Source: Taxawa tesnikishii (nom. ined.) (Eukaryota > Ascomycota > Dothideomycetes > Dothideales). From it: DNA of 64,000 nt. The stretch lies in NCBI GenBank assembly GCA_030247885.1, contig JAPDRO010000001.1:744001-808000 (forward strand). Direction: 5' to 3'. Both the position numbers and the translations under genes were made by a program. This document shows positions 1-64,000 of the stretch, in pieces; within the stretch, counting starts at the first letter, position 1; each line of letters begins with the position of its first letter. The notes under the pieces were generated by a model. It did not search any database and was not told the DNA's origin. It saw only the letters and a list, made by a program, of their open reading frames with translations.

Positions 1-2314
1 ATACGAATGATCCAGTTCTCACTGGTGAAGGCCTCCTCGAGGGTTGAGAGCTCGGGTCCTTCAGCAGGCAGCCTCGACCCGCGGACACGGTCTGTTGCTT
101 GTCCGGCAGGGAAGAGGCTGTTGTAGTTGTAGTAAGACATCTTGTACCTGTATCCATGCTGTCAGTGCGCTGTCTCAGCAGCCAAGAGAATGTAGAACCT
201 ACATCAAGCTGTTTCTCATGGTAGGAGTCGCCTGGTCATCCACCCTGTACTCGCCCCTGGGAGTGAAGAAGTCCCTCTCCTTAACCTCGTCTGGCCAGAT
301 ACCCTCCGCGATTCTGACCATCCACAAGAACTTGTTGATGTCATCTCCGGAGTAGCCAAGGAGCCCTCCAAAGACTACGAGAACATAGTCGACTTCGTGC
401 TGCCTCATGATGGGGTAGCTGACCTCCTCGCGGGAGCTCATGGCCTTACCAACAGTAGCAATGTGCGTGTTGTTCCATGTGTTGTTGTCAACGAGCGTTG
501 GCCTGTCAGCCATACCACCAATCTGATAACCATAGTCCCACCAAGACATGATCTTAGCCGTGGGGTGAGTGTTTTGACGCAGCCAGTAGTAGGCCTCACG
601 GTAGTCATCGATGATGTGCTGAGATCCGTCTGGAAGACGCGAAGCCAGCACGACCGAGGGCGAAGAGTAGGCGTTGGAGGTAACCCAGGTGCAGTGAAGC
701 ACGAAAAGAAGCAGGTACATGGTGATGGCACCAGTGATGGCAGACTTGGAGACGTAGGAGTAGATGCCCACCAGTGGCGTCCTTGTCGAACGGAGACTGT
801 CCGGAATAGCCGAAGCTGCCACCTTTACGGCATCTGTGCTGCCATCCGCCTGAGCCTTCTCGTCCGGCTTCGCTGCGACCAGGAAAGTGTCGAGAATCTG
901 AGAGAGGGCCATGGCAGCTGCGACACAGACCACGGGCGTGAGGGTGAGCATCAGACGGACCATGACGCCAGCGAAGTAACTGGCAAGGACCGCATAGATG
1001 ACGATGAATACCTGCTCGTCCTTGAGGTCACGGAAGCACATGTAGACACCTGCCGGGAAAAGCCAGATCAGGAAGTTCAGATCGAAGAAGAACGCTGGCC
1101 AAGCGGTGGGCTGGTGTTCCGACACGGAAGCGATGATGGGGATGTGCACCTTTGCGTATCCAGTGTCCCAAAGCGAGTAGAAACGGCCAGACCATGGCGC
1201 GATAACACCGGAAACCGTCAGGAGGACCAAACCGCCGAATCCGAGGAGGAAGATGAGGAGGACGAGGCTGCGCAGCAGTGTCTGGAACTGCTTGCTTGGC
1301 AGTTGCGTGCGCACAAACTCAACAAAGCCAACAATCTGGAGCAGGCCAAAGACGCCCAGTGCAGCCATGTGGTCACTGCTCCTGATAGGCAAAAATCCGA
1401 CGAAGGGAATCTGCATGCTAGCCAAAGTCCCCAGCGCATACCATGTGGTATAGCTCACGTAAAGCCTTGGGCTGTATCTTCCCATGCAGACCAGAACGAA
1501 AGCATGCAGGGGCAACAAGTTCGTGATGAACACGTATCCACCCCAAGCTGAGACCATGTACCCGTAGAACAGCGCGGTGAAGGCGCCCCACATAGCCGAA
1601 CCCTCCTTCAAACTCTTGATCCATAGGTAGAAGGTGAAGACCAGCAGGAAAATAGCAATGGCCTCGTTGTCATAACTTCCAGCAACCGAGCGCGAGATGT
1701 AACCTGGCGCAATGCCCATGAAGATAGCTGCAAGGAGACCAGCGGATGGAGAAGTGGACATCTCAGAGGTGAAAAGGTAAGTCGCGAAAGCCGTAAGTCC
1801 GGAGAATCCTGGCGCCAGTAGGACGCAGATGTTGCGAATATCGACGGGGATAGTAAGGAATCGCAAGATATGGTAGATCACGCCGCTCGTCACCATGAGA
1901 CCGGGATATAACGTGCCACCGGTGACACGTCCCAGAGGATGCCATGTCCCTGCATACATGTCAGATGCCAGAGCACTTCTACAAGACCTGACTGGGGCGG
2001 GAATCAGGGATGGAACGTACGGTCATCAAACCAGTCCCAGAAGTTCTCGAAGCCATTGGCAACCAGGTATTTCGTTGCGCGGAAATTGAACCATGGATCG
2101 ACTGGAGCACAGGTCAGCGTGCTATGTCGCGGCGATAGCGGAATGGTTTCGAGAGCTTACACTCGTGGATGATGCTCTCGAATCTGATGACGGAGAAGAG
2201 ACGACTTGCTATGGCGGCAGCTGCAATTGTGCAGAGAATGACCAGGCGCAGCAAGCCCCTCGTATTTCTTCCGGTCTCCCCTTGGAAGAACTTGCTTCCC
2301 ACTGACTCGGCCAT
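1..2314 (-). CDS. STT3: Oligosaccharyltransferase catalytic subunit STT3 (3' end cut by window)
   Basis: Catalytic subunit of the ER oligosaccharyltransferase, which moves the lipid-linked glycan to Asn in N-x-S/T sequons. Exons read on the minus strand: 2314-2161, 2101-2021, 1949-203 and 147 to beyond base 1. The introns are 59, 71 and 55 bp, and their phases join conserved blocks exactly (FESIIHE+FDPWFN, WFDD+RTWHPLGR, MRNSLM+YKMSYY). The N-terminus MAESVGSKFF is followed by a first membrane helix and many further helices. The acceptor-binding WWDYG motif and the DNNTWNNTHIA stretch lie near the end of exon 3. The last exon leaves the window at ENWIIRI, so only the short C-terminal tail is missing. 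No frame breaks. The family is identified with high confidence. Confidence 0.95.
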
Positions 2315-2652
2315 GGTAGAAATGAATGTGAATACGTTCTATTGCAAGCTCCGGGCAAGCTGTCGAGGTGTCCAGTTACGAACACCTGTCTCCAAGTCTT
2401 GGCAAGGATGAGGACGCGTGGAGCAGGCCGAGGTTTTGCCGTTCTGGAGTCGAGCCCGCAAGTTGTTCGGAAGGATTTACAATCAACTCCAGATTTCATT
2501 CAAGTCGAGCAGGAGTAGCAGGAACTGTGCTGAATGGTTTCTCTGGCGACATCTACGTTTTTGTCACAGGTGCCATGCCATGTACATCAACCCTACCAAA
2601 CTTCATCACCTCGCTTGAGCGCACCCAACAAAACGCGCAAATCATGGGATTG
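2315..2652. other. Intergenic, STT3 promoter / MARVEL gene 3' end
   Basis: Lies between the STT3 start and the stop of the MARVEL gene, both on the minus strand. I see no coding, RNA or repeat signal. It must hold the STT3 promoter and the 3' UTR of the upstream gene. Confidence 0.5.
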
Positions 2653-3631
2653 TCAGGAGAAACTATAGTTGCCGCTCGGCATATGGACATGCGTTTGGTT
2701 CTCCTGTGCGACCGGGCTGATGGCACTCGGTGTGAGCCGGCCATCATACTCGATGTGGCTCTCACCGCCGTAGCTCAGCTGTCTCCCAGGATGACGGCCC
2801 TCGTTCGTGTCGGTGGATTCCAGGAGATGGTGCTCATCGTCCTGCCTGCTGGCCGCGCGATGGGACTCAGCATGGTCGTCCTGATCAATCTCATCAACGT
2901 CGGTCGACCAAGCATCTTTCGTCTGGGCTTCGATAGATGCCGGGTTCTCGTAAGCATGAGGATTTCCAGGCAGCTCTCCGGTCCGGAAATAGCGCCAACC
3001 ATTGTAGCTGGAGATCCAACCTGTCAATATGAAAGTGATACTAAACACGCGGACGTAAGTTTACGGTAGCCTGAAGCTGCAGATAGTGCTTACCATAGCA
3101 CCACACCTAGTCCAACGGTGGCCTTGCTCACTTCGCATTTAGCTTCAGAACCGTAGGCGAATGTCGAACAGGAGCCCGAGTCATTGCTGGGTTTCTTGTC
3201 TTTGACGCCCTGATGTATGCCGGCAGAGTTCCATGTTGCCACTGAGATGAAAGCGGCGAACCAGAGGATCTAGCAACTGTTAGATTTGTTGTATCAATGA
3301 CACAAACTGATATCACCGCATACGGCAAAGAGGATATCAAGTACAGCATAGGCGTACGGAGAGGCGAACCTCCAAGCTCGTGTCCATGCGGGTACCATGG
3401 TCTGATATAGTAGCACGGGACCTGTGATCCAACACTGCATCTTGTGAGCTTACGGCCTGCTACGGTGTCAACGAGGAAGCATACCAGGGCGAAACAGTAA
3501 CCCGTCCGTCCATCGGTGCTGCTTGTAACAATGACCGACAAACTCATGCATCCAATCACGAAGATCAATACCGCTTGAAATGCATGAAGTGCAACCTTGC
3601 ATTTCTGGAAATACGTCAACGGTATCCTCAT
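2653..3631 (-). CDS. MARVEL-domain (membrane-associating) four-helix protein
   Basis: Small tetraspan membrane protein of the fungal MARVEL family; the molecular role of this branch is not established. Minus-strand exons: 3631-3485, 3434-3324, 3269-3094 and 3040-2653, with introns of 50, 54 and 53 bp, giving about 273 aa. The splice choice is fixed by family-like blocks: FAL+CWITGPVLLYQ, then VPAWTRAWRFASPYAYAVLDILFA, then ILWFAAFISVATWNSAG, then a GSEAKCEVSKATVGLG loop and a last helix FSITFILTGWISSY. Hydrophobic segments sit at roughly residues 10-33, 45-60, 80-105 and 155-185. The C-terminal 100 residues are polar and probably cytosolic. A 32-bp intron at 3422-3453 was considered for the first junction, but the 50-bp one gives the family-like sequence. 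Confidence 0.8.
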
Positions 3632-4317
3632 GGTGTCCGTGTGCTTCTCTGCCTCGTATAACGATGGGCTCCGTGCTCGGTCTTTTTGTCTGGAGTTCCT
3701 GTCGGCGTAATCAGAAAGAATGGAAGTGGGCGATTATAGGAGAGAGAATTTGCGGCAGTGCAGGTATAAGCCTCTTCTCTCACGCAGCTGTTTCAGCCGT
3801 GCGTAGAACAGATTCTGTCTGAGCTGATGCGGCTGTGAAACCGCGTATGTTTATTCGTCAGCCTGCCTTTCGCCAAAAATAGCAGTCGGGTTGCTATGGG
3901 AGAAAATCGCCGGGGGCAAATACAGGTGTCTTGGCAATAACCACTACCTTCATCCTATCCTTTACAAACATATGTATCCTACCTACAGCAGAGCAGTTGC
4001 AAGACAACAGTGTTTGCCTGAATATGAGGCGATGCAGGATGGGCGGCCATGTGCATGCGCCAGTGGCCCAGTCCGATCATCGCCTCCCACAGCTCGGAGA
4101 TAGGCCTCTATGAATCACAGATACCGCTTACAGATTGCTGGGCCATCAGTATCCATCGGTAGTCGCCTAGCTACAATTTCCAGTTGCTGTAAAGAGTCGT
4201 GTTGCATGTCTTCAAGACATCGCATCTAGTAGGGTTCGTGCTTATCTATGTCTTCATCTGCATCCCTCCTATTCCACTATACAGAACAAGGACCCACAAC
4301 ATATCGCCGCGCAGTGC
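3632..4317. other. Intergenic region
   Basis: About 0.7 kb between the divergent MARVEL gene and the methyltransferase pseudogene. I see no convincing coding sequence, repeat or RNA. It presumably holds the MARVEL promoter. Confidence 0.4.
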
Positions 4318-5040
4318 ATGTATGACGCCCGCAGCAAGAACTACGACGACTCTTGGCACCCTTCGTTCGCCTTGCATTTCGTCTCGCTCGCGCAAATCCA
4401 ACCCGGTGAGAATGTCCCAGATCTAGCACGTGGCATCGGGCTCGTGACTTTCGCCAACGCGCAAGCCACTGGTCCATCAGGAAGTGTCGTAGGTGTGGAG
4501 ATCAGCACCGGAATGCTCGAGCAAGCCCTGGCAGAGAAGTTCACCAGCAGGGTTACGAATGCTGAGCTCTACAGGCACGATGTTGCACGCCTCGACACCC
4601 ACATGCTGCTGTGAAGCAGTGGGTGAGATGTCTCGAACCCGGTGGCAGGCTGGTGGTCGATGTGGCTACGCCGCATAATCTGCCCATAGGCATGGCCATG
4701 GAACGAACCGGGAGACGGCTCGGCCTACCAACCGACTACAATCGAGACTGGGTCAGATCCGAAACCTGCTTGAGAGAGGTGCTTGAGGCCGCTGGACTCG
4801 TTGTGGGCAACATCGTCCCCGTAGAGCAGAAACGGAGAGGGGGTCGACTTTCTTGATATCGATGGTGCTGACAAGTATCTCGAAGGAGAGGTTGGTGATG
4901 AGGCAGTCAAGGCACTGGGTGTGGAGGATGTGAGGGAGAAGGCAAAGATAATGTTTCGACAAGAACGGGAGAAGGTGGCAGTGGATGGAAAGGCGAAAAG
5001 GGAAGACTGTGTATGCGTTGGCATCGGGCATCGAGAGTAA
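4318..5040 (+). pseudogene. Decayed SAM-dependent (UbiE/COQ5-type) methyltransferase
   Basis: Remnant of a class I methyltransferase. It begins MYDARSKNYDDSWHP, has a motif-I relic DLARGIGLVTF where the family has DLACGTG, then GSVVGVEISTGMLEQA (the acidic ribose-binding region) and HDVARLD. It then jumps straight to KQWVRCLEPGGRLVVDV. The roughly 30 residues that normally follow motif II (the catalytic-core strand with D-x-hydrophobic) are absent from the DNA and the frame changes there (about 4605). A second break lies in the G run 4839-4843; past it, the coding frame resumes with DIDGADKYLEGEVGDEAVKALG and ends at 5038. The G-run break could be a sequencing error, but the missing block and the altered motif I could not. 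No other COQ5-type relic is nearby; the true COQ5 is at 29-30 kb. Confidence 0.7.
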
Positions 5041-5958
5041 GACGGAGTGACTCTCACTTTGCTCGTTTGGAAAGCACCCTCACGTCCTCTCTCGGATTCG
5101 AAAAGTAAATCGACTACGTCAGGAGGAGGCATATAAAGAGTATCAGTACCGTACGGCCTCGGTACGAAGGGGTTCGTTTTTCCGTGAGTGCTAAACTAGA
5201 CTGCGAACCACTTGATGCCCAGCACTCATTATTCCTCGTGTTCGAAGGAGCATCGCTTCAGCAACCATGAAACAATCTACCCTGAAGCCATACACGGGGC
5301 TGACAGGTTCTGGGCTGGTCAAAGCGTGAATTCTCCCTCGGAAGCGCCAGTGGAGTCTTGGCAACGGAAACCGTGTTTCGAATATATCTGCGTCTCGGTG
5401 CTCCAAGATCGATACGCGAGGTGTTTAGTCCGTGTCCATCTTGATGCAGAAGCCTGGTCTTGCCTTGAGAAGCGGATATTTGTCTGCTTACAGCTAGGAT
5501 GAACATGAACCGGTCTGGCGCTACTCAACCTACTACGATCCATGCAAACACCGTTCACAGATCGCGAGAGCCATCATACAAATCCTTCTTTTGCACTTCG
5601 ACTAGAAATTGAAAGCACTTGCTTGGCATAGGTACTTCTCATCGAACGACATCTGTTACCCGTCTTGGCTGTGTTAGCCCGTCACTCGTGGCGTTGCTCC
5701 TTGTCTCGACTGTGAAGGTAGGCGATCCTCTCCTGAACGAACCTATAGCCATATAAATGTAGGTGTTGCCCGGTCTGTTCGATTCCTCATCCTCAAGCAT
5801 CACTCTACTTTCATCCTTGTTGTTTTTCTCCTTCGAGCCTTTTCTTGTGCTTGTCACTCCTTTCCGGATATTTCTATCCACCACACTCGTTCAACTCCGC
5901 ACCAAGAAAATCCTTCAGATCCTCTGGCAGGTTCTGTCAATCTTCAGTCTCATACACA
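5041..5958. other. Intergenic; upstream region of the AA9 gene
   Basis: No coding signal. The distal half is anonymous. The proximal 200 bp carries a TATA-like element (5752-5758) followed by a pyrimidine-rich leader (about 5775-5955) typical of highly expressed fungal genes. Confidence 0.45.
5752..5758 (+). promoter_or_regulatory. Probable TATA box of the AA9 gene
   Basis: TATAAAT lies about 200 bp before the AA9 ATG and is followed by a CT-rich leader. The position fits a core promoter with a long 5' UTR. It is inferred from sequence alone. Confidence 0.45.
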
Positions 5959-7032
5959 ATGAAGTTCCTCGTTTCCGCCCTGGCGCTAGCCGCCTCCGCC
6001 AACGCACACGCAATCATGCAGAAGCTCATGGTCAACGGCGTTGACCAAGGCTCCCTCGTCGGTATCAGAGCCCCATCCTCCAACAACCCTGTTCAGGATG
6101 TTTCCTCTACCGACCTCCTCTGTGGCGCCTCCGCCGGCACCTCCTCCAAGGTCATCACAGTCCCGGCCGGTGCGTCTGTCGGTGCCGCCTGGGCTCACGT
6201 CCTCGGCGGTCCCCAAGGTGCTGGTGACTCTGACAACCCGATCGCCTCCTCCCACAAGGGACCTACACAGGTCTACCTCGCCAAGGTCTCTGACGCCGCC
6301 TCCGCCTCGGCCTCCGGCCTTAAGTGGTTCAAGATCGCCTCTGACGGCGTTACCACTGACGGTGTCTGGGGTGTCGACCACATGATTGCCAACACCGATG
6401 CGTCCGGCTTCGGCTGGCAAAAGTTCACCATGCCCAGCTGCATTGCCCCGGGCCAGTACCTCATGCGCGTCGAGCTCCTTGCTCTGCACTCCGCCGGTAG
6501 CCAAGGCGGTGCCCAGTTTTACCAGTCTTGCGCTCAGATCCAGGTCACCGGCTCTGGCTCCTTCTCCCCTGCTGCCTCTAACCAGATTGCCCTTCCATCT
6601 GGCTACTCCGCCGCTGACCCAGGCATCCTCGTCAACATCTACGACAACAGCGGCAAGCCCACTGCTAACGGCAAGTACACCGCTCCTGGTCCAGCGGTCA
6701 TCAGCTGCGGTGCTGGCAGCGCTCCTGTCTCCTCCGCTGCCGCAGCTCCTGTTTCCTCGACCGCCCCCAAGCCCGCCACCTCGGTTGTCGCCAAGCCTGT
6801 CACCTCTGCTGCCGCGCCAGCCACCACCGCTGTCAACTCTAAGCCAACCACCCTGGTGACTATCGTCAAGACCACTACCGCGGCTGCCGCTCCTGCCCCT
6901 ACTCCTGCCACCGGTAGTGCCACTGCTGCCCGCTGGGGACAATGTGGCGGCAATGGCTGGACTGGACCCACCACTTGCGCCTCTGGATCCACCTGCCAGG
7001 TCCAGAACCCTTACTACTCTCAGTGCCTGTGA
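5959..7032 (+). CDS. AA9 lytic polysaccharide monooxygenase with C-terminal CBM1
   Basis: Secreted copper enzyme that oxidatively cleaves cellulose or related beta-glucans. Intronless, 357 aa. The chosen ATG starts a signal peptide ([16 protein letters not shown]) whose cleavage exposes His17 as the mature N-terminus. That is the first histidine-brace ligand, so this start is required; the frame is also open upstream. His99 (in SSHKGP) is the likely second ligand and Tyr189 (in [10 protein letters not shown]) the axial tyrosine. His177 and Gln187 match the conserved active-site pair. Cys residues at about 55, 161, 191 and 250 can form the usual disulfides. An Ala/Pro/Thr/Ser-rich linker (about 255-322) leads to a CBM1 (WGQCGG...YYSQCL) with four cysteines. 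No frame breaks. Confidence 0.95.
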
Positions 7033-7608
7033 ACCGAACTCTGCTGTCAGAGTATGCTTGGGTTTGAAGGGGCAGATGAAGAGATCTGGAGCATCGTTAA
7101 GATTGTGTGATTTTGGGGAATGCTTTACGCGATGTCGCGTGCACTGTTGTTTCAGAGGGTTCTGAGTTGTTATGGTTCCAATTTGAATTCGAATGCAAAC
7201 TCTTGACGCTTGATTGTTCTGTGTGACCGCTCTATTAAGACTGTTAATCACTCTTGCGTAGCCATGTCACCTGCTATACTCTTGTGAGAGGTGTATGGCA
7301 GGCTCCAGAAGAGGTCGTCTAAAGAAGCCGAAACGTCTGCTATACAAGGTCGCAGGCACGTGGAGAGCAAAGTAGTAGCATAATGGCATTATGACCAGTT
7401 ACCAGATTCCAGACCTCCAGGTCTCAAATATTATGCATGACTCGCGTAGTGAGCCTAGAGTCGAGACTGCCCCGAAACGCGCGACTCTCTCTCGGCTTCC
7501 AAACAGCCTACAGCTACATCATCGCGCAACACGAAAGACAGTTCCCAAAGACCAGCTCGCGTGTCTCGCCCGTACAGTGATATGGCAAGCATCGGCTAAA
7601 GGTCGTTC
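7033..7608. other. Intergenic region between AA9 and VPS18
   Basis: Holds the AA9 3' UTR and the VPS18 promoter. A TAA in frame 12 bases before the VPS18 ATG supports that start. No repeats or RNA genes seen. Confidence 0.4.
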
Positions 7609-10600
7609 ATGGCGCTTGATTCCTCTGATGGCTACGTGGCCGCTAGCAACTTGCAAGACGGAGCTGATGTGTCGCTGCCTATCTTCGACGTGCAGAGAGT
7701 CCAACTGCGCTTCGACATCTCTTCCGATTTCGTCGCTGCTCAGGTAGCGAACAATGTCCTGATACTGGCCCTTTCTACTGGCCGTATTCTCCGCTTCGAC
7801 CTTGATAACGCCGAAGACATCGACGGTCCGTAAACGCGACATTCATACATCCCCGACGGGCACAATGCTGATTGCGGCCAGACATTGACCTTCCCAAACG
7901 ACCCGCCGAGATTGGAATCATCAGGCGCCTTTTCCTAGATCCCTCTGCATCTCATCTGATCATCACCACTACACAGGGCGAGAACTTCTACCTGCACACT
8001 CAAAGTCGCCAACCGAAGGCTCTGGCGCGTTTGAGGGGGTACAGGTCGAGTGCGTAGCATGGAATCCCTCGCAACCTACAGCTTCCACACGAGAGATCCT
8101 CATAGGTGCGCTCGACGGAAGTGTTTGGGAGACATACATCGAGCCGAGTACAGAGTTCTACAAACGCGAGGAGAAATATGTGAAGAATGTCTACAATACC
8201 CAGGACGGGTCGGTGGTGGGGCTGTGGGCTGATGCAATTCCCGGAAAGCCAGACCAACGAAGGGTCATGATCGCCACACCGAGTAGGCTGCTGCATTTTG
8301 CTGGACGTAGCGGCCGACCCGGCCATGAAGGCAGCGGCTCAATATACACAAAGCTTTTTGAAAACGAAGCTCCAGTTGTGCATGAGATCTCGAGAGGGAC
8401 AAGCCAAGGTCCCTTCAGTCTCTCAATATCCCCGGAACCCTCTGAGACTGTACCGTCGGATTCGACCGAGGCAGAAAAGGCATTTGCGTGGCTCTGTTCC
8501 CAAGGCGTCTATCAAGGGAAGCTGTCCACAAACAACGATATCAGCAGCTTAGGGAACCGGGTCTTTGCAGGCTCGAAGCTCATGCCTCGGTCGAGCATAC
8601 CGCCTTCCAAAAACGCAATGGGGCGCAGCAGGCCGACGCAGGAGACTATCTCTTCGATTTGCCTGAGCCAGTTTCATATACTCCATCTTCTCGAAGGACG
8701 TATTGTGGCTATGAACCGCTTAGATGGCACCGTGGTTTATGATCAGGTCGTCCTTGAGCCCGGACAGGCGCCTCTAGGTTTATATGCAGATCAGAAGAAA
8801 AACACGTACTGGGTTTTCACGCAGCGGGAAATCTTTGAGATTGTTGTGACAGACGAGAGCCGAGACGTCTGGAAGATCATGCTCAAGAACCAGCAATTTG
8901 ACGCTGCGTCCCGTTATGCCAGGACCGCCGCTCAGAAGGATGCCGTAGCCACAGCATCTGGCGATTACCTCGTCACCCGAGGGCAATTCATGGAAGCTGC
9001 TACGATCTATGGAAGGAGCACCAAAGCTTTCGAAGAAGTCGCACTGGCTTTCATTGACAAGGGAGAGCAGGATTCACTGCGAAAGTACCTTTTGGTGAGA
9101 CTAGCGAACCTAAAGCGCTCATCAATAATGCAGAGGATGATGGTAGCTACTTGGCTCGTCGAGCTCTTCATGGCAAAGCTAAATCTGCTTGACGACACTC
9201 TCTCGGCTCAAGCAGAAGTCTCTGAAGGTACAACAGTGTCAAATACAAAGGACGAGCTACCCGCAATACGTCGCGAGTATCAAGAATTCGTCACCAAACA
9301 CAAATCAGATCTCGACTGCAAGACCGTCTACGAGATCATCAGCAGCCATGGCAGAGAAGAGGAACTTCTGTTCTTCGCAAACGTGGTAGACGACTATAGC
9401 TACGTTCTGTCATATTGGGTTCAGAGAGAACGCTGGCAGGAAGCAATGTCGGTGTTGAAGAAGCAGACGGATCCTGAGATTTTCTACAAATACAGCAGTG
9501 TGCTAATGGCGCATGTTGCGGTCGATCTAATCGAGGTGTTAATGAGGCAAGCAAACCTCGATACAAAGAAATTGATACCGGCACTACTCAACTACAATAG
9601 GACGGTCGACGTGCCTCTTAGCCAGGTATGTCATGAATGCCGACGCACAGAGAACGATCACTGACAGTGGAGACAGAACCAAGCTGTTCGTTACCTGCTA
9701 TTCTGCATCAACCAACACCATTCAACCGAGTCTGCTGTGCACAATACGCTGATTTCGATCTATGCGTCGCATCCCACCTCAGACGAATCCGCCCTGATGT
9801 CGTACCTCCAAACACAAAGCGCAGCTCACGAGCAGAACTACGATGCAGACTTCGCCCTCCGCCTGTGCATCGCACACAAGCGCGTTCAGTCGTGCGTACA
9901 CATCTACTGTACGATGAATCGGTACGCTTCCGCCGTTGACATGGCACTCAAGTATGGCGAGGTAGATCTGGCCGCCATCGTCGCCGACCGTCCGGACAAC
10001 GATCCCGCTCTACGAAAAAGCTATGGCTGAAGGTGGCTAAGAAGGTCATCGGTCAGAACAAGGGCATCAAATCCGCGATGGATTTCCTGAAGCGTTGCGA
10101 ACTACTCCGGATCGAGGATTTGATCCCTTTCTTTCCTGATTTCGTCGTCATTGATGACTTCAAAGAAGAAATTTGCGCCGCGCTGGAGGAGTACTCTCGG
10201 CAAATTGACACATTGAAGCGCGAGATGGACGAGAGTGCAAACACGGCGCAGCATATCAAGGATGATATCAAAGCGCTCGATCAACGATACGCCGTTGTGG
10301 AGCCTGGCGAGAGATGCTGGATATGCCGATTACCTCTGCTCATGCGGCAGTTCTTCGTCTTCCCATGTCAACATTCTTTCCATGCGGATTGCTTAGGGAA
10401 GATGGCCATGCAGATGGCTGGGACGGGCAAAGGAAAGAGGATCAAAGAACTGCAGACGGAGGTCGGTCGAGGTGTTATGGTCGGTAAGAAACGGGACAGA
10501 ATTGTCAGGGAATTGGATTCTCTCGTGGCCGGAGCTTGGTAAGTTGTCGGTATGTTTCTGCAAGCGTGTAGGAGTACTGACTCGTGCTATTAGTGTTTTG

Positions 10601-10678
10601 TGCAGTGAAGTGGCTGTCAAGCAGATCGATGCGCCCTTCGTTACTATGGCGGACAACAAGGCCGAATGGGCGCTGTGA
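7609..10678 (+). CDS. VPS18: Vacuolar sorting protein Vps18 (Pep3), HOPS/CORVET core subunit
   Basis: Core subunit of the HOPS and CORVET tethering complexes at endosomes and vacuoles. Exons: 7609-7825, 7882-9625, 9677-10538 and 10594-10678, about 969 aa. The N-terminal beta-propeller region has FVAAQVANNVLILALSTGRI and the phrase GENFYLHTQSRQPKAL. Then come the long alpha-solenoid (clathrin-repeat type), a short coiled coil (LKREMDESANTAQHIKDD) and a C-terminal RING: CWICRLPLL, CQHSFHADCL and CVLC. Intron 3 lies between CQHSFHADCL and CVLC, and its phase restores ACVLCSE. Two single-base breaks occur: in the G run 8035-8039 (LARLRG to VQVECVAW) and the A run 10015-10019 (DPALRK to LWLKVAKK). 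One added base in each restores the family sequence. Given similar breaks in neighbours, I treat them as probable consensus errors. The first donor, GTCCGT, is weak. Confidence 0.92.
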
Positions 10679-11437
10679 TTGCCATGTCCGGCGTTGTTTA
10701 CATTCTGTGTCTAACAACTCTCAGATACCATAGCAAGCGGGGAGGCGGTTAACCGGCAATCTTTTGTTCATCTCCGTTTATGTCTTCTTAGCCATTCTGA
10801 GGTCATGTACAAAGGAGTGCGTGTAATGCAGTAGTGCTACGCAGCTTTTCCAGCGTGGCGGACAGGTTGAGTCAGAGGCCGGTACAGCGCGAGGGCTGAC
10901 GAGGCTCCCTACAATAGGACCGAGCATCCCATGGTCGCCGACGGGCACGAACGTAGCTCAACAAGGAAGGATAAGCGCTGGATTCGCATTTCGTCTATAT
11001 GAGAGATCCTTACGGTCAGGACACAAACGACGGCTCACAGTCCCAACGGCCGCTTCTGTGAAGCAGTCCTGATGTGCTCAACCATATCCTCCAGCTCTCG
11101 GAGAACCCTCGATCCAAGGCATAATAGAGATTTCCATTGTCTGAATTGTCAAAGAAACTCCCTCTGGCTTGTGGTTGCGGTCCTTCTCATTGTTGGGCCA
11201 CAACAGCTTTGTTCTCTATCGCCTTTCAAAGCCAACACACGATAATATCAAGAGCCATACATAAAATCTTGTTCTGCTGGTGCTCATTGTTGCAGGTCGG
11301 GCTCTCGTACCATTGAGATACTGCGTCGTTGGTCGACCGCTTGCATTTCGCCCTCTCCCTACAGCAACATACGCTTCGCATCTCGAGGTGCGCACCAGAG
11401 ACAGTCCGCTGGACGGACTCAGAAAACCAATCAATCA
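10679..11437. other. Intergenic region
   Basis: About 0.76 kb without a supported gene. It contains the VPS18 terminator region and the promoter of the SprT-like gene. No repeats stand out. Confidence 0.4.
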
Positions 11438-12658
11438 ATGACGGATTTGATGACCCAACAAGACGCGAGCAGGATTTCAAACCCTTTTAGGGATCCAACG
11501 CATGCATGTGACTCCCGCATGTGCTGCTCGCTAACCCCTTACACAGGAATCCCACATCCCGAGGTCGAGCTGGTAAGCGCAGCCAACAAGCACATCCTCG
11601 ACGGTCAGACCAAGACAAATGGCAAGGCGTATAGGTTCTTCGAAATGGGACACGAATGTACTGATCTTGTAACGCAGGCTGTGAACTCCTTCGCTTCGGA
11701 AAACGAAGAGCACAAATCGATTCACCTCGCATGGGGAATTCAGCAATGGAACCAGTGGAAGCGGGAACACCTCCAAAAGACCACCTATGGTAAATTGTTT
11801 CGCAAGGTCTATCTGCCATACGATCCTCAGAAGCGTCATGCCCTATACGGCGCGATCCAGTCCGTCATTCCCATCTTTTCCGCCATCTTCTTCCTCGGCG
11901 GCCTCAGCAATGCCGAGCTCTTCTTCTTGCCCATGAAGAACTTTGGTGAGGCGGAACGCAAATCTTTTGACGGCGACCTTCAAATTACTGACTGGTACCT
12001 CAACTTTAGTGTAGACCAGCATGCTAAGTATTATCCTGTCCGGTCCGTCAGCAGTCCAGACGGAGGGGTTGACGGCATTTGTGCAAAGAAGGTGCTCGGC
12101 ACTGTACTTCACGAAATGTGCCACATCTTTATCGACCGCCACTCCTGCCGCGGCACCGCCTACGGCTGCGGGAACGAGCAATGTTGGAAGCGCTTCGACC
12201 GCATGCGTGGACTTGCCGGCCATGGTCCCGTATGGCTTTGGCTGGCGAACAATATCGAGCGGCAGTCAGGTGTCCTGCTTGACTTGAACTGTGATCTCGT
12301 GACGACCACAGAGATTTACAGGGAAGCTGGTAGAGGGGAGCTCTTGGATCCATGTACGCTTCCGATATCATTGATCAACGGAATACCGGAGTGGACAGAT
12401 GAGGAGCGCCAACGCGTCCGGGATTACATCCAGCGATATAGGAACAGAGGAGACACGCCTCAAAGTTGGATCCAAGGGAATCTGCACGACAGGTCTTGTC
12501 ATGCGAGGTTCAGTCCGCCGGAAAATAGACCTAGGAGGAGGAGGGAGTCCTTCGCGAGCGCGCCTCCTGTGCCATTCACAGAGCAGGGCCTCCAGAGAAG
12601 GATTTTGAGAAGTGACGTGAACAAGGAACTTGTGAATGGTGTGTATCGAACGAAGTAA
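11438..12658 (+). CDS. SprT-like zinc-metallopeptidase domain protein
   Basis: Intronless 406-aa protein. Its core resembles the SprT-like fold: a substrate-strand region (about 180-215), then the zincin motif HEMCH at residues 225-229 with a glutamate in the catalytic position. Next come DRHSCRGTAYGCGNEQCW, with clustered cysteines, and GLAGHGPVWLWLANNIE, whose histidine is a plausible third zinc ligand. The first 170 residues have no recognisable domain, and the last 90 are basic and Arg/Pro-rich. There is no signal peptide. SprT-like proteins include the Spartan DNA-protein-crosslink protease, but this one lacks visible PIP- or SHP-box motifs, so its substrate is unknown. No frame breaks; start by first ATG after an in-frame gap. 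Confidence 0.75.
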   Translation: MTDLMTQQDASRISNPFRDPTHACDSRMCCSLTPYTGIPHPEVELVSAANKHILDGQTKTNGKAYRFFEMGHECTDLVTQAVNSFASENEEHKSIHLAWGIQQWNQWKREHLQKTTYGKLFRKVYLPYDPQKRHALYGAIQSVIPIFSAIFFLGGLSNAELFFLPMKNFGEAERKSFDGDLQITDWYLNFSVDQHAKYYPVRSVSSPDGGVDGICAKKVLGTVLHEMCHIFIDRHSCRGTAYGCGNEQCWKRFDRMRGLAGHGPVWLWLANNIERQSGVLLDLNCDLVTTTEIYREAGRGELLDPCTLPISLINGIPEWTDEERQRVRDYIQRYRNRGDTPQSWIQGNLHDRSCHARFSPPENRPRRRRESFASAPPVPFTEQGLQRRILRSDVNKELVNGVYRTK

Positions 12659-13010
12659 ATACTGAGGAGTAACGCGATGATGAGTTAGGTAAGGCGCGGA
12701 GACGGTACATAGAGCATGGTGCTGGACACCGCTCAACGCATCGCTGCTTTGCGACGCCTTACGGGGAAAACGAAGGTATGTCGTGCTTAGGGAAGGTAAG
12801 TCTTTTCGTTTTCTGTATTCTTGAACCTTGGAAACCTGCCAAAGACATAGAGCGTCAGCGAAGACGATGAAAATGCAGTATGCATGCGATAACCATAGAC
12901 ATTCATTCCAATCCCGTCCCATCATCATGTAAGCAATTCCGGGTATCAATCTATCATTCATGTCAGAGAGTGCATTCGTAACCAGCCGATCCAAACCCAA
13001 GATTCGACCC
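12659..13010. other. Convergent intergenic spacer
   Basis: About 350 bp between convergent genes (SprT-like, +; acyltransferase, -). It should contain both 3' UTRs. Nothing else seen. Confidence 0.4.
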
Positions 13011-14454
13011 TCAATCATCACTCATCCTCCCCGTCGTGGCAGAATTCACCAGTTTGATCAGAATCTTCCCCACCAGCGTGGCTGCGATGACAGGGACGAA
13101 CATCTGCAGCCACTCCCATGGAAACGCCGGTCGAACCTCTGTCTCAATGTACGGACCAATCTTTCCAGGCTCCTCAATCTTGGCCGCCTCCTCATCAGCT
13201 GGGAACCTGCCCGTGTCTAAGAAAGTCTGAATTATCTCGTCCTTCTCGCGCCAGCGCTGCAAGGTCCAAGCCTGCATCTTGTCCACATCATCGGCCGGAA
13301 TGTCAGAGACTTTGAAGCGCCGCCAGTGCATGTTGACGCTCTTTGGTGGACGGCCTTCGAGGTAAACGCTTCGGATGGTGTAGATGCCGCCTGCGTATTC
13401 ACCTGGAGGAACAACTTCGTATCCGATCGTGCAGTCGTACACATACTCTACTGTGTTGCGGAGCTCTTGGAGACAGAACTGGAGACCTGTTGTGCGTGGG
13501 AGCACTGTGTGTTTCATGTCTGGTATGCCACTCTTTTCGCTGTAGGCTTGGCTTCTTTTGCGGGTGTTCGGGCTGAGGTTGGTTCCCTCGGGGAAGATGA
13601 GAAGCCACATGGGATCCAGCTGCGTCGCGTCACTGCTCCCTGTCATAGGCCCACTGTGTCTAGTGTTCAATTTCTGCAGCCGATAGCGCATCCGAGCTTG
13701 GTCTGTCGCCCACTTCCGACTCATGAAGATGAAGTTGAAGAGCATCATGCCCGGACCCAGAACCGGCACGTATTTCAGGCTCTCTTTCAGGATAATGTAG
13801 ATGTGGCCGTGCATGCCTGCCGTGTATGCTATCCACCACAGGTACAGCCACTCGGTGTAGATCTGGTGGTTGGCGATCATGACGAGGCGTTCCGGGAAGT
13901 CGCATTGGACGCGACCGTCCTGAAGCTGATGAAGTTGTTGGCGAATAGAAGAGTCCCCGGAGATGCGAACAACGGTGGGTGAGAACCACTTCGTACACTG
14001 GACAGCGAGGAGGCCAAAGTATTGTTTCGTGAGGGCCACCCATGCGTAGAAGTAGTCCTTGTTAACGAAGTACAAGGGGACTCCGAGCAGTTGGGCGCCG
14101 TGGATGCTGGACGCTTATCAGCATCGTATTCCGTCGATGAGGCGTTGTTGCTGTTACTCACAACATGGCGCTTATGAGAAAGTAGACGGCGAAGACGACT
14201 ATCCGGACCACCTGCATTGCTGCACCGTATTTGGCCGGGCCTGCTGGATGGTCCGTCCCGCCCATGTGTTTCTGTACCATTGGTTTCCCGTTCACTTCCT
14301 TTTCCTTTTCCCTTTCTAGTTCCCTTTCCCGTTCCTGTTCCTGTTCCTGTTCCTGTTCCTGTTCCTTTTCCTTTTCCTTTCTCTCTCCCTTCCCCAGCGT
14401 TCCAGCAGCAACAGACTTGCGCAGCCTGGCGCTCTCTGTGTTGAGCTGGTCCAT
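13011..14454 (-). CDS. 1-acyl-sn-glycerol-3-phosphate acyltransferase, LCLAT1/CST26 type
   Basis: Membrane acyltransferase of the PlsC superfamily, in the branch holding lysocardiolipin/lysophosphatidylinositol acyltransferases. Two exons: 14454-14162 and 14106-13011, about 462 aa. The 55-bp intron joins YFLISAM to FIHGAQLLGVPLYFVNKDYF. Exon 1 starts MDQLNTESARLRK, has a highly charged Gln/Glu/Lys/Arg tract (about residues 24-52) encoded by a near-repeat at 14283-14388, then the first membrane helix. Motif I reads NHQIYTEW, with Glu where the HX4D motif has Asp. Motif III FPEGTN is intact, as is the block KYVPVLGPGMMLF. A C-terminal hydrophobic segment (about 430-450) is a second anchor. The initiator is the first ATG of exon 1. 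No frame breaks. Confidence 0.87.
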
Positions 14455-14940
14455 TGTATCTCCGTACCCCGCTATGACTTGTTGGAGGCGAGGAGTGATG
14501 GTGATGGTACTGCGAAGAAGAGAGTTATGTCAGACAACGAAAGGAAGACTGATAAACAGAGCGAACAGCACTGGTCATTGCACTTCTCGGCAGGCAACGG
14601 AACATGTGTAGACGTCAGGATTGTATGCTGAGTTTCATGAGGCAGCAGCGATTCTTGCAATGAGTGCCCGAAGTAACTAATTGTCCCGGTCCTTCCTTCC
14701 TTCCCTCCTTCCCTCGTCCAGTGGTGGGGCGGGCGGCGGGCGCATCGGAAGCCCGAGCTCAAGCTCCCACGTTTTGGTTGTCGGCTAAAAAGCTTAGATG
14801 TTGCATCATCACAGATCACAGATCACAGATCACGGATCACGGATCACGGATCACGGATCACGGATCATAGTTCACAGATCACACAGCACACATCCTCGGT
14901 GCGCAGCATCTTGGTCTGTCTGGCAATCATATACTCTTGC
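14455..14940. other. Divergent promoter region of acyltransferase and POS5
   Basis: About 490 bp shared upstream of two divergent genes. It holds a CCTT-rich patch (14695-14715) and the 7-bp tandem array at 14810-14868 described separately. No gene seen. Confidence 0.45.
14810..14868. repeat. 7-bp tandem array (CACAGAT/CACGGAT)
   Basis: Roughly eight head-to-tail copies of a 7-mer. Three CACAGAT units are followed by CACGGAT units, ending in a degenerate copy. It lies about 75 bp before the proposed POS5 start, so it is probably in its promoter or 5' UTR. Confidence 0.8.
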
Positions 14941-16427
14941 ATGAGCGCGCCGTCTGCTTGGACTCGCCATGGAACGATGAGGCCATGGCTGCGTTTGAGC
15001 CCATCGCGCCTGACTGCACGATGCTTCTCTTCGTCTGCACGCACGAAAGAGATCCGGGATATATCAGAGTTGCCGGATCGCATCTATCCTGCCTATAAAG
15101 GTGAACCGACTTGCGAGTTTGACTTGTTTCAATGGCTGACGGGTGCATGGAACAGAGGGATCATCACACCATGACCTCCTATGCCTGCAATGGCCTTCGC
15201 CGCTGCGCAACGTCTTGATCGTCAAGAAGAGCAATTCGCCGACCGTACATGAGGCTGCCATCGAATACGCAAACCACGTAACGGAAACGTACCCCGGAGT
15301 CTCTGTGATCTTCGAGCCGCATGTTGCTCAGGAGATTCATGAGAGTTTTTCATTCCCTATATACACTCGGACAGGACGAGGCGCATCTGTCACGAAGCTC
15401 AAGGACAAAGTCGATCTCGCGTCTACCCTCGGAGGAGATGGCACCATTCTGCATGCGAGCTCGCTGTTCGCCACCGCTCACAGAGTTCCGCCTGTACTTT
15501 CTTTCAGCATGGGTACGCTCGGGTTTCTTGGTGAATGGAAGTTCGGCGAGTACAAGCGCGCATTCCGGGAAGTGTACATGTCTGGCGCAACAGCAGGCCA
15601 TGGAAGTTCTCTTCTAGAACTGGAAGCAAAAGAGAAGGCTGCATCAAGGAACACAACTTCGTACGACAAGACGTCGCAGATGGGACCACCGCCTTCCTCG
15701 ACGGCTGCGCCTGTTGCGGATACCCCTACACAATCCCTTGCTGGCTGGTCGTCCGTCCGTGGCAAGTCAATGGGTCCCTCGCGCAGCTCTCGCGTGCTCC
15801 TGCGCAACCGACTCAAGGTAGGCATCTTCGCACCCGACGGCACACCAATTCCGCATCAAGATCCATCCATCCCACACACAACCTCGAATATCGACACAGC
15901 AAACGACATCTACGCCATGAACGAGGTTTTGCTGCATCGAGGTCGTGCGCCCCATCTCTCCATCATCTCCATCTACGTAGGCGGCCGTTTCCTGACCGAA
16001 GCCGTTGCAGACGGCATGCTCATCAGCACGCCCACTGGCTCAACGGCCTACTCGCTCAGTTCCGGCGGCAGCATCGTGCATCCGCTCGTCTCGAGCCTGC
16101 TGCTGACGCCCATCTGCCCGAGGAGTCTGAGTTTCAGGCCGTTAGTGCTGCCGGCAAACACGCCCATTACGCTGCGGTTGAGTGAGAAGAATCGCAGCCC
16201 AGAGGTGGAGGTCAGCGTTGATGGAGTGAGGCGGAGCCAAGGGTTAGAGAGAGGAATGGAAGTCAGAGTTGTGGGTGAGGAGATTCGAAGCGGTGATAGG
16301 CAGTGGGGAGGAGGCGTGCCAAGCGTGGTTAGAGCAGGCAGCGGGGGGAACGGAGGGCCAAGACCATTGGGTTGGTGGACTGAACGGATTGCTCAAGTTC
16401 AACTACCCGTTCGGCGAGGATGAATAG
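14941..16427 (+). CDS. POS5: Mitochondrial NADH kinase (NAD kinase family)
   Basis: Phosphorylates NADH/NAD to NADP(H) in mitochondria. Exon 1 (14941-15100) encodes an Arg/Ser-rich presequence (RPWLRLSPSRLTARCFSSSA) then IRDISELPDRIYPAYK. A 55-bp intron with a CTGAC branch site leads to exon 2 (15156-16427). Motifs: LGGDGTILHASSLF (the catalytic GGDGT), FSMGTLGFLGEW, DIYAMNEVLLHRG (conserved NE) and TPTGSTAYSLSSGGSIVHP. The start is the first in-frame ATG (14941); 14977 is an alternative. An extra G in the run 16343-16348 throws off the last residues. Past it, the sequence resumes as HWVGGLNGLLKFNYPFGEDE and stops at 16425-16427, matching the family C-terminus. I infer a consensus error. Expected length about 476 aa. 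Confidence 0.9.
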
Positions 16428-18524
16428 AGGGGCGTTGGATTAGAATACAGGACGACCACTTGAGTCTCCAGATAGAGCTCCTATGCGGAGCAGAGAGACC
16501 CTTGATTCCCCGTGGTTCCAGAATCCCTGATGCCCTCTCCGCATGAAGTGTGAGACCACCTCGAGTCCTTGCAGTTGGTCAAAGTATGCTCTCCTAGCTC
16601 GAGGGTCATATCACTCGCATGACATTCACGGCGCAAAACATGCTCGCTTGGCAACAGTGTGGGGGGGGGGTGGAGAAAGTTCGTGAAGATCTGATTGGTA
16701 GCATCTGGAATAGTACCTGGCTAGTCACATGGAGAAAGCACTGATGACAGAAGAGAGACAGAGGCTGATTGGGTCATCGGCCAATCCCCGGCCGACAACG
16801 GGTCTCAGCGATTCTGCTGTTTTCGTCCATGTGGATGCAGGTGTGCTGTGCGGTAGAGATGGGAAAGACCACGAGTTCCTGAAATCTCGCGGAGCATCGA
16901 GTGCACGCTGATCCAGAAGCACTCGGATTGTTTTACGTGTGCTCTCCTCAAAGCATTTCCAAACGCCAGCTGCCGTCAAGGGTCCGGTTATTTGATTAGA
17001 CTAACCAAGAACCACGCGATCGGTCTCTTAGAGAGGAAGGCTTCAGCTCAGGCTCAGGAGACATGGGAGGCGAGCCCGATCGCTGTTGGATTTGCAGAAG
17101 TGTTTCCCTTCGCTCAACACATGTGGTGTTGGGAGGTGTTATTTAGTGACGGAGATGAGATGACAAGCCGACTTCTCGTCCGACAGGCCGAGCTTTCTGC
17201 ACATGTCGCGCGACACCCAGACGATGTTGGATGACGAAACAGTAAAGCGCTCCACAGTCGTGTGTATATGGGAGATGGGAATACGTTAGCCTGCAACGTC
17301 GGATATTGTTGACCGAGTTTTCCGGGACAAGTTAGGGCACTCCACAACCGGCACTCGCCTGGTGTCCGGCCGTGTCCCTGCAGAGCCTGCAGAGAGTGAC
17401 GAGCGTCCGGCTTCGTACGGTAAACCACACAGTTGCAGATGGCAGGAACGTGGTTTCGCGACGAGCTCTGATTGGCTGCATTGGACTTCGACTCGTCGCG
17501 AGCTCTTTTCTGAAAAATTTTTTCCCTCTCAGTCAAGCACTTCGACCGCAGCGCGATGGCAACACGCCGTCAACGGCCTCCAACGGATCGCCCGCCGTCA
17601 TGGCACAAGTCATGATAAGCTTGTTCGCACAAGTAATTCTTAGTGCTCATGCTGATTGCTGAAGCCAGAGAGCGTCTGGCCGAAAGGAATTGGCAGTGTG
17701 CGCTTGCTGGACAGGACGGATCAGGTCAGATCAGGCTTCGCGGCCGCTGAAAGTACAACGAAAGCATGGAACGGCCCCCGGATCTATCTGCTGTCTTGTC
17801 GAAAAACCTAGTCCCGCAGCAGCAAACTTACACTTGCCTTGTTGCTAGCCGGGGTTGAATTCGGCAATAATGTTTATGTCAATCCGCCGCTCGCCCACCG
17901 CTCCCCCAAAAACTCTAACCCACACTTCCTTTTACTGGCCAGTGCCGCGTTACCCACATCGTCTCTTGGTCTGGTTCGGGCTCGAAGTGGGCTCAGAAAT
18001 TCCTTCGACCATTAAACCGGCCACATCGTCCGCGTGTTCATATCTTCTTCTTTTTCAGAGCAGCACTACCGACATTGCTCATCCTGCGGCTCAGTCTTGC
18101 CACTAGCTGCCTTGCTTGGTGTCATCGCAGAGCTCATCCCTACCCCCTTCCATCCACTCACAGCCAAGCCCAGAGGCACGTTGGTCCTCAAACCCCCGGC
18201 TCTCGTGTCATCCCCGAGTTCAGGGCTGCACAACAGTTTAGCAGTAGCCCTCTACGAGGAAAACCACGCTTCCCTGCAGCCACTCAAACTGCGCGCACCG
18301 GAACCGTGGACTCGAGGCACGGCACGCTTCCGATCGAGTAGACGCCTCCTTCGTCTAAGCACGTTGGCAAGAGCTTGGGAGACGCCTTTCACATCATAGT
18401 GCGCCGGAGTCTGCACTAAACATATATATCGAAGCTTGTCAACGCCTTGAAGCTTGTACCCAGCAATTCATTCGGACCATCACCACCGATAAGCGCCAAG
18501 GCCTGCCGCCAACACCGCTCCGCC
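16428..18524. other. Long intergenic region upstream of the MFS transporter
   Basis: About 2.1 kb with no supported gene. It has a G10 run at 16661-16670, two copies of the octamer CACGTTGG (18177-18184 and 18360-18367) and a TATA-like ATATATAT near 18421. Open frames here are short and lack family features. It may hold an extended promoter or an unrecognised non-coding transcript. Confidence 0.4.
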
Positions 18525-18580
18525 ATGGCAGCTCCAGCATCCGTCCGTGACTACGGTCTCGCGGCCCCCATGGCCCCAAC

Positions 18581-20622
18581 ATGGACGTCGGCCACCACCA
18601 TGCTACTCAAGACATCACCGAGATGAGCCCGAACGAGGCTGGTGTTTTCCAATCGCTGCTCCGACCGGACGACAGCTACGACGAGAATGGCACATACTGG
18701 GGTGACATGACCGTCTTCCAGAGGGCCAAGTTCGTCAGCAAGGTCGATGCCGCGGAAACAAAGAAGGAACTGAACAGCATCTGGCAAATGACCAAGAACG
18801 ACCCTCTCAGCCCCGTCGCATTCTACTTCCGCAACATGGTCATCCCCGGAGCTGGTCTCTTGCTTGAAGGGTGAGTATTTGTGCCGTCTCGAACACGTTG
18901 TGCGGTTCTGACTCAACTGCTAGTTACGTGCTCTTTTCCATCGGTAATGTGAAGCCACTTCTGCAGGCCGCTTTCAAGTCCTGCTGGAGCACGAACCAGA
19001 TTTGCAACAAGACCTGGGTTCAAGCCATTGACTACCTAGAAATTTGCGGTATCATTGTCGGCCAGATTCTCGTCGGCATCCTTGGTGATTGGCTTGGTCG
19101 TCGCTGGGGTCTCATTCAGGATGCCATGATCATGTTCATCGGTCTTATCATGCTTACTGCCGCCTGGGGCGTCACCCAGAACGGTTGGGTCATCTGCTAC
19201 GTCTGGTCGCTCTTCTTCTACGGTATCGGCGTCGGTGGAGAGTACCCAATGACTGCTACCTCCGGTATGGAGAACGCTGTCGGCTCCGGCAAGGTCTCTA
19301 CCAAGGAGGACCGTCTTCACCGTGGTCGTAAGGTCACTTCCGCCTTCCTGATGCAGGGTTGGGGTCAGTTCTTCAACCAGGTCATCCTGATTCTGCTGCT
19401 CCTGATCTTCCACCACGGATCCGGAAACCCACCATACTCTGAGGTTGCTGCTCAGTGGACCTACCGTGTCTCCTTCGCCATCCCAGCCGTCGGTACTCTT
19501 TGGCTCGTCTACTTCCGTACCTACAAGATGCGCGCCGCATCCAAACAACTCCAGGCTGCCAAGAAGAGGCAGCACGTCACCGGTTACGACACTGCTTCCC
19601 TCAAGCTCACCTTCACCTACTTCGGCCCTCGCATGATTGCGACTGCTGGTGCTTGGTACGCCAACGACGTTTTCTTCTACGGAAACAAGCTCTTCCAGAA
19701 CGAGTTCATTGCTGCCCTGACCCCAGGCAACAAGTCCGTCATGGTCGGCTGGTTGTGGAACCTGGTCAACGTCGGTGTCTCCCTTGTCGGTTACTACCTC
19801 GCGTCTTTCTTCATCGACAACAAGCTTTACGGACGCAAGTGGATGATGATCGTCGGTTTTCTCTGCGACTTCATCCTGTTCACCGTTCCGGCTTTCAACT
19901 TCGAGTACTATTCCTCCGGTGCAGGTGTCCACGCTTTCCAGGCCATGTACTTCTTGTCGTCCTTCTTCAATCAGTTCGGCCCCAACTCTGTAACCTTCAT
20001 CGCCGCCGCCGAGGTCTACCCAACTCCAATTCGCGCTACCGCTCACGGTCTTTCTGCCGCCGCTGGCAAGCTCGGCGCCCTTACTGCCGCCGTCCTGTAC
20101 AACTACATCGACACTCAAACCAAGTTTTACGTCGTTCCATGGTTTGGTCTTGCCGGTGCCATCGTCACCTGGCTTTTCCTGCCAGACACCACCGGTCTCG
20201 ATCTTAAGGAGCAAGAGCGCCGCTGGGCCTGCATCCGCGCCGGTCGTGAGGAGGACTACCACGGTGTCGCCGTCCACCCCAAGCACCTTTCTGTGTGGGA
20301 GCGCTGGAGGGGTGTTGGCAAGCACTACGACGCAGAGCTCGACTACCAGCAGCGCGTAGAGGAGATGCGCCACGACTGGGAGGAGGCTATGGCTCGCAAG
20401 GCTGCCGAGAACGAGAAGGGTACTTACGACATGGCGGACGACGACGACTACCCAAGCGAAGTCTCCACCTATTTCTCCAAGTCCAAGGGCGGAAAGAGCC
20501 CATTTTTGGCTGGCATGCACAAGAACGCTGACTCCGTTGCCCCAAGCCCGATGATCCCGGCCATGGAGAAGCACGCTGAAGACAGCAGTCCCGAGAGCTC
20601 CATGAGGGAGAAGTCGACTTGA
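18581..20622 (+). CDS. MFS transporter, phosphate:H+ symporter-like
   Basis: Twelve-helix major facilitator superfamily protein in the sugar/phosphate porter branch. The substrate is probably inorganic phosphate or an organophosphate, but is not proven by sequence. Exons 18581-18870 and 18924-20622, 662 aa; the 53-bp intron joins GAGLLLEG to YVLFSIG. Loop 2-3 has the MFS signature GDWLGRRWG. GVGGEYPMTATSG matches the GGDYPL-type motif of phosphate permeases, and AAAEVYPTPIRATAHG the PESPRW/PETKG-like second-half motifs. A long acidic C-terminal tail is cytosolic. A stronger initiation context (CGCCATGG) lies at 18525 in a different frame. One missing C in 18565-18577 would fuse it to this gene, adding about 19 residues (MAAPASVRDYG...). 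The start is therefore uncertain. Confidence 0.82.
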
Positions 20623-21248
20623 GAGGCTGGATCTGATGTCGGCTTCATTGTTTGTGTTTCGCGTCGAATTTGTCTGTTCTATATGGCTGGAGCGTTTTGG
20701 CAGGCGATGTATAATGATATCTGTTTGGTTCTTATGATGGGCTAACTCCACCGTTCGCTTGGCGGTGTTGAGGTGCGATGAACGGATGGTCTGTTCTTGA
20801 TAGACTGTATAACAAGGGACAACAGTACCTCGAATCTTCTTTGCCTATTCTGAATGTGTCTACCCTTTGCTTTTTCGTCTAAATCCATGAATTCTTTGTG
20901 TTAATGATATGTTGGTATCGGTTCAGTGATATGCTTGAAGGATGAAATGTGCTTTCTTTTGCCATTGTCGTGCCGAAAGATACGCATCCTTATCAGTTAC
21001 GCTACTCACGCCAATCAATCATCTCCACGGACGCAGGTCTTATGCACCTCAATCCGTCCAATGACCTCACTCACTGAATAATACACAGCGCAGCCGGGGA
21101 GCTCTGCATGAATGAGCCAGCATGCTGTTGGGAAAGACAGAATGCTATACAACACTTCCAAAGCTTTGCGCCGAGAAGCAGTTGAGAGCAAGGAAGCGAT
21201 TGAGGGTGGAAAGAGCCGAGAGAGACTGAAAGAGGATTGGAAGATACA
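20623..21248. other. Intergenic region
   Basis: About 0.63 kb holding the transporter 3' UTR (AT-rich, 20680-20960) and the promoter of the SDR gene. No other feature seen. Confidence 0.4.
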
Positions 21249-22444
21249 ATGACGACGACAATGAGAGCAGACGTTCCCACGGATGGGGTTACGAGCAACG
21301 AGAGCGAGAGCCAGCATTTCTCGCCTTACAGAGCCGATGGAAAGTTGGTGAGTGCTGAACAAGGGAAGAGGAAGGAATGAGGAGAGCAGCGGAGAGGCTG
21401 ATTGAGGACAGTATGGATTCGTCTGCGTAGTCATCGGCGCTACACAGCCCATGGGCAAGGCCGTCGTGCATGAGCTTGCGGGTACGTTTGCCAACCCCTC
21501 GAAGTCTATGCGACTCGTTAGCTACGACCATGTTGAAGGGCACTGGAAGTAACAGCTGGACTAATGCGAGATGCGGTCCAGCACACGGCGCAGCTTGTGT
21601 TTACGCCTGCTCTACGGCACCGGGAGACAACTACGACGCACTGGCGGCTGAGGTGAATAAGGAGTACGCCAACACCAAGATCATCGGCTATCCGTTCGGC
21701 TTGAAAGAAGAGGACACGCTCACACTGATCGATGACGTGCTGAACTCCTGGGGCCGGTATGTCTCTCTGCCCCCCTGCCCCCCTCTCAATCGCTCACTCA
21801 CTCGCCCTCCCTCGCTGCTCAGTTGACTGACTTCAACGCGCAGCCTCGACGTCTACGTAACCTCGGCCGGCCTTCTCGGCCCGCCCTCTCTGACGTCTAC
21901 AACTCCCTCCGACCTCTACAAGACCTTCGAGGCAAACAGCATGGTGCCCTTCTTCGCTCTCAAATACGCGCCTCCAGCAATGTCCAAAACCACACCAAAG
22001 GGCAACTACCCGAATGCTGCGCCAAAGGACCAAGGTTACGGCAGCATCATCGTCGTCTCCTCCGTCGCCTCCACATACGGCGGCTGCTGGGGTCCTGCTT
22101 TTACCATGTCTTCGCACGCCGCGCTCGGCGTCGTGCGCGCCGGTGTCGCGGTCTTGAAGGGCTCCGGGGTGAGGATCAACTGTATCAGTCCCGGACAGGT
22201 GGACATTGGAGTCAGTTTGAAGGAGTTTGACATGAGGGGAATGAGTGATGCGCTGCCGCCTGCGGATCTGCAGAGTGAAGAGAGGAGGAAGGAGTGTGTG
22301 GGTTTGGAGAGGGCCGGAACGGCGATGGAGGTCGCACGCGTGGCAGGATTCTTGGCAAGTGGGTTTAGCAGTTATGTGACGGGTGCGAACATGGTGGTTG
22401 ATGGAGGTGCGAGCGTGATGAACCCGCTTACTGTGCCGTTGTAG
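21249..22444 (+). CDS. SDR-fold protein lacking the canonical Tyr-x3-Lys
   Basis: Short-chain dehydrogenase/reductase family, 314 aa. Exons: 21249-21347, 21412-21481, 21582-21756 and 21844-22444; introns 64, 100 and 87 bp. The phases join DGKL+YGFVCVV, HELA+AHGAACVYACS and SWGR+LDVYVTSAGLLG. The Rossmann start is GATQPMGKA, a variant of TGxxxGIG. TSAG replaces NNAG, and IVVSSVAS supplies the catalytic Ser. The region that should carry YxxxK reads PAFTMSSHAALG, so Tyr is Phe and the Lys position is Ser/His. The end is typical: RINCISPGQV and YVTGANMVVDGG. It may be a non-catalytic or repurposed SDR. Four exons splice cleanly without frame breaks, so this is not decay. Confidence 0.8.
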
Positions 22445-22860
22445 GTGAATGCGGGCGGATATGTCAAAACCAAGTCGACTACTCGGTATGGCGGACGCGG
22501 GACTCTAGTATTGCGTTCGGTTACCATATACGCCATTAACAGCTTTACTTGTTCCTTGATATGCAAAAGACCATATGCAAAAGACCAACGCGACAACGCA
22601 GCCCTGGAGGCGCACCGTGATTTGCCCGGAGTTGCTGCACAGAACAATGCTGGAGTGCAGTCGCACCGGTCAGATCGCATCGGGGTACTCGGTAAGACTA
22701 CGAAAAGGAAGCCCAAGCATCGATTCGCAGCCCAAAGCGTGCTACAAACTGCTCCGTATCGTACCCAAATATTCCCGCAAACCGTCCCGCAGCCCACTCT
22801 GCATTAAACCGCACAACCGCCACCTTTGCAGCTCTCTTCCTCTTCCCTTTCCCCCTCACC
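22445..22860. other. Intergenic region
   Basis: About 0.4 kb between two plus-strand genes. No coding or repeat signal. It presumably holds the SDR terminator and the cytidine deaminase promoter. Confidence 0.4.
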
Positions 22861-23834
22861 ATGTCCTCATCTGTGCCCAACAAGCCAACCCATTCCCGCC
22901 ATGATACAGCACTGATCCACGGACTCTCGACGTCCGAGGTCCAAAACTTGGCAGAATCATGCATCGGTGCCAAGGGCAAGGCTTACTGTGAGTCCCTTCC
23001 ATGTTGGACCATCTCTCCTGTTTCCTACCTCAGACATGCAGCTCTCCCTGATGCCGGACACAAAAGCGCTGAAGCAGGGGCTCCTCGCGTCACAGAAACA
23101 ACCCAGGGGATGGAGAAAGCGGCTAATCAGGCATCGGAAAATCAGGCCCTTACTCCCACTTCAGAGTGGGCTGCGCTATATTGACGACGTTCGGGACGGT
23201 CGTTCAGGGCGCCAATGTTGAGAACGCAGCGTACCCGTCAGGAACCTGCGCTGAGCGGGTGGCTCTAGGGACTGCAGTAGTGCAGGTTAGTGGACCCGTC
23301 TGCTTCTCTGTCCCTTCCCCATCTGCTTGGGTGCAGTCTGTTTCTTTGACGAGGGGAGCTGCGAGCCCGCCTTGGTAGAGAGAGGGGCTGCTCATAGAGG
23401 AAGGTGAAGTTCCGGAGGACTCGGAGGTATCCGTTTCCGGTGGGGAGTCGATGGTGGCCGAGCTGGATGCGATTCCATCTGTCTTGCTCTGTGTCGCGAA
23501 CTTGGTTGCCAGCGCTCTGAGATTTAACGTGACGGTCACAGGGCGCACGGAGGGGCAACATCAGAGCCATTGCGATAGCGACAGACATCAGCCCACCAGC
23601 GAGCCCTTGCGGTATGTGTCGGCAGTTCATCAGAGAGTTTTGCGAGGTGGGTTCCAGATCTGCTTCTACCTTCCGTCTGATCGAGCTCTTACTAATTCCC
23701 CCGAAAAGCCAAACATGCCTGTCTTGATGTATGACAAGGATGGCAAGTATGTTACAATGACCGTGGACCAGCTATTACCGATGAGCTTTGGTCCCGACAA
23801 GCTGCTACCACCGGATGAGTTGGCGCAGATCTAG
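22861..23834 (+). CDS. CDD1: Cytidine deaminase
   Basis: Zinc enzyme of pyrimidine salvage that converts cytidine/deoxycytidine to uridine/deoxyuridine. Exons: 22861-22987, 23146-23285, 23542-23646 and 23709-23834, 165 aa. The joined product has [11 protein letters not shown], the zinc/catalytic motif TCAERVAL (Cys ligand and Glu proton shuttle) and the second zinc motif SPCGMCRQF, with the usual C-terminus [12 protein letters not shown]. Introns are 158, 256 and 62 bp; the first two are much longer than any other in the window. The 62-bp intron has a TACTAAT branch site. Every junction keeps frame (YC+P, VVQ+GARRGN, EFCE+PNMPV). Length is typical of the tetrameric eukaryotic enzymes. Confidence 0.93.
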
Positions 23835-24044
23835 GGGCTTTGTCAAGCTTGAAACAAGATAGAACTTTGTCGGCAATTGGCAGATGGCGTACTGATTGGA
23901 TTGTGTCGGGACGGGTTGCGCAACCGGCGAGCGATAGATACATGAGAAGATTATATCATTCGCTCTACTGGCGCCATGGACATGGGTATCATATGTGATT
24001 GTAGTACAAGCATACCTTCCGCTCATCCTGCAGCGAAGAGCCCC

Positions 24045-24782
24045 TCAATGCGCCAACACAACCGGCTTCCCCTGCTCCCAAGCATCTATGCTCTCCCTAA
24101 TATTAACCCAGTATCTCAGCCTCACCGCCTCCTCTTTTGCCGTCTGAATGTCGCCATTCTTGAACGCGTCTTCCAGCACTTTCACGCTCCTCTCGACCCT
24201 TTCCTCGTTCATGGCCTTCAGCGGCTCTAGATCCTCCTCGCTCTGCGCATCCTCAATCGTCTCCCTCGTCTCGAGAACCTCCATCAACAGCTCTGGGTCC
24301 TCGACCTTCAACGTCTCATCCTCGGCCACGTCGATTCCCTGCAGCGACAACAGATATTGCGCGCGCAGCAGCGGGTTCTGCAGCGTCTTGTAAGCCTCGT
24401 TGATGCGTGCGGACAGCCCTTCAGCCTGGCGTTTTCGATCGGGAGGCGCAAGGTCTGGGTGTGCTTTTGCTTGCAACTGTAGGAATTCGCGCCGCAGTGC
24501 TCTCAGGTCGACGCTGAAGTGGCCTCCTGGCGGTGGGCCTTCGCTGAGTGTTTGGGGAAAGAAGTCATAGTGCGTGCGTGGTGCCACGGACTCTTTGACC
24601 GCTGACCGCTGAGCCGTCGAGGAAAGGAAGCGTCGAGAAGAGGGTGGGGCCGGGCTTGTCTGCGAGGAGAGGCGTGGCTGTCGATGTTGCAAAGGTTGTT
24701 GGCAGAAGACGCATGTAAACGCGCGGCTCTGGGGAGGAGCCCTGATGACGGCGCGCATGGCGGTGGTAGATGCGGGTCTCAT
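24045..24782 (-). CDS. JAC1: Mitochondrial J-protein co-chaperone HscB/Jac1 (Fe-S assembly)
   Basis: Co-chaperone that delivers the Isu scaffold to mitochondrial Hsp70 for Fe-S cluster transfer. Single exon, 245 aa. The N-terminus is an Arg/Ser-rich presequence (RPASTTAMRAVIRAPPQSR) with a short CVFC. The J domain begins THYDFFPQ and contains KAHPDLAPP (HPD motif) and INEAYKTLQNPLLRAQYLL. The C-terminal HSCB oligomerisation domain has DPELLMEVLETRE and the final helices ending in KPVVLAH. The start is the ATG at 24782. The frame stays open further upstream through poly-Thr and poly-Arg encoded by trinucleotide repeats, which I take as 5' UTR. ATG 24758 is a second possible start. No frame breaks. 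Confidence 0.9.
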   Translation of the reverse strand: MRPASTTAMRAVIRAPPQSRAFTCVFCQQPLQHRQPRLSSQTSPAPPSSRRFLSSTAQRSAVKESVAPRTHYDFFPQTLSEGPPPGGHFSVDLRALRREFLQLQAKAHPDLAPPDRKRQAEGLSARINEAYKTLQNPLLRAQYLLSLQGIDVAEDETLKVEDPELLMEVLETRETIEDAQSEEDLEPLKAMNEERVERSVKVLEDAFKNGDIQTAKEEAVRLRYWVNIRESIDAWEQGKPVVLAH

Positions 24783-24790
24783 GTCGAGGA

Positions 24791-24850
24791 TTCTTCTTCT
24801 TCTTCTTCTTCTTCTTCTTGTGATCGTCGTGGTGGTGGTGGTGGTGATGA
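24791..24850. repeat. Trinucleotide tracts (TTC)n and (GGT)n before JAC1
   Basis: About nine TTC units (24791-24819) followed by a GGT-rich tract (24826-24850), immediately upstream of the JAC1 ATG on the opposite strand. In the JAC1 frame they would read poly-Arg and poly-Thr. Confidence 0.85.
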
Positions 24851-25196
24851 TGGGTCTTCCGGAGAGAAGGCGGAATGGCGAGTAGAACGACCGTCGCGAT
24901 ATCGATAGTTTTTGTCGGGCATTGATGTCATATGCCAGGCTGTACCAACTAGAAACGGCAATGAGATGAAACACACAGGACCCCTCGTATCAACCTTGTT
25001 CTGACCTCGGATGGTATATTGGGTGCATAACAGACAGTACATGTTCCCGATCTGTGTTCCGAGCATAACAAACAGTACATGCATGTCCCGTTCCCAATCT
25101 ACAGCCCACCAACGTCGATGTGAACCGTCGAGTTTCCAAGCCTTGGAACAAAAGAAGCCGATCGGCCGACAAAGCGCCACGCCCGAGGCAACACGA

Positions 25197-25230
<34 letters not shown>

Positions 25231-25953
25231 CCCGTCTGCACGACATGACCCCGTCTCACGAGTCACCTTTGTCCTCTCGGCACCACTCGACTTATCAGAC
25301 TATCACACTCGCCCACTGCCACGAGCCGCATCCTATCCAACTGTATTTCCCGTCTCTCGAAGACTTACCTCGCCATGCACACCCCGCCAGAGTGGTTCTA
25401 ACGTTCTAATTCTACTCGAGTAGAGCCTACCATGCGGCCGCATAACAAGACGACATACCGCGCCTTCTTATCTAACTCTTTGACTACTGCACAACCCCCC
25501 CCCCACAAATCCTTGACCATCGCATATCCTCTTGCCTTTATCAGCAGGTGATATGGCCAATATACCGCTATACTGGTCTGCCGCCGCTCGACACAATGCA
25601 TCGTCCTTGCCAAGGCATACACCCCCGCCCTTGTGCCCCAGCGGATATTAGCGACCTGCTCAATTCGTCTTAGAGCGAGCTGGAGGCCATCTCTGACTGG
25701 CAGACTTTTACCCAAACACTCTGTTACAGTTAGGGTTTCATATCCGTGCAGTGTCTTCCTGTGCATCGATCGGCATCATCGTGCCTGTTCGTGTTCCTGT
25801 TCCTGCTTCCTAGTCAGGAAAAAGAGATATGCTTGCAGCCCCGAGGTAGGAACGATTGATGCTACATAAAAAGGTAGGCTTCTCCGCTTCATCGCCTCCA
25901 CCAAGTAGGGATCGCACGTCTTTGCTTGTCGGGGCGAGAGTACTTTATCCAAT
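24851..25953. other. Divergent promoter region of JAC1 and S41 peptidase
   Basis: About 1.1 kb with no supported gene. It contains a (CAGC)8 microsatellite at 25196-25230 and a C10 run at 25495-25504. It lies between divergent genes and should hold both promoters. Confidence 0.45.
25196..25230. repeat. (CAGC)n tetranucleotide microsatellite
   Basis: Eight or more perfect CAGC units in a row within intergenic DNA between JAC1 and the S41 peptidase gene. Confidence 0.9.
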
Positions 25954-28556
25954 ATGACCATTATCTCGCTGCTGGTGGCCGCTCTGGCCGGTGTCGGCTC
26001 TGCTGCGCCTTGGTATAAACCCAAGTTCCCTGACTTTCCGCTGAAGAGCCATCCAGGATGGTCACAGCCAAGGTGAGCACAACAACTGCGTGACATTGTT
26101 GTCTTCCTCGAGACATGTTGACAGCTTTCAGCGTCTACGCGCCACCTCAGCCTGCACCGTCCTGGTACCGTCCCAACCATCACACCACAACCGCGCTCGG
26201 CTCCAGCGCTTTCGAGAGTGGTGTCGGTACGACAGTGTCCGTCACAAGGGCTACTGCCAGCACAACAGCGACAGCGATTCCCACTGGGAGCTCTGCCAGC
26301 GGCCCCTGTGCCAGCGTATCCCAGCTGGTGGCGTCTTACACTAGCGCTTCGCCTTCTGCTGCTACGCCTACTGTACCTGCAGATATTGCGTATGAGTGCT
26401 TGAACTCTATTCCTTTCAATCAAACCGCCGCCGCGGCGCTCCTGGAGTCCATTCGCCCTTACCTCAACTGGCAGACTACCATCTCCTACCTCAAGTCTCC
26501 GCCAGCTGAGTACGCAGAGAAGATTCAGCCGCCGTATGACTTCTGGGCCACTTACAACGCCATTGCAGCGAACGTGTCCGCTGGTGCCTACGCAAGCGAA
26601 TATGATTTCGGCTGGGCTCTCTACGAAGCGACACAGGTCACTCACGACGGACATTTCGCCTTCGTACCGGACAGCGTTGGCCTGATCTTCACCTTTGGCC
26701 GCACCACACCTATTGTTTCGGTCTCGGTCGACGGTGAGAACGTCCCAGAGGTTTACGTTTATGCCGACATACTTACGGCGTCTTTTGGTAACGCTACTTT
26801 CACTCCGTCGCCGATCGTGGAGATTGATGGCCAGAACGCCACCGAATACCTGCTCCACTGGTCTCAGTATGGCTCACTTCAGGACAGGGATGCGCTCTGG
26901 AATAACCTCATGTACATCCCCGCGCAGGTGTCACTGGGCTCATCTGGAACGGGCACTGGTACATTCAGCGGAAGCGGCCGCGGTAGATTCGTGTACCCAG
27001 GCCCGTCGACAACCCTGACCTTCGCCAACGGCACGACAGTGACCAACCAGAACTACGCACGCGTCCTTGTGGATTTTGAAAACATTACGAGCGGCGCAGA
27101 CGTTTATCAGACTTACTTTGCCGTGCCTGAACCGGACTCTGCCCTGGATCTTGCCACCTCCACTTCGACATCAAGCACTACCGCTGCGCCGTAAGTCTTG
27201 GCTCCCCGGTGTGTCTCGTACCAAAAACAGTAATCTAACAGACAGTAGTACGAGCACCAGCAATGTCACTAGTAGCACCGTATCCGTTACCAGGTCGACC
27301 CCGCTCCTGGCTACCCTTCGCCAGTCGTCCGTCACTCCAACAACCTCAACAGCGGCTACTTCCTCGAGGGCGCGGGTTACGAAGATGTTGCTGTCCTTGT
27401 GGTGCCGTCTTTCGTTGGTCTTGGCTCTGCAGAGGTCGAGTTTCAGAACGTCAACAGCGAGTTCATCGCGGCTGCAAAAGCTGCCAACAAGACCAAGCTG
27501 ATCATCGACGTTTCCGCCAACGGTGGAGGTACTATCTTGCAGGGATACGATCTCTTCAAGCAGCTTTTCCCTTCAATCCTGCCTTATGGCGCTACCCGTC
27601 TCCGCGCTCACGAGGCCCTCAATGTCCTCGGCGAGGAATATTCGGCCATCTCAGCCAACTATCCTCGCAGCTTGAACGAAAACGACACAATCCAGAACAT
27701 CGAGTCCGCAAGCTTCAACTATCGCACCGATGCGAACATCTCCTACGAGCCTTTCACGTCCTGGCCGGAGAAGTTCGGTCCACATGAGTTCGGCCCGTTC
27801 AATGACACCTTCACCTCCATCATCCGGTGGAACCTGTCCGACGTCCTGACGCCAGACAACTCTGGGGGCATCTACGTCTCCGGCTACCTCAACCGGTCCA
27901 ACGTGACCGTGCAGCCGTTCGCACGAGACGACATCATTATTGTCTACGACGGCTACTGCGCCAGTACCTGCACCATCTTCTCCGAGCTGATGCGTCAGCA
28001 AGCTGGCATCAAGACGATCGCGCTTGGAGGCCGTCCAAACAAGGACATCATCCAAGCCGTAGGTGGAGTCAAGGGCACCAACGATTACCCGTACGACTAC
28101 ATCCTCGGCTCGATCGTCACGGCCTTCCAGTTCGCGAACGAGACGCACAGACTGGAACTCAACAGCACTGCTCTGGGCACTTACAACAATCTGCCCCTAT
28201 ACCGTGCTGCCTCTGACCCTGTCGTCAACTCGCGCGATGGCATCAGGCAAGGCGACGAGAGCGAGACGCCGCTCCAGTTCGTGTACGAGCCTGCGGACTG
28301 CAGAATCTACTACACCCCTGCCATGGTCGTCGACGAGACGGCTGTGTGGATGACGGTGGCTGATACCACGTGGGGTGGCAGCAATGCTTGTGTTGCCGGC
28401 AGCAATGACCTTTACAACAAGAAGAGAAGCGTGGCCGCTGCTGCGCAGGAGATGCACCGTGTCAGGAGAGACGTTAACGTGGCGGAGATCTGGGGCAGTT
28501 TGAGTGCCGAGGCGGGTAGTGTGACGCTTGGTGGTGATGCCATTATGCTGCCGTGA
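25954..28556 (+). CDS. Secreted S41-family (tail-specific-like) serine peptidase
   Basis: Extracellular protein of the fungal peptidase S41 family. Exons: 25954-26072, 26132-27190 and about 27246-28556, roughly 829 aa. A signal peptide (MTIISLLVAALAGVGSAA) is followed by a Pro/Ser/Thr stretch, a conserved N-terminal domain (CLNSIPFNQTAAAALLESI...YDFGWALYEATQVTHDGHF), a Ser/Thr linker and the S41 domain (VLVVPSF, IDVSANGGG, ILQGYDLFKQLFP). VYDGYCASTCTIFSELM probably carries the nucleophilic Ser. Several N-x-S/T sequons are present. The frame breaks in the C run 27299-27302; one added C gives RSTPAPGYPSPVVRHSNN and a continuous protein. An acceptor at 27230 instead of 27245 would keep the same frame. 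The lysine partner and substrate are not identified. Confidence 0.82.
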
Positions 28557-29033
28557 GTGGCAGCCCAGATTCTTTGGTAGCGTGCGGGGCGTTCTCAAGA
28601 AGCAAGGGGTATCTGATGCATGGATCACAATCGTAACGCGAGACGTCCGTAGCAGTGCCGGTATACAACAAAACCGAGGACAGTCCTCACCGTTAGAGTA
28701 CCGCCCGTAGCAAGGTTACGGCCTCTAAGGCCTCAGTCTGAAGCATCTCTGTTTCTCTCCTACAACGGATGCTCCGTCTACCTTGCACGGCGGTACAAAC
28801 TTTTGCCAGGAAAGGGTTTCCTTTGATGATAGCCATGCAAACTCTCATCCTGCCGAGCCGCTTCTCGGCGGCCACATGATCAAGAGGTGTGGGACATCGA
28901 GGGAAACGCGACGGAACCGTGCGTGCGCACAAGACAGCATCGCCGAAGTGGACATCCTTATTCTAAACATACAGCTGTTCGTACATTATGTAGTAGTACC
29001 GCGCGGGGGCGCCTGATGTATACACGTGTGCGC
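28557..29033. other. Convergent intergenic spacer
   Basis: About 0.48 kb between the convergent S41 and COQ5 genes, holding their 3' UTRs. Nothing further recognised. Confidence 0.4.
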
Positions 29034-30084
29034 TCAAGCCGCCGGCTTGATACCCTTGTGGATCGCGGCGATTCCGTTCGTCAGGTTCTCGTAGCCCTCG
29101 CCGTCCGGGCCCTTGGGGATCAGGAACCCGGCCTGGCGGATCATGTCCCTCCATGCCTCCTGGCTAGGGAACTTCTCGATACTCTCGACAAGATACTGGT
29201 AGCTGTCCCTGTCTCCAGCGACGACTTGACCAATCAGAGGGATAGCACTGAAGCTCCAGCGCTTGTAGATGGCGTCGAAGAGCGGGTTGTTCACCTTGCT
29301 GAACTCAAGACAGGCAAACACACCGCCGGGTTTTAGCACGCGGAAGGCCTCACGTAGTGCGACGTCCTTGTGCGTGAAGTTCCGGATGCCAAAAGAGACG
29401 GTGTAGAGGTCAATGCTGTTGTCGGGGATCATGTGCAGGTTTTCGGCGTTGGCTTCGACGAAGGATAAACGTCCCGTGCCCGCGTATTCCGTCTGCGCTG
29501 CCCTCTTCCTTCCCTCCGCGAGCATGTCCGGGTTTATGTCCGAGATGATCACTTTGGTAGCGGTGTCGTTGTTGATGTTGGTCGCGTGGTCAAGCATGCG
29601 GAATGCGATGTCGCCGGTCCCGCCAGCGATATCGAGGATTGTCCAGCCCTGCTTTTGCGGAACGCTACCGGCGGAGTGCGAGAAGGAGGATGTGGAACCG
29701 GGATTCAGGGAGCGTACGAAGTGGTCTTTCCATAGGCGGTGAATGCCCATAGACATAAGGTCGTTCATAGTATCGTAGGAGCTGGCGACGGAGGAGAAGA
29801 CTTGGCCGACTGCGAGTCGTTGCGCGTTAACACAGCACACAAGAGGTTGGGGGAGGTGTTGGGGCAGACCAACCTTTGGACTCCTTGAGCGAGTCCGGTA
29901 TCGTCTGGAACCCGAAATGCGTCGTCCGTTCCTCATTCTGACCTGGCCGCGGTGGCTCCTGAGACTTGTGCTCCTGCTGCTGGGCAGTTGCTGTGAAGCA
30001 CCTTGTAGCATTCCTGCATTGCGGACGAGTGACTGGCGTGGTCAGGCGCAGGCGCTTGGCTGCTCGGGGCACAAAGGCGGACAT
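29034..30084 (-). CDS. COQ5: Ubiquinone C-methyltransferase COQ5
   Basis: Mitochondrial SAM-dependent C-methyltransferase of the coenzyme Q complex (2-methoxy-6-polyprenyl-1,4-benzoquinol methylase). Two exons: 30084-29874 and 29809-29034, 328 aa. The intron joins DSLKESK to VGQVFSSVASSYDTMNDLMSMG. The presequence contains MSAFVPRAAKRLRL. Motif I is DIAGGTGDIAF, then KVIISDINPDML, LYTVSFGIRNFTH and RVLKPGGVFACLEFSKV, all hallmarks of UbiE/COQ5. The C-terminus IAAIHKGIKP is typical. The start is the ATG at 30084, directly preceded on its transcript by long trinucleotide repeats that I take as 5' UTR. No frame breaks. Confidence 0.95.
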
Positions 30085-30099
30085 GTTGTTGTTGTTGTT

Positions 30100-30135
<36 letters not shown>

Positions 30136-30171
30136 ATGGTAGTGGTGGTGGTGGTGGTGGTGGTGGTAGTA
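30085..30171. repeat. Compound trinucleotide microsatellite before COQ5
   Basis: Runs of TTG, then about eleven TAG units, then GGT units, starting right at the COQ5 ATG and extending 87 bp upstream. On the COQ5 transcript they read as ACC, CTA and CAA repeats in the leader. Confidence 0.9.
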
Positions 30172-30552
30172 GATGGGCAAGGTATGCACGATTCGATGAA
30201 ACAACACGCAGCGGAAGATTCACTTGATCTGCGCTTCCATGCCAAGTGATTGCGGCGAGATGGATAGAGTTTTGGTCGGTTAGATCCGGACGTCCAACCG
30301 AGCCAACCGAGCCAACCGAGCCATGCTGCAGTTGGTTAATCGCTTTGGCCGAACGGACGGCGGCTTAGGTTATCATCGGTTTCCCCGCCCCCGCATTCCT
30401 AATTCCTATCCCTCCTATCCCTCCTATCCCTGTCCCCATTCCCCAGCTACATGCAACGTGCGAGCCGTCCATGTACTGTACGTGCATGTCGTGTTCGTTG
30501 CTCGCTCAAGTGTTGTCTTGTGCTCTTCTTTGCAGGGATCCCGTTGCTTCGC
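30172..30552. other. Divergent promoter region of COQ5 and BCKDH E1-alpha
   Basis: Contains a 9-bp repeat CCAACCGAG, about three copies (30294-30320), and a TATCCCTCC-type repeat (30405-30430). A CTTCTTTGCAG at 30527-30537 could be the acceptor of a 5' UTR intron of the E1-alpha gene. Confidence 0.45.
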
Positions 30553-32162
30553 ATGCCATGCGAGATGAAGATGGAGATGAAGATGGCGACGGCGACCAAG
30601 AGCCTCTCTCGTTCCCCGCTAAGGATTGTACCATCCGCATCCGCATCCACAGCCCGACTTGGTCGGACCAGGTGGCGGCCGTCGGCATACCAAGTACGCT
30701 GCAGCTCCGTCTCACAAAAGCCCGGATCGGATCAGTACGTGCGTGTTGCCTCCAGTCCTCGTAGAACGTAACTCAAAAAACGTCTCAGTGTGCACTTCCC
30801 CGGCGCCGTCAACAGCAAGTTCACCACCAAGCTCGCCTTTACGCGACCACAGGAGAAAAATGCTATGCCGACGTACCGCATACTGGACCAGGACGGTGTC
30901 ATCGTCGACAAAGACCGCGAACCGCCCGACATAAGCGATGAGGAAGTCATCAAGATGTACAAGGATATGGTGTCCGGTACCGTTACCATCTTGTTCATGG
31001 CGACCTCGATCCATGTTCTCGTTCTGACACCACTGCAGTGAGCATAATGGACCTGATCATGTTCGACGCCCAAAGACAAGGACGGATAAGTTTCTACATG
31101 GTACATCTCATCCATCTTCCTCTACCATCGTCATCTTCCTACACGCCAGTTACTCACTACCCGGTCCCAGGTCTCCGCCGGCGAGGAAGGCATAGCCGTG
31201 GGCTCGGCCTCCGCGCTCAAATCCAACGACCCGATATTTGCACAGTACCGAGAAACCGGCATCTTCGCCTACCGCGGATTTACCCCTCGTGATTTCGTGG
31301 CGCAACTCTTCGCACACCGAGGAGACCCCGGCCTCGGACGCAACATGCCGGTTCACTACGGTTCTTCGGTCTTGCACATCCATACCATCAGCTCTCCCTC
31401 GCCACCCAGATCCCACACGCTGCGGGTGCCGCGTATGCTGTGAAGTTGCAAAATGCGAGCGACCCCCTGGAGCCGGCAAGATGCGTAGCGTGCTACTTTG
31501 GCGAAGGCGCAGCAAGTGAGGGCGACTTCCACGCCGCTTTGAACATTGCTGCAACGCGTGCATGTCCCGTCGTCTTCATCTGCCGCAACAACGGCTACGC
31601 CATCTCGACGCCCACACTTGAGCAATACCGGGGCGATGGAATCGCGTCGCGAGGCGTCGGGTACGGAATCGACACGATTCGCGTAGACGGAAACGACGTT
31701 CTAGCTGTGCGCGAAGTAACGCGCAGAGCCCGCGACATGTGTCTGCAGAACGGCGGCAAACCGATGCTGATCGAAGCGATGAGCTACCGTGTCTCGCACC
31801 ACAGTACCAGCGATGATAGTTTCGCGTACCGGGCGCGGGTAGAGGTCGAGGACTGGAAACGCCGGGACAACCCGATCATTCGCTTGCGGAAGTGGTTGGA
31901 GGGCAAGGGGATCTGGGACGAACAGAAGGAGAAAGAGACGCGGAGTTCGTTACGAAAGGAGATTTTGGATGCGTTCAAGGCCGCCGAGAAGGAGAAGAGA
32001 CCCGCGTTGAGAAACATGATTGAGGGTGTTTACGAGCAAATGACAGAGGAGCAGGTGGAACAGATGGAGAAGTTGAGGCGCATCATTGAGAAGTATCCGG
32101 ATGAGTATGATGTTGGTGAGTTTGAGGGCGGTTTGGAGAGCCTGAAGGCTGTACAGCGCTGA
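30553..32162 (+). CDS. Branched-chain 2-oxoacid dehydrogenase E1 alpha subunit
   Basis: Thiamine-diphosphate subunit of the mitochondrial branched-chain keto-acid dehydrogenase, which catabolises Leu, Ile and Val skeletons. Exons: 30553-30734, 30789-30976, 31039-31100 and 31171-32162, about 474 aa. A basic, Ser-rich presequence is followed by HFPGAVNSKFTTKL, PTYRILDQDGVIVDKD, SIMDLIMFDAQRQGRISFYM, VSAGEEGIAVGSA and RNMPVHYGS. The ThDP motif is YFGEGAASEGDFHAALN, then FICRNNGYAIST and YRVSHHSTSDDS (the phosphorylation-loop region). The frame breaks in the short C run 31396-31398: HTISSP should continue LATQIPHAAGAAYAVK, which is read one frame on. One added C restores it. The exact ATG is uncertain among several in-frame Mets (30553-30583). 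Confidence 0.9.
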
Positions 32163-32800
32163 ACGAGACGTGCCGGACACGAAGAAGCTGTTCTTACCGA
32201 GACGTCTTTGCAGTGCTGCTCAACGCCAAGCAGTAGCGAATATGGGCGCAAGGTCCACGAGTTTGCGTTGGGCGGACAACAATGTAAGGGGAAGAGAATG
32301 CATAGATAGTCTATATCCTTGTTCATCAAAGCCACCAGCGCGCTGCCCGAACGCAGATCAAAAGTCCCACACCCAGAAGAAATTGTCGCAGAATTCCACT
32401 TCGTACGCAAAAGAGGTAGGAAAAGCACCAGGTTGACTTTCAGAGGGGCCAGCGCCTGCAAGGAAGGTATGAACAATGCTGAGCTGGACGGCCGTGGGTA
32501 AGGGGGAGGGAGGTGTGTGACAAGTGAGAATGTGTGTGTGTGTGTGTATGATTCGAGGGTGAAACGTTGGTAACGATGAGATTGGGTGAGATATCCTTTG
32601 GAGAAGTCATCATTCATAACACGCAACATGATATGAAGAGGGTTAAAGGCGTCTGGCCCACGTGTGAGCCAGACTATTGGTGTTAGCTAGACCAGTTGCC
32701 GTTGTTGAAGTTTGGATCCGAAAAGGTTGACCGTAGTTGAGGGAGTTGAGGTAGTCATGGTCGGTGGAGTTAAAGGCGGGGTCCTCCCACGGGAGTTGGT
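32163..32800. other. Convergent intergenic spacer
   Basis: About 0.64 kb between convergent genes. It contains a (GT)n tract at 32530-32547. It should hold the E1-alpha and copper-fist 3' UTRs. Confidence 0.4.
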
Positions 32801-34544
32801 TTAGATCAGAGGGGAGGGGTAGCTGTAAGCTTGCTGGAACTCAGGAGAGACTTCGGAAAGAGTTGACGCTATGGTTGTCGTGGTGCTCTGTCCGCTCACC
32901 GAAAATGGGAAGTCTGCGGAAGTGCTTGCGCTTCCGATGTCCGCGGCCGGCTGGGTGGTACTGTTGTCGAGTTGAGGGAAGACCATGCTCCACTGGCTCA
33001 TGTCCGCAATACCGTCTCTTTTGGCATGGATTGATCTTGGCCGTGCGGGCCTCGCGGTCATGGTGGAAGATACAGGCCTGGGTGCGAAGCCGGAAGTCAT
33101 CAGTGGATAGTCAAGCGGGGACATCTGGTTGGACATAGGAGGCTGGCTCGTCGGAATTGTTGTCTTGGGGTACGATTGATCTTCTTTCAGAACCCTTGTC
33201 AAATGAGAATCAGTGCCCGTGGGCATGTTGGAGCCTAAAGCAGGGGTGCCCCAGAAGGAGGCGGGAAGACTCCAACGCGACGATTGTGAGCCATCACCGG
33301 GATAGACGTTATCGAAGTTGGCGACATCGAGATTGTCTGGTCCGGTGCCCACAAGGTCGGAGCCAGCTTGCGCTTCCGTCGACGCGTGGCGCGCCTCACC
33401 AGTGGTGTCATCACCAGACGGCAATTCATCAATTTCAGAAAGGCTCGCAGAGGATGGATTAGTAAGCGCGGGCTGTCCAGCGCGAACCCAGTCAAAGTTG
33501 TTCCAATCAACGTTGTTCAGGTCGACGTTGCCCCAATCGAATCCTTGATTAGTTGCCTCAATTGCAGACGGCGGCGAGGACCATGAGTTCATTGATGCAA
33601 CCGACTCCGCAGTCTGCGCAGGCAGGTCGTTTTCCGGGAACAGAAATCCGAAGTCCTGCACACTGTTTGATGGGAGACTAGCTGCAGGTTCTGGCAGGCT
33701 GTACGGTGGTAACGGTCCTTGATGGAGGTGAGTATCGCTAGTACGGTGTTGACCGAACGGGCCGAGCTGAGGTGATCCGCTTTCTGACTGCGAAACGCGG
33801 GCATCTTGAGCCAAGTGGCTTGGGATCTGTGACTGCCAGTGTCCCTGAATACCAGATTGGGGTAAAGCTAGGCTGTCCACGGAGCGACGGGCTGCGTTGG
33901 CGTTGGACGTGCCGTGAACCGTATGCGAGCGAGGCATTTTGTACGGCAATCCGCACTCATGAGCGGCATGGTTGTTACGGTGGACTGGTTTGTGATGTCC
34001 GTTAGAAAAACCGTAAGGTAGCCGTCTGACTGCGTCGTGGAAAGACGGGGTTTGCTACGCGAATGAGAGGTCGATTTAAATATGCCTTCCATGTTGTCCT
34101 CCGACGTCTCTTGTTTCAGGGTGGCACACGTACACGGCCCTCCATGCGGGCAGCAGCAACTCAGATCCTCGCCCTGTTCCAGCAATGGATGAAGTTCTTT
34201 CGGGTAATGCTCCCCCAGCTTGTTGGACTCTGCCTTGGCCTCTGCTTCGCGCAGGTGGATACATTTCTCTTTGGAGTTTGCCTTTTCTCCTCCGCAGTCA
34301 CATTTGACGTGTGCTGATCTTTTCTTGCGCTCCTGACGGCAATGCTGACATTGCGTGACAGGGCGGCCTTTCTTGGGCACGAAAGTGAGTTCTCGGTCTA
34401 GACCGAGGTGTCAGCGAGCGGTCCATGGCCGCCGGGAAGATTGGTAGCGTTGCTGCACATACCTGTATGGGTACAACCGCTTACGCGGTGGCCTTTCAGG
34501 CACGACTGGCATGCCCACTTCGTTCCATCTTCCTTGACTACCAT
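32801..34544 (-). CDS. Copper-fist transcription factor
   Basis: Copper-sensing DNA-binding regulator of the Ace1/Mac1/Cuf1 family. Exons 34544-34463 and 34397-32801, about 559 aa; the 65-bp intron joins SGCTHT to DRELTFVPKKGRP. The copper fist is complete at residues 1-63: CQSCLKGHRVSGCTH (zinc ligands), the minor-groove KKGRPVTQC motif and HCRQERKKRSAHVKCDCG. About 60 residues on, the Cys-rich motif CCCPHGGPCTC matches the copper-responsive clusters of this family. The rest is Ser/Pro/Gln-rich, with a tandem DWGNVDLNNVDWNNFDW stretch. The frame breaks in the A run 34006-34010 (plus strand). One added base gives SNGHHKPVHRNNHAAHECGLPYKMPRSHTVHG, the expected family block. Confidence 0.9.
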
Positions 34545-35060
34545 ACCTGTAGGTGGTATGGGATAGGACGGCGTTGCCGGTTGCTAAATCGGAAATGAAA
34601 GCAAAACAATTGAAGAGTGAAACAAATGCTGCGTTAATGCACAGCGGAAGGGGAAAGTATATGCGGATAGAGATGAAGCAGTTCGGAGTAATGAGCTGAT
34701 GGGTATCGTTTGCAGCGGAAAACACGTCGATAATTCCTTTAACGCCTGTTGAATATGGATATAGAGCGGAGAGCGTACGGGGCCTAGACACAGCGACGAG
34801 CGCTGGCCGTTCAAAGGGCCGGGGTTGTCAGTCGTGGGCGACCAAAATAGCTGCTCTCTGTCGTCCAGAGATGTGAAGTGGAAGAGGAAGAGAGGAACTT
34901 GAGCGACGGACAGCTCAGCGCGCGGCCAAGTCGTGGGCGGGCGTGGGCGTGCTAAGCTAGCGCCTGAGGCCTAAATGGCAAAAGGCCTGGCCGGTAGACA
35001 GATGGTCAGCACAGAGACGTGCCGGGAAGTGCCGGGTGATGGGCGATGCCAAGGACAGCA

Positions 35061-35095
35061 GCGATGCGATGCGATGTGATGCGATGCGATGCGAC
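35061..35095. repeat. Degenerate (GCGAT)n pentamer tract
   Basis: About seven units of GCGAT with one T substitution and a degenerate last unit, in the copper-fist upstream region. Confidence 0.8.
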
Positions 35096-36393
35096 GCGAA
35101 TGGAAAACAATCCTGGCCTGCTCTTGGCGATTGATAGATGTGCTTTTGCTTGCAAGTCTAACCAAACCTCCAGTGCCGCTGGCTGGAGACGTCCTTAAAC
35201 TACGCGACTTCTGCCGTGTGCGCTGCGATTGTTTGCGGCCGACACCACCAGCCGGACGAGACCAATGTCACTGCAGGTCCCGAACGGGTAAAATGACGAA
35301 GGTAGGCTGTGCCCTCTCTCCACCGCCCAGCCGTAGCGACACGAACTGCACGATGCTACGTTGGGGAGGAGGATGGCTGGCGTGTAATGATTCTCCGACG
35401 CATGCCCTGCCCGACACCTGCTGTCACAGAGGCATACACAGGCATACACGCTCGACCTCATGCCAGTAAACGTCTTGTCAAGCTGCCAAACCGCTGCGAG
35501 TCGCTCGTTTCGTTGACTTCCTCCGGCAGAACGACTCTGAGCAACGCTGGTCGGTGTAGGTATGCACACGTTTCGTATGACACATTGCCTACTCCGTTGT
35601 TGGGAAAGGAAATTATTCCGCAGGTTGCATCCGTAGAGCGTGGGCGGACAGCCCAGATGGACGACTACATGATCCATCTACGCTCTTGTTGCTCTAGGAA
35701 TCTCGACAACCATACTGAATAGCAGCCGTCTCGTAAACCAGGTATGATAGTCCTGGCGATGCACAAAGGCGATTCATCCTCCCGGGCACTGCTATCGTGG
35801 GGTCTGACAGCCGCGTTTTGCGACACCCTCCTTTTTATCTACTATTGCTACCAGTAGCACAGCATGACTAGCCAAACGGGCTTCACGATGGCTGCTCTGG
35901 CACGGTGGTTTCTCCGCTGTGGCGTTACAATTTCGATCGACTGGTCTATCCCACGACGAAGCATTCCGACTCGGTCGCTAGATACCCTCCGATGCGCCAA
36001 CCGCATTTTCAACGGTTGGTCTCGAACACGTACTGCGAGTTAGCAAGCACCAAAACATGCCTACGTAGGTAGGGTTGTTTCAAGGATATGTTCGGCATGC
36101 GACGCACGAGGGCTGACGTTCGAATGCCCCATCTAGCAGGATGGTGCCTCTCGATGCAGTAGTACCTGACAGTGGGTAACAAGTATCATACACTCTCTGT
36201 AACCATCTCTGCATCTCGTGCCACATGCCGAGTACGGCTGGCTGTGTAGACGTCCAACAACTGCCCAGGGCAGTACAGGCCTAGATCAGGCTTGGTTGCC
36301 ATCTTGTAGGCACCGATTGAGCTTCTAAAGTGCAACATGTGTTGCCTCGGATGCGTATTGTTGTCGTTCCCACTGCTTACCGCAGCGTAGCTG

Positions 36394-36460
36394 TAGGCAT
36401 AGGCATAGGCATAGGCATAGGCATAGGCATAGGCATAGGCATAGGCATAGGCATAGGCAT
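36394..36460. repeat. (TAGGCA)n hexanucleotide array
   Basis: Eleven nearly perfect hexamers in tandem, about 0.5 kb before the Zn2Cys6 gene. Its perfection suggests recent expansion. The unit is not the TTAGGG telomere repeat. Confidence 0.9.
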
Positions 36461-36969
36461 GGGATAGACAAACCACGATCCGACGTATTGAGAATTCAGG
36501 AAGTCCTCGGCGATGCTACCTTCCACAATGTGTTCGGATATACAACAGCAGGGAGGTTGCAGAGTGTCTCCCTCATTCTCCTGTCAGTGCGCAGGTGAAG
36601 ACGGCGGAGACTTTGGAAGGGGCTCATGAGACAAGGAATCACGGCGTAGAGGTTTTTCCGGTCATCCTGACGACAGCTCCTCAAGGCGTGTGATCGAGCT
36701 TCCGACAGTAGACCGAAATCATCGTTCAGGCAAAATGTTGATTGACCTTCGAATTGTGAAGACGGCAGAGTTGCTGCCATATCGGCCAACAAGGGAAGCC
36801 TCGCTTAGACCATCGCGGTTCCAAACCGATCCTGTGCATACAACGCCCATACCTATACATCCGCGAAAGGCCGTCACGAGTTGAGTCGCGTGTTGCCGTC
36901 CGCCATAGAACATGACGCGCCGCTATATTCAATTTGCTTAACACATGAGAGTGTCGCATAACACCCAGC

Positions 36970-39457
36970 ATGAGTTCTGGCCAGAGCTACCCTTCGCCGA
37001 CACAAGCGCACACTTCCAGCACAGCCGGGCCCTTCTACAACCAGCGTAATGCCGAGCGGACACCTCCACCATCGCAGCAACACGCGCCGCGGCCAGATGA
37101 ACGTATCGATGACATGCAGCTACGTGCAGACCTATCCAGGTCACTTGCGCCTGGTTTAGGAGATTCGACTCATCCCCCACCTCATCAGCATGAGCAGCGA
37201 ACACCGCAACACCAGCCTCACCATGCCCCAGGACAGCAGGATGCTCATGCGCGCTTTATGCAGACGGTGCTACACGAACAGAACCACGCGAGCCCGCCAG
37301 ACCATCACGCACAAGATTCCGCGAACAGGGCAAGAGACAAGAGGACGAAGGTGTCGAGAGCTTGCGACGAGTGCAGAAGGAAGAAGGCGCGTTCGTGTGA
37401 AACTGTTGTCGCGCGTGTTTTGGAGGCTGACACACGCTCCACAGATTCGCTGCGACGCGATAAATGAGACCGGTCAAGAGCCTTGTACAAACTGCAAGCG
37501 CACCGGCGCTATATGCGCCTTTAGCAGACAGCCCATGAAACGCGGACCAAGCAAGGGCTATATCAAAGAGCTCGCGGATCGCCTGCATACGCTGGAAAAC
37601 CAAATTCAACCTCACCAAGTGCAGCCACTTCAGGCTGAAATGCAGTACATCCAGCAGAGATTGGCCGAAGAAGGCGTGCATCAAGGCCCTAACATGCAAG
37701 GGTACGCTTCTCCTCCAGCGCAAGCTGGTCGCAAGCGGACGCACTCCGTGTCAGAGAACTCGCATGAGCAGCCCTCCAGGCCCTCATATTCAAACGAATA
37801 CTCGGGCAATACATCAAGATCTACGCCCTTTGAACCACTTCCCGCACCGCAAAACATGCAGCCACCGCCTCGTACTCCTCAACCACAGAGTGATGGTCGG
37901 CCTGCGTTACCACCACCACCTCCGCAGCTACCGCCACCATCCAACGTTGGCTTGCAACCCTTCTTTAAGTACGGAGGTGATACCGGTCGAAGGGAAAGCA
38001 TCAGCATCCCTTATGAATCCGACGCAATTGCTGGCTCGAGCGTTGTTGACTGGGATGAAGCTGTAATTGACGAGTACGGGGGCACCTGCCACTTTCACAC
38101 TAAGCAAATATGCTAACCACTATAGGTATTACCGTCTGATACACCAGACATTTCCGCTACTTCCTCACTCGAAGCACAGGTTAAGGTTACGCTTGGCTGA
38201 CTGTCCCTTGTCTCTTCGACAAGCGTTTTTGACTGCCTTGGAGGGACTGATGCGAACGTTCCCGACTTCTTCTCTACGAGCCAGCCAGACATACTCGCCG
38301 GCCATGAAGCGAGCGGCCGAGCTCTTGGCAAGCTATCCATTCGAAAACCCAGCTACCCATACTACATGCACCAATTTAGTATATCTTCAGACGTTGCTAT
38401 TGATGGCACTTGAGTCTGATAATCACGGTCCCGCGACAATTAGGGGTCAAGCTGGACCTTCCAGAGCCGAGTGGCTTGGTCGAGCCGCTGGCGTTGCGGG
38501 ACAACTGGAGATCAATCTTGTCAGACCTCGTGAACGTTTCGTTACCGAGGGGATCCCGACTCAGAAGAGAGGCTAGCCAGGCGTGTTTGGTGGGTACTCT
38601 TCATTCTGGATCGATGGCATGCCTCCAGCACCGCAGACCTCTTGAAACTTCCCGAAAATAGTGTCGTGCTCCTTCCAGAGGATCAGATTCTGCTTGGTGA
38701 ATCTACCTATCACCTCGCTCGTCTTTCATTCATTATCGGCCATCTTGCAGCCATACTCACGACAACCAAAACACCCGAGACCAACATCATGGCGCCATCG
38801 AACCCGGCCTCGCAGCTCCTCGGCCTTACTCTCGCCGGTGAGATTGATCGCTTTCGGGAATCCGTTGAGAGCGTCTGGGGCTCTCTTAACCTCGTCCACC
38901 TCTCCTACCATCACTGTCACCTCCTAATCAAGCGTCTGAACCCGACGACCGAACCAACCGAACTGATTGGTCACGCGCTGAAGGTGGCCACGGTGCTCAA
39001 CCAGCGTCAAACACCAATCACGCCGCTGAACCACCATTTCGCCGCTCTGTCCGCCATGACGCTGTGCGAGCTCGTTGACGTCGACAAGACACGCACCGAC
39101 GCCATTCGCGGCATTGAGCAAATCTCCGAAGCCCTCGGACTCGGCCGCGGCATCTCGGGCCACGAAGAGAGCACAGGCTGGGACTCTGCTATCCGTGAAC
39201 TTGTGCTAAAGAAGAAGGCGAGATTGCAAGCCGTTGCAGGTAGTGGTACGGATGGAATGAGGCCGGTGGTGGCCGGGCTGCAGCATCTGGCGGATGCGGC
39301 GGCCAAGGAGGGCGCGCCGCCTAGCGCAGCAGAAGGTAATGTTGCGGCCACGGCGGTGGGTAATGGTTCGGACAAGCAGACTAAGTTCGATCCGACGATG
39401 TTGACGAGGTATGGGTACTTGACTGCACTGGGCCAAGGCATGTTTCACGCGAGGTAG
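36970..39457 (+). CDS. Zn2Cys6 transcription factor, Rgt1-like
   Basis: Fungal zinc-cluster regulator. Exons 36970-37386, 37445-38073 and 38126-39457, about 792 aa. The Gln/His/Pro-rich N-terminus (139 aa) ends in SRACDECRRKK. Exon 2 continues IRCDA...PCTNCKRTGAICAF, giving C-x2-C-x6-C-x10-C-x2-C-x6-C, then MKRGPSKGYIKELADRLHTLE (linker and coiled coil). The middle homology region starts YYRLIHQTFPLLP and includes RRVWWVLFILDRWHASST and LLGESTYHLARLS. The RGPSKGYI linker is characteristic of Rgt1-type glucose-response factors; that assignment is inference. Intron 1 (58 bp) appears to have a GC donor. Intron 2 has a textbook TGCTAAC branch site. The frame breaks in the G run 38549-38552; one added G gives GDPDSEERLARRVWWVL. 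Confidence 0.88.
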
Positions 39458-41868
39458 ATGTGCGCTGGGCGGCCCGCGTGCGGTCGATTGCACTCATGAA
39501 AGGACCATGGAGGGGAAACATACAGCTCATGGCATTGCTGGACAGATGGCTGTACGTACAAAAGAAATGCATAGACAACACACAGTTGACCTTCCATTTT
39601 CCCTTCTCCTTGGATGCTACGCAGGGTTGTCCGGCGAAATACTCGGTGTCGCTGTCGCCAGCTGCATATTCGAAGTTGCTGCTGAGTGGCTAGTCTTCCA
39701 GTTTGTGTTTTATGGCATTGACGAGCAGTCACATATCCGGAACATCGCACACAGAAGGAGAAAGTTTGTCATACTAAGATCCACAGGGGCAACGGATCAA
39801 GTATTCGTCGGCGCCGACAGAGTGTCTATTCGTCCTTTCCTTTTGTGAGGCCGGAAGGCTGATCTGGACGGAACCCCGTTGAAGGATGTTATTGTATATG
39901 TATGTCTCATTACAGTGAAAAAATTTGACCACATTCCTCCTTCACCGCTTCCACTAACGTGGCCTTGTCAAGGTTTTATACGTGTTGCTCTCTTCCTTCA
40001 TCGTCTTCTTCTTGCGACAAGCGGCTGTGGTCGGTACTCCGTCAAGATACCGACCAGTTGAGTTCCGTTGATCGCGATCGGTCATGAGCAGCTGGTTATG
40101 AAAAGAATGCTCAAACACTTGGCAACTCCGAGAAATATAGAGAAGACTCTCTGCCGTCCCTGCTGTGCTATTCTGCAGAAGAGATTCTGCGTATGAACTT
40201 TGAGAACATCAAAGCTACAGAGATGCCCGCTTGGTCCCTCCTGGGGTCTGTTGACAATGCACAGAACTGATACAATATCTCACCGAGCGTACAGACGTAA
40301 GGTGGTCATGTTGTCATCACGTGCGTTGTGAGAAGGCGCGAACGACAACAGTCTTACCAATTGGAATCATGTCAATGGTCGTTTTTGTTCCATACGATAG
40401 TCGAGTTGTCTTGGTATAGCTGTATTGTTGCATCACGCCCAACACACGTGAAAAGTCACAATATTCGTACTTGCGATTAGCATGGCAAGACGCTGTGACT
40501 CTGTCCAATATGTGCTGCTTCCTACCATTGTTCTTCAGAATAGCTGACGTGTCGCACCTTTTCGCTTCCAGCAGCGCAGCAACGAAGAGTTGCGGTAGGC
40601 TGTATGGTGAAATTTATGCTCAAAGAGAAACAACGCACTTACTAGTTCCGAGTGGAAGCACAAAGAATTACCCTGCCGTTGAAGCAGCACATTCCTCGAA
40701 ACTACCTTCGTCAAGGAGACGAACTCAACGATTTTCGACCCTGAGGTTCGGTACCACCTCTTGAGTCTATCCCAGCGCAGCAAAGGTTTGGTAGCACTTC
40801 GCCTGCTTGTAGTATCTCCTGCTACCCGAGCCACCATCGAAATGTGTCATCGCAAATACACAGCACACGATTTCCCCCATACCAAGAACACGTACAGCAT
40901 ATGTAACCTTGCAGGAGATTCTAATCACGCTGAACATACAACATCATGATCTCCCTCACTCGCTGTGCCCTTTGCATCCCGGACCCCAGCTTGGTCAGTA
41001 TGTCCTTCGGCGCTGTTGGCAAGGATACGGTTGCAATCACCGACACTGGCGACTTACAGTACTGTTTCGCCAGGCCTGTGTTAGGGTTGATTGTGATTCC
41101 GGAGCATGAGGGTGCTTGTCAAGAGAAGGATCGCCAAGGTGGAGCAGATGGCCTGGGAGACGACGGGAAAGAAGATGTGGGAGCATTCCAGGGAGGATGC
41201 CAGGGAGGATGCCAGGAAAAAGCAGTGTGGCAAAACCATGTTTCGCTACAGAAGCTCGGATGGAGATGGTGGCTGGAATGAGGCCAAGCACACGGTCTAC
41301 GCTACGGAGCGGGAGGCCGGTCGATGTGAACCAGAACGAGTGAACAGTGAAGAGGCATCTTTGCCGAATTTCCTGTGGTAGCGAAAGTTGATGTTCTCTC
41401 AGCTTCACCTACACCTTCTACAATATCGTCAAACCTTCACCAAAACGGACCGACCACGAACTATGAATCTTTACACAAACACGGACAAAAAACAGGTAAG
41501 ATGAAGAGATGTATAGAAGAACATGAACGGAAGACGCGCATCGTCGTCGGCATTTGATCGGCACTGCATCTCCCTAAGCTGTCAGCTCCGTGCTTGCCGT
41601 GGTGACACGGTTCACGCCAATAGCGAACGAAACCAATTATGTGGATCATCACCTTGTTGTTCCAAAACTACTCTGACCACCGCAACCAGGAGCTTCAGAA
41701 ATCTGTGTGTCTTGTCTGTAGTCCAAACTTCCTGTTCGACGGAGCACTTGCGCCATAGCACCCCGCAAAGGAATTTATTGTAATGTTTATCGCCTGGTCG
41801 AAGTCGCCTTGATCCACTACCCAGCTCCAAGGAAGGACACTGCCACAGCTGGATTACCGCAGCAGAAG
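39458..41868. other. Intergenic region, no supported gene
   Basis: About 2.4 kb. Open frames around 40946-41381 contain a short GGATGCCAGG duplication (41191-41218) and no recognisable domain, so I do not call them genes. I see no RNA gene, repeat array or mobile-element end. It may hold a lineage-specific or non-coding transcript. Confidence 0.35.
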
Positions 41869-43292
41869 ATGTTCTCATCCCGTCTCGTAGATCACCAGAG
41901 CTGGTCAGGTAGCTTGACTTACATCGCAGCCCTGGCGCAGCTTGTCCGCAGTATCGAGGACGGGCTAGGTGTACCTGTGGCCAATGACACCATTCAAGAT
42001 GTTGGCCAGCAGTGCTTGCACATCATCAGAGATAGGCCGGATGAAGTGATTCGTCTTGCACAAAAGAAGTTGCATACCTGGCCTTATGCGGAAGTACCGA
42101 ACTGTTGGAGGCGTCTTTACGAGGAAGCTAGTCTCTGGAAGGCTATTCAACTGATCCAACACCAGCTCGACTCCCACATCCACGGTCAGTCTGCCCGAAA
42201 GCGGAAGAGAAATGGCACCGTCGCCGATGCACGGCATGATCATACGGAGCCAGAGGATTGGGTTGCTGACGCAGCAAGGCCATTGGACATGGCGATCATC
42301 CTCACAGGATCTCCTGGGCGCAAAGACCTCATCATGAAAGTGTTCGATTCGTTACAACGTTACCTAGTAACCATAGACGATATCGACCAGCATTTCCTAA
42401 AGACTGGTCAGAAGAGCATATGCCCTTCACAGTGTCTCATACCTTCACCGCGACAGCGAGACCACCCAGTATGATCCAATTCCAGACACATCTGGATCTG
42501 AAGGGCACACCGTTGTTCATGGAACATGTCATCTCGACTTGGCCCGCATTACTAGGATCAGATCGCAATTGGCGCAATCCACAATATCTATTGAAATCTA
42601 CGCTCGGTGGACGTCGGCTAGTCCCAATCGAACTTGGACGCAGCTACACCGACGAGGGCTGGGGACAGAAGATAATGACGTTCGCCGAATACATGCGCAA
42701 CCATCTCCTGCAGCCGGACCCGGAGCAGACGGGTTATCTTGCACAGCATGACCTTTTCGCGCAAATACCGAGTCTAATGGCAGACACCATGGCGCCGGAT
42801 TACTGCTACACAGAGCCTCCGCGGAACCGGGAAAGGAACAAGACTCAACCTATTCTCGACGAGCCTTTGCGCAATGCTTGGTTTGGGCCCATGAGCACCA
42901 TCAGTCCCTTGCACACAGATCCTTATCACAACATTTTCTGCCAGGTCGTAGGTTCCAAGTACATCCGCTTGTATGCACCGTCCGAGACGCCCAAACTCTA
43001 TCCAAGAAGCATCGACGAGGCTGGCGTCAACATGGAGAACACCTCAAATGTGGACATTGAACTGGCGATGAAGATATTCGACGGAGATCTGTATTACCCT
43101 TTGAAGCCGCCCAAGATTGAAGACGCGGAGAAGAAAAGAGCAGAGTTCGATGCGCGGTTCCCCCTTTTCAGGAAAGCAAAGTTTGTCGAGGGCATTCTTC
43201 ATTCTGGTGACTGCCTCTACATCCCAGCCGGGTGGTGGCACTACATGGAAAGTCTGCAAACGAGCTTCAGCGTAAGCTTCTGGTGGAATTGA
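41869..43292 (+). CDS. JmjC-domain dioxygenase, JMJD5/KDM8-like
   Basis: Fe(II)/2-oxoglutarate oxygenase with a JmjC domain, probably a protein hydroxylase or demethylase of the JMJD5 branch. Single exon, about 474 aa, starting at the first ATG (MFSSRLVDHQSW). An alpha-helical N-terminal half (WRRLYEEASLWKAIQLI) matches the helical region of that family. The catalytic half has TPLFMEHVISTWPAL and RLVPIELGRSYTDEGWGQKIMTF, then PLHTDPYHNIFCQVVGSKYIRLY (HxD iron ligands plus the Lys for 2-oxoglutarate) and GDCLYIPAGWWHY (distal His). The frame breaks in the A run 42399-42401; one added A yields HFLKDWSEEHMPFTVSHTF. A basic ARKRKRNG patch near residue 110 could be a nuclear signal. Confidence 0.87.
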
Positions 43293-45858
43293 TTTTGCCG
43301 GTGGACTACCTTCAGCTCAGACCTCAAGACGACAAGGTCCAGCATCCCTGAAGAACCCGAAGTCAGTTCGTTCTTCGTTGAGATTGTTGTTGTTCTGCTG
43401 TACGCGCTAGAGTAGTATGTACCATAGGCACTAGCTCAGGACCACATCATAAAACTGATTTTTAGCCGGCACTCATAGTTACCAGTGTCTATCCTCCGCT
43501 TCTGATCCGGCAATTGCACATTCCCCAAAAGGAACAGACGCCGTGAATCCGCATCCCGAGGGAGGTTCATCAGGTGAACCCTAAAAGCCAAGGAGAACGC
43601 CCCTGCACGCACCAATCGCTCCACGGAGCCTCAGCTAATAATAAGGTTTATGCCTTGGAGATGAAAAGATAAGATTACTCGATAAGGTTCTGAGCCTTGG
43701 GTACGTACCTTGAGGCTGACATGCGTTAGCTTGTCACCATTCACACGGTCCGCTTGCACAAGCTCTCCTTGAATGTGATCTGCCATCAATGGGCCGGATA
43801 AGTTCCGTCGATTGTCTGTTAATCTGTCGGAGACAAGGAAGTCGGCAGTTTAGTAGCTGGGACTTGGGAACAAGCACATGATTGGTTAGGACGGATGTTA
43901 CCAATCTCCATGTTGCTGCTACTGAATGTTACTCACTTACTATCAACGTTACTGCGATTTTAGGACGTGTTAGTAAAACCTATAGCCTACCTTCAAGTTA
44001 GCATACATACTCGTATGCACGTATCGAGTCTCAAACGATGCAGATGTTCATCAGGTATGATGTGCACGTAACTCGTCCCGGACGGGTATAGGGGCAGGCC
44101 GTTACTAGCGGCATATCTACTAATTGTAAACAACGACTATTAGCACTCGAGTGTTGCTAATACCCGCCGTATTGTTGAGGGCAGAGGGAGGATCTTGCTT
44201 GGTTTTTGTTGTGGAAATATCATTATTTCGGAAATACGTTATGGATGGTATAAGACGCACGGATCAGTAACTGTACAGAATTCGAGAAGGGCCGGCTGCG
44301 GCTGACCGTACCGTAAGGACTTTCACCGGCGCTATAGTTCGCCATCAACGCCGCTGTTTGAAAACCACGGCCCGTTCTCAACTCTCTTTCAACTCCCTTC
44401 TCCACATTCCAGCTGCGGGAAGCCCCAAGGCCCCGTCCAGACCTGAAGCGGAGACTCATCTTCGGCATTCATGACCAAAGCGAAGTTCAAGTAACTCGTA
44501 GTCTGCGGCGATCACGTCTCCTCGATGCGACTCGTGACCGTTTCCAGTCAAAGTCACTCTGTCACCAGTCTCCACGTCGTCGTGTCGATCAGGAGGAGAG
44601 AAAAAAGTTCCGTTACGTACTTGTGCCTCGGTACCGCGGCATTACCGACATCCTGGTAAGCTAAAGAACGGGAGATGATCGACAGTACCACCATCGGAGC
44701 ATCGGAGCTGTGCCTTGTTTGTTTGGGTTTGATGGCTGACTTCCTGACCACTAGAATCTTCACAGAACGCACCTCTATGACAGGGCACAATCCATCTGAC
44801 TCGTTGCACGGGATAGAGCTCTTCGAGAATCGTACAGGTGCAGGAAAGTCGCCGAGGACCCAGTTTTCGATTGGTTGGCCGCCTTTCTTTTCTTTAACTT
44901 CGGGACTTGGTCTGCATGTCCACGACTGCGAGTGCCGGGTACAGAATCCAGATTCCCATGGGCTGGGTGTGCACTTACGTGTTCGCCCGGCGGACTTCTC
45001 ACATACCGGTGAGATCCCGATGTGGACATCTCACCGACCTTTGTGAATCGTGCGCGTGAGCCGCAGGAAGCCACCTAAACCCGCAGCACAGTCTGTTGCG
45101 CCATAACGTGAGCGGGCATGAATCGCATGTCCAGATTCCAGGAGTCGATGTTGCAACCCGGGAACAAGACGGGACAGTTGCCAACAGGAAGAAGGCGGGA
45201 TCTTGCCCATCAAAGCAAGCACATGCGCAATCTCGAAGTTATTAGCGGAGGGCACAACATTTCTCTAGCGCCGGCGAGGCGCGCAGCTTGACACACCCAC
45301 AACAAAGGATTAGGTCAAGAGGTACAATTTGAGGCGCAACTAGAGGCTGCGATAGTGGAAATGTAGATAAAACGCCACCATGCGAGAGGACGGAAAAGGA
45401 AAACACTCAACGAAGGGCCGCGGGACCTGATGCCGCTCTAATGCCGGTAATGCAGAACAGAGCAAAGATGAGAAACAGAACCACGCTCCCAGGGTATCTT
45501 GCGCTAAAAGTAGGAACGAAGGCAGAACAAGAACAGCAACCAGCGCCGTGCAAGTACTTGTGGACGTCAGATGACACTCGCGGAGAAAGAAGCTAGAGAA
45601 AGAAACAGACAAAACAAGTCCACGCCAAACGGGTATCTTGGTAATCGAGAAAGCCAGGAAAAACAACCAAAGACCGATCTGACAAAGGAGATTCCGTGAG
45701 GGTATTTGGTGTAGGCCAGTGAAGACCATCAAAACACAGATAGGAAAACAACCCTTAGGCGCGAGCTGGTATTACCCGCATCCCCATCCTGCCACTATTC
45801 TCCATGCGATGCTCCTTTCCCGACGCCAAGAGTGACCGGAGATGGAAGTCGTGCTTGC
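43293..45858. other. Convergent intergenic region
   Basis: About 2.6 kb, locally AT-richer (43850-44200), between the convergent JmjC and bZIP genes. I see no supported coding sequence, repeat array or RNA gene. 3' UTRs cannot account for all of it. Confidence 0.35.
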
Positions 45859-47669
45859 TCACAGACTTTCGTATGTACAGTAGTATACAATTTGTGACAT
45901 GTGTTCTTTGGTAAGGATCCGTATTAAGGACCCGGAGGACCAGGGGCTTCCCCTATTATCGTAACGTGGTGGCGCAAATGGGTTGTATGGACCCGTCGCT
46001 GGAGATGCTTGCATAATGGGCGGAAGAGGAAGAGACGATCCTTGAGAAAATGTTGGCAATGGCGGCCCAGCAAGTCTAGAGCCGGGTGAGGGAAGTAAGG
46101 GCGCGCTCGACTGGTTAACTGCGAGATGCGGCGGCGGTTGTTGCACTTGGGACATTCCCTGTGGAATGAACGGCGGAGGCGGCGGAGGCGGAACATACGG
46201 TTGCTGGTGGCCTTGAGGAGGAGGGTGGGGAGCATTACCAGTCATGGATGCTTGTGGCATTGGAAAGCTGCCTGTTCTCCTCCGGACGTTTCTCCCTAAG
46301 TCAGGACTCTGCGCCTCACGCTCAGAAGATGTACCGTATCCAGAAGCCGCACTTGACGACTGCGCAGTGGGAGCGCCACCAGCAGCTCTGCGGGTCCGCG
46401 GTGATTGCGGTCTGGGAAGGTGACGCTCACCACCGGATGTTTGCGTTACCACAGCCAGTAGGTAATCCCTTTCTCTCTTGTAGAACTCCATGTCCTCACT
46501 GAGCTCCTTCACCTGCTGCTCAAGCTTCGAAATCGTGGCAGAAGCCTCTATCTCCTTCTTTTTCGCCTCTCTCGAAACCTTGCGCTCGCGCCCGCATTGC
46601 GCCGCCTCTTTTCGTCCGCCACACGAGAAGCAGCCTGCACATCGACAGGAAGTTGGACAGTGCCGGAAGTCGTCTCCAAAGTCATCATCTGATACGTGCT
46701 AGCCCCTCCCGGAGACGATATAGGAATCCCGACAAAGCTTTGACTCGGGTTACGGTCCGGATGTCCGGGGAGTGCTGATGCTGACCGGTATTGGTCCGCC
46801 GGCCCAGGCACTCCACTTGCTGGATCTGACGTGACCGCAAACCGAGCGGGAGCAGGAGGAGGCAGTGAAGTGAGCTGAGTGGCAGGCGAAGTCTGGTCGG
46901 CTTGGCTGTAGGAGGAATACGAAGTGCTTGGACTTGCGCTCATAGACGGTCCTCTTGCCAGGGTAGTGGCTCCTTGACTGGTTCTTCTGGGGAGAGGAGC
47001 CGATGTAGGCGGAAAGCCGTAACTCGGTCGCGTACCTGCAGGCGGTGTAGGCAGAGGAGGCACTCCTGACGTACCTGGCTCTATGGTATAAGCGTGTGAA
47101 CGCGGCGAAGAAGGCGGAAACGGCATCTGTTGTGCGTTTATGGTCGCGCTCGATGGGTTTAGTTGATTCAGGCTTGCAGCTCGGTGTAGCAGTGGGGAGC
47201 GCGGGGTGAGTATGCGTCTTCCTTGACGGTCCGTTGACTCGTTGTACGGGGTACTTTGAGGTGCGCGGGAAGAGTGTTGCCCGTACGGCACGCTAGTTGC
47301 TATTGGTGGAAGGGGTCGGCCAGCCGTCTGTGGTGATTCGAGCTCCCCCACTTTCCTCCTCCTAGGTAGTTGGCCTGTTGTTTCTGTAGGTTGCGCAGGG
47401 TTGAGAATGGCCGGTAGCGCTCCGAGTCGCGACAGGCTGGGAGAGAAGCTACCGCCCGTCATGTTCGGAGCACGCGGTAGGGGTGGTAACTCGAAGCCCC
47501 GGCCCGAAGGCGGTCCAAACCTTTGCGTCAAAGGTGAAACTGCTGCTGAGGGTGGAGCGGAAGACGTGGACGCATACTGCTGTTCGTGAGAAGCGCCCAG
47601 CGCATTTCTCGAGCCACCGTCATTGCCAGAGCTTGCAGGAGGGCCTTGCGGAGAAGGCCGCTGTGACAT
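45859..47669 (-). CDS. bZIP transcription factor (N-terminus unresolved)
   Basis: Nuclear basic-leucine-zipper regulator. The coding frame runs from at least 47669 (first in-frame ATG, MSQRPSPQGPPAS) and is open up to 47963 without an ATG, so an upstream exon is likely. The first 370 residues are Pro/Ser-rich and disordered. The basic region is KRRRNAGASARFRERRK, with the invariant N and R, followed by a heptad region ISKLEQQVKELSEDMEFYKRERDYLLAVV. The C-terminal tail is Pro/Gln-rich with a PPPPPPPF run. The frame breaks inside the basic region in the T run 46559-46563 (plus strand). One added base gives RRKKKEIEASATISKLE and joins basic region to zipper. The exact C-terminus is also uncertain. 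No finer family assignment is made. Confidence 0.83.
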
Positions 47670-48360
47670 GAAATCCTTCCCTTGTGCCCTCTTGTCTTCC
47701 CACGATCCGGACCATGAGCGGTACGGTTCTTCGAAGCGTTTCTTTTCTCCGGATTGTCGGTCGAGTCCCCGCGATACCGGTGAACTATATAACGGAGAGT
47801 TGAACTCCTCTAAAGCTGGATTGTAACCAAAGGGGCTATGAGGACGACCCGGATCGTGGTGAAGACTGTGGTGAGAGCGAACAGCGAGGCCTGTGACAGC
47901 CACGGTGGCAGATGAGGTGGGACGCCGAAACGTCCTCGAGCAGAAAGCTGTTGGAACACGCAACTAGGCCGGACGGACGTCTTCGTGTTGCTGTGTCCAA
48001 ACAAGACGACAAGTGATTAGTACTGGCGGCGACGACTGGCAGCTGACATAGCTCCGCAAGCTGCGCGCAGGTTAAACTGTTGGACGTATGTACAGGAGAG
48101 AACGAGGCGGACTGCTGTGAGGCGCGCGCCTGTCAGCCAGTCGAGTGGTGCAGCGACACGAGGGAGCGATGGTGGTGCGGTGGGATCCGAGACTGGGCTT
48201 GGACAGCAGTGGTAGTGGTAATGGTAGTGGACGTATGAGGCAGCGAGAGCAAAAGGACAGAAGAACACCCGCTAGACCAGACCCGAGCCAGTCATATATG
48301 ATCTGCAGGCGTGATGCTCAGGAGCGGTGTGAGGAAATGACAGCAATGCCCAGTGCAGAG

Positions 48361-48434
48361 CCAGAGCCGGGAGCCGGGAGCCAGGAGCCAGTAGCCAGGA
48401 GCCAGGAGCCAGGAGCCAGGAGCCAGGAGCCAGT
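48361..48434. repeat. 7-bp tandem array (GGAGCCA)
   Basis: About nine tandem GGAGCCA/GGAGCCG units with two T substitutions, in the gene-free region upstream of the bZIP gene. Confidence 0.85.
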
Positions 48435-48757
48435 GCAGTGCGGTCAGACAGCGCAGACCGACGAAACTACTTTACCTCCGTTGGCTCTAAAGTACTGGGA
48501 GTGGTGACTAGTCTACTGCCGTGAGGAGCTACGGCAGCTCTGCCTGTACCGTAACCAGACGCAAGTGATAGCTTCCAAACCGCATTCGGCATGGGAGGAG
48601 CAGCATACATCATTCGTAGAGCATGCCGGGATGGGCAAGCGAATCAACATGTATGCGGCATGGTCGACTGGGGTCGCGCGGAAAGCGGGAGACGTTGCTG
48701 ATGCGAATGTTCGTGCTCGCGGCCTTGTCACACTAGCCAGCCAACTAGAGCAGAGTA

Positions 48758-48806
48758 GGCCAGCAGGCCAGCAGGCCAGCAGGCCAGCATGCCAGCATGC
48801 CAGCAT
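48758..48806. repeat. 8-bp tandem array (GGCCAGCA/TGCCAGCA)
   Basis: About six units. The first copies read GGCCAGCA and the later ones TGCCAGCA, showing a sequence change along the array. Confidence 0.85.
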
Positions 48807-50867
48807 CCTAGCACCCCCAGCGCAGCGCTGCACGATGGGAAGCCGCCCTGACCCTGGCCCTGGCCCTGGCAGCCTGGCTCTGCCACGCCAGAAACCCACC
48901 GAAGAGCGTGGCCCAAACGCCTTTCCGAGCCTGGCTACTGACGGGAACGGTGAACTGTGGGCTCTGCTAACGCTCCAGTACCGCCCTAACGAAGTCACGG
49001 CCCTGCATGGAAGCTTGGGCTGCCTCGAGTAATCTATCGGGTTACCGAGTCGCCGTCATCGCAACATTGCAAGATAATGCGAGTATGACTTAGAGCCTGC
49101 TTGGCTGGACGCCGCTGCCAGTGCGAGCGCCAGTGCCAGAGCGTCGATGATGCCTTGCATCGCTCGTCCGCCGTCCAGCACCGTCCTCAGCATCCTGGTC
49201 GCGCGCCGAAGCACGAGGGCCCGCCAGTCAGGTAGCGAGCGCAGCCATGGCATTGCACCAGGCACGCTCCCACATCCCGGCCGTCCCAGGCGGTGGTTGT
49301 GTGGCCGAGGGTGTGCGCGGCTTGCAGCTCTGCAGATCGGTTCATTCAGCACCCTCCAAGCCTAGTCGGCCCTCGTCACACTCGCTCACCAACATCCGGG
49401 ATACGAACCTTTGGCGCGGCCGCGCATTAGCTTCTAGCGCAGAAGGGCGACGCTGTTCTGTTCCACCGGAGGGTGCCGTGCTGGATGTGGCTGTCAGGTT
49501 GAGACCGCCGGCAAGTTTTCAAAAGAGCAGACACGCCTGAACATCAAATGTCTCTCCCCCCGCGTGGATAAAGGCTGTTTCGCAGGAAGCTTGCGGATTG
49601 CCCAACCTAATTTCGCCTGCAGCAATGGGAAGCGATACCGGTTAAAACCCGTATGAACCACCATTCACGCTCCGGCACCCGCACACGCATAGGGTACACA
49701 TAGCGACAGGCACGTGGACATTGTACTCACGGCGACGTCTCTCGGCCCGCCCAAAACAGCCACACGTACACGGCTCCCATGCTACTGTAGGCAAACAGCC
49801 GCAGACAGTTTACCGTTCTACCAGCAGTGGCGGTTTTGTGCATGAGATGCAACAATTGCCCGCACTGTTTCTGCTGTGGCTGGCGTGACGAGCCGTGCGA
49901 TCTCACGTCACTCTGCAATGTCAGCACCCCCTCCCATCGCGGAGCTGATCTATTGCCATAAAAGGCACGATCCGGGAACAAGCTGCATCCCCCAATGCTG
50001 GCTCCCTCTTCGGCAGACATGGCCAATTCGTCAACCACCACAAAAGTTGTTGCTCTCGTCATTGGCTGGATAGGTCGACGTGTCGGCCCGCACACGTCTC
50101 TGCTGCTGCGTTGGTGGAGCAGTGCAGATTGGGCAGCAACAGGTGCGTGTTCCCGCACGCTCTTACACGGACTACGCTCTGCGCGGGAGAGCCTATCCAC
50201 AGCCTTCGTGCTCGTACGATGGTGATACCAAGGCCTATATCTGGGACATTGCATAGCGCGATTGCAGTGCGTGGACCCATGGGAGCCATCCCTGAGGCGC
50301 GTGAGACGACATTGCGATGGCTGGTTGTCGTCTTAGGTTCGCCCTGTCATTGGGGCCTGCTGCATCGCATACATAGTCCGTCATGTGCCGCTAGCGAAGA
50401 CAAGCTTAGTAGACCATAAACCTTCCGTTGATCGAAAATTGGGCTGCGCAGCTGCCAGCACAGCGCATCGGTAGGCCCTCCCGCGGAACGGCGCCAATTT
50501 ATCATTGGCCGGTTCACATGATTTTCGGCCACGCAGGTGACTGCGCTGTCCTCGCAACATCCTACGCTAATGTATGATACTGTGCATCGGCGCGCTGCGA
50601 GCACACAAGAACTGCATCCTGGCCAGAGTTATCGAGGCCCTTACCATGCACTCGGCCGCCCGGAGTGTCCGCTGAGCAAGTTCACCAACAAAGCTCGCGC
50701 GCCGTCAGCAAATCCTGTCAATGACGAGTTAATCTGGTGGCTTGCTCCTCAGACCCTCTCTGCGACGATGATGCTATGCAGCGGTGGCCAGCGGGTGTCC
50801 CGCCGAACGGCTTCCATCGCTACCAAAAGGCGACAAACCTTCTCGAAGCTGAACGCACGCCCCCCCT

Positions 50868-50890
50868 CCTCCTCCTCCTCCTCCTCCTCC
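50868..50890. repeat. (CTC)n tract
   Basis: Seven to eight CTC units followed by C- and T-runs, in gene-free DNA. Confidence 0.8.
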
Positions 50891-52243
50891 CCTCCCCTTT
50901 TTTTCTCTTCGAAGCTTCGGAAGCATTCACACATGACCTGCGAACGGGCCATTAATTCTAAGGGAGCGAGAGCCGGTCAATCGTCGTAGTTATACCTGAC
51001 GCCGAGGATGGATGGTACCGGCGCGTCGGCTATACCACGGTCGGGCTAGTGGAGTATAGCCAAGGATGGGCTGTCTTGCAGGCTGCAGGTCTTGCAGAAC
51101 AAGTCAAACAGGGATCTCCTCGCACATGAACAGCATCCGCTGCGGGTTGTCCCCACTGCGCAGCAGGTCGGCAGCAGTAGCTCGCTGCGGGTTTTGACTG
51201 CATACCGTTGCAGCGGGGTCCCAGCGGGAGGGTTCTATGACGATAGTCGTACCGGCAAAAGCACTTCTCCGACCGTTCACTGCGGACCTTCCACGTTGCT
51301 CCCTCCTAGCTCGCTAACCGTCCTGTCATCTAACGACTCCAGACAAAATCGTGGTCGGCGAAACGTTAGAACAACACCCCGCCTTCTTGACACTGCTGAC
51401 CAGCTGTTAACCGCGGCCGGGCTGCGACTGTTCGTGTTTCGACTCGTGCGTCAAGCGCTCGTCATCAGTTCCTGCAACCTCGACGCCTTCTCATCAGCCG
51501 GCCGGACTTAGCCTACTTAGCTTGATTGACGGATCATCCTCGTGGCATCCCTGTACAGCGGATGACGCGACAGGCCCCTCCTGCATTTTCCGTATGGTTC
51601 GACTCGTGGCCGCCATGCCACGGCGTTTCGCGCTGCGCCCAGAGAGACGCGCTGCTGCTTATGCATGCACTTACGCTACGCGCACCCCCCCCTTTGCCCG
51701 TCAAAATGCGTTGTGGATGGCTCGCCTACACGCTCCCCATATGCTGTCATCCTACCAAAATGCGGGACACGTGCAGGAAGAGGCTCTTGGTTCCTGGTGC
51801 ACCGCAGCTCATCGTTCTACATATCACCCTCCCTCTTTTGGACGAACAACATGCGGGCGTACGTCCGGTTCCGTTCGAAGCCGTCTTCTTTTCGTGCGCT
51901 CCCACGGACCAAGCAAGCCGTCAGCGACGATCGTTATCACACGCAGAGACGCGGCAGGAAAAGCGGCAAGAAACCGTTATATGGTCCCCGCGCGTTATTG
52001 CTCTACTTTCTCCTCCATCACGTCAACCGTGCGTGCTAATTCAAACGACATTTCCAAAAACAACTGCAGCACGACAACTGCGGCAATGACGCACTTTGAA
52101 CGAACTCTGATCTTATCTAGGGCTCGCAGGCGCTTGGTCGGCCACAATCTGCATGCTTGCTATGTATGTCCATGCGCCCAAGAGTGTTCAACATTCGCGC
52201 AAGCGCGCCATGTCCGTCATCACCTTCGTCGAAACTGGGCACT

Positions 52244-53253
52244 CTAGGCGCTCGCCCGAAGCTTGAATTTGTTTAGTGGGCAGCCAGCGACACCAATGTT
52301 GACCTTGAATAGAGCTCCGTGATACTTTGTGCTGTCGGGGTACTTGTCCGGATCCTCTTCCTCAGCGCTTGTGATGTACAGATCCTCACCGGCAATTCCA
52401 GGGCACGTTACACACCTAGTAGGCAGTTCGATCTGTGCCACGACCTCTCCCTGAGGGTTGACTCGCACGACCTTGCCAGTGCCGAACAACGCAACCCAGA
52501 AGTGTCCCTCAGCATCCTGGCAATGGCCATCCGGAACACCGCCTTCGATGGGGCACTTGAACCAGTCCGTCTCGGTCGACTGGTCGTAATTTCCCGTCTC
52601 GGGGTCGAACGAGTACGTCTTGATTGCTCCAGTGGGCGAGTCGGTCAGGTAGACTGTCTTGTTGTCGAGAGTCCACGACATGCCGTTCGGGATAGTCACC
52701 CCTTCCTTCATACGGTGAAGGCTCAGGTCAGGATCGAGGCGGAAGATGACACCTGCATCTCACAGTCATTACCATAGTCTATATCCTCACACAAATCTAG
52801 CGAACCTTCTGGGCCAGGCTCCTCGACCTCGAGCGGATCGTTCATGGTTCCAACCCAATACCTGCCCTCAATGTCCACGGCACCATCATTGCCTCTTTGG
52901 CGGTTGGCCTTGCCTTCCTTCGAGCCTTCCTTGGCTTCCTCATCCGTCCAATACTTCTTGATGTACTTCCACTCATGCGTCTTCTTGTTCATGATGCCGT
53001 AGCCCTCCTTTCCACCGAAGATGAACTCGTCTGGCCTTCCCTCAATGTCTGCTGTCGTGCCGATGGCGATGGGCAGGTCAATCTGTTTGTGGGAGGATGG
53101 ACCTTTGTTGAGGTCGACTGTATGAAGCTGCTTCTTGACAATGTCTACAAAACGGAGTGTGTTGGTGTCCTTCTCCCAGTAGGGCGCTTCGCCCAAGGAA
53201 CAGGATACTGGCAGCCATGGCTCGGTGACCTTGTAGTGCTTGATGTCTGGCAT
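52244..53253 (-). CDS. SMP-30/gluconolactonase family protein
   Basis: Six-bladed beta-propeller lactonase of the regucalcin/gluconolactonase family, probably cytosolic (no signal peptide). Two exons: 53253-52806 and 52752-52244, 318 aa. The 53-bp intron joins EEPGPEG to VIFRLDPDLSLHRM; its donor GTTCGC is weak but the frame and homology fit. Metal-binding positions are recognisable: LGEAPYW (Glu), PNGMSW (Asn) and YLTDSPTG (Asp), plus GNDGAVDIEGRYWVGTM in the middle. A charged insertion (EEAKEGSKEGKANRQRG) lies at about residues 104-120. The physiological substrate is not deducible. No frame breaks. Confidence 0.88.
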
Positions 53254-55405
53254 GGTTACGGTGTGAGGATGTTGCGATATGTTCGATTTGATTGATCAGC
53301 GGTTTATAGCAGCAGAGACAAATTGGATTGGTGTGGTAAAGGATCCCTGTGCAACAGAATGTTGTCGAGATGATGCGGTTTTTCCTCACTCACTCATCAT
53401 AAACACCCCACCACTCCCCACCCCGCGGCGAAAGAAACGACGTCATGGCGAACGGCCTGTTGTCTCTCGGACCGTCTCTCCGAACGTCTATATCTTGTAT
53501 AATGCACATAGCCAACCTCAACTGAAGCAATTGCCGTTCATCCAGGAATTGCGAAGCCAACACAGTTCAGGACGCTACTGTTGATCCTGCGCGACTGATG
53601 TGGACGTGAGTCTTCACGGCAGGACGGCTGCGCTTCTCCGCTTGCGGTACAGCACCTCTATGTATGGTAATACCTGCAATATGCAGGCCTTTTCGCCATG
53701 TACAACGACAGCCATCTGTCTGGTTCCGAATTCCAGCGAATCGACCTCATCCCGCCCGCCCTTGTGGATCCAGACGTCGCAAGCGAAGCTGTTGTGCAAC
53801 TGCACAGCTGATGACTGGCGGCGACGTACAGCATCGTGCACCACACGTGCACAAGAACCTATTTCGCGGAAGACCCGCAGGCACACAGCGCATGTCACCA
53901 ATCTGACCCAGGCTTATACCCTGCCTTCCGCCTTTCCTATCGGGAACCTCTCCAGTCCCGCTTGACACGTCGTGCCGTGCTTCGTGTTACGGCATGCCGA
54001 GGGTTCCCAAATAGAAACGGAAGACTTCAATAATATTCCCACGCAGTGATTCTCGTATTGCAAACGAGATGAGATCACGGTTCACTTGAGGTCCCGCTTT
54101 TCGTCGTGACCAACGGGACTGGTCTCCAAAAGCCATAGCAAGCCTGCGACCCATGCGAGGTGGAAATTCGACACTGGCGATCAGCCAATCGTTCCCCGCC
54201 GAATCCTTGCATGGATCCTCAGCCAGCGAGAATCCTCAGGCAGCAAGAATGTTCTTTTCCTGGTACCGAGTTTGCACATCTTTCACCCCTACCGGAGTTT
54301 CTACTGCAAAGGGTTAATAGTATGCCTGATATCCTTCGGGGCCGCAGCTTCGCCAAGATTTCTATTTCCGTGCGACATGGTCCGGAAGACAATCCGCTCT
54401 GGGATACTGCTTACGCTTTCCCAAGGCACGGCTCACACAGGATCCTACCGACGGTCGCTGAAAAGGGAATGCTCGACCAACGATTCTGGTAATCGACCTG
54501 CGGAAGTAGCAACGGTCAATTCCCGCTCGTACGCTTCGCGCACTACTCCACGTTAGGCCAGCTTGTCAAGGAGATTGTTGTTCAAGATGACATGATACAC
54601 CACGTTCGGCCATAGGCGATCGAGAACAGAGGATCCACCCGCTCTCCTGAACCTAACCAGTCGGCCGACGAGCCAATACTGCGATTGGTAACGGTGCGGG
54701 AATCCTCGTTGCTTGACGTTTTGTAAGACTTTTTGGGTTGGGGAGGGAATGGGCAAGAAGACGGGTAGATGTTTGCACTCTTCACACCAGTAAAGCCTGC
54801 ATTGACTTTCGCTCCTGCGTTGATCGCTTTTCTCGAACCACCGACTGCCATGCGCGAGTATTGAATGTTGACGGCAACAACAATGAATTGTCAAGTCAAC
54901 CTTTAGCGTTTCTAGGGCGGCAAGGAACGTGTGTTGACGGGAACAGAGTGCATTGAGAGTGCGACCAAGTAAGGAGAGAGTGTCCATCTTCAATCATCTT
55001 TCACATACCCTACCCTACACAAGCCGCACAAATGGCCTTTTGTATGCAACCTCCTGGAAAACGAGTGAGTCAAAGGCAATGGAATGGTCACGGATTGTGA
55101 AACGTATGCAACGACGCTGCCGTACGGTGCAACATGCTCAGCCATACCCATGTTGCAGCCCTATGTTGCCAAACCCTTCTCTGGTCTATCTGCATCTTCG
55201 TTCTTCTCCCCGTCAAGGCCGACGAACCCGAGTTCCTTCTCTTCGCCGGGCGTTGCCATGACGAAACAAATCCGCTCGATTCCGGACGAGCAACGAACAG
55301 TCCCGTGATCTCCTCCTGTCCCAGCATCCCACAAAGAATTCCGTACTCATCTCCCGCATTCCATGTGGCCCGACGTTCCACTTGAACGGGAGCTTTCCTT
55401 CTCCT
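53254..55405. other. Intergenic region, no supported gene
   Basis: About 2.15 kb between two minus-strand genes. It should hold the SMP-30 promoter and the dynamin-like gene's 3' UTR. Short open frames are present on both strands but none has a recognisable domain. Confidence 0.4.
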
Positions 55406-58253
55406 TCACTCTTGCGGATCAGTCAAACTGGCGAGCTTTTCTTGAGCTTGAACGATGTTGTCGCGCTCCTCCTTCAACTCGGAGCGGCGAACTTCCCGGC
55501 GTGGATCCTCGGCAAGCAGCCGTGTACAGTGATCTCGGGCTTGGAGGCCAGTTAGCATGCTGTTTGTTGATCGCGAACGGGGTTCTTCTTGCACTTACCG
55601 TCGTCTCCCTCCACCTCCAGACCGCCCTTCAAGTATGCGGCCAGTCCATCGCGACAACCGCCGAAAAGCTCGACCAACACACCCTGAACAACATGGTCGA
55701 CAAAGCGTGAAGAAGCCACCACATAGTAGCCACACACCTTGCCCATGACATCGACCTCGGCTTGGTACAGGTCGGGGCCGAGCTCTTTACGAATCTCGTT
55801 ACGCACCTTGCTGTTCTCGAGCTTGTTCTCTCGGTCACTGCCTTCAGTCTCCTTGCCAGTCTTCGCTTCAATCTTGTCAAGATGTTCGTTCGCACGTCTC
55901 TCGAATCGTTCATCCATAAGTCTGGCAAACTCTTTGGTACAGCTTTCCGTGATCGCATCTTCGCTGATGGCCCATGGTCTCTTGAGTTTCGATTCCAAGT
56001 CGAAGAGACGACGGCTGGCTTTTCTTTGCTCTTCGATGCAGAGTGACAAGAACGCGTCTACCAGTCTCTGGACTCTTCCGTAGAACTCGGTGCCTACCCA
56101 TTGTCCGCATGCTCCCTCCAAGAGCTCTTGCAATTTAGCGTTGACAAGCCCCGCCATTCTGTTCAAGAACGTCTCCATGGCCTTGTCCCATTGTTGTACA
56201 CTCTGAAGACGCAGCTGGTCGATTGCTCTGGTGGAGGTTTCGTTACGTACCGAGAGCGACGAGCCTCGCTGTAACACGGCACGCAGTTCACCCAATGTCC
56301 ATTTTCCTGGGATTTTGAACAGAGTTCTGACAGCGGACCCGGACAAGCTGTTCTGGAAGCGGGCAGAGGTGATGGAAGATGGCGTTTGGACATCGGATTC
56401 GAGTTTGGGACGTTTTGAACTCGGAGTTGGACAAGGTGTTGATTCGGTGCCCTCATCTCCAGACGACAGTTGAATGACCTCACTGACAGTTCGCTTGCCA
56501 GGCTTCGAAGATGGTGTGGAGGTGGTAGGCTTGCTTGGAGCTGGTTTGCTTCGAGTCGGCTTGCTTGAGACCGGCTTGGCTGGAGTCGCTGGCGTGTTCA
56601 TGGCCAGTCTAGGCCTGAGTCGTCCGATTTCAGATCGAAAGTTCTCAATCAGCTTACGGATATCGTCATGAAAGTCTCCGCCATCTTCACCGTCCACGTT
56701 CTGCTTCACCAATGTGGTATAGTGATTCAGTGCATCCAGAATTTGACCCTGCGCGTTCTCCGGAGGATCCGGGTATTGCTCAAGCTCATTTCCGAGCGTG
56801 AGCAGTCGCTCGTTCAGCAGTGAAAATATTCCGGGAGGCTCTCGTGGATCTTGAATGCCAGTTGCTGGGAGAGGTATGTTCTTAACTTTTCCGTTCCGCA
56901 GCGCTCCGCATAGCCGACAAAAGAGGGCGTGGACCAAGGCGCTTGTCTGGCAAAGTATTCAACCTCCTCAACACGAGCTTCCCTGTAGGTGATTCCATCA
57001 TCGAGCTGTTTCTGGGAAGGCTGCTTCGTGACGAAGTAGCCGTGTCCCACTCTGTACCTTTCTCCTCTCAAGATGCCCAGGATGTCTTTCCAGAGTTTGT
57101 CAGAGTCGCCCTCTGGCAGCCTATCGGGCTTGGTTAGAACGGCTGCAGAGAGCGTCAGTGCCTCAGCAAGCATCGTGTATCCTGGGGTAACACACCGATA
57201 CAACGATCCATAGCACCTGGGATATCGTGAAGCATACTCGAGGTGATAGAGTTTGCAATGTCGCCTTCCATTGCGCAGGCCAAGAGGATGAGTGAGGCTT
57301 TGTCTCTGAGATAATTCTCGACGAGTGTCCTCACAAGGGTGACCAGATACCGCTTGGTTCCGTCCTCCGTCTGTGAGATGACTCCGGGCAGATCAACAAA
57401 AGCTAAGTTGGCGAGGTCGGGGCTCTCGATCTACTCGTGTCAGCTTCAAGCGGACGTCTTCGCTCAAATGACACTTACATCTATGCGAACGATATTCGGA
57501 GAAAACTCCACTCTGTGTGACAGCTCTTCAACTGGGACCGATGCACACACATACTTGAGGGGATCGTCCCCGGGGTTGAGAATCGCAAGCTGTGCACGAC
57601 GCAAGATATCTTCCAGATCGGTCGGGTTTTCAGTGGTCGCAATGACGGTGGTTTGGGGAACATGTCCTTCTGCCACGGGCCGTATGGCAGGAGATTGCCA
57701 TGGGCATCTTGAAAGATGTTGTCGTAGAAGCTGTATTTCTTAACGAGACTGACCCTGCATTTCCAGGGTCCTACGCTTGACGACGTTGTGATTTGCAGCG
57801 GACACTGCGCTCAGATTAGCTCATGCGTTGGAAGGTGCGCGTCGTTGGCCGTCTTACTCTCGTACACGTGCCGCTGCTACGCGGTACCTTGATGTCACAA
57901 AGAGCTTCGATGACGCTGCTCTTTCCAGCATTTTGGTCGCCGACGATGACGACCTGAGGAAGCTCGTGCTGAATGTCCTCGGTGACTAGTTCGCGAACCT
58001 GCTCGATGGCCTGCATGAGTTCTTTCACACAATGACCGAGCGACACCATGGCATCATCCACAGTCATGGCGTCTGATTGGGGAATCTGGACGGTGGGTTG
58101 GTGCTCGTCTTGCATGATTGTGTCTGGTGAAGCCGCTGCGTTCGGGCCTGAGTCTCGCGTGGGCAACACAGCGTTGAAGTGGCAGGAAGGAGGTAGAGTG
58201 GTCGCTGTCTCCTCAGGTGGCTCTTGCTTAACCCCGCTTCTCGTCCTCACCAT
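55406..58253 (-). CDS. Dynamin-like large GTPase (Mx/DRP type) with SUMO-motif-bearing insert
   Basis: Dynamin-superfamily GTPase, about 878 aa. Minus-strand exons: 58253-57858, 57803-57479, 57430-57196, 57142-55599 and 55539-55406. G1 is GDQNAGKSSVIEAL, G2 lies in SGTCTR+CPLQIT, G3 is DLPGV and G4 is TKPD. The stalk follows (IFSLLNERLLTLGNELEQYPDPPENAQ), then a Lys/Pro/Ser insert with VIQLSSGDE and SSKRPKLES, more stalk and a GED (LLAEDPRREVRRSELKEE). No PH or membrane helix is seen. Three single-base breaks: near 57777-57778, at 57673-57674 (TGGCAG, expected PYGPWAEGHV) and in the G run 56833-56835 (SLPGIFSLLNE). With one base added at each, all exon phases agree. Either consensus errors or an ageing gene; the conserved motifs favour the former. 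Confidence 0.85.
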
Positions 58254-58830
58254 GTTGTGCGGAGGTGAGGAAAAGGTGAGGAAAAGGTGAGGGCGTGATG
58301 ACGAAGAGGTGAGGGTGTGATGAAGGAAGAGGGATGGAAGCAGCGGAAGAAGAAGAAGCGCAAGCAGGAGAAGCTGGACGTGAGCGGAGAGCGATATGAC
58401 AAGAGAGCACGGACCAAGGCCGTGACTGAAGTGAGAATGGCATGCATGGCAGCGTCTTCACGTTTGCGCGGGTATGATGTAATCGTCGATGGCACTTGAA
58501 TGGGACTCACTCACTTGTTCTCGCTACTGCAGCAGTGTTTGCCTGTGATGCACAGCAAGATGACTTGGGTTCGCGCAACGTTGACATCGACGCTGAACAG
58601 AGCGTTCTACATGCCTCACACCCGTCGTGCTCTTTGCTGGAAAAGATATCGTGGGGATTGAGACGATCAAACACTCAGCAGCCCAGTTACTTATCGCGCC
58701 TGTCATGGCCTACGTTGTCAAACCAATGGGCCTGTTCAAGGACAGATATGACATTTCTTGCGGGCGGACCGTCCTTTAGCAAACTGTCCGAGCTGCTGAT
58801 CCGCAAGGCCGTCTTGCGCTCAACGATGCT

Positions 58831-58918
58831 GAGTGAAGCGAGGTGTAGTGAAGTGCATTGGAATGAAGCGAGACGGAGTGAAGTGGAGTGAAGTGGAGTG
58901 AAGTGAGGTAAGGTGAGG
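58831..58918. repeat. Degenerate (AGTGAAGTGG)n repeat
   Basis: Irregular purine-rich copies of a GAAGTGGAGT-like 10-mer, best conserved at 58876-58900. Confidence 0.7.
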
Positions 58919-59312
58919 TCGGACAAAAGGGGAAGAACACATCCGATAGGGAGGCGGAGGCGGCAGCTACAGCAAGCGAAGCTGCAAAACCCGGTGAGCA
59001 TCTGCAGAAAGGCACCGCTCTCCTTCTCTCTTCTTCTCTTTTCTTCTCTCTTCTGCAGTTACGCACCCGCTTCACGCCTGAATGGAATGTTGCAAGACAA
59101 GCGTGCCGTCCGAGAAGCCGCTATAGCCCAGCCCCGTCCTCTGTCCGACAAAACTCCATATCTAAAGCTTTGGTGCAGAGTAGATACGAAGCATCTCAAT
59201 GGGTGTAGAGTAAACACGAAGCGCTGACTCGAGACCGTCTCACACCTTTTGACGCCAGGACGGCGGAGCGCGGACCCTTGCATCCAACTAGCGCAACCCT
59301 CGTGTCCTTGTA

Positions 59313-59349
59313 CACTTGTACAGTACACCTGTACAGTACACTTGTACAG
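59313..59349. repeat. 13-bp tandem repeat carrying the palindrome TGTACA
   Basis: Nearly three copies of CACTTGTACAGTA (the middle copy reads CACCTG), each with a TGTACA palindrome, about 205-240 bp before the GMPPA-like ATG. Confidence 0.75.
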
Positions 59350-59553
59350 CGTCTGCGGAACTGGAAGCTGTCCTCATTGCTTTCCCTGTAAACGTTCACC
59401 GTCGGCTGCATACGAGCACAACACCACAACACCCCTGACCCCCTGACCCCCGCCCCGTTCTCTTCTTCCTCTCAATTCCATATCCGATACCTCTTCCACA
59501 CGAAAGAGCCAGGAATCGAAAGTAAAGGAAAGGAAAAAACAAACAAAAACACA

Positions 59554-61046
59554 ATGTCTCTGCAGGTTCCCTCGCGCACAAAGGGCGGTAATGCGCCCAA
59601 CACAAAAGCCGTCATTCTAGTCGGAGGTGAGCATCAAACTTGACTCTCCCCTTGCACCGCTTTCTTCAACACCGCTGACGCGCCCAACGGCCCTTCAAGA
59701 GGAACCCGCTTCAGGCCCCTCTCCCTCGACGTTCCCAAGCCGCTCTTCACCGTCGCCGGCAAGAGCATCATCGAGCACTGCTTCGACGCCGTCGTCAAGG
59801 TGCCCTCGATCCGCGAAGTCTTCATCGTCGGCTACTACGATGACTCCGTCTTCCGGGACCTCATCCGCGACAGCCACAAGACCTACCCGCAGCTGCGCAT
59901 CACCTACATGAAGGAGTACACGGCCATGGGCACCGCCGGCGGCCTGTACCATTTCCGCGACCAGATCCTGAAGGGCCAGCCGCAGCGCTTCTTCGTGCTG
60001 AACGCCGACGTGTGCTGCAGTTTTCCTTTGGGTGAGATGCTGCGCTTGATGGAAGAGAAGGACGCAGACGCCATCATCCTGGGCACCAGGGTCAGCAACG
60101 AGGCTGCGTCAAACTTCGGTTGCATCGTCAGCGACTCGCACACCAAGCGCGTGCTGCACTACGTCGAAAAGCCGGAGAGCCACATCAGCAACCTGATCAA
60201 CTGCGGCGTCTACCTCTTCACCACAGAGTGCATCTTCCCGTCCATCAAGTCGGCCATGAAGCGGCGCGCCGACCGACCGAGACTGGTCAGCTACCCCTCG
60301 TCCGAGGCGCTCGACTCCCAGGACTTTTCCTCAACACCGCCGACGGCGACGACGACGACAGCGAGCGCAAGAACGAGGTCATCCGTCTCGAGCAGGACAT
60401 CCTCTCGGATCTCGCCGACACCAGCAAGTTCTTCGTGCTCGAGACCAAGGACTTCTGGCGCCAGATCAAGACCGCCGGTTCCGCCGTGCCTGCCAACGCC
60501 CTGTACCTCATGAAGGCCTTCCAACAACAGAGCGAAGCCCTCGCCACTCCCTCCGCCACGATCCTCCCACCCGTCTACATTCACCCCTCCGCCACCGTCG
60601 ACCCGACCGCCAAGCTGGGTCCGAACGTGAGCGTGGGACCCGGCGCACACATCGGCGCCGGTGCCCGTGTGAAGGAGTCCATCGTGCTCGAGGACGCCGA
60701 GATCAAGCACGACGCCTGCGTGCTGTATTCCATCATCGGCTGGGGTTCGCGCGTCGGTGCGTGGGCGAGGGTCGAGGGCACACCGACGCCCGTGCGCGAA
60801 CACAGCACTAGCATCGTCAAGAACGGAGTCAAGGTCCAGAGCATCACCATCCTGGGCAAGGAGTGTGCGGTTGGCGATGAGGTGCGCGTGCAGAACTGCG
60901 TCTGCTTGCCGTTCAAGGAACTGAAGAGGGTGAGTCTTGCATAACCCCGCCCTTGCTTGCCTTTTCGGGAGTTTTGCGACGCTGGAGATATACCGTGCGG
61001 CGACTGACAAGACACGTAGGACGTTGCCAACGAGGTTATCATGTAG
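59554..61046 (+). CDS. Mannose-1-phosphate guanylyltransferase, GMPPA-like
   Basis: Nucleotidyltransferase-fold protein of GDP-mannose synthesis; the alpha (regulatory-type) branch is inferred. Exons 59554-59626, about 59690-60929 and 61020-61046, about 446 aa. Exon 1 ends KAVILVGG and exon 2 begins PSRGTRFRPLSLDVPKPLF, together the pyrophosphorylase signature. Then come YMKEYTAMGTAGGLYHF, FFVLNADVCC and HYVEKPESHISNLINCGVYLF. C-terminal left-handed beta-helix hexapeptides follow (IHPSATVDPTAKLGPNVSVGPGAHIGAGA), and the tail is DVANEVIM. The expected acceptor of intron 1 reads AACG (59686-59689), not AACAG, so one A seems missing. A second break lies at 60321-60322; one added G gives DSQGLFLNTADGDDDD. 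The exon 2 insert with IRLEQDILSDLADTSKFFVLE is typical of GMPPA. Confidence 0.88.
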
Positions 61047-61295
61047 AGGCCACGACAGGCCTCTTGCGCGTTTGGGCGCAGTGGAGCGGCGTCGGTTTTC
61101 ACGATACTACACGATTTGGGTACTCAGATGAACGGTTAAAAGTTGAAGTGTGACATGCCAACAGCATGCACCGGAAAGCCATGGCAAATTTTCCTGTCGT
61201 GACGCCTCTCACGTCTATGCTTTCTTCATCGCTACATAGTCGTCGTGTGGGGTTCCTTCCATTTGCTCTTCAAAGTCTCTTGCCGGGACATTGAT

Positions 61296-63660
61296 CTATG
61301 GCCTGGGGAGGTCTTCCACCTCCATGGGCTGCACATCGACGACCTCCGCAGCGAGTTTCTTCTCGATCCTGTCATCCTTCATGAATGGGAAGCTGAGGAC
61401 CTCGCGGATCGTGTAGTTGTTTGTAAGGAACATGACCATGCGGTCAATGCCCATTCCCCAGCCTCCAGTAGGCGGCAGACCATCTGCGAAAACAACCATC
61501 AGTATTCTTTGCGTGAGACGCCGATTCCCGAACAACTTACACTCTAAACTCTCGCAGAACGTCTCGTCGATGAGTTGGGCCTCGTCATCACCCTGGTCCT
61601 TCTGTCTGGCCTGCTCCTCGAAGCGCAAACGCTGGTCAAACTAGGACATGACATTAGCGAGTTCTCCCGATCGCAATCGAAGATGTAAACTCACAGGATC
61701 GTTCAACTCGGTGTATGCGTTGACAATCTCCTTTTTGCAAACAAAAGCCTCGAAACGCTCGCAGAGACCGGCGTGCTGACGGTGGTACTTGGCAAGGGGA
61801 GACATCATCTGGGGGTGGCCGGTGATGAAGGTAGGGTTGACGCACTTCTCCTCTGCGTGTATCCGTCAGCACTACCCACGCGCCATATGTCGTTGTTGTT
61901 GTCGTGGAGGCTTACCAATGAATTCACCGACCAGCTTGTCGAGCATACGGGCGTTGGTGAGCGGTGGCGGACATTCGACTCCGGTCTTCTTCAACATGCG
62001 CTTGAGGAAGTCGTTGGTCTCCTGGCTGTGCAAGGTCTCTCCTGGTGGGAACTTCTCGCCGCAAGCCTCCTCCAATGCGGGAATCATCTCGATACGCTTC
62101 CATGGCTTGGCCCAGTTGACTTGGTAGGTCTCTCCATGCTGTGTCGTGAACGTTGTCTCATGGCTGCCAGTAACGTGCTTGACAAGCCCGGAGACAAGGT
62201 CTTCCGTAGTCTCCATCACGTCGTAGACGTCTGCGAAAGCTTGATAGAATTCACATGTTGTGAACTCCGGGTTGTGGGTCAGATCAATGCCCTCGTTACG
62301 GAACTGACGACCAAGCTCATATACACGGTCAAGACCACCGACGATGAGCTGCTTGAGGTAGCTGCGGGACCGTTAGCATCTTTATCACAGAACAAGACAG
62401 AACCCAATGGCACGCACAGTTCCGGAGCAACACGCATGAACAGATCCTGCAAGAAAGTTAGCAACTTCTCGCGCACAACGCACAGAGGCCAACCCAACAT
62501 CCTCCAACAGCCAGTTCAACTTACCTGTTCGTACTCATTGTGGAACGTCTTGAAGGGCTTGGCGGTCGCACCTCCTGCAATTTGGTTCATCATTGGGGTT
62601 TCGACTTCGACGAAATCACGCTTGCGACATGCATTAGTTGAGCCGTCCATCCTAGCACCGAAATTTGCAATCGTACCTGGTCAAAGTAGTTTCTGATGTA
62701 CGTGATCATCCTGGATCGCGTGCGGAGAACCTCCCGGCTCTTGTCGTTGATCATCAGGTCCTTCGCATTGTTAGAACGAGGTATTGTGAGTGGCTAGTCG
62801 CAGGAACCCACTAGGAACCGTTTTCTGTATCTTGTCTCCTGGTCGGTGAAGGCGCCGTGGTACGCATCCGCGTTTGGCAACAGGTGCAAACACGGCGTGA
62901 GCAGGATAATCTCTTGCGCGAAAAGACTCAGCTCGCCCTCTGCCCTTGTCTTTGGAGCGGTCCTGCCAGGGTAGCCCTTGACACCAATGATATCTCCACG
63001 GCGGAGCGACTCGAGGGTCTCTTCGAAGGTCCTCTGGCCGGTCCAGTTATCTGCCTGACACATGATCTGCATGGAAACGGACTTTCTCTTGACGTCCAGG
63101 AAGTACAGCTTCGTACCAGAGGAACGGATGTTCATGATTCTTGCGCCAACATGCAGCGTCTTCTCTTGCAGGTGTTCGCCGGTCTTGAGGTGGCCGAATT
63201 CATTGCTGAAGTTTTCAGGGTCGTAGGAGTCGGGGAACTTGTGTGGGTAGGGGTTGGGATCCTGGCTAGTCCTGAGCTTCTGGATGGCCCTTGAACGGAT
63301 CTCGAAGTATTGCTGGTGACAAGTCAGTCCCAATTACACGGCAGCCTGCTAGCTTTGGCATACGTTGGGGTTTAACTGAGCCTCCTCCTCTTGCGCTGCG
63401 CCGGCCTTCTTCTTGGGCTGAGGCTTTGGAGGAGCGGCAGCAGCCTTCTCTGCCTTCTTGGCTTCCTTTTCCCTCAACTTCTGGCGCTTCTTGAGTTCGG
63501 ATTTGGAGACACGCTCGCCAGTGACCTCGTCAAGGTAGGTTTGCTGTGCTGGTGCGGCCTCGGACGCGTTGTCCTGGGTGGTCAATTCGCCGACCTTTTC
63601 AGTGACGTTCTGCACGGCGTCCTTGACAGCATTGGCGGCGTTCTGAGCCTGTTCCGCCAT
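61296..63660 (-). CDS. KRS1: Lysyl-tRNA synthetase, cytosolic class II
   Basis: Charges tRNA-Lys in the cytosol. Nine exons on the minus strand: 63660-63364, 63312-62812, 62760-62677, 62620-62525, 62446-62418, 62361-61916, 61852-61695, 61640-61541 and 61483-61296, 632 aa. All phases agree and no frame breaks occur. The N-terminal extension is Lys/Ala-rich and helical ([19 protein letters not shown]), as in eukaryotic tRNA-binding extensions. The OB-fold anticodon domain has [16 protein letters not shown]. The class II core follows: motif 2 region [60 protein letters not shown] and motif 3 [20 protein letters not shown]. It is convergent with the GMPPA-like gene (about 250 bp apart). Exon 5 is only 29 bp. 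Confidence 0.96.
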
Positions 63661-64000
63661 GTTTGCGGGTCTTGTGTGTATATCAATCGCGTGACTGGCA
63701 GAGAGTGGGTGGTCCAGAAGTAAAGCTCATGTGGTGAGTAACATTTTCCTGGCCTTATCGATTAATAGAGAGGGGCACGGCACAGTGGGCTGCACGAGTC
63801 AAGGCGAACATACAATGTAACATCAAGCCTGCGAAACCTGCCTACTTCGTTACTTCCCATCCCGTACGGCGTGCCATCTCACGGTGAGTTCCCATTACTG
63901 TTTGACATAAGCATCATCGATGCTTTGATGCTTCTACGCACTCCCGTTGTAGATTCAGCCTACAGACTCACCCAAGTTGTTCTGGTGTTGATTTTGCTTG
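63661..64000. other. KRS1 upstream region
   Basis: About 340 bp upstream of the KRS1 start to the window edge. It should hold the KRS1 promoter. No gene or repeat seen. Confidence 0.45.

Follow-up and report, generated by a model that had tools for sequence, protein, structure and literature searches.

Fungal assemblies built from long reads only are known from the literature to lose bases in short homopolymers. In the nanopore-only assembly of Drechmeria coniospora, roughly one-fifth of the genes were wrong after long-read polishing, according to the assembly results given in PMC7500977. Homopolymer slippage and the rescue of frameshifted genes are also known from other systems (e.g., as presented in PMC5009743 and PMC8254509). 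The stretch of DNA analysed here, the window, comprises 64,000 nucleotides of contig JAPDRO010000001.1 of Taxawa tesnikishii, in which a first-pass annotation had claimed at least 12 breaks of the reading frame and listed 13 positions. The frame changes are truly present in the assembly sequence as given. They were followed using a gene model in which shifts of frame are permitted, at the settings F=-7 (lax), F=-9 and F=-12 (strictest). Over all 13 listed positions, three were confirmed by homology, three were supported at an approximate position, five were based weakly, on inspection or the lax threshold, and two found no support, so that the claim of at least 12 holds in part. The model made 14 calls in the window at F=-7, which lay within 140 bases of 10 of the 13 listed positions and included four calls off the list; at F=-9 and at F=-12 it made only four, against the 13 listed. 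The first-pass annotation had named STT3, KRS1, AA9, COQ5, SMP-30 and CDD1 as unbroken, and in the AA9 gene no break was called at F=-9 or F=-12.

Close placement was obtained for the VPS18 gene (7609..10678, + strand, as modelled with two frame changes and by homology to the solved Vps18 8dit_C). At a run of five G (8035..8039, +), one frame corresponds to residues 75-128 of 8dit_C and the other to residue 116 onward, and at a run of five A (10015..10019, +) the two frames align with residues 657-771 and 767-944; here the model called a change at 10008 under all three settings. The similarity to 8dit_C persists past this second break for 200 residues (E 1e-77), and the aligned pieces of VPS18 contain internal stops solely after a frame change or inside a predicted intron. 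In the gene for BCKDH E1-alpha (31395..31401, +), the two frames adjoining at a run of three C (31396-31398) match human E1-alpha at 88-164 and 163-399, and Pfam E1_dh at 27-102 and 102-298. On these alignments, the three predicted breaks, all of them claimed at these positions from the outset, are confirmed by homology to within a few bases, and an intron-sized gap is absent at each.

The same sites bear on the suggestion that most of the listed positions are ordinary introns, misread on visual inspection. GT-AG introns do fit several positions (e.g., 42407-42456 and 33985-34133), and intron-sized junctions are common in family searches (36 of 63, see below). At both VPS18 sites and in BCKDH, however, this is refuted, as the two frames match directly adjoining parts of the homologue. 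Our own gene model in fact replaced the VPS18 break at 8035 and the BCKDH break with introns (8050-8105 and 31433-31488, respectively), each of which would remove conserved residues that align with the homologue; the expectation that automated predictors would invent introns at such sites was thereby borne out. Breaks in three further genes (S41, dynamin 56833 and GMPPA) were still called at F=-12 with introns allowed, and misread introns are thus a very improbable general account of the list.

For these three genes the break was upheld, while its exact position is approximate. In the dynamin-like gene (56817..56958, - strand), a change called at all three settings lies inside Dynamin_M, which is matched at positions 1-81 and then 80-133 in overlapping frames (the second piece at E 0.17 only); for the claimed 56833 the model's call is at 56826, also at the strictest setting. 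The GMPPA-like gene, in which 60321 had been listed, is bracketed by NTP_transferase and GMPPA alignments (60249..60375, +), and a call at 60328 was likewise made at all three settings. In the S41/CPAF-like gene (27165..27302, +), with domains on both sides, the model placed the change at 27165 at F=-9 and F=-12, and not at the claimed 27299. A first-pass model of this gene had the frame change at 27281, after an intron at 27191-27260, and an alternative fit combines the same canonical intron with a break near 27299.

The remaining positions fared less well. Three were called at F=-7, with no call at the stricter settings: a Zn2Cys6/Fungal_trans gene (38544..38552, +; claimed at 38549), a JmjC/Cupin_8 gene (42399..42420, +; claimed at 42399) and a bZIP gene (46559..46589, -; claimed at 46559). 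The first has a weak downstream Fungal_trans match, below the cut-off (E 8e-4), and a Pfam search with its upstream pieces gave no match; in the second, the model at F=-9 favours an intron (42407-42456) over a frame change. In three-frame translation of the third, where the change was claimed between basic region and zipper, bZIP_2 positions 7-26 were matched in one frame at E 1.1, and coiled-coil-like matches were found in the other. Inspection suggests a possible change at 34006 in the copper-fist gene (33990..34133, -; three-frame translation) and at 57673 in the dynamin-like gene, but the model made no frame-change call at either and favours introns (33985-34133 in the former); the copper-fist pieces gave no Pfam match above the cut-off. 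The other break claimed in the dynamin-like stretch (57484..57810, -), at 57777, was rejected, as the reading frame is open through the whole of it. The extra base claimed for POS5, in six consecutive G close to the end of the gene (16343..16348, +), lacks homology support: it was called at F=-7 only and lies past the end of the yeast Pos5 alignment, which stops at query residue 380 (~16279), and a structure search with the alternative frame gave nothing related.

In all, 31 stretches with 159.7 kb of gene span yielded 29 breaks at F=-9, 28 of which were deletion-like; the corresponding shares were 15 of 15 at F=-12 and 48 of 56 at F=-7. The detector recovered spiked-in deletions (36/60) and insertions (35/60) about equally, and the deletion bias that had been claimed is sustained by this comparison. 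A control on 150 kb of E. coli K-12 gave six calls at F=-9 (four deletion-like and two insertion-like) and two at F=-12, against 29 and 15 fungal calls on ~1.2 times the E. coli gene span (128 kb); this control is imperfect, having used shuffled sequence as extra noncoding material in training and having returned 26 false introns at F=-9. At least one call was made at F=-9 in 14 of 20 10-kb stretches, and 19 of 64 genes (in 21 stretches) carried a call. The breaks are spread over the genome regardless of gene function, and the window is not special.

The preference for mononucleotide runs was seen as well. Runs of at least five bases occurred in 10 of the 28 placement intervals, the random expectation being a mean of 2.9 with a maximum of 8 in 1000 draws, as the first-pass annotation had led one to expect; four of the 28 intervals held no run longer than three, and the run in BCKDH is itself of three. 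The run-length spectrum of the assembly was set aside as proof and is only suggestive: intergenic G/C runs of six numbered 4 against an expected 16.8, with a comparable drop at six in E. coli, and A/T runs of six are rarer here (34 in 264 kb) than in E. coli (112 in 150 kb), a non-fungal comparison.

Conserved genes outside the window were approached through neighbouring family matches, with junction pairs chosen by eye from the family-search tables. Among 63 such junctions, 36 were intron-sized, 21 were in frame, five were intronless frame changes and one was of another kind; this count omits overlapping matches, namely one HSP70 pair (contig C23) and two tRNA-synt_1 cases (C1 and C12). The Sugar_tr family was of little use for counting, with no neighbouring pairs among nine scored of 323 candidates. 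A search of the assembly for 5.8S rRNA, in which 39 of 883 candidates were scored, yielded no match and thus no barcode. The five frame changes, located on the window's own contig outside the window as well as on other contigs, interrupt three kinases, one HSP70 and one subunit of the CCT chaperonin; all five run in the same direction and lie in, or at most six bases from, runs of four. It took the lax setting F=-7 to call the break in the CCT subunit (contig C1), which F=-9 missed. Eight CCT subunits and HSP60 are expected, and the chaperonin family search found nine gene-sized groups and one partial match; as this number agrees with the expected set, the broken CCT gene has no spare copy by this count.

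These data speak to the question of whether the breaks could be true lesions, with the genes being pseudogenes or the lineage decaying. The frame changes are truly in the given sequence, and genuine slippage mutations also prefer runs, as is generally known. Such lesions would nevertheless have to affect a CCT subunit that has no spare copy in the family search, and they are not confined to dispensable or duplicated genes; they would leave 19 of 64 genes broken, with losses outnumbering gains by 28 to 1, while protein similarity persists on both sides of the breaks and the aligned pieces of VPS18 are free of stops other than those noted above. True lesions are accordingly highly unlikely; 19 broken genes out of 64 appear to be too many for a living fungus.

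Repeat copies were compared for indels. A 2,134-base repeat present in two copies differs by 103 substitutions and one indel, four A versus five A, whereas the two copies of a 1,500-base duplicate on contig C2 are free of indels, with ~0.7 expected at the rough error rate given below. This bears on a further proposal, that the DNA truly carries the breaks and that expression makes up for them, either through programmed ribosomal frameshifting or through slippage in transcription; the slippage and rescue described in other systems (within the accounts of PMC5009743 and PMC8254509) provide precedents. At the homology-placed sites, however, the runs are short (3-5) and consist of A, C and G; by eye, no motif is common to the eight sites (three in the window and five outside it), which vary in their base and in the length of the run, and the repeat pair likewise differs in run length. 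Correction in expression is thus extremely improbable, and it is scarcely credible that the run lengths are true and that hundreds to thousands of one-base gaps, those in essential chaperonin genes included, are corrected in the message via slippage or recoding on short runs of several different bases.

The breaks are very probably errors of the assembly consensus and not biology. Single bases would have been lost throughout the genome, chiefly at homopolymers recorded as about 3-5 bases long or next to them. Subtracting the E. coli background from the 29 calls and dividing by a sensitivity of 60% puts the rate at roughly one loss in every 4-5 kb of gene span; the living genes are presumably intact. 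The source would be a long-read-only assembly, most likely nanopore, probably without adequate short-read polishing. The deletion-biased consensus error originally proposed is thereby favoured by the direction bias, the run excess, the same-direction breaks elsewhere and the indel in the repeat, which argue for it short of proof. Gene sets predicted from this assembly may contain split, truncated or false-intron proteins in perhaps a third of the genes, going by the sample of 64, and claims of gene loss or pseudogenes should be held until it has been polished.

The effect itself is already known. In the Homopolish study of systematic nanopore consensus errors (PMC8011154), homopolymer indels similarly survive polishing and shift frames, with deletion errors raised by polishing in one isolate, although the benchmarks presented there are mainly bacterial ones with a known truth. 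Nanopore assemblies of filamentous ascomycetes (PMC9453082) show indels in single-copy genes, both in and outside homopolymers, as in the present case; the indels reported there fall with depth. In the polished assembly described in PMC7500977, insertions outnumber deletions, whereas deletion-like breaks dominate here, where the platform is a presumed one. The Drechmeria coniospora assembly otherwise resembles the present one: single-base homopolymer indels shift the frames of conserved genes in a sizeable share of the gene set, and automated checks can mask them through invented short introns.

The homopolymer runs at which the first-pass annotation had placed its 13 frame breaks were found in the window (bases 744001–808000 of contig C1), and three breaks could be followed by aligning both frames to homologues. 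In VPS18, the frame upstream of the break at 8035–8039 matches residues 75–128 of 8dit_C, a chain of a solved Vps18 structure, and the downstream frame takes over from residue 116; at 10015–10019 the two frames correspond to residues 657–771 and 767–944. Likewise, the frames meeting at 31396–31398 in the BCKDH E1-alpha gene match residues 88–164 and 163–399 of human E1-alpha (27–102 and 102–298 of Pfam E1_dh), and no intron fits at any of these three sites. Automated predictors had been expected to invent introns at such breaks, and our own gene model did so, turning the VPS18 8035 break into an intron at 8050–8105 and the BCKDH break into one at 31433–31488, both of which remove residues alignable to 8dit_C and human E1-alpha, respectively.

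This model combines coding statistics, GT–AG introns of 44–160 bases and a one-base frame change in either direction, penalised at a lax (F = −7), middle (F = −9) or strictest (F = −12) setting. The breaks at 56833 (dynamin-like) and 60321 (GMPPA-like), both bracketed by domain matches, were called at all three settings, as was that in the S41 gene, although its place is uncertain (27165 versus 27281 after a canonical intron). Those in the Zn2Cys6, JmjC and bZIP genes were called at F = −7 but at no stricter setting; the same is true of the extra base proposed for POS5 (16343–16348), which lies beyond the yeast Pos5 alignment and whose alternative frame matched no related structure. The copper-fist break and that at dynamin 57673 were read from the translations, and the one claimed at 57777 is without support, the frame being open across the site. 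Further frame changes, absent from the original list, appeared at the lax setting only (18574, 30648, 43250 (+) and 46913 (−)).

Outside the window, 63 junctions between adjacent family matches (PF00118, PF00012, PF00069 and PF00133), the pairs being chosen by eye, comprised 36 intron-sized inserts, 21 in-frame junctions, one other and five frame changes whose implied gain or loss of length does not exceed 17 bases. The latter, all shifted in the same direction, lie in a CCT subunit (contig C1, ~528261), an HSP70 (C3, ~494622) and three kinases (C7, C14 and C4). All five intervals contain a run of four or sit within six bases of one (the C14 interval, of 40 bases, holds two); among random exon windows, 11% of those of 13 bases and 15% of those of 19 bases touch a run of this kind. 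With nine chaperonin groups of gene size and a single partial match in the PF00118 search, there is no visible spare for the broken CCT gene.

The model was applied to 31 stretches, 303,684 bases in all, made up of the window itself, 20 stretches of 10 kb each and 10 loci of the chaperonin family. It called 56, 29 and 15 breaks at F = −7, −9 and −12, of which 48, 28 and 15 were deletion-like. The 29 fell in the window (4) and the 10-kb stretches (25), with none in the chaperonin-family loci at F = −9. The retrained program made 17, 6 and 2 calls in 150 kb of E. coli K-12. Random single-base changes spiked into intact-looking fungal genes were recovered about alike (losses 36/60, gains 35/60), and the direction bias is therefore not produced by the detector. 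The rate is roughly one break per 4–5 kb of gene span, and 19 of 64 genes scoring at least 30 in the window and the 20 stretches carry a call. That the genes are truly damaged is very improbable, as neither a third of the genes nor a lone CCT gene is expected to be broken in a living fungus.

A run of five or more lies within the placement interval of 10 of the 28 deletion-like calls at F = −9, against a mean of 2.9 and a maximum of 8 for random exon intervals of the same length (1000 draws), and the position-weighted share in runs of four or more is 3.96 of 28 versus 1.65 under uniform placement. In four of the 28 intervals the longest run is at most three, and the homopolymer case is therefore not universal. 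Recoding during expression, which would have to work on short runs of differing bases in many unrelated genes, is still less credible than true lesions. Six-base G or C runs are scarce both in genes (3 observed, 18.0 expected under a second-order Markov model) and between them (4 versus 16.8), which is weak evidence because E. coli shows a like drop.

Two repeat copies (L005:5670–7802 and L018:6866–8999, in sampled stretches) differ by 103 substitutions and a single indel, A4 versus A5. This repeat, common to C2 and C15, has 95.1% identity; 95 of the 103 substitutions are transitions and, read from L005 to L018, 84 of these change G to A or C to T, a pattern that resembles repeat-induced point mutation. 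A second pair, with both copies on C2 (1,500 bases at 91001 and 542677), is identical and neutral for the run-length question. C2 also carries several near-duplicate sets of kinase-domain matches, some with in-frame stops (e.g., 413883, 810272 and 878577; 446460 and 965342; 636786 and 1091433; 91522 and 543198); it could be an accessory contig or one rich in repeats, or it could contain a false duplication.

Loss of single bases in the consensus accounts for the direction, the spread, the run excess, the conserved protein on both sides and the hits in essential genes. The deletion-biased consensus error first proposed, with which direction bias, genome-wide spread and run excess agree, is very probably the cause. 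Contiguity (29.37 Mb in 34 contigs) and error type, the sole grounds, suggest a long-read platform, most likely nanopore. Domain matches in the window show fungal gene content. A search of the assembly for 5.8S rRNA, in which 39 of 883 candidates were scored, gave no match reaching E 0.001, and the assembly may therefore lack ribosomal DNA. The breaks are judged an ordinary artefact, real in the file and genome-wide, of low biological interest, and the assembly merits a warning.

PMC7500977 describes nanopore-only fungal genomes in which homopolymer errors shift frames, about one-fifth of genes are wrong following long-read polishing, and improbably short introns conceal errors; PMC8011154 and PMC9453082 deal with this error class too, polishing having increased deletions in one isolate of the former. 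In PMC7500977 insertions are in excess, whereas the breaks here are mostly deletion-like; otherwise the pattern is close to that of the present assembly.
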